From positions 1 to 26,614 of IMG/VR virus record IMGVR_UViG_3300018080_000526: a DNA stretch of 26,614 bases; one strand, written 5' to 3'. A program made the position numbers and the translations under genes. The stretch comes from a virus. Under the pieces are notes generated by a model, which ran no database searches, was not told where the DNA came from, and saw only the letters and a list, made by a program, of their open reading frames with translations. Shown here piece by piece: positions 1 through 26,614 of the stretch. How positions within the stretch are numbered: the stretch's first letter is position 1; each line of letters starts with the position of its first letter.

Positions 1-5448: not shown

Positions 5449-5588
5449 TCACTCCACGAATTGAAAAATAAATCAACTACGGTTATATTAAAAATGAATT
5501 AAAAATTGTACATATTTTCAATATAAGCGCAACATAGCGAATATAAAGAGAAAAATGGATAAAATTATCACCGTGGATCAGGGTTGAT

Positions 5589-5966
5589 ATGGGAAAATGG
5601 GAGAAGGGGAAATCAGGAAATCCTGCAGGCCGACCACCGGAGTCTGAGGATCTGCGAACGCTGAAGAAGTTGAACAGGACGTTCATAGAAATGAGGCTGA
5701 CTCATTGGCTGCGAAAGCCTTTGAACGAACTCACGGAACTTCTGAAGGACAAGGATCAGGAGGCCATAGACCATTTCATATGCAAAATAATTCTCATGGG
5801 CATAGTGCATGGCGATCACAAGCGCCTCGGATTCATCTTCGATCGTGTCGTCGGAAAAGTTGTCGAGCAAATCGAAACCATAACCGTCCAACCATTTTTA
5901 ATTGAAGGCGAAGTAGACGGGAAAACGCGAAAAGTGACTCTCGGGAGCAAGGAGAAGGATATATGA
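5589..5966 (+). CDS. DUF5681-domain protein, probable small terminase subunit
   Basis: The 125-residue protein opens with WEKGKSGNPAGRP (4-16), the hallmark of the DUF5681 domain found beside phage terminase genes and in small-terminase-like proteins. The rest is helical with a conserved-looking AIDHFICKIILMGIVHGDHKRLGFIFDRVVGK segment (residues about 59-90). Placement at the head of the packaging and virion block supports DNA recognition for packaging, although two genes separate it from the large subunit. ATCAGGG is a weak ribosome site. The stop overlaps the next start by 4 bases. Confidence 0.65.
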   Translation: MGKWEKGKSGNPAGRPPESEDLRTLKKLNRTFIEMRLTHWLRKPLNELTELLKDKDQEAIDHFICKIILMGIVHGDHKRLGFIFDRVVGKVVEQIETITVQPFLIEGEVDGKTRKVTLGSKEKDI

Positions 5967-6820
5967 GCAGAAACATTGGCGATCTTGTGCGGGATAGATT
6001 TTGGCAACCGAATTCCGCGACTACTGAATTTGAAATTCAGTGTATCACGAATCATATGTTCCCTATTTCAGAGCGAAACGGATCCCTATCGGCCTACACG
6101 CATGTTAATAAGTTCGGGCGCGTTTTGAACTATGGAACATCAATCGTTGACGTGAACGACCAGTCGACTCCCAGCGTGTATTCATGGCCGACGTCGCCTG
6201 TTACGCTTGAAGCGATTTCAACATCAGCGGATGACACTGCCGCGGGTGACGGTGCAAGAACAATTGTCGTACAAGGACTTGATGCGAACTGGGAAGAGCA
6301 GGAATCCACCATAACAATGGCCGGCGCTTCAGCATCAACCGCAACATCCGAGTCCTATATCCGGATCCACCGCGCATATGTTGCGACAGCGGGGACGTAT
6401 GCGGCGACGAATGCCGGAGGTAATGCCGGTGTGATCACAATCAGAACATCAAGCGCGGGACAGACACACATTCAGCTTCTGACGACGGTGACAGGATTGG
6501 GTCAAAGTTTGGTGACAAGATATACTATTCCTTCCGGCAAAACAGGATATCTTATTCATGCTGCATTCAGCAATGCCGCAGTCGTGAATAAATCATCTGA
6601 TTTTTATTTGTTCAGGCGCGAAAATGGAGATGATTCAACCGCTCCAGTATCATCCAAAAGGATTATTGAAACATTCAACGGCATATCTTCTTACTTCGAT
6701 CGCGAATGGACGGTTCCGATCAAGCTCCCAGAAAAAACAGACATATGGGTTGCTGCCATCGGAGAAGGATCCGGAACGAATTCTTCCGCAACATTTGACA
6801 TGATTATGACAAATAACTGA
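5963..6820 (+). CDS. Virion structural protein, beta-rich
   Basis: The 285-residue protein overlaps the previous gene by ATGA. It is Thr/Ser/Ala-rich and mostly beta-strand. GLDANWEEQESTITMAG, then SYIRIHRAYV, then LGQSLVTRYTIPSGKTGYLIHA match a family of putative structural proteins I know from marine and freshwater tailed phages, usually annotated only as virion protein. It could be a head fibre or outer decoration. The NeuB-like gene follows directly, so it is one candidate for a glycosylated virion protein. That last point is inference from position only. Confidence 0.6.
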   Translation: MSRNIGDLVRDRFWQPNSATTEFEIQCITNHMFPISERNGSLSAYTHVNKFGRVLNYGTSIVDVNDQSTPSVYSWPTSPVTLEAISTSADDTAAGDGARTIVVQGLDANWEEQESTITMAGASASTATSESYIRIHRAYVATAGTYAATNAGGNAGVITIRTSSAGQTHIQLLTTVTGLGQSLVTRYTIPSGKTGYLIHAAFSNAAVVNKSSDFYLFRRENGDDSTAPVSSKRIIETFNGISSYFDREWTVPIKLPEKTDIWVAAIGEGSGTNSSATFDMIMTNN

Positions 6821-6831
6821 GGATGTATAAT

Positions 6832-7788
6832 ATGCTTGTTATCGCTGAGATAGGATCCAACTGGAAATCCCTCGATACGATTTTAAGATCGATCGACATG
6901 GCGAAATTATGTGGAGCGGATGCCGTCAAGCTTCAGCTGTACGACCATCAAAAGCTCTATGGATATAGGCGCCGGATGGCTGGATGCCTTGAACCTCACC
7001 ATGTTCAGCATGCGTCGGAAAGAGCTAGAGAGAATGGGCTGAAGTTCATCCTATCGGTTTTCGATCCGAATGACGTTTGGGAGGTGAGGAGCCACGTCGA
7101 TTATATAAAAATCGCATCTTCGAATAGCTCTGATGTCCTTCTGCTCCAGTCTGCTGCCGAGTGCGACAGGCCAATCATACTTTCTACAGGAGCATCTAGC
7201 ATATCGGATATCAGAAGATCCCTAGGCACGATTTCCAGCATTCGCAATGATGATATGGATACGACTCTCATGTATTGCGTGAGTTCTTATCCCTCCGTCG
7301 AAAATGATCTGTCGGTGATATCGCTCCTGAGGATAGAGTTCGGCCTTCCTGTGGGCCTGTCGGATCATTCGCTGGACGTGTTCAACTCTCCGGTTATTGC
7401 AAAGGATGTATACGGTTGCAGCATGATTGAGAAGCATTTCAAGATTTCAAACATGGGAACGCCTGATTCTGGACATTCCCTTGGCATGCATGACTTCGAG
7501 CGGATGACGAGGCGTCTTGCTTCAGGCATGCCTCGCGAGATGCCGAAGTGCGAAGGGGAAGAACACATGCTTTTGAAAAATAAAGTCAGGCTTGTTGCGA
7601 TCGATTCGATCGATCCAGGCGATACGTTTTCATATGGAAAAAATTTCGGAATTTTTCGCTCGAAAGAGCCTTGCGAAGATCCGATGTCACCATATGAATG
7701 GATGAGCGTAGATAACGCAAAATGCTGTGGATTTCTTTCCATAGGCGACTCGATAAGGCGTGTGCATGTAGAGGGCTTGAAAGATTGA
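6832..7788 (+). CDS. NeuB/PseI-type nonulosonic acid synthase
   Basis: The 318-residue protein matches sialic/pseudaminic/legionaminic acid synthases, which join phosphoenolpyruvate to a six-carbon amino sugar to make a nine-carbon acid. Visible motifs are VIAEIGSNW (3-11), GADAVKLQLYD (28-38), FILSVFDPND (72-81), YIKIASSN (91-98), RPIILSTG (113-120), MYCVSSYPS (147-155), GLSDHS (175-180), EKHF (200-203) and GHSLGMHDFERM (214-225). The last 70 residues form a SAF-like domain (FLSIGDSIRR), so the gene is complete. I chose the ATG at 6832 with GAGG nine bases upstream; an ATG at 6823 has none. Substrate class cannot be told from sequence alone. It lies between a virion gene and terminase, so it is expressed late. 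Confidence 0.9.
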   Translation: MLVIAEIGSNWKSLDTILRSIDMAKLCGADAVKLQLYDHQKLYGYRRRMAGCLEPHHVQHASERARENGLKFILSVFDPNDVWEVRSHVDYIKIASSNSSDVLLLQSAAECDRPIILSTGASSISDIRRSLGTISSIRNDDMDTTLMYCVSSYPSVENDLSVISLLRIEFGLPVGLSDHSLDVFNSPVIAKDVYGCSMIEKHFKISNMGTPDSGHSLGMHDFERMTRRLASGMPREMPKCEGEEHMLLKNKVRLVAIDSIDPGDTFSYGKNFGIFRSKEPCEDPMSPYEWMSVDNAKCCGFLSIGDSIRRVHVEGLKD

Positions 7789-9110
7789 GATCATTTAAGG
7801 CTCACAGTCTCAAGCAGTCTACGGCCCTATTTTCACAGAAAAAGATCACGATAGCTGCCACAGGAGTTCAATGGGGGAAAACCATTTTAGGTGTCGTGTG
7901 GCTAAAGATGCTGATGCATCAGTTCAATGATCCGGAAGATGCCTTTATTGTTACCAGCCCGACTTACAAGATCCTGTCGCAATCTACCCTACCGCCATTT
8001 TTGAGGATGAATGAAGATATAGGGAAGTACCACGGGCAGGAGAGTTCATTTCAAATTCGCGGAGGCGGAAAGGTCTGGTTCAGGACAAACCATGATCCAG
8101 ATTCTGTTGTCGGAATAACAAACGTTCGAGGGATCCTTTGCGACGAAGCCGGAAAATATTCGAGATACTTTTGGGACAATATTCAAGCGCGTTCGAGCAT
8201 CTGCAAGGCGCCAGTGATGATCGTAACGAGTCCATACTCGTTGAACTGGCTCTACAAGGATTTCATCAAAAAATGGATGGCTGGAGACGAGCACGTTCAT
8301 CAAATTGCAAATATCGTCATGGCCAGATCGGATGAAAATCCTTATTTCCCTAAAGAAGAATATGAAGAGCGAAAGTTGACGATGGATCCGCGCCGGCACA
8401 ACATGATATACGGCGGGAAATTCGAGAAGGCCGAAGGACTTGTCTACAGCCATTTTGATGAGAAAATTCACGTCGTAGAACCATTTTCTTTACCGCACGG
8501 GACGAGATATTTTGCAGGCGTGGATTGGGGGTATACGGATCCATTTGTAATAAAAGTCAGGGCCATCACGCCCGATGGAACTCACTACTCGATTGCAGAA
8601 TTTTATAAAACCCAGCTGAGAAGCGGGAAGATGGTTGAAGCTGCGGCGAGATTTGCCTCAATGTGGCCTATCGAGACTTTTTTTTGTGACCCGTCACGGC
8701 CTGACTACATATCTGAATTTTGTGCGCATGGCTTGACTGCTGTCGGAGCAACAAACGCCATACAGATGGGAATAGACAGGCACCATGAACTTATCATTTC
8801 TGATCGATACTACGTATTCGCTGGAACATGCAGGTACACGCTTGACGAGTACGAGATGTATCACTATCCCGAGGAAAAAGAATTGAACCCAAATCAGGAC
8901 GGAAAGGACGAACTTCCGGTCGATCAAGCGAACCACTGCATGGACTGTGAACGGTATGTCACATATGGGACATGGGATGTTGTGAAAAGAAGAAAACGTG
9001 ATATAATCACCGGGATAAAAACAAATGATGCGTTTTTTCCGGCTGCTCCTGATGACAGGAAGTTGTTAAAAGAGAAAAAATATTGGGAAAAGGATGGATA
9101 TTTCGAATGA
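7785..9110 (+). CDS. terL: Terminase large subunit
   Basis: The packaging motor: ATPase and RuvC-like nuclease domains. Numbering from the TTG at 7785, Walker A is TGVQWGKT (26-33), Walker B is GILCDEAG (116-123) and the coupling motif is VTSP (147-150). The nuclease acids are D247 (GVDWGYTDP), D302 (CDPSRPD) and D380 or D387 (DQANHCMDCERY). The TTG overlaps the neuB-like stop as TTGA and has GAGGG ten bases upstream. It leaves the usual short lead (FKAHSLKQSTALF) before Walker A. An ATG at 7722 would give 462 residues but lacks a ribosome site and overlaps neuB by 67 bases. Length is normal for the family. Confidence 0.93.
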   Translation: MRSFKAHSLKQSTALFSQKKITIAATGVQWGKTILGVVWLKMLMHQFNDPEDAFIVTSPTYKILSQSTLPPFLRMNEDIGKYHGQESSFQIRGGGKVWFRTNHDPDSVVGITNVRGILCDEAGKYSRYFWDNIQARSSICKAPVMIVTSPYSLNWLYKDFIKKWMAGDEHVHQIANIVMARSDENPYFPKEEYEERKLTMDPRRHNMIYGGKFEKAEGLVYSHFDEKIHVVEPFSLPHGTRYFAGVDWGYTDPFVIKVRAITPDGTHYSIAEFYKTQLRSGKMVEAAARFASMWPIETFFCDPSRPDYISEFCAHGLTAVGATNAIQMGIDRHHELIISDRYYVFAGTCRYTLDEYEMYHYPEEKELNPNQDGKDELPVDQANHCMDCERYVTYGTWDVVKRRKRDIITGIKTNDAFFPAAPDDRKLLKEKKYWEKDGYFE

Positions 9111-9442
9111 TATACCCCTATCACTGCGAATGTGGACACGACTTTGAGGTATACAAACCGGTTGGCGACATTGAAAACCAAGAGATGTGTCCGAAATGCA
9201 ATGCTGTAGCAATGCGCGTTATCGCACGTAAAGGCCATTTTTACGGCGCAAAAGTCGAGGACGCAGAGTACTGCCCAGCGATGGGTTGCGTCGTCAAAAA
9301 TCAGAAACATCGCAGGCAGCTGGCAAGGGATCGAGGAATGGTAGAGGTAGGGAACGACAGCGGCGAATATTTCAAGCGAATGGAGCGGGACAAGCAAAAA
9401 GAAACCGAAAAATTTTATGATGAGGTTGCAAGGGGAATTTGA
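9107..9442 (+). CDS. FmdB-like zinc-ribbon protein
   Basis: The start is the ATG at 9107, overlapping the terminase stop as ATGA. The 111-residue product begins with a zinc ribbon, YHCECGHDFEVYKP then MCPKCNAVAMRV (cysteines 7, 9, 28 and 31), as in the FmdB regulatory family. The C-terminal half is charged and helical (KRMERDKQKETEKFYDE). Such small ribbon proteins are common between terminase and portal genes of metagenomic podoviruses. Role unknown; nucleic-acid or head-protein contact is plausible. Confidence 0.7.
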   Translation: MIYPYHCECGHDFEVYKPVGDIENQEMCPKCNAVAMRVIARKGHFYGAKVEDAEYCPAMGCVVKNQKHRRQLARDRGMVEVGNDSGEYFKRMERDKQKETEKFYDEVARGI

Positions 9443-9582
9443 TGCCAATTTCTCTTATTGAAGAGCATAAAATAATTTTTGATTGCCAAAAATATTTTGA
9501 AATGAAGCTGATGCTTCAGATCGCTGCGGGAATAATCGCTTGGTATTTAATAACATATTTAAATAAATGCGCCAAAAAATAA
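9442..9582 (+). CDS. 46-residue single-pass membrane protein
   Basis: The ATG at 9442 overlaps the preceding stop (TGATG) and has AGGGG upstream. The product, MPISLIEEHKIIFDC to KCAKK, has one membrane helix around residues 24-40 (MLQIAAGIIAWYLITYL) and a short basic end. A holin or other lysis-timing role is possible but unproven; its place between terminase and portal is not the usual lysis position. Confidence 0.6.
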   Translation: MPISLIEEHKIIFDCQKYFEMKLMLQIAAGIIAWYLITYLNKCAKK

Positions 9583-9604
9583 TTATGGGTTGGGAACTTG
9601 CATA

Positions 9605-11467
9605 ATGACTTTTGAAACAATCAACATCGAAAACGAGTATGGATCATCCGAACTGGATGGCAGAGGCCCGGATATTGACGACGAAGAGGCTTCCGAAGTC
9701 AGAAAGTTCATGAAGGAATTCTACCGGTACAAGAAGTACAGGAGCAGGTACGACAAGAACTACATGGACTACTACAAGATGTTCAGAGGCGTGCAATGGT
9801 CCTCTAGACGCCCATACTGGCGGAACTCAGAGATCATCAACATGATCTGGCAAGTCATACAGTCTCAGGTTCCTCTTCAAACCGATGTTCGCCCTACATG
9901 GGAATTCGTTGCCAAGGAGCCGAACGACGTAGAATTCGCCGATATCCTCAACTCAATTGCAAAAAGTGATTTCGGTCAAAAAAACTGGATGAACGTGCTG
10001 CTTGAAGTTATTTATGACGGATGGATCTACGGGACATCCTACAGTTCAATGGAATTCGATCCCTCTTTGGATCATGGGCTCGGTTCCGCTGTATTCAGGT
10101 CTGAAGATCCGTTTTATTGCTATCCGGATCCAGCATCAACTGACGTCAATTGCCCTGACAGCAGAGGTTTCTTCCGGGCGAAGCCGATTGAGACATCACG
10201 TTTGAGGGAAATGCATCCTGATCGAGCTGACATGATCAAGCCTGATGTTCGTGATATCGTTCGCAAGGAACGGACTGAACTCAAGGATTTCAAACTCACT
10301 CATTTTTCCAGCGATGTCGATCTTCCTGAAGGCACGTACGGATCGATCTGCGACAATTCGAAGACCGACATGACTTTCGTGATCGATGGATGGTTCCTTC
10401 CGAAAGAAACGGTCGAGGAGGAATTCGAGGAGGAAGGAGAGGATGGAAGGCTGACAAAAAAATTCCGGATAATGAGGAAATGGCCGAGAGGCCGAAGGAT
10501 CAGGATTGCGAACGGAATGATGCTTATCAACAGGGAACTAGACTATGAGGACGGCCTGATTCCATTTTCCAAGTACAACAATTATATACTTCCGCGTGAA
10601 TTTCATGGGGTGAGCGAGGTTGAGCAGCTCGAAAGTCCACAAAAGATTTTTAACAAGATGGTCTGCTTCACGCTCGACGCCTACGCGATGACTGGAAATC
10701 CAGTTTGGATCGTCGATAGAAATTCCGGAGTAGACACTGATTCAGGAATCGTGAATGTCCCCGGATCCATAGTCGAGAAAAATCCGAATACGGAAGTCAG
10801 GCGACTAGATGGAGCTTCAATTGCTCCCGGCGCACTTGGAATCATTGACCGATTGGAATCCTGGTTCAATACGAACGCCGGCATATCCGACTTGCAATCA
10901 GGAGAGGCTCCAGGAGGAGTCACTGCTGCAAGCGCGATCGAACAGTTGATATCAATCCAGCGTACGCGGATCCGGCAGAAGCAGCGAAACCTGGACACGT
11001 ATATGAAAACAGTCGGGCGTCAATACATGAACCGCGTTTTGGAATTTTATTCTGTGCCAAAGATATTTAGAATAACAGCCAAAGATGGATCAATCATTTT
11101 TCGAAAATTCCGAATCGATCGAGAGGCGGACGAGCAGGGCAGGATGATGCGTGTAGCTGTGTGGCAAGACGTCAAAAAAGATGATTCGGACGATAGTCAG
11201 GACGTAAAAATGGTTGAACTGCCGGTCAAAAGGCTCATAATCAAAGGTGATCTTGACATAGATGTAAAAAGCGGTTCCAGCTTGCCGTTCGAAATAGCAG
11301 ACATCGAAAGAAAATCGTTCGCGCTTTTCGATCGAAACATAATTGACGAGGAAGAAATTCTGGAACGTCTCGATGTGCCGAATAGGGAAAGGATCCTTCA
11401 GAGGCTTCAGGAGCGAAGGGAAATGATTGCGGCACAAGAGCAACAGCAGCAGCAGCAGAAGGGATGA
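9605..11467 (+). CDS. Portal (head-tail connector) protein
   Basis: The 620-residue protein has the size, position and motifs of podovirus-type portals, which form the dodecameric ring at the packaging vertex. It opens acidic, then YDKNYMDYYKMFRGVQW and INMIWQVIQSQVPLQT, and the core DPFYCYPDPAS segment. Near residues 435-450, GGVTAASAIEQLISIQRTR is the conserved portal helix. The C-terminus is charged and ends in a CAG-coded glutamine run (11440-11459). The start is taken at ATG 9605; TTG 9590 is in frame but less likely. Directly upstream are terminase and small genes. Confidence 0.9.
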   Translation: MTFETINIENEYGSSELDGRGPDIDDEEASEVRKFMKEFYRYKKYRSRYDKNYMDYYKMFRGVQWSSRRPYWRNSEIINMIWQVIQSQVPLQTDVRPTWEFVAKEPNDVEFADILNSIAKSDFGQKNWMNVLLEVIYDGWIYGTSYSSMEFDPSLDHGLGSAVFRSEDPFYCYPDPASTDVNCPDSRGFFRAKPIETSRLREMHPDRADMIKPDVRDIVRKERTELKDFKLTHFSSDVDLPEGTYGSICDNSKTDMTFVIDGWFLPKETVEEEFEEEGEDGRLTKKFRIMRKWPRGRRIRIANGMMLINRELDYEDGLIPFSKYNNYILPREFHGVSEVEQLESPQKIFNKMVCFTLDAYAMTGNPVWIVDRNSGVDTDSGIVNVPGSIVEKNPNTEVRRLDGASIAPGALGIIDRLESWFNTNAGISDLQSGEAPGGVTAASAIEQLISIQRTRIRQKQRNLDTYMKTVGRQYMNRVLEFYSVPKIFRITAKDGSIIFRKFRIDREADEQGRMMRVAVWQDVKKDDSDDSQDVKMVELPVKRLIIKGDLDIDVKSGSSLPFEIADIERKSFALFDRNIIDEEEILERLDVPNRERILQRLQERREMIAAQEQQQQQQKG

Positions 11468-11470
11468 AAG

Positions 11471-11512
11471 ATGGGATGCAAGAAGGGCGGAAAGAAACCA
11501 AAGAAAAGATGA
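11471..11512 (+). CDS. 13-residue Lys-rich mini-ORF
   Basis: An ATG at 11471 with GAAGGG about 11 bases upstream encodes MGCKKGGKKPKKR and ends at TGA 11510-11512, between portal and the next gene. I recall comparable tiny Cys/Gly/Lys peptides at the same place in other phage genomes, but cannot verify that here. It may be a true miniprotein that binds DNA or acidic head proteins, or only a translational coupler. Confidence 0.35.
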   Translation: MGCKKGGKKPKKR

Positions 11513-11522
11513 AAGGCGAGTC

Positions 11523-11792
11523 ATGGACGGACAGGAAATGAATCAGGGCCAAGCAAATCCTCAGAATCTTCCGGGTGACATACTGGTAGGCATGAATGCT
11601 GTCGGCCAGGCTGCTCAGGATGCTGGAGCACCGCAAGAGCTTCTTCAAATTCTTATGCAGTCTATTCAGCTGTACCAGCAATTCCTCGAAGGAATGAGCC
11701 AAGGGCAAGGGCAAGGGCAAGGGCAAGGGCAGGGAGGCGTGAGCCGGGTCAATACCATGGGCGAGGTTGCCAGCCCTGCAGGAGTACGATGA
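11523..11792 (+). CDS. Gln/Gly-rich small head-region protein
   Basis: Taking the ATG at 11523 (AAAGGCGAG upstream) gives 89 residues. A helical middle (ILVGMNAVGQAAQDAGAPQELLQILMQSIQLYQQFLEGM) is followed by a (GQ)n tract encoded by CAAGGG repeats and a short tail. It sits between portal and scaffold, where podoviruses carry small assembly proteins. No family name assigned. Longer versions of the frame start inside the portal gene and are rejected. Confidence 0.6.
   Translation: MDGQEMNQGQANPQNLPGDILVGMNAVGQAAQDAGAPQELLQILMQSIQLYQQFLEGMSQGQGQGQGQGQGGVSRVNTMGEVASPAGVR
11700..11735 (+). repeat. CAAGGG hexamer microsatellite
   Basis: Five perfect CAAGGG hexamers (11700-11729) and one CAGGGA lie inside a coding sequence and encode Gln-Gly repeats. 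The unit is a multiple of three, so copy-number slips would change protein length without frameshift. Confidence 0.8.
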
Positions 11793-11805
11793 TAAGGATC
11801 TTTTG

Positions 11806-12678
11806 ATGGAAGAGAACTACGGAATATCCGAATCAGATTTTGCGATCACGGATCAACCGTCGGAAAATGAGGATCAACCTATAAAGGCATCCGAAATATC
11901 CGGCGATGAAAATAGTGAGCGGCTCTTCACATATACGGCATCGGGAAAACAGGTTGAGGAACCTCTTGAAACCGTTCTTAAGCGTGCATCCATGGGATAC
12001 AACTACGCCCAGCACATGAACGAGTTCAAGTCCCAGCGTGCCGCATGGGAAGAATCGACGAGAGAGAAAGAGGCCAGAATTCGGGAACTGGAGCAAAAAT
12101 GGTCGCCATACGAGTCCTATGCGAAGGAAAACCCCGAATGGGCCGAACATGTCAGAAGTTCATGGGAGAACCGCACAGGGGGAGGATTCAACGGACAGCA
12201 GTCTCCGCAATCTACGCCCGAGCAGGTGCTTCCGCAGCATGTCAGGCAGGAGCTTGACGAACTTCGCAGCTTCCGAGACGAGTTCAAGGGTTTTCGGGAC
12301 AGCATGAGACAGCAGAACGAGGATCATGCGCTCAAGCAGGACATAGATTCGACTGTCAGCGAGTACAAGAATTTTGATTTTTCAAGGTCTGATCCAGAAA
12401 CGGGCAAGACTTTGGAATATAAAATTCTTGAGCACATGCAGAGAAACGGAATTAACAGCTTCAAGGCTGCATTTCGGGATCTTATGTTCGATGAAATAGT
12501 CGGGAAAGAAGCTATGAAGGCTAAAGAAGAAGCTGCGAATGCCATCAAGCAGCGGAACCAGGAAGGTTTCGTTGCGGAATCCAAGGAGCCTGCTTTCAAG
12601 TTTTCAGGCGGACAGCCGAAAGCACGATCCTACTTCGATTTGGTCGAGGAAGGTGGAAGAGAGCTTGGCATGTTTTAA
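11806..12678 (+). CDS. Capsid scaffolding protein
   Basis: The 290-residue protein lies directly before the major capsid gene and has the composition of a phage scaffold: an acidic N-terminus, long charged helices with coiled-coil character (SQRAAWEESTREKEARIRELEQKW, about residues 75-98) and a Gln-rich linker. A basic C-terminal part follows (QPKARSYFDLVEEGG), of the sort that contacts coat protein. Scaffolds guide procapsid assembly and leave before or during packaging. I took the ATG at 11806 with TAAGGAT upstream; a TTG at 11767 with GCGAGG is an alternative that overlaps the previous gene. No protease domain was seen. Confidence 0.75.
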   Translation: MEENYGISESDFAITDQPSENEDQPIKASEISGDENSERLFTYTASGKQVEEPLETVLKRASMGYNYAQHMNEFKSQRAAWEESTREKEARIRELEQKWSPYESYAKENPEWAEHVRSSWENRTGGGFNGQQSPQSTPEQVLPQHVRQELDELRSFRDEFKGFRDSMRQQNEDHALKQDIDSTVSEYKNFDFSRSDPETGKTLEYKILEHMQRNGINSFKAAFRDLMFDEIVGKEAMKAKEEAANAIKQRNQEGFVAESKEPAFKFSGGQPKARSYFDLVEEGGRELGMF

Positions 12679-12699
12679 CATTCCATGGAGGAATGGATC

Positions 12700-13623
12700 A
12701 TGGCCGTATCGATAGATCAGTTGACTGCCATTACGCACAAGAAAATTCTACCACGTCTATATGACAACATTTTCGACAGCAATATTCTTCTCAAACGCAT
12801 GTTGAAAAGCGGACAATATGTCCCCATTGACGGAGGGGCAACCATCGACGTTCCTCTGAACTACGCAACAACCACAGCATCTGGCTGGTATCAGGGTGCC
12901 GAGACTCTTAGCACAACTGATAATGAGAATATCTCGGCTGCGCGCTATAACTGGAAGTCCGCATATGCGGGAATTTCCATCACTGAAGAGGACGAGCTGA
13001 AGAACTCTGGCAATGCCGGTGTTTTGAAGCTGCTCGCATCGAAAGCGATGATTGCCGAGAAAACCTTGAAGGATACTCTGGGAACCGGTCTATACAGTGA
13101 TGGGACTGACACAAAATCAATCGTCGGGCTGCGGGACATTTGTGCGACAGATCAGACTGTCGGAGGAATTTCGCAGGCAACCAACTCATGGTGGCAGGCT
13201 CAAGTCGATTCTACAAGCACGACTCTCACTATGTCTGTCCTTCAATCTCTGTACGAGGATGCCACCGTAGACGTCGAAAAACCGACGGTTGTGACCGCAA
13301 CTCGCGCGAACTACAACCGTTACTACAACCTTCTGCAGCCGCAGCAGCGGTTCACGGACGACATGACTGCGCGAGGAGGTTTTCAGAACCTCATGTTCAA
13401 CGGTGTACCTTTCGTGTCAGACAGCTATACGCCGGCGAATCATGTTTTTATGCTGAATGAAAAACACCTGTTCTTGTGGTATCAGCCGCAGCGAAATTTC
13501 AGCGCAGAAGCGTTTCAAAAGCCGATCAACCAGCAGGTTAAGGTCAGCAGGATCATTTGGATGGGTTCTTTTGGATCATCTAACAACAGGCTGCATGCCG
13601 CCGCTACAGCACTCGCTGCTTAA
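12700..13623 (+). CDS. Major capsid protein
   Basis: The 307-residue protein matches a family of phage major capsid proteins presumed to have the HK97 fold. It has MAVSIDQLTAITHKKILPRL at the N-terminus, then an IDVPLNYATTTASGWYQGAETL segment, then YAGISITEEDELKNSGNAGVLKLLASK, then IVGLRDI, a VTATRANYNRYYNL helix and a C-terminal IIWMGSF strand. The start is ATG 12700, seven bases after GGAGG. An upstream ATG at 12685 has no ribosome site. It lies between scaffold and decoration candidate, as expected. Confidence 0.9.
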   Translation: MAVSIDQLTAITHKKILPRLYDNIFDSNILLKRMLKSGQYVPIDGGATIDVPLNYATTTASGWYQGAETLSTTDNENISAARYNWKSAYAGISITEEDELKNSGNAGVLKLLASKAMIAEKTLKDTLGTGLYSDGTDTKSIVGLRDICATDQTVGGISQATNSWWQAQVDSTSTTLTMSVLQSLYEDATVDVEKPTVVTATRANYNRYYNLLQPQQRFTDDMTARGGFQNLMFNGVPFVSDSYTPANHVFMLNEKHLFLWYQPQRNFSAEAFQKPINQQVKVSRIIWMGSFGSSNNRLHAAATALAA

Positions 13624-13635
13624 GGAGGATCGAAA

Positions 13636-14145
13636 ATGACTTTTTATTCGCAGAACCCTGTTTTGTTTTATGGCATCTCGCATGTAACGGCTACTCTCAG
13701 CAGCAAGCATCCTGAAGTAGGTACAAGAATCACTCATGACGGTGAGGAATACGTTTGGGCATACCATGATTGCAATTCGGATATTGCTCCATCCTACATG
13801 GTACAGCTGCAGTCCGGAGCAACCGGCATGAGCGTGACTATCACCAACACGACGAATACGGGTCTTCCTGTCGGCATCGTCAAACATGCGACTCTCACAA
13901 CGAACACCTACGGATGGTTGCTCACGAGGGGTCACGCGACGGTCGAGATGACTGCGAACTCCGGAACCGTTGCTGTGAACGGATACCTGACCGTCGGTGC
14001 AAACGGAACAGCCGCTCCGTCATTGGTGCAGACAGCTCTCACTACAACCGATGGTGCGACCATCGAAACGATGCAGCCGATCGGGCAAGCTATGGCCGCG
14101 ATCGTTTCTTCGGCATCTGGCTCAGCGTATGTTTCACTTTATTGA
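13636..14145 (+). CDS. Capsid decoration or head-stabilising protein candidate
   Basis: The 169-residue protein starts 12 bases after the capsid stop, with TAAGGAGG, one of the strongest ribosome sites in the window, suggesting high expression. It is Thr/Gly/Ala-rich and beta-structured, with a hydrophobic, regular C-terminus (QPIGQAMAAIVSSASGSAYVSLY) typical of small head proteins. A gene at this position commonly encodes the capsid decoration protein. The many Thr/Ser residues, and the DUF115 gene that follows, make it a possible target for sugar attachment; this is inference. Confidence 0.6.
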   Translation: MTFYSQNPVLFYGISHVTATLSSKHPEVGTRITHDGEEYVWAYHDCNSDIAPSYMVQLQSGATGMSVTITNTTNTGLPVGIVKHATLTTNTYGWLLTRGHATVEMTANSGTVAVNGYLTVGANGTAAPSLVQTALTTTDGATIETMQPIGQAMAAIVSSASGSAYVSLY

Positions 14146-14166
14146 TTTTTGATTTTGGAGATTTTC

Positions 14167-15186
14167 ATGGATGTGAGAAACATCATCGTCGAACTGAAAC
14201 CATATATACCTCACGCGCCAATTGCTGTAGGCGACGCTCACAGGAGGGCTTGCAGCAATGATCAGGTGACGATGGAAAAATGGACTGAGACATGGGTTTC
14301 CAACATTCGGGAAAATAAGAAGCGCTACTCTTCCTTTGCAGAGCATTCTGTTGGTTCACTATTTGGCACGTTCTCACCCAGACCTTGCATTATCGCAGGG
14401 TCTGGGCCTTCCTTAAAAAAGAGCATCGGCATGCTAAAGGATCGCCCTGAGGACATGCATCTTGTCTCATGCCTGCACAATTTCCACTACATGGAGGATC
14501 ATGAGGCAAATCCTGACTTTTATGTGTCGCTTGATGCCGGCGAAGTGACGATCGATGAGGTTTCCGAAGGTGGAAAACGGGATCCTGAAGAGTACTGGGA
14601 AATAACGAAAAATCGAAAACTTCTCTGCTATATCGGGACAAGCCCAAAGCTTCTTGAAAAATGGCAGGGCGAGGTCTTTTTTTTCAACGCACCCGTTCCG
14701 CACGATGATTTCAGAAGCCGTGTCCGCGAAATCGAGGATTTCAACGTCTGGGTTGAGTCCGGCGGGAACGTTTTAGGAGCCGCGACCATGATCGCGAAGG
14801 GCTTTCTCGGGAGCCAGATCAGCATATTCATTGGTTCAGATTTTTGTTTTTCAAATGAGGAAAAGCGCACCTTTCATTCCTGGGACTCAAAATATGATGC
14901 CGAGATGGGACAGTGCATCAGGGCTGTGGATATCTATGGGAATTCTGTCACAACATGGCCGAGCTATCTGAATTTCAAACTGTGGTTCGATTGCGTTGCT
15001 CAACGGATCCCTGGAATTTACATCAACAGCTCGTCACAAGGGTGCATGGGATCATACCCCGAGGGAAACATCCAGCAGATCGTACAAATGCCGCTGAAAA
15101 GCGCATATGAAATGTTTACTGTACACCATCATAAACGCAAGCAGGCTGAAGATCCTTCGCAGCCAAGCGATGTTGTTTATATTTAG
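14167..15186 (+). CDS. DUF115/Maf-like protein (putative nonulosonate glycosyltransferase)
   Basis: The 339-residue protein has the DUF115 core of motility accessory factor (Maf) and MptE-like proteins. PRPCIIAGSGPSLKKSI (71-87) is the nucleotide-sugar or phosphate loop. NPDFYVSLDAG (115-125) follows, then ESGGNVLGAATMIAKGF (197-213), and IFIGSDFCF (220-228) corresponds to the Maf 'GxDxx' strand. VDIYGNSVTTWPSYLNFKLWF near residues 255-275 matches the next Maf segment. In bacteria Maf proteins attach pseudaminic or legionaminic acid to flagellin Ser/Thr; MptE-like members act on pterins. The ATG at 14167 follows TTGGAGA. Its place in the middle of the head operon suggests virion proteins as acceptors. 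Confidence 0.75.
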   Translation: MDVRNIIVELKPYIPHAPIAVGDAHRRACSNDQVTMEKWTETWVSNIRENKKRYSSFAEHSVGSLFGTFSPRPCIIAGSGPSLKKSIGMLKDRPEDMHLVSCLHNFHYMEDHEANPDFYVSLDAGEVTIDEVSEGGKRDPEEYWEITKNRKLLCYIGTSPKLLEKWQGEVFFFNAPVPHDDFRSRVREIEDFNVWVESGGNVLGAATMIAKGFLGSQISIFIGSDFCFSNEEKRTFHSWDSKYDAEMGQCIRAVDIYGNSVTTWPSYLNFKLWFDCVAQRIPGIYINSSSQGCMGSYPEGNIQQIVQMPLKSAYEMFTVHHHKRKQAEDPSQPSDVVYI

Positions 15187-15195
15187 GAGAAGAAA

Positions 15196-15465
15196 ATGGC
15201 TTATACGACATCACTCATTGCCCAGACAGTTTTCGGAAACGAAAGAATCCAGCACTGGCGCTGGACAGCCGATGCTGCTACTGGGGTCGTCACGACTGGT
15301 CTTGACTACATCTACAACATCAACACAGCATGTCAATCATGCTCGACTGCTGCATTGAAGTTCGCGATCAACGAACTGTGCGCTGGAACAGCATCGGTCG
15401 GAAGCGTAGGAGTTTCCGGCGCAGCATCGGGTGATGAGGTGCTTGTCACAGTATACGGGAGGTAG
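15196..15465 (+). CDS. Small virion protein (89 residues)
   Basis: It has a strong AGGAGAA ribosome site 8 bases before the ATG. The product is Ala/Thr/Ser-rich and beta-like: MAYTTSLIAQTVFGNERIQHWRWTAD, then TGLDYIYNINTACQSC, ending EVLVTVYGR. Small proteins of this look follow capsid genes in tailed phages and are often in the virion. Function not assigned. Confidence 0.55.
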   Translation: MAYTTSLIAQTVFGNERIQHWRWTADAATGVVTTGLDYIYNINTACQSCSTAALKFAINELCAGTASVGSVGVSGAASGDEVLVTVYGR

Positions 15466-15468
15466 TTC

Positions 15469-15822
15469 ATGACTACTGTGGGACCGGTTCAGGCTTTTAG
15501 CGTGACGATTGCTTCAGCAGTCACCTATTCATCCGCAGTTGACCTTGGAGGAAGCCACGGAAACATCATGATCGGCATTCCGACCATGACAAGTGCCACG
15601 GACATATTCCCTTTGGTTTCAGACTCTGCTTCAGGAACATTCAGGCAGGTCTACAACGAAACGGTTGCGGCAACGACTACACCGACAGCCGTAAACTATG
15701 ACAGTTCAGTGACAAACTGCTATGTCCCACTGAATTGTTCAGCGAGATACATCAAGCTTGGGTACACCTCGGCAACAACCGAGGCATCCCAGACTTTCAA
15801 GTTTTTATGCGGAGCTAATTGA
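15469..15822 (+). CDS. Small beta-rich virion protein (117 residues)
   Basis: Starts 3 bases after the previous stop, with GGGAGG upstream. The product alternates polar and hydrophobic residues (VQAFSVTIASAVTYSSAVDLGG ... ARYIKLGYTS) and looks like a beta-sandwich. RYIKLGY near the C-terminus is the type of strand seen in phage head or tail outer proteins. No family named. Confidence 0.55.
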   Translation: MTTVGPVQAFSVTIASAVTYSSAVDLGGSHGNIMIGIPTMTSATDIFPLVSDSASGTFRQVYNETVAATTTPTAVNYDSSVTNCYVPLNCSARYIKLGYTSATTEASQTFKFLCGAN

Positions 15823-15823
15823 G

Positions 15824-16240
15824 ATGATTGACAACATGGTTCGTGTATACAACAGAAACGCATGGGATTTCAGCCAGCGATTCAAGGGCGATGATATTAA
15901 AATTCCGGCAAATTCGTTTATAAAGATGGATTATGACGAGGCTGTCATGTTTCTCGGATCCTATTCCGAAATGAAATATGACAAGGGTGGGATGCAGGAT
16001 CCGCGATCGTATAAATGGCTTGAGATTGATAAGGATGACAAGGAAAGGATCAGGCGTGACAGAGGCGTTTCTCCAGGAGAAGACAGCAAAACCTGGGACT
16101 GTCAATCATGCGGCAAAACTTTTCGGACCGAAAAAGGATACCTGAACCACATTAAGAGCAAGCATCTGGATGAAATGGTGGACAGCGAGAAGCGAGATGA
16201 GATACTTGACAACGATGACCTTGACGGGAGTGAAGAATGA
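15824..16240 (+). CDS. Phage head/neck protein with C2H2 zinc finger
   Basis: The ATG at 15824 follows the previous stop by 1 base and has GGAG upstream. Of 138 residues, 1-65 form a small beta domain (VRVYNRNAWDFSQRFKGDDIKIPANSFIKM, then EAVMFLG) seen in phage structural neighbourhoods. Residues 91-114 are a classical C2H2 zinc finger: C93, C96, H109 and H114 (C-X2-C-X12-H-X4-H) with F100 and L107 at the expected core places. The C-terminus is acidic. C2H2 fingers are rare in bacteria and phages. It may bind DNA at the portal or simply stabilise the fold. Confidence 0.65.
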   Translation: MIDNMVRVYNRNAWDFSQRFKGDDIKIPANSFIKMDYDEAVMFLGSYSEMKYDKGGMQDPRSYKWLEIDKDDKERIRRDRGVSPGEDSKTWDCQSCGKTFRTEKGYLNHIKSKHLDEMVDSEKRDEILDNDDLDGSEE

Positions 16241-16677
16241 AGTTGAAAGGTCGTTGGGCGATGACTCTATACGGTCCCGATAATGACATCAAGGAGTCCC
16301 GCGATGGAACCAATGTCATCACAGAGGACGGGACGAGCTTCATCGCTCAATTTCTTGTGAGTGCGGCTGCGGCTGCATCGACTTTTACGATGAACTATAT
16401 TGGAATTGGGACGGATTCGACAGCTGAAGCAAGCTCGAACACAGCCCTTGGGACAGAACTTGACAGGGCTGAAGCAACGATTTCCTTTATCTCCGGATCG
16501 ATCTATCAAGCCACGGCGACATTCGCTTGCGGCTCGACATCGGCGGGAGCGATCACCGAATACGGAATCTTTGATTCCACAACCGGCGGGACCATGCTCA
16601 ACCGTGATGTCGAGGCAACCATAAACAAGGGCGTCAATGACGATCTTGTAGTCGTGTGTCAGGTGACAGTGAGCTGA
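16237..16677 (+). CDS. Tail- or fibre-associated protein (146 residues)
   Basis: Overlaps the previous gene by ATGA. TMNYIGIGTDSTAEASSNTALGTELDRAEAT, then YQATATFACGSTSAGAITEYGIFDSTTGGTMLNR, resembles a family of small phage tail proteins I recognise by the pattern 'GTG... TAL.TE ... ITE.GIF....GGTML.R'. It should be a beta-rich virion component. There is no sign of an enzymatic site. Confidence 0.6.
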   Translation: MKLKGRWAMTLYGPDNDIKESRDGTNVITEDGTSFIAQFLVSAAAAASTFTMNYIGIGTDSTAEASSNTALGTELDRAEATISFISGSIYQATATFACGSTSAGAITEYGIFDSTTGGTMLNRDVEATINKGVNDDLVVVCQVTVS

Positions 16678-16696
16678 AACCCGCCATTTGGGCGAA

Positions 16697-17176
16697 ATGG
16701 CAAATTATTCTATAACAATCGGCAATACTTTCAACGTCTTCGGCGGAGGCAAAACCAACCGCTGGGGAGATTCCTATGGATCGGGCACGACACTGACATG
16801 GCAGTCAGCCGGAATCGCTACTCAATTCAATTTCTGGGGATCCCAGAATGATTTGGAAATCAGGGCAACAAAGCTCGTATCGAACGATCTGGACATGTCG
16901 TCGACTGTCGGAAAGGCTGTGACGAAACAGGTTGATGATGTTCTTGACATGACGTCAACTGTCGGAAAGATCCCGTACAAGGGCCTTTCGGATCAGCTGG
17001 CTGTTGCAACCACCATGTCGACCATCACAAAAATGATCGGAAATTGGACATACATATATCCAGACAATCAGACGAATTTCATCCAAAGAAGCATAGTTGA
17101 CTGGTCTGCCAATTCATCGGCAGAAACTACATGGGCGACGTCGGTCGCGGCCACAACATCATGGACGGAGGCTTGA
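16697..17176 (+). CDS. Structural protein with internal repeat (159 residues)
   Basis: The ATG at 16697 is chosen; a TTG at 16688 is in frame. The N-terminus (YSITIGNTFNVFGGGKTNRWGD) is beta-like. Two imperfect copies of a DLDM[ST]STVGK motif occur about 20 residues apart around residues 70-95, reflected in the DNA at 16888-16970. C-terminal SAETTWATSVAATTSWTEA is Thr/Ala-rich. Likely a virion component; function unknown. Confidence 0.5.
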   Translation: MANYSITIGNTFNVFGGGKTNRWGDSYGSGTTLTWQSAGIATQFNFWGSQNDLEIRATKLVSNDLDMSSTVGKAVTKQVDDVLDMTSTVGKIPYKGLSDQLAVATTMSTITKMIGNWTYIYPDNQTNFIQRSIVDWSANSSAETTWATSVAATTSWTEA

Positions 17177-17178
17177 AA

Positions 17179-17844
17179 ATGGCGCTGACCGTTGGAGACA
17201 TACAGGAAAGGGCTCGCGAAAGATATCATGCTACGGGCGACAAGTTTTTTTCAGATAAGATGCTTCGCGCACTGATTTTCTCAGCTCAGGACGAACTTGC
17301 GAAAGAGGGCTGGGTTATTGAAAAAACGCTCACAACTACGTCTACAGCATCAACGAGAACGTATGCTTGGCCTGAAAATACGTTGGCAATAAAGGAAGTC
17401 AGATACGACAACAATGCGCTTCAAAAGCGGACGCTGAAGGACGATCCGAAAACATCGACGTCCGATCCGACCGGGACGCCAAGAGAGTACGCCGTTTGGG
17501 ACGAGGAAATCATCCTGTATCCGACACCGGACACGACTGGCGACACCGTTCAGATAAGGACTTATGCATATCCGCAGGACATATCAACCAACACGACTCC
17601 GCTAGAAGTACCTCAGGAATACCGTGACGATCTTATCAATTTTGTTTTGGCCGAGATGGCTCTCAAGGATCAGAACACAGTCATGGCGGACAGGTATGCT
17701 ATGAAATGGAACGACTCTGTTGAAAAATCCAGGCAGCAGCGGATGAAGAGGCTCCGTGCAGACAGGCCGGCGAGGGTTCGCGACACATATTTCGGCTCCG
17801 ATTCAATTCCCAATGTCGATGAGGTTTTTTATCGTGGTTTCTAA
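17179..17844 (+). CDS. Head-tail adaptor (connector) protein
   Basis: The 221-residue protein starts at ATG 17179 after CGGAGG. An all-helical N-terminus (GDIQERARERYH ... LRALIFSAQDELAKEGWVIE) and a beta insertion with RTYAWPENTLAIKEVRYDN and YAVWDEEIILYPTPD are visible. A long C-terminal helix set follows (INFVLAEMALKDQNTVMADRYAMKWNDSVEKS). This is the architecture of phage adaptor proteins that sit under the portal of podoviruses. The end overlaps the nozzle gene by 11 bases, which fits co-assembly. Confidence 0.7.
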   Translation: MALTVGDIQERARERYHATGDKFFSDKMLRALIFSAQDELAKEGWVIEKTLTTTSTASTRTYAWPENTLAIKEVRYDNNALQKRTLKDDPKTSTSDPTGTPREYAVWDEEIILYPTPDTTGDTVQIRTYAYPQDISTNTTPLEVPQEYRDDLINFVLAEMALKDQNTVMADRYAMKWNDSVEKSRQQRMKRLRADRPARVRDTYFGSDSIPNVDEVFYRGF

Positions 17845-19738
17845 ATCTACTGTTGTTTATCCTGAACGCGGAAGGATCGGGCTCGATGGAGGTCTGAACA
17901 ACAAGTTTGACAGGCAGTGGATCTTGGAAAACGAGACTCCGGATTGCCAGAATGTCATATTCGGCCAGAATTCCGTCGAGACACGAGGAGGAACATCACT
18001 TCTCAACACTGCTCCAGTCGGATCCTTCATATGCGACGGACTTTATGTCCGGCACGATTCATCCGGCGCTGAAACGATGGTCGGATGGTGGGACGGAACT
18101 CTGTACGATCTTCAGGGAACATCATTCATCTCAGTGACCTCGGCGAAATGCATTTTCACAGCTGGCGTAAAAGTTCATTCGACGGAATACGAGAACTACC
18201 GATTCTTTACGAACGGATCGAACCCCATGTACAAATGGAACGGTTCGGAGTTCACGCGAGGTTCAGTCCCGGCTCCAGATTCAACTATGACGGCAGCAAC
18301 GGCGCCTACAGGAACAGCTTTGTCCGGTGTCTATAGCTATAAGGTCACATACGTCAACAGCAATCTGGTCGAATCGGACGTCTCGCCGGTTTCGAATACG
18401 ATCACGGTTGCATCTCAGGATGTCAGGCTGACATCGATCCCGGTTGCTCCGGCATCATTTGGTGTGAACAGCAGAAGGCTGTACAGAACTGAGGACGGAG
18501 GATCGTCATATCTCAGACTTGCGACCATATCCGATAACACTACAACTACATACGACGATGGCATTGCGGACGCATCGCTTGGCGTGGAGGCGCCGACGGA
18601 TCAAGGCGAGATTCCGACGACGGCGACATCGCTCATATTTCATCAAGGCAGGATTTTCTGCATCGACACGGCTGACAATCTTGTCAAATACTCTGAAATC
18701 GGAAACCCATATGTTTTCAAGGCGACGAGTTTCAGGCGTCCGGGAGATACAAGCGGAGACATTCCAAAAGCTCTCGGTATTTACGAAAACAGCGTGTTCG
18801 TTGGATGTGTTCGATCTAACTGGCTCATATACATGCCGGATGCAGATGATACGAACTGGGTTGATATCCGGATAAAGTCTCCATACGGTTGCAAGAGCCC
18901 GTTCGGACTGTTCAACTACAACAACAGGCTCATGTTTCCGGCGATGGAAAACGGAAAATTTGTCGGATTCGCTGCGATCGCTGGAGCGACAGTTGAGCCA
19001 ACGACGACTCTTCTGACTGTTTCAGCAGCCGGATCGGATCTTAAGTCCAACGTGATTTCTGAAGATATGGACATGATCCCGGAATCAAGAGTCCCGAACA
19101 TATCCGCTGTTGTTTTTGGGAAAAACGCATATATAGCTGCGACATATGAATCAGGATCGACAAACAACAGGATATATTTATTCGACTATTCGTTCGAAAA
19201 TCTGTCTAAGAAGCAGGAGTTCGCATGGTCGAGATGGACAGGCCTGAATCCTGCTCATTTTGTCGTATACGACGGAAAACTATATCATGCGTCCGATGAT
19301 GATGTCGGAAGCGTGTACCTGATGAACACCACGACTTACAACGATTCAGGCACTGCGATAGATTCCTACTACTGGACAAAAGATTTTTCAGGAAAGCCAG
19401 GGCATGAAAACATGTCGAAGGATTTTCGATGGATTTCCATCCTTCACGAGCAATCCGGCGACTACTACATGACTCTGACAAAACGAATAGACTCGACCGG
19501 AGGCGTAGGATCCACAGATCAAATCGATTTGGATCCGATAACTTCCGTATGGGGAACCATGCGCTGGGAAGAAGACGAATGGTCCGCCGGAGGCGAGCAG
19601 ACAGAATCAAGAATCAGTCTCGGTGATCTTGCGGTCGCTAAAAGGATCCAGCTCAAGTTCGACAATCAAAACGCAATCAATCAGAAATTCAAAATAATCG
19701 GCATCAACCTTGAGTACAATATAAGGGGGAGACGTTAA
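17834..19738 (+). CDS. Podovirus tail nozzle / stabilisation-like protein
   Basis: Taking GTG 17834 (GAGG nine bases upstream) gives 634 residues; ATGs at 17813 and 17819 are alternatives. The N-terminus GRIGLDGGLNNKFDRQWILENETPDCQNVIF, then SVETRGGTSLLN, matches large podovirus tail proteins of the nozzle or P22 gp10-like type. The body reads as repeated beta-propeller-like blades (LIFHQGRIFCID, NSVFVGCVRSNWLIYM, GLFNYNNRLMFPAMENGKFVGFA, VVYDGKLYHAS). A fibronectin-like insert, SGVYSYKVTYVNSNLVESDVSPVS, is near residues 170-195. Position directly after the adaptor supports a tail-end role. Confidence 0.7.
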   Translation: MVSKSTVVYPERGRIGLDGGLNNKFDRQWILENETPDCQNVIFGQNSVETRGGTSLLNTAPVGSFICDGLYVRHDSSGAETMVGWWDGTLYDLQGTSFISVTSAKCIFTAGVKVHSTEYENYRFFTNGSNPMYKWNGSEFTRGSVPAPDSTMTAATAPTGTALSGVYSYKVTYVNSNLVESDVSPVSNTITVASQDVRLTSIPVAPASFGVNSRRLYRTEDGGSSYLRLATISDNTTTTYDDGIADASLGVEAPTDQGEIPTTATSLIFHQGRIFCIDTADNLVKYSEIGNPYVFKATSFRRPGDTSGDIPKALGIYENSVFVGCVRSNWLIYMPDADDTNWVDIRIKSPYGCKSPFGLFNYNNRLMFPAMENGKFVGFAAIAGATVEPTTTLLTVSAAGSDLKSNVISEDMDMIPESRVPNISAVVFGKNAYIAATYESGSTNNRIYLFDYSFENLSKKQEFAWSRWTGLNPAHFVVYDGKLYHASDDDVGSVYLMNTTTYNDSGTAIDSYYWTKDFSGKPGHENMSKDFRWISILHEQSGDYYMTLTKRIDSTGGVGSTDQIDLDPITSVWGTMRWEEDEWSAGGEQTESRISLGDLAVAKRIQLKFDNQNAINQKFKIIGINLEYNIRGRR

Positions 19739-20685
19739 TGGCTATTGCAAGCGATGCTGTGACACGCAGGTATGAACTCCTCAGGAAACGGGCGAGGCAG
19801 GAAACTCAGGCGTCAACTCAAGCTCAACAGGAAGCTCTTCGCAGGCGGTTTGCATCGATCGGGAGCCTTGGATCAGGAGCTGCAATAAAATCAGAGCAGC
19901 TTGCTGCAGAGGCTGGAGCAAAACAATATCGAAAAGCGGCTGAAGACATCGGCATGCAAGAGCAGGCTGAAAGGCAAAGGCTTCAGGAGATTGAAGAGGC
20001 TCGCAAATATCAGACATCCGAGCGTGAAGCTGGACAGGCTTTCGGCGCAGAGCAGGCGGAAAAATCCAGGCTTTTCGCAACCGGCGAGCGGATTGGAGGC
20101 CAGCAGTTTGCAGGCCAGCAGGCGGCGCTTCAAAGGCGATTTGCAACCAGCGAGCGGATTGGAGGCCAGCAGTTCGCCGGCCAGCAGGCATCTTTGCAGA
20201 GATCGTTCCAGAGAGGCGAAAGGCTTGGCGCACAGGATTTTGCTGCAGGCGAGTCCGCAGCGCAGAGAGCCATTCAGGAGAGGGCTTTGACGGAGCAGGA
20301 GAGGGCGGCAAAGGCTGGCGAGGCGTTCGCAGAAAAACAGCTGCTGGTTCAGAAAGATCAGTTCAATGAACAAATCCAGCAAACGGCACTGAGCAGAGAG
20401 ATGCAGGAGCGAATAGCGACCGCTGATAGGGAATGGCAAAAATATGTATTCAATAAGGAATTTCCTGAAAATGTTCGAATAGCGAACGCAAATATCGCAA
20501 CTCAGCGGCAATTGATCGAGCAGGGCGGAGGTGGAGTATTCGAATCGATTTTCGGAAGAAATTCCGAAGGTCAGATATTCCCAGGGATCACAAGCGGGAG
20601 CCGTGATGTACAGACTATTGCACGGTATGCCAACCCGATTATTACCGGGACAAGCAATATTGTTTCAAAAGCATTAGGACTTTAG
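19738..20685 (+). CDS. Internal virion/ejection protein with 22-residue repeats
   Basis: Starts on the last base of the previous stop (TAATG). The 315-residue protein is almost all charged helix, rich in Gln, Ala, Arg and Glu. Residues about 113-178 hold three copies of a 22-residue unit (F-A-x-x-E-R-I-G-G-Q-Q-F-A-G-Q-Q-A-x-L-Q-R-x), the third degenerate. The C-terminus is less regular (GGGGVFESIFGRNSEGQIFPGITSG). Placement after the nozzle and before two further helical proteins is like internal core proteins that leave the capsid to form a DNA ejection conduit. Confidence 0.55.
   Translation: MAIASDAVTRRYELLRKRARQETQASTQAQQEALRRRFASIGSLGSGAAIKSEQLAAEAGAKQYRKAAEDIGMQEQAERQRLQEIEEARKYQTSEREAGQAFGAEQAEKSRLFATGERIGGQQFAGQQAALQRRFATSERIGGQQFAGQQASLQRSFQRGERLGAQDFAAGESAAQRAIQERALTEQERAAKAGEAFAEKQLLVQKDQFNEQIQQTALSREMQERIATADREWQKYVFNKEFPENVRIANANIATQRQLIEQGGGGVFESIFGRNSEGQIFPGITSGSRDVQTIARYANPIITGTSNIVSKALGL
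20074..20271 (+). repeat. Three tandem 66-bp coding repeats
   Basis: Units begin at 20074, 20140 and 20206. The first two share almost all bases, including GAGCGGATTGGAGGCCAGCA; the third is diverged but keeps frame and spacing (FQRGERLGAQDFAAGESAAQ). The 66-bp length equals 22 codons, so gain or loss keeps the reading frame. The high identity of copies 1 and 2 points to a recent duplication. Confidence 0.8.
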
Positions 20686-20699
20686 GTTGGAGGCTGAAA

Positions 20700-21059
20700 A
20701 TGACATTGAGAAACGTTCAAATTCAACAACAGCCAAAACGTCCTTTGCAGGATGCAGGACAACTAGCGCAGCTCGGAGGCATGGCCTTGACACTGGCCGG
20801 TTTCCCGGTTGGCGGGCTCATTTCGGCTGGGGGAACTGCAGCAGGCATGCTCTCGCCTTCACAGCAGGCTCCGCAAGGCGTCAGATCTGTCGATACGACG
20901 GCGGCAGTCCAGCGTCGGATGCAGAATCGGGATCAGGATAATGATGCAATTCTTAAGGAAGCGATGATTGCGCTCGATGAAATTGAACTTCCAGATGAGA
21001 CGAAAGCAAGGCTGTACAAGCCTCTCATGCAGGCGAGACAAAAAGGAGGGTTTGCGTAA
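20700..21059 (+). CDS. Small internal virion protein candidate (119 residues)
   Basis: Has a TTGGAGG ribosome site. The N-terminal part holds a hydrophobic Gly/Ala stretch (LAQLGGMALTLAGFPVGGLISAGGTAAGML, residues about 22-51) able to enter membranes. The C-terminal part is charged helix (DNDAILKEAMIALDEIELPDETKARLYKPLMQARQ). It lies between two internal-protein candidates, so a part in DNA ejection is likely but unproven. Confidence 0.55.
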   Translation: MTLRNVQIQQQPKRPLQDAGQLAQLGGMALTLAGFPVGGLISAGGTAAGMLSPSQQAPQGVRSVDTTAAVQRRMQNRDQDNDAILKEAMIALDEIELPDETKARLYKPLMQARQKGGFA

Positions 21060-22177
21060 TGGCTATTACACAACAGGTTAGACTCCCGTCTAGAGGAAGT
21101 ACCACAGGGCCTTTGGATGTTTTGATGTCTGGCCTAAAGATCGCATCAGGCATCTACGGAATAAAAACCGCCGAGGAGCAGGCCGAGGCCAGAGAACTCC
21201 AGCGCGAGATGGATAAGCGGAATCTCGAACTGAAGGAACAGGCCGGGCAACGTGCTGAACGACAGGCGATTGCATCCGAAAAGCGACAGGAAGAATTGCT
21301 TGGACTTGAGAAGGATAAAATTGCTTTTCAAAAGGAAATTGCAGAAAGAAAATATAAATCTGATGTCATAAAAAAACAGGCCGATATTTTTGCTAAAGAG
21401 GCAGAAAAGGAAGTAAAGTCACAGGATAGGACTTTTACTAAAGTACAGAGTCTCGGGAAAAGATATGACCAGGCTTCAAAAACATCAAGGGAAGCGATAG
21501 AAGGATTTCAAAAAGTAGAGTCTGCTGCAACGACACCAAACCCATCAGGTGCTTCGGACATGACTTTGCTTTTCGGGTACCTGAAATCGATCGATCCTGG
21601 ATCAACCATCAGAGAATCAGAATTCAGGGCAGCCTCAGAGACACAGCCGATACCTGAGAGGATAGAGGCCCTGAGGCAAAAACTTCTTTCAGGTGATCTG
21701 CTCGCGCCAGAACAGCGTAAACGTATCTTGCTCGAATCGAAAAGGGCTGTATTCAACCAGCTGAAATTACAAAATAATATAAATAATAGGTTTAAAAATA
21801 TTGCGGAAAATTTTCAAATTGATCCTGATCTTATAATTGATCCCATATTCGGAGAATTTGTTGAGAGATTTTCGAAAGAGGTAGATGTTGTAGCTGGCTT
21901 GCAAAAAAAAGCCTTGCAGACTGAAATAAAAAGTCCTGCTCCTGAAGAAAAAAGCCTTCAAATGCCTGTCATGCAGGCAACCTACGGAGGCGGGTATCAG
22001 ATCAGCCCGACGATTCTTCCGAAAGCAGCAGCGCAGCCTCCATCTCCTCCATCTCCTCCATCGTTTGTCAATCCTCCTCCGGAGACGGTGACCTACGGCG
22101 GAAGGACAGTGACGACATCTCAGCAGGATCGGAAAAAGTTGTTTCTACAGCAATATCTGAGGGGAGATTTAGACTGA
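21059..22177 (+). CDS. Internal virion/ejection protein (372 residues)
   Basis: Overlaps the previous stop (TAATG). Residues 35-130 are a long coiled coil (EEQAEARELQREMDKRNLELKEQAGQ... and so on). Residues about 160-225 hold a compact domain, SDMTLLFGYLKSIDPGSTIRESEF, then QPIPERIEALRQKLLSGDLLAPEQRKRIL, which I know from other phage internal proteins. A Pro-rich linker (PPSPPSPP) precedes the end. The mean codon composition in the middle third is more AT-rich than its neighbours. Role in DNA ejection is inferred from position. Confidence 0.6.
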   Translation: MAITQQVRLPSRGSTTGPLDVLMSGLKIASGIYGIKTAEEQAEARELQREMDKRNLELKEQAGQRAERQAIASEKRQEELLGLEKDKIAFQKEIAERKYKSDVIKKQADIFAKEAEKEVKSQDRTFTKVQSLGKRYDQASKTSREAIEGFQKVESAATTPNPSGASDMTLLFGYLKSIDPGSTIRESEFRAASETQPIPERIEALRQKLLSGDLLAPEQRKRILLESKRAVFNQLKLQNNINNRFKNIAENFQIDPDLIIDPIFGEFVERFSKEVDVVAGLQKKALQTEIKSPAPEEKSLQMPVMQATYGGGYQISPTILPKAAAQPPSPPSPPSFVNPPPETVTYGGRTVTTSQQDRKKLFLQQYLRGDLD

Positions 22178-23937
22178 TGGGCAAGCTCAACCAGGCTGAT
22201 GTTCAGGCGCTCGACATCCTCGTGTCCGGGACTGAGGACGAGGATACGAACCTTGCAATCCGCGACAAGCTCGGTCTGAATGACGATGACATCCGTGCAT
22301 ATTCGGAATCGCGTAATGTAGATCCCGAGATTGCTGAAGCAGTGCAGACAAAAATCTATGACAAGATACGATCCCAGAAAGACCGTACTGGCATTACGCA
22401 AGAGCGTGCAATCTGGGAGGGTCTGAAGCAGGGCGTGACGTTCAAATGGTCGGATGAGATTGAATCATCATGGGATACTATGAAGGAGTATTTTTCCAAG
22501 GGCGGTGACTATAGCGAAATATATGAACGGAAGGTCAAAAAAAAGCGCGAAGACATCAAGGCTCTGGAAAAGAGATATCCTCTCAACTTTATTGCCTCTG
22601 AGATCATTGGAGGGCTTGCGGTTCCTATTCCCGGAGCGAGCCTAAAGTCGGCTGCGACGCTTGGGAAACTGGCACTCGAATCCGCTGCGACGGCAGCAGG
22701 AGCAGCGGACGCTCCAGTCATGTCCGGTAAATTTCTTGAGCAGACTGCGGCCGGAACGGCGATCGGCGTCGCAGGAGGAGCCCTGCTTGGAGGAGTCGCG
22801 AAAGGAGCGTCCAAGCTGGTCGAAAAGGGCGCCAGTCCTACAAAAAAAGCTGCGATGGCTGTCAGCAACATCCTTTTTGATCTTCCTCCAGCCTATACGG
22901 AGAGGCTGTTGGATCCTCGGACTGCCAAGAAAATTCTTGATCCGAAAAGCCCGGAGCAGATAGTCGACACGATCGAGGATCTTGTATCCAGGATGTCTGA
23001 TGATGCGGAAGCCTTGAGCATGAAGGCCCAGAGCTTTTTATCAAGAAAGTTTGATATCGACACGAACAGAATCGTGAGGGATCTGAATGATCTTCCTTCA
23101 ATGAACAGGATCGAGCGCAGCACTATGGGAGAAGCGGAAGCTGCGAAGAAAGAACTGGATAGGTCGATGGCCGACTTACTCAACAGATCGAAAGATGGAA
23201 TGATATCCGAGAAAAACCTGAAGCAGTTCATACAGGATATCGATCTGGAAATTCCGTGGAACAAGAACGAATGGAAACTTAAGGACAGGATCCTTTCTGA
23301 AATACGTGCAGAGGTTGACAACTATGTTCTGAAGGGCGGAAATAAGAAGTATGCAGAGGCGATGATCCCAGTCGCTGAAATCATGCGGAACAGGGCAGAA
23401 ATTTCAAAATCATTCTCTCTCAAGAGGAAGGGATATAAGGCTGTTCCGACCGATGCGACTTTTTCTAAAGTCAGGAATTTCTACAACGTTGCTGGGAAAT
23501 CGAAAAAGCCTGTCAGCGAGAAGGCCCTTGCGAAGGCGGATGAACGATATGGAAAATCCATATTGGAAGACATTGAGATAGGGCAAATTGCTGCAAGAAC
23601 CGAGGGCGGCATGGCCGCAGGATCGAAAAACGTCCTTCTTGGGCTTGCCATGGGAAGCATGTTCGGTGCGTCAATTTGGGGAGCTGTTGCTGGCGCTGTA
23701 AAGGACAAGTATGGCCGGAAACTTGGGAAGCAGTTTATTCCAAAACTTGAGAAATCGATAAAATTTTCTGACGACAAGATTGAAGAAATGTTCGATGTGA
23801 TCGATCCGAAGATCGTCGAGCGTGTTTTGCAGACATATGGGCGTTTCGCAGGATCTGAAAAGGGCGTCGAGGGAGTTCAGGCGCCAAGGCCGACATCGAT
23901 AATTCCAATTCAACAGCCATCTTTTGGAGGACGATAA
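22177..23937 (+). CDS. Large internal/ejection protein with hydrophobic segments (586 residues)
   Basis: Overlaps the previous stop by one base (TGATGG). An N-terminal acidic helical part (1-65) is followed by a region with RAIWEGLKQGVTFKWSDEIES, which is seen near the start of some phage virion proteins. Hydrophobic Gly/Ala segments lie near residues 132-145 (FIASEIIGGLAVPIPG), 180-205 (AAGTAIGVAGGALLGGVAKGA) and 483-510 (VLLGLAMGSMFGASIWGAVAGAV). The middle is charged helix. Multiple membrane-active segments in a large soluble-type protein suit an ejection protein that inserts into the host envelope. No lytic transglycosylase motif was seen. Confidence 0.6.
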   Translation: MGKLNQADVQALDILVSGTEDEDTNLAIRDKLGLNDDDIRAYSESRNVDPEIAEAVQTKIYDKIRSQKDRTGITQERAIWEGLKQGVTFKWSDEIESSWDTMKEYFSKGGDYSEIYERKVKKKREDIKALEKRYPLNFIASEIIGGLAVPIPGASLKSAATLGKLALESAATAAGAADAPVMSGKFLEQTAAGTAIGVAGGALLGGVAKGASKLVEKGASPTKKAAMAVSNILFDLPPAYTERLLDPRTAKKILDPKSPEQIVDTIEDLVSRMSDDAEALSMKAQSFLSRKFDIDTNRIVRDLNDLPSMNRIERSTMGEAEAAKKELDRSMADLLNRSKDGMISEKNLKQFIQDIDLEIPWNKNEWKLKDRILSEIRAEVDNYVLKGGNKKYAEAMIPVAEIMRNRAEISKSFSLKRKGYKAVPTDATFSKVRNFYNVAGKSKKPVSEKALAKADERYGKSILEDIEIGQIAARTEGGMAAGSKNVLLGLAMGSMFGASIWGAVAGAVKDKYGRKLGKQFIPKLEKSIKFSDDKIEEMFDVIDPKIVERVLQTYGRFAGSEKGVEGVQAPRPTSIIPIQQPSFGGR

Positions 23938-25136
23938 TGTCAAACATAACAGTAACATATTCATTTACGAACGGCACATCGGCTGACGCGGATCAGGTCA
24001 ACCAGAATTTCACAGATATCTTGAACGGCCTTTCGGATGGAACTAAGGATATCTCGATATCCGCCATGACATGCGCGGGAACGGTGACATTGAACGGAAA
24101 CACGACCATAGGAAACGCCGCTACAGACACCATAACTGTGACAGGCAGGGTTTCCAGTGATGTATACCCTATTGCAAACAGCACTTATGATCTGGGATCA
24201 AGCTCGCTTTACTGGGCTGAATCCTACGTCACCACGCACTATATCGGCAGCAATGTCAGCATAAACGGGACATCTCCAGCTGCTAAAATCCATATACAGG
24301 GTTTGAACGGAGTTGAGAACGGTCTTCTCATATCGGGCGTGTCAGGAGATACATCCGGTGACGGCTATCATATCGGGTACGATTCGTCGAACAACTGCAG
24401 GGTATGGACAAAAGATGGGAACAACATCCTGATCGGCGTCGAAAACGTTGAAAAAGTCAAGTTTACGACGACAGCGATGACAATAAACGATCTTGGAAAC
24501 GACTATGATGTCATAATGAAAAGCAATAACGATGCAAACATGTTCTACCTCAATGGAGGCGACGACAGGATCGGAATAGGTACAAACCCGTCTGCAAAAT
24601 TTCATGTCCTTGAGAGCGTTGACAGTGCCGTTGCGGCGAAAATTGAGCAGACCGATGCTGACAACCCGTATGGTCTGAACATCGATTTTTCAGCAGGATC
24701 GCCGGATGACAATACGAGATGGTTTTTGGCCTGCGAGGATTCAACTGCGTCGCGATGCATCATTTACAGCGATGGGGACGTGTGGACGTCTGATGCTGGA
24801 ACATTGACATCAGATAAATCCTTCAAGGACAATATTGTCGACACAGAGCCTCAGAAGTCACGTCTCATGGGTCTTCGTGTGAGAAATTTCAAATGGAAGA
24901 AATCTTTTCATCCGAAGAAGGACAAGAAAAAGAATATCGGCTTCATCGCTCAGGAATTCGAAAGCCATTTTCCGGAATTCGTTTGCGAGGCGGAAATGAA
25001 GGTTGATGGCGAAAAAGTCGTGAAGAAGGGTATAAAATATACCGCCCTGGTTCCTGTGATCGTAAAGGCTTTGCAGGAGCAGGAAGATGATTTGACAGCG
25101 ATACGGGAAAGGCTTGATGCACTCGAGGCTTCTTGA
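23937..25136 (+). CDS. Tail fibre/spike with self-cleaving Peptidase_S74 chaperone
   Basis: The 399-residue protein begins with a short N-terminal module (SFTNGTSADADQVNQNFTDILNGL) common in phage fibres. A beta-rich shaft follows (TLNGNTTIGNAATDTITVTGRVSSDVYP, then IGIGTNPSAKFHV). From Ser292 onward it is a Peptidase_S74 intramolecular chaperone: SDKSFKDNI with the Ser292-Lys297 dyad, LMGLRVRNFKWKK, IGFIAQEFESHFPEFV, and YTALVPVIVKALQEQ ending in a coiled coil. Such domains drive trimer folding and cut themselves off just before the serine. This is probably the receptor-binding protein, although short. It is the last gene before the terminator at 25161. Confidence 0.8.
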   Translation: MSNITVTYSFTNGTSADADQVNQNFTDILNGLSDGTKDISISAMTCAGTVTLNGNTTIGNAATDTITVTGRVSSDVYPIANSTYDLGSSSLYWAESYVTTHYIGSNVSINGTSPAAKIHIQGLNGVENGLLISGVSGDTSGDGYHIGYDSSNNCRVWTKDGNNILIGVENVEKVKFTTTAMTINDLGNDYDVIMKSNNDANMFYLNGGDDRIGIGTNPSAKFHVLESVDSAVAAKIEQTDADNPYGLNIDFSAGSPDDNTRWFLACEDSTASRCIIYSDGDVWTSDAGTLTSDKSFKDNIVDTEPQKSRLMGLRVRNFKWKKSFHPKKDKKKNIGFIAQEFESHFPEFVCEAEMKVDGEKVVKKGIKYTALVPVIVKALQEQEDDLTAIRERLDALEAS

Positions 25137-25160
25137 TTTCATATTTCTACTATATTAATG

Positions 25161-25196
25161 CCGCCGGATTTTTTGTTGAATTCGGCGGTTTTTTTT
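25161..25196 (+). terminator. Strong terminator ending the virion operon
   Basis: CCGCCG (25161-25166) pairs with CGGCGG (25183-25188); the GAATTC near the second arm can extend pairing with the flanking GGATT. Eight T residues follow at 25189-25196. It lies 25 bases past the fibre stop and separates structural genes from the sugar genes downstream. Confidence 0.85.
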
Positions 25197-25236
25197 GGCA
25201 TGATGATTTTTTGGTTTTCGTTTGTGGATATATGAT

Positions 25237-25530
25237 ATGGATATTTGGTTTTTTATCAGTATTATTATGGCGATTCTGCTAATAGCATCAGTATCTTTCT
25301 CAATAATAATTTTTAGGCAATATATCAATATAAAATCTGAATTGATCCAAGAATCCCTGAATTGCAAATCTCTAATAAAAGAACTCGGGAAAGTGAAGGA
25401 ACGGCCCAAATCGGTTGAGCTGAAGGAATTTCTGGGTGATTTGATGAGGGGAGATGCTCTCATTTCGGTACATCGAATCGATGGTGCCGACATGTTTTCG
25501 TTCAGCCCAAAAGATAAGGGTATGCTATGA
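25237..25530 (+). CDS. Small membrane-anchored protein (97 residues)
   Basis: From ATG 25237 the protein has one strong membrane helix (WFFISIIMAILLIASVSFSIIIF, residues 4-26), then a helical, charged linker, then a small domain SVELKEFLGDLMRGDALISVHRIDGADMFSFSP at the C-terminus. A family of phage proteins with a similar 'EFL.DL..GDALI.V.RID...F..SP' end is familiar to me, but without function. An i-spanin-like role is conceivable from its layout; the C-terminal domain argues against it. No clear ribosome site; TTG 25222 is an alternative. Its stop overlaps the next start by ATGA. Confidence 0.55.
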   Translation: MDIWFFISIIMAILLIASVSFSIIIFRQYINIKSELIQESLNCKSLIKELGKVKERPKSVELKEFLGDLMRGDALISVHRIDGADMFSFSPKDKGML

Positions 25531-26363
25531 AATTTTTGATTGTTGGCGGGACTGGGACGCTTGGAAAAGAACTTATCAGGCGCTTTTATGACGATCATGA
25601 AATCGATGTTTTGAGCCGCGACGAGTTCAAGCAGGCCGCTTTGAGAAAGGTATACCCCAAAGCAGGATTTATTCTTGGAGACATCAGGGACTGGGTTCAA
25701 ATGAGCCCGATTTGCTATTCGCAGTATGACGCCGTTTTCCACTGCGCCGCTCTGAAACACGTCGATATAGGCGAAAGCAACGTCTCCCAGTTCGTTCAGA
25801 CGAATTATAATGGGACAGTCAACCTTGCAAAAAAATGCAAGGGGAAATCGAAACTCGTTTTTTTCTCAACAGACAAAGCAGTCCTTCCCATCAATGTGTA
25901 TGGAATGTCAAAAGCCCTTGGGGAAAGATATATCCAGAGCACTGATCCTGAGGCTGTGATCTTCAGGTGGGGGAATATTCTTGGATCAAGAGGATCGATC
26001 CTCGATTTTTTCGCGCAGCGGATTCAAGCAGGATCGACTGTTCCTATAACTGACATGCGGATGACTCGGTTCTGGCTCACGATAAACGAGGCGATCGATT
26101 ATGTCATGAAAAACTGGCAGAAGGGTATATCAAGAAATCCTCTCATACCTCCCGTGAAAAGCGCGTCTGTCGTCGATGTCGCCAAGGCGATAGGAGCGAT
26201 TTTAGGAAAGCCTGTAAAGATGAAGGAAATCGGAATCAGGCCTGGAGAGAAACTGCATGAGACTCTCAAGCATGATGCGAACTTCAGCCTGTCGTCGGAT
26301 ACATGCGAAAAGTTCGAAATGGATGAACTCATTGTAAAAATACGGCAGGTAATGAAGGAGTGA
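25527..26363 (+). CDS. PseB/CapD-type UDP-sugar 4,6-dehydratase (SDR)
   Basis: The 278-residue protein is a short-chain dehydrogenase of the PseB/FlaA1/CapD type, which converts UDP-GlcNAc to a 4-keto-6-deoxy sugar, the first step to pseudaminic and some legionaminic acids. GGTGTLGKE (7-15) binds NADP. SRDEFKQ (30-36), GDIRD (51-55) and HCAALKHVDIGESN (72-85) are family marks. STDKAVLPINVYGMSK (114-129) carries the PseB-type catalytic set D116, K117, Y125 and K129. MTRFW (179-183) is also diagnostic. It is about 50 residues shorter than typical PseB. Starts with ATGA overlap after the membrane protein; followed by an oxidoreductase 3 bases on. Confidence 0.87.
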   Translation: MKFLIVGGTGTLGKELIRRFYDDHEIDVLSRDEFKQAALRKVYPKAGFILGDIRDWVQMSPICYSQYDAVFHCAALKHVDIGESNVSQFVQTNYNGTVNLAKKCKGKSKLVFFSTDKAVLPINVYGMSKALGERYIQSTDPEAVIFRWGNILGSRGSILDFFAQRIQAGSTVPITDMRMTRFWLTINEAIDYVMKNWQKGISRNPLIPPVKSASVVDVAKAIGAILGKPVKMKEIGIRPGEKLHETLKHDANFSLSSDTCEKFEMDELIVKIRQVMKE

Positions 26364-26366
26364 TGC

Positions 26367-26614
26367 ATGATAGACATGCCGAGATACAATAAAAATGGAT
26401 CTGTGCTAGTTGTTGGCGGCAATGGGAACATGGGTCAGAGATATTGCAGGATCCTGTCAATGCTCAATGAAAAATGGCATAGCATAGATGTCGGCGAAAA
26501 CATTGGGACTGAGGCTTTTCATACCGGCATTAAGGGCGTAATAATCGCTACGCCAACTCAAAACCATATCAAATGTTGCTTTGATTATTTGAAATATCCG
26601 ATTTTGTGCGAAAA
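26367..26614 (+). CDS. Gfo/Idh/MocA-type oxidoreductase, N-terminal part
   Basis: The ATG at 26367 has GAAGGAG six bases upstream and the frame is open to the window end (82 codons). GSVLVVGGNGNMGQRYCRIL (11-30) is an NAD(P)-binding Rossmann loop. VIIATPTQNHIKCCFDYL, then LCEK at the edge, is the strand-helix-LCEK signature of Gfo/Idh/MocA sugar oxidoreductases. Such enzymes occur in nonulosonate and other surface-sugar clusters. Substrate unknown. The rest of the gene lies outside the window. Confidence 0.75.
   Translation, partial: MIDMPRYNKNGSVLVVGGNGNMGQRYCRILSMLNEKWHSIDVGENIGTEAFHTGIKGVIIATPTQNHIKCCFDYLKYPILCE

Follow-up and report, generated by a model that had tools for sequence, protein, structure and literature searches.

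Proteins of the Maf family are reported to put nonulosonates on surface Ser/Thr residues of flagellins (PMC11339370). The group I flagellar glycosylation island of Aeromonas is described as pseB-pseC-aldo/keto reductase-pseF-class III aminotransferase-pseG-pseH-pseI with maf nearby (PMC7874193). In phages, capsid-protein glycans of the mycobacteriophages Che8 and Rita have been tied by the authors to phage glycosyltransferase genes (PMC11256854, PMC12619734), while EpaA and EpaB of Acinetobacter prophages are nonulosonate enzymes, one of them cytidylyltransferase-like, that convert pseudaminic acid of the host capsule (PMC12053666). In the sections of these sources drawn on here, phage virion glycosylation is known from few systems and is tied to glycosyltransferases only; the titles and abstract openings listed by searches of open-licence literature describe no phage pathway of the kind presented below.

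The window analyzed here is the whole virus contig IMGVR_UViG_3300018080_000526 (26,614 bases), a 26.6 kb phage fragment. Since the record is the entire contig, the aminotransferase, acetyltransferase and CMP-synthetase that a preliminary description listed as missing from the window would lie past the contig end. The following features, all on the plus strand, are relevant to this study:

6823..7788, +, NeuB/PseI-like nonulosonic acid synthase, 321 aa (PF03102, E 2.7e-39)
12685..13623, +, major capsid protein (phrog_9953, E 1e-57)
13636..14145, +, capsid decoration protein by predicted fold (AF2 model), likely glycan acceptor
14149..15186, +, stand-alone Maf/CstII-type (PF01973, DUF115/MptE-like) predicted glycosyltransferase, 345 aa (PF01973, E 4e-22)
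23937..25136, +, tail/fibre protein with S74 chaperone domain (PF13884, E 1e-10), upstream border of the sugar cassette
25222..25530, +, small protein with one hydrophobic stretch, directly before PseB; pathway membership unproven
25527..26363, +, PseB-like UDP-GlcNAc 4,6-dehydratase of the inverting type, start of the tail cassette (PF02719, E 5.6e-64)
26367..26614, +, 5' part (82 codons) of a Gfo/Idh oxidoreductase gene, truncated at the contig end (profile of relatives)

The four families named in the preliminary description (NeuB, DUF115, PseB and Gfo/Idh) were all recovered at these positions by Pfam or profile matches, Gfo/Idh as an 82-aa fragment. Together with its relatives, the window resembles the Aeromonas island (L095) in having PseB, a cytidylyltransferase directly followed by a class III aminotransferase, a GNAT, a NeuB-type synthase and a PF01973 transferase. 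It differs from the island, which is bacterial, also encodes a DegT-type aminotransferase along with an aldo/keto reductase, and is directed to flagellin (PMC7874193). Aeromonas Maf combines PF20157 with PF01973, whereas PF01973 only was found in the window DUF115 protein, the Maf N-terminal domain PF20157 not being detected. The Magnetospirillum Maf (5mu5) shares the PF01973 core and a CstII-like fold with the phage protein, but the latter has 345 aa and its gene is linked to capsid rather than flagellin. As for Che8 and Rita, glycans on capsid proteins are proposed, here predicted from genes; unlike in the mycobacteriophages, the proposed route is a nonulosonate one that includes biosynthetic genes as well as a Maf/CstII-type transferase. 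The locus has phage-encoded nonulosonate enzymes in common with EpaA/EpaB, but these are two genes acting on a host-made sugar, and the sections of PMC12053666 on them describe neither own synthesis nor a capsid-linked transferase. Overall, we consider it probable that the phages of this lineage carry nearly all the genes for making a CMP-activated pseudaminic-type sugar, together with a Maf-like transferase acting on the decoration protein or a neighbouring Ser/Thr-rich virion protein.

A nucleotide search with window positions 1-25000 found no match among 50,697 phage records, nor did a search of the same set with the DUF115 protein; as no close relative is among them, we know of no virion that has been studied. 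A capsid search of genomes for prophages gave none that could be confirmed. Rfam returned nothing at gathering score for the window, L018 and L240, and no tRNAs were found in the window.

The NeuB-like gene is directly followed by TerL, whose listed ORF shares 67 bases with it. The best PDB match of the NeuB family profile is the pseudaminic acid synthase 8h2c (E 1.4e-57), compared with E 1.7e-35 for SiaC. Residues K36, Q38, K96, Y156, H182, E203 and H205, which we take to be catalytic, are kept in at least 50 of 51 sequences, other phage groups included, and dN/dS values of 0.06 and 0.16 for two pairs indicate purifying selection. The window protein is a little short at 321 aa; the alignment of the family profile to 8h2c spans the SAF region, and Pfam found no separate SAF domain in the window protein. 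NeuB precedes TerL in 21 of 24 contigs with room, the window counted, and is absent in the other 3; loci with less than 0.9 kb upstream of TerL were left out, the 24 NeuB sequences form 21 clusters at 90% identity, and the contig counts are not dereplicated. By NCBIfam the window protein scores slightly as PseI and two relatives tested score slightly as NeuB_NnaB (N-acetylneuraminate over pseudaminic). Because the window and these relatives lean opposite ways, we do not assign the type from family scores.

The dehydratase was described earlier as carrying its catalytic set, and this is borne out: D116, K117, Y125 and K129, presumably the catalytic residues, are kept in 66 of 66 sequences, other phage groups included. 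PseB is its best NCBIfam model (E 8e-59, below the equivalog cut-off; LegB 1.6e-7), and the family profile matches the UDP-GlcNAc C6 dehydratase 2gn4 best in the PDB (E 4e-74). The small protein directly upstream has a 19-residue hydropathy peak of 2.78 at residue 12, and its homologues precede PseB in G008, G011 and G018. The S74 "chaperone of endosialidase" domain of the fibre protein at the cassette border was considered as an argument for sialic acid and rejected, as the domain is found in many fibres. Searched by itself, the 82-aa Gfo/Idh fragment is not recognised by Pfam at E 0.01, but a profile built from its relatives and the fragment itself does match it.

In relatives, Gfo/Idh is followed by a cytidylyltransferase, a class III aminotransferase (PF00202, lysine K251 kept in 48 of 48) and a PseH-like GNAT. 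In all ten long relatives, the classes previously noted as missing are present at the equivalent position, with the aminotransferase being of class III and not of the PseC/DegT type: none of 16 lineage contigs and none of 11 others had a DegT-type PseC (PF01041). PseH is the best NCBIfam model for the GNAT of two relatives (E 5e-19 and 3e-21; scores of 69 and 76 bits, below the cut-off of 93); one extra weak GNAT match in G019 was left out of the GNAT profile. The cytidylyltransferase (PF02348) has the cytidylyltransferase 6oew as its best PDB match (E 3e-31) and gave no NCBIfam match to the PseF model. No PseG hydrolase was found by PF04101 (0 of 16 contigs) or PF02350 (0 of 36). All NCBIfam matches of the sugar genes are under the equivalog cut-offs.

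The co-occurrence of the four families in related phages, proposed earlier as a check, was found: in ten long relatives, the cytidylyltransferase, class III aminotransferase, GNAT, DUF115 and decoration genes were each present in all ten, PseB and NeuB in nine and Gfo/Idh in eight. Seven of the ten have end repeats and are probably complete, and five of these seven (G008, G018, G019, G020 and G025) possess the whole set of eight genes. The other two are G028, in which NeuB and Gfo/Idh were not found, and G029, in which nothing better than E 0.69 was found for PseB or Gfo/Idh; a mere contig break was rejected as the reason for PseB absence in G029, given its 126-base end repeat and the lack of any PseB trace. 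Gfo/Idh was rejected as an essential component, as none was found in two of the ten long relatives nor in phage group C. A scan anchored on the aminotransferase showed all five cassette genes in 33 of 44 loci that we assigned to the lineage, 10 of the 44 being contigs already counted. When the phage aminotransferase was compared with at least 80 bacterial and archaeal loci, NeuB was nearby, among the matches listed, only in the best-scoring four, all of which also have PseB and cytidylyltransferase. In Aeromonas rivipollensis, the only annotated one of these four, a maf gene adjoins the locus; this flagellar island is described in PMC7874193.

The pathway genes were earlier described as dispersed, which is true of the window but not of seven sister contigs, selected for this arrangement, where NeuB lies within about 4 kb of Gfo/Idh, cytidylyltransferase and aminotransferase. 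This grouping makes the dispersed genes look like one pathway. In L253, which belongs to another phage group, cytidylyltransferase and aminotransferase form a single protein, and 22 loci of that group have an aminotransferase ORF longer than 560 aa. NeuB and PseB are on the opposite strand in one sister contig (L244); NeuB of the seven sister contigs is short, with only 211-235 aa, and no SAF domain was found in the NeuB of the two that were scanned. DUF115 accompanies the sugar genes in 11 of 11 lineage contigs and 7 of 7 sister contigs tested.

Major capsid protein, decoration gene and DUF115 follow each other in 45 of 45 contigs (not dereplicated; loci with less than 1.2 kb after the capsid gene were left out), and at 90% identity the 47 DUF115 sequences fall into 33 clusters. 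The order holds in 18 of 18 contigs picked for having DUF115, which thus give no independent count of its presence. This constant order agrees with the virion as target, as proposed in the preliminary description; the target itself we infer. L010 was left out of the capsid alignment.

The decoration protein matched no sequence family. Its AF2 model (pLDDT 82), built from 31 sequences at hand, matches the HFTV1 small capsid chain of 131 residues with Z 13.4 over 113 aligned residues at 2.1 A, and further capsid matches are Pam3 (Z 11.3), T1 (11.2) and the TW1 capsid stabilising protein (9.6), with lambda gpD at Z 5.6. Ser and Thr make up 20% of this protein on average in 10 relatives, consistent with its candidate role as an acceptor.

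By sequence and predicted fold, the DUF115 protein resembles Maf more closely than a pterin enzyme. The sole PDB match by sequence below E 0.1 is the 5mu5 Maf (E 9e-4), and the model, built from 9 sequences, gives Z 19.8 to this flagellin glycosyltransferase, followed by M. jannaschii HPPK at 15.0 and CstII at about 8. Phylogeny placing the protein with pterin enzymes had been named as evidence against glycosylation: phage rows join Maf rows against 8 MptE rows in the tree (100/100), but an AU test does not reject a grouping of phage and archaeal MptE (p 0.27), and we do not use the tree as proof of Maf origin. L187 (wrong frame) was excluded from both DUF115 trees, L188 and L194 (weak) were unused, and L193, L180 and L174 (long branches) were dropped from the second.

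From gene content, gene order, conserved residues, selection and predicted folds we infer the following reactions, acceptor and benefit. The PseB-like enzyme would convert UDP-GlcNAc to a 4-keto-6-deoxy UDP-sugar, the class III aminotransferase would take the role of PseC, and the PseH-like GNAT would acetylate the new amine. UDP may then be removed by a host enzyme or by an unrecognised one, as PseG was not found, after which NeuB would add PEP and the cytidylyltransferase would form the CMP-sugar. The Gfo/Idh enzyme probably tailors the sugar. Transfer of the sugar to Ser/Thr by the DUF115 protein would take place in the cytoplasm, on heads that are complete or still being assembled, and the benefit may be a negatively charged or mimicking coat. 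We put forward only tentatively a more specific version, namely that a podovirus-like lineage is nearly self-sufficient in nonulosonic acids, with the class III aminotransferase replacing PseC, perhaps giving an unusual amino-nonulosonate, and a one-domain Maf coating many decoration subunits.

One alternative, which we regard as unlikely, is that host PseC and PseG help to make the core while the Gfo/Idh enzyme and the class III aminotransferase of the phage introduce another amino group, for example at C8, to give an 8-amino nonulosonate on the virion. Bacterial islands hold a class III aminotransferase and a reductase besides pseC and pseG (PMC7874193), so that replacement of PseC is not proven, and Acinetobacter prophage genes, cytidylyltransferase-like and oxidoreductase-like, alter pseudaminic acid at C8 (PMC12053666). 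An 8-amino-pentadeoxynonulosonic acid is reported from the O-antigen of Flexibacter maritimus (PMC3210612). The two probably complete relatives without NeuB or PseB would need host supply anyway. Other phage groups bear on this reading from both sides. DegT occurs in 15 of 16 contigs of another phage group, and the fused cytidylyltransferase-aminotransferase of L253 sits near DegT. However, DegT was found in 0 of 21 in groups A, A' and C, as in the 16 lineage contigs, yet these groups mostly have their own PseB-like and NeuB-like enzymes, with GNAT in A and C, and group C (4 loci) keeps the aminotransferase with no Gfo/Idh detected. Groups A, A', B and C were set from locus numbers, gene maps and ORF length, without a tree.

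It is improbable, in our judgement, that the sugar goes to the host surface or host flagellin, masking receptors or excluding other phages, and that nothing but the timing of expression places DUF115 next to the capsid genes. Host glycans can be altered by prophages (PMC12053666) and flagellin is the normal Maf target (PMC11339370), but the invariable gene order points to the virion and no segment of the DUF115 protein is strongly hydrophobic (19-residue hydropathy maximum 1.29). A pterin diphosphokinase-like or catalytically lost DUF115 protein, with the sugar genes serving another end, is very doubtful. The HPPK fold match and the AU result would allow it, and in two other phage groups 19 contigs carry sugar genes with no DUF115 match above cut-off, so the sugar route does not always depend on DUF115; against this stand Maf as best match by sequence and fold, the association of DUF115 with sugar genes in lineage and sister contigs and strong purifying selection on DUF115 (dN/dS 0.05-0.07, three pairs). 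Dispersal in the window might suggest chance neighbours, cargo or host contamination, which we consider close to negligible: the same positions in dozens of contigs and purifying selection show that the gene set is not chance, and GC of the sugar genes resembles that of their neighbours, the short Gfo/Idh piece excepted.

The encoding of the likely attaching enzyme beside the capsid genes suggests that this virus family coats its own particles with bacterial-style acidic sugars. If true, this would be an acidic sugar coat built into a bacterial virus; with a phage-borne sialic-acid-like route locked to capsid genes throughout a large lineage, what phage coats are for could be put to a direct test. 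The lineage also supplies a minimal Maf transferase whose acceptor is probably not flagellar and, in its class III aminotransferase, a candidate PseC replacement. Such genes in viromes may, as a warning, not be only modifiers of the host surface.

The preliminary description had named four genes of a nonulosonic acid pathway in this phage, and all four are real:

6823-7788, NeuB
14149-15186, DUF115/MptE-like protein
25527-26363, PseB-like protein
26367 to contig end, Gfo/Idh, truncated

The window, a virus contig of 26,614 bases, also carries a RecE-like exonuclease and RecT pair (803-2474), terminase, portal, capsid and tail-region genes, an S74 fibre gene and a Hef/ERCC4-type nuclease (4561-5064). 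ORF 2-676 (-) matches replication initiation proteins; within it a 22-nt unit with a palindromic core occurs three times in tandem (128-195), and these repeats are possible iterons of a lambda-O-like origin. A 66-nt tandem repeat (20068-20189) lies within gene 19738-20685.

Relatives of the window were collected by a capsid search (14 viral loci) and an alignment search (51, including those 14), and the gene content of ten long lineage contigs was examined. The aminotransferase, acetyltransferase and CMP-synthetase missed in the preliminary description are the next genes along in these relatives: a CTP_transf_3 cytidylyltransferase, a class III aminotransferase (PF00202) and a GNAT acetyltransferase were each detected in all ten. 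PseB-like genes were found in nine and Gfo/Idh in eight, and the order of the genes present is PseB-like, Gfo/Idh, cytidylyltransferase, aminotransferase, GNAT. The best NCBIfam model for GNAT in the two relatives tested is PseH, at a score under its cut-off. Seven contigs are probably complete, judging by their termini: G008, G018, G019, G020 and G028 begin and end with an exact repeat of 114-123 bases, and G025 and G029 carry a 126-base repeat at most 10 bases from the ends. Five of the seven possess all eight of PseB, Gfo/Idh, cytidylyltransferase, aminotransferase, GNAT, NeuB, decoration and DUF115 genes. The probably complete G028 (loci L086 and L087) and G029 (L088 and L089) keep cytidylyltransferase, aminotransferase, GNAT and DUF115; NeuB and Gfo/Idh were not found in G028, nor PseB and Gfo/Idh in G029.

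Gene positions were counted in 53 contigs, window included and not dereplicated. The capsid gene is followed by the family of g13636 (13636..14145, +) and then DUF115 in 45 of 45 contigs that extend 1.2 kb or more beyond it. In 24 contigs TerL is preceded by 0.9 kb or more, and 21 of these have NeuB upstream of TerL, at a distance of up to 0.5 kb in 19, 1.6 kb in L044 and 5.6 kb in G029; L055, L075 and G028 have none there, and PF03102 finds none anywhere in those contigs. Values of dN/dS for NeuB (0.06, 0.16) and DUF115 (0.05-0.07) are well below 1 and similar to those of terminase, portal and capsid (0.03-0.11). The terminase of three relatives probably holds inteins: TerL ORFs of 753-796 aa show intein-splicing/Hint matches below the Pfam cut-off (L027:13072-15345, L075:2529-4787) or a LAGLIDADG match above it (L065:672-3059). 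In two other relatives the capsid gene is in two parts, of 242 and 73 aa, about 230 bases apart (L018:8220-9396, L017:9600-10776), with no Rfam match in L018.

An aminotransferase alignment search gave 78 viral loci, of which we assigned 44, ten of them already known, to the window's type; all five cassette genes were found in 33 of the 44, several misses falling at contig ends. The pathway was described as dispersed, which holds for the window but not for seven sister contigs, picked for this layout, where NeuB is close to Gfo/Idh, cytidylyltransferase and aminotransferase. Since NeuB is grouped with the other sugar genes there, the window's scattered layout is one arrangement of a linked set. 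Sugar-gene reading frames abut or overlap in L227, and in L249 for the first four genes only. A separate phage group (L250-L272), whose contigs reach 77 kb, has PseB, NeuB, Gfo/Idh and a long aminotransferase ORF, exceeding 560 aa in 22 loci; of 16 contigs tested, 15 have DegT, the PseC-type family, and the group gave no DUF115 match over the cut-off. L253, the one long-ORF locus scanned, encodes a cytidylyltransferase-aminotransferase fusion near PseB, DegT, NeuB with SAF, GNAT and methyltransferases. A fourth group (L238, L239, L241 and L242) has NeuB, PseB, aminotransferase, GNAT and cytidylyltransferase near portal/capsid genes, with no Gfo/Idh hit in its four loci and no DUF115 in three tested contigs. 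Class III aminotransferase ORFs of 587 aa (L240:9968-11728) and 548 aa (L233:9962-11605), against a usual length of 400, had no Pfam hit to an intein.

Maf proteins attach nonulosonates to surface Ser/Thr and have pfam01973 as their central domain, which resembles Cst-II (PMC11339370). With the DUF115 profile, 5mu5 Maf was the one PDB sequence at E <0.1 (E 9e-4). The DUF115 model (pLDDT 74.8, nine sequences) is also closest to 5mu5 (Foldseek E 2e-8; Z 19.8, 242 residues, 3.9 A), followed by M. jannaschii HPPK (Z 15.0), SteA (10.8) and CstII sialyltransferases (about 8). In trees the phage sequences group with Maf and separate from eight archaeal MptE sequences, though a forced phage and MptE grouping is not rejected (p 0.27); the phage protein is filed apart from full-length Maf. 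No sequence family was found for g13636, whose model (pLDDT 82, 31 sequences) resembles small capsid chains from HFTV1 (Z 13.4), Pam3, T1, Sf11 and the TW1 stabilising protein, all decoration proteins as read partly from structure titles. A decoration protein by predicted fold, g13636 is the likely glycan acceptor. Its Ser/Thr content is 20% and that of several small genes after DUF115 is 21-25%, so the exact acceptor could be g13636 or one of these.

DegT aminotransferases were not found in 16 lineage contigs or in 11 further contigs, nor PseG in 16 contigs (PF04101) and 36 contigs (PF02350). We read the class III aminotransferase as a replacement for PseC on two grounds: the PseH-like enzyme that is present would require a 4-amine, and groups A, A' and C (our grouping by locus numbers, gene maps and ORF length) carry the class III enzyme without DegT. 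The PseG step would have to be supplied by the host or by an unrecognised protein. Another, rather unlikely, possibility is that a further amino group is added (C8), with the host supplying more of the route. An aminotransferase scan with at least 573 confirmed loci left 80 bacterial or archaeal ones that were kept, and four of these, the four best-scoring among the matches listed, have genes resembling NeuB, PseB and the cytidylyltransferase no more than 8 kb away. The Aeromonas rivipollensis locus runs PseB, DegT, aldo/keto reductase, cytidylyltransferase, class III aminotransferase, one gene with no hit in Pfam, GNAT, NeuB and Maf, and thus has DegT besides the class III enzyme, whereas DegT was not found in the phage lineage contigs.

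Capsid glycans are described in mycobacteriophages (PMC11256854, PMC12619734), as are prophage genes altering host pseudaminic acid (PMC12053666). In the open-licence literature searched we found no description of a phage pathway for nonulosonates with a link to capsid genes, and the closest capsid relatives among the matches listed in phage records are about 30% identical. Because two defining features of the Pse pathway, PseC and PseG, were not found, we do not file this system as a member of it; we place it, as a probable case, under virion glycosylation.

Follow-up and report, generated by a model that had tools for sequence, protein, structure and literature searches.

The gene for a DUF115 protein is a core head gene of an uncultured phage lineage, in which genes of a nonulosonate pathway accompany it in almost every long record. 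A small relative of the Maf enzymes that modify bacterial flagella always lies in the capsid block; combined with sugar genes of the phage's own almost throughout, this makes it probable that the virions carry a sialic-acid-like sugar attached by the phage itself. With a probability of about two in three, we read the genes as a phage-dedicated nonulosonate O-glycosylation system, in which a CMP-nonulosonate would be made during infection and attached by the DUF115 protein to the phage's own virion proteins in the host cytoplasm.

What we propose is a module for nonulosonate glycosylation that is present throughout a phage lineage and uses a minimal Maf-like enzyme. In the literature on phage Maf/MptE-like proteins, phage nonulosonate pathways and glycosylated virions, covered for the most part outside subscription papers, we found no description of such a system. 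Few cases of virion glycosylation are known in tailed phages. For mycobacteriophages it was reportedly described by Freeman et al. in 2023 (as cited in PMC10955285); the likeness lies in glycan-bearing phage particles, which for the window lineage are proposed. The mycobacteriophage case involves other glycosyltransferases and sugars and is not known to combine a nonulosonate pathway with an enzyme like Maf. If our reading is true, virion glycosylation would characterise an entire uncultured lineage that owns a sialic-acid-like sugar pathway and has its transferase locked into the capsid operon, and Maf-type O-glycosylation would extend from flagella to virus particles. It would also make a minimal single-domain Maf-like enzyme available for mechanistic work and glyco-engineering and allow a direct test of the role of phage surface sugars in assembly, stability, diffusion, shielding or host binding.

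The window, the whole stretch of DNA analysed here, is the 26,614-nt (26.6-kb) virus record IMGVR_UViG_3300018080_000526, positions 1-26,614, and its contig end falls inside the sugar cassette. Genes for a P22-like portal, a terminase, a capsid protein, an SU10-type adaptor and an S74 tail fibre identify a tailed phage, and this set makes a podovirus most likely. Positions 803-2474 and 4561-5064 hold an Exonuclease VIII/RecT-like recombination pair and an ERCC4-type nuclease. Neither tblastn of the DUF115 protein against 50,697 phage records nor that of a relative against 72,556 plasmids gave a match, so these searches provide no cultured relative or host link for the lineage. A scan of GTDB genomes returned a single 3.5-kb MAG contig, which is phage-like in itself and thus gives no host assignment.

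A Maf-like fold in a single-domain protein

The reading frame of the preliminary description (14167..15186, plus strand) is borne out: it starts with an ATG at 14167 behind a ribosome-binding-like GGAG, its stop codon ends at 15186, and it encodes 339 aa. Promoter and terminator scans around the gene gave no more than the level of shuffled sequence. The product, a proposed CMP-nonulosonate:protein transferase, matches PF01973 (MptE-like/MAF_flag10) at 4e-22 and 79.2 bits (cut-off 34.6). Its AlphaFold2 model has a pLDDT of 90.9 and a pTM of 0.90. The preliminary description had suggested comparing a predicted structure with Maf and MptE, and on this model the fold is Maf/sialyltransferase-like: Foldseek ranks the Maf crystal structure 5mu5 first (E 3.5e-9), ahead of archaeal MptE 8sd5 (2e-5), and these are followed by the human CMP-sialic-acid transferases ST8SiaIII and ST6GALNAC2 (8e-4 to 0.05). 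By sequence, a phmmer search of the PDB with the single protein found no match; a profile of 23 phage homologues reaches 5mu5 at 2.6e-4 as the only relevant PDB match. Largely invariant stretches include GSGPSL, LDAG, EGG, GGNVLGA, GADF and FHxWDSKYD, and the invariant columns take in the glycine-rich loops that characterise the transferase fold.

The DUF115 protein is Maf-like, but it is not a Maf. Like Maf/PseD, it has the central MAF_flag10 domain (PF01973) and the 5mu5 fold, it is accompanied by genes for NeuB/PseI and a CMP-sugar synthetase, and its gene lies beside that of a candidate acceptor made in bulk. In contrast to Maf/PseD with 600+ aa, it consists of a single PF01973 core, to which about 0.30 of 5mu5 corresponds when the TM-score is normalised to that target. 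Maf enzymes have three domains, including an N-terminal degenerate Rossmann domain and a C-terminal helical bundle (PMC11339370), and both of these are missing here. Against the NCBIfam PseD model the protein scores only 16 bits at a cut-off of 670, and at every locus its gene has those for the capsid, the decoration protein and small virion proteins as neighbours, not one for flagellin. The idea of a virus-specific version of flagellin glycosylation is supported by the Maf-like fold, the donor pathway and the fixed place in the head operon; without the flanking Maf domains, it does not hold in the strict sense of a Maf enzyme.

The fold similarity to the CMP-sialic-acid transferases is weaker but consistent, and the proposed donor is of the same kind, while a sequence relation is undetectable and the acceptors of these enzymes are glycans. 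C. jejuni Cst-II has been compared with Maf in the literature (PMC11339370). BFVD contains MptE-like proteins, for example A0A0F7L3H2 and A0A6J5PG89, that come from a marine virus and from uncultured Caudovirales and have the DUF115 fold (Foldseek 7e-13 to 4e-8), with 12-16% identity to our protein and lengths of 400-714 aa for several of them.

The name MptE-like for PF01973 and the second rank of MptE, which has this fold in common with the DUF115 protein, would fit a 6-hydroxymethyl-dihydropterin diphosphokinase. The Maf match is better by about four orders of magnitude, the sole relevant PDB sequence match is a Maf, and among the genes annotated in the genomes we noticed none for pterins, although almost all of these genomes have nonulosonate genes. 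Given the order of the fold matches and the gene content, we set this activity aside as highly improbable.

A fixed place in the head operon

The preliminary description placed the gene between the capsid and Thr-rich decoration genes on one side and small virion genes on the other, and this setting recurs throughout the lineage. The major capsid protein (12700..13623, plus strand; phrog_9953, PHROG major head protein, 1e-57) has a start at 12700 that agrees with its relatives. We gathered related loci by this protein, so that the sample is independent of DUF115. In a first set, window excluded, the DUF115 gene is present in all 30 loci that cover the site; three of these are cut within DUF115, some are near-identical, and one further locus (L031) stops inside the capsid gene. 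It is also present in 39/39 further capsid-selected loci in which 1.3 kb or more of sequence follows the capsid gene. Across these 69 loci, with capsid identities down to 49%, it always lies between the decoration gene and a small virion gene. Loci selected by DUF115, in part from the same records, have a capsid or decoration gene upstream in 74/74 cases and the same small gene downstream in 77/78. Given its presence in every covering capsid-selected locus, the arrangement is not due to chance. Over 27 long records, DUF115 and the capsid protein are conserved alike, with median identities of 51% and 53%. In a Bradyrhizobium phage and a Manatee Spring phage, both distantly related by their capsids, no DUF115 gene is annotated beside the capsid gene, so the trait looks lineage-specific.

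This constancy bears on the question of whether the host is the target. The phage might re-decorate a surface glycan or the flagellin of its host, for example to block superinfection or change motility, and the head operon would then serve for late expression only. It is well established that some phages change the host surface with glycosyltransferases of their own (cited as well in PMC10955285), and flagellin is the known acceptor of Maf (PMC11339370). On the other side, the DUF115 gene never leaves its place in the 69 loci and is conserved as strongly as the capsid gene. Host-modification genes are usually variable and mobile. Superinfection exclusion would also be poorly served by late expression, and we regard a host target as unlikely.

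Two irregularities were seen in other genes of the relatives. The major capsid gene is present as two ORFs in L026:8220-9399, L025:9600-10779 and L063:1254 onward, which are about 230 bases apart in L025 and L026; an intron, an insertion or a frameshift is possible. The terminase ORF has about 760 aa in L036:11072-13348 (genome G004) and L040:6869-9154 (genome G008) versus about 440 in relatives, possibly owing to an intein or another insertion.

A probable nonulosonate donor pathway and its exceptions

The preliminary description had suggested co-expression with a CMP-nonulosonate as a check, and the same phages encode a near-complete pathway for such a donor. Three of its genes, all on the plus strand, are in the window and had no part in that description. 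The first encodes a NeuB/PseI-like nonulosonate synthase (6823..7788) directly before the terminase gene; it matches PF03102 at 2.7e-39 and TIGR03586 PseI at 1.8e-36, and its family profile reaches pseudaminic acid synthase 8h2c in the PDB at 3.7e-53. The second encodes a PseB-like UDP-GlcNAc 4,6-dehydratase (25527..26363; PF02719 5.6e-64, TIGR03589 8.2e-59) that keeps the conserved TDK...Y...K motif. The third is the 5' part of a Gfo/Idh/MocA-like oxidoreductase gene (26367..26614; local family HMM 6e-22), cut by the contig end, whose complete relatives match PF01408. The scores of all the Pse-type enzymes fall under the NCBIfam equivalog cut-offs. The cassette follows the tail fibre gene, and the window's copy ends past PseB. 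Directly upstream of it, the tail fibre (23937-25136) has a C-terminal Peptidase_S74 domain of the endosialidase-type chaperone kind.

In longer relatives, the Gfo/Idh-type gene is followed by genes for a cytidylyltransferase (PF02348), a class-III aminotransferase (PF00202) and a GNAT acetyltransferase that matches PseH at 5e-19. The cytidylyltransferase gene of the window, if present, lies past the contig end. Twenty-six related records have a length of 33 kb or more; they were chosen by capsid or DUF115 and are thus not biased toward sugar genes. NeuB is found in 24 of them and the CMP-sugar cytidylyltransferase in 25. The natural product of NeuB together with a CMP-sugar synthetase is a nonulosonate.

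These enzymes suggest a route to a nonulosonic acid activated with CMP. Nonulosonic acids are nine-carbon sugars that resemble sialic acid, and the one made here would be of the pseudaminic or legionaminic type. The PseB-like dehydratase, the class-III aminotransferase and the PseH-like GNAT would yield a di-amino sugar precursor, which NeuB/PseI would condense with phosphoenolpyruvate before the cytidylyltransferase charges the product with CMP. The DUF115 protein, as a minimal single-domain Maf-like transferase, would then move the nonulosonate to Ser/Thr residues of capsid-operon proteins. Such a cytosolic O-linked transfer would be an analogue of flagellin O-glycosylation by Maf enzymes, which place nonulosonates on surface-exposed Ser/Thr of flagellin (PMC11339370).

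The phages resemble the Pse and B. subtilis Sps legionaminic pathways in having PseB-, PseH- and PseI/NeuB-like enzymes and a cytidylyltransferase; the B. subtilis set comprises SpsM, C, D, G, E and F (PMC7439481). They differ from both in their class-III (GSA-type) aminotransferase and the extra Gfo/Idh-like gene. An aminotransferase of the PseC/SpsC type (PF01041) was found in 0/13 records searched, and the class-III enzyme, which has only generic matches of 20-31% among plasmids and phages, is present instead. No PseG/SpsG-type hydrolase was identified in these phages, so that from the full set of PseB, PseC, PseH, PseG, PseI and PseF only PseB-, PseH-, PseI- and PseF-like enzymes were found.

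Two genomes provide the strongest evidence against a simple glycosylation model. In G032, a record of 35.8 kb, four pathway enzymes (NeuB, PseB, GNAT and the cytidylyltransferase) have been lost, and a remnant is left of the class-III aminotransferase gene (G032:28140-29090, equal to L143:8140-9090) in which Ala replaces the PLP lysine; the DUF115 protein of G032 keeps all 85 conserved columns. G040 (L208-L209) keeps PseB, cytidylyltransferase, aminotransferase and GNAT and has no NeuB. A short NeuB of 248 aa is found in G006 and G008. For G032 and G040, either the missing steps are supplied by the host or DUF115 has an added assembly role.

The latter leads to a reading in which DUF115 descends from a transferase and retains the catalytic fold, and serves mainly in head assembly or as a structural factor; its essential role would be binding of the decoration or capsid protein, and glycosylation would be secondary or host-fed. 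Universal presence, capsid-like conservation and the intact DUF115 protein of G032 fit such a factor. Retention of NeuB in 24 of the 26 long records and transferase-type glycine-rich loops among the invariant columns argue against it, as does the divergence pattern described below, and we consider a mainly structural role unlikely. More tentatively, and with less than even odds, heads of this lineage could assemble only after nonulosonate O-glycosylation by the minimal Maf-like enzyme, much as formation of the flagellar filament depends on glycosylated flagellin; the phages would for this reason carry their own donor pathway, and the transferase would belong to the capsid operon as firmly as the capsid gene does.

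Covariation and candidate acceptors

Covariation was determined from pairwise divergence in 16-25 genomes, with background virion genes regressed out. The divergence of DUF115 tracks that of NeuB (0.49-0.52), the aminotransferase (0.46-0.49) and the cytidylyltransferase (0.41-0.43) with permutation p of 0.001-0.002. Without four records, the short-NeuB ones among them, the values are 0.47, 0.41 and 0.28 (p 0.001, 0.005 and 0.047, respectively). Beyond background, DUF115 does not covary with the capsid protein, with the decoration protein or with the small gene directly downstream. DUF115 thus diverges with the sugar enzymes and not with the capsid or decoration protein, against the expectation for an assembly factor; covariation with the sugar enzymes is as expected if donor specificity shapes DUF115. 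Since distances are saturated, genomes few and tests many, we take the covariation as suggestive: it would connect DUF115 with the sugar and not with the neighbouring genes, and the decoration protein does not stand out in it as the acceptor.

Under the glycosylation reading, the most likely acceptors would be the decoration protein on the capsid surface, small fibre-like proteins from the capsid operon, or both. The Thr-rich candidate decoration/cement protein (13636..14145, plus strand, as are the genes below; 16% Thr) has an AlphaFold2 model with pLDDT 79.5, for which Foldseek finds the base of the phi29 head-fibre protein gp8.5 and decoration proteins of HFTV1, Pam3, T1 and TW1, with a weaker match to lambda-type decoration proteins. 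The preliminary description named the capsid or decoration protein as a possible acceptor. Position and Ser/Thr content keep both plausible, and the missing covariation beyond background speaks against them.

Further candidates lie downstream. The 89-aa conserved virion-operon protein next to DUF115 in 77/78 loci (15196..15465) has a median Ser+Thr content of 20%, and the small Ser/Thr-rich protein behind it (15469..15822; phrog_5707 1e-5) one of 21%. The Ser/Thr-rich gp80-fibre-like protein (16237..16677; phrog_5417 3e-17; PF23140 8e-5, under its cut-off) covaries with DUF115 at 0.36 and with NeuB at 0.30. For the protein at 16688..17176, whose median Ser+Thr content of 25% is the top of the set, the values are 0.30 with DUF115 and 0.52 with NeuB. 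Several further virion proteins equal the decoration and capsid proteins in Ser/Thr richness, and Ser+Thr reaches about 15-25% in most capsid-operon and tail proteins versus about 10% in most of the remaining phage proteins. This content fits acceptors, but it is weak evidence, since a high share of Ser and Thr is common in beta-rich virion proteins. The large protein at 17756-19738 and those at 16237, 16688 and 19738 likewise track the sugar genes beyond background, which makes the products of 17756-19738, 16688-17176 and 16237-16677 alternative acceptor candidates.
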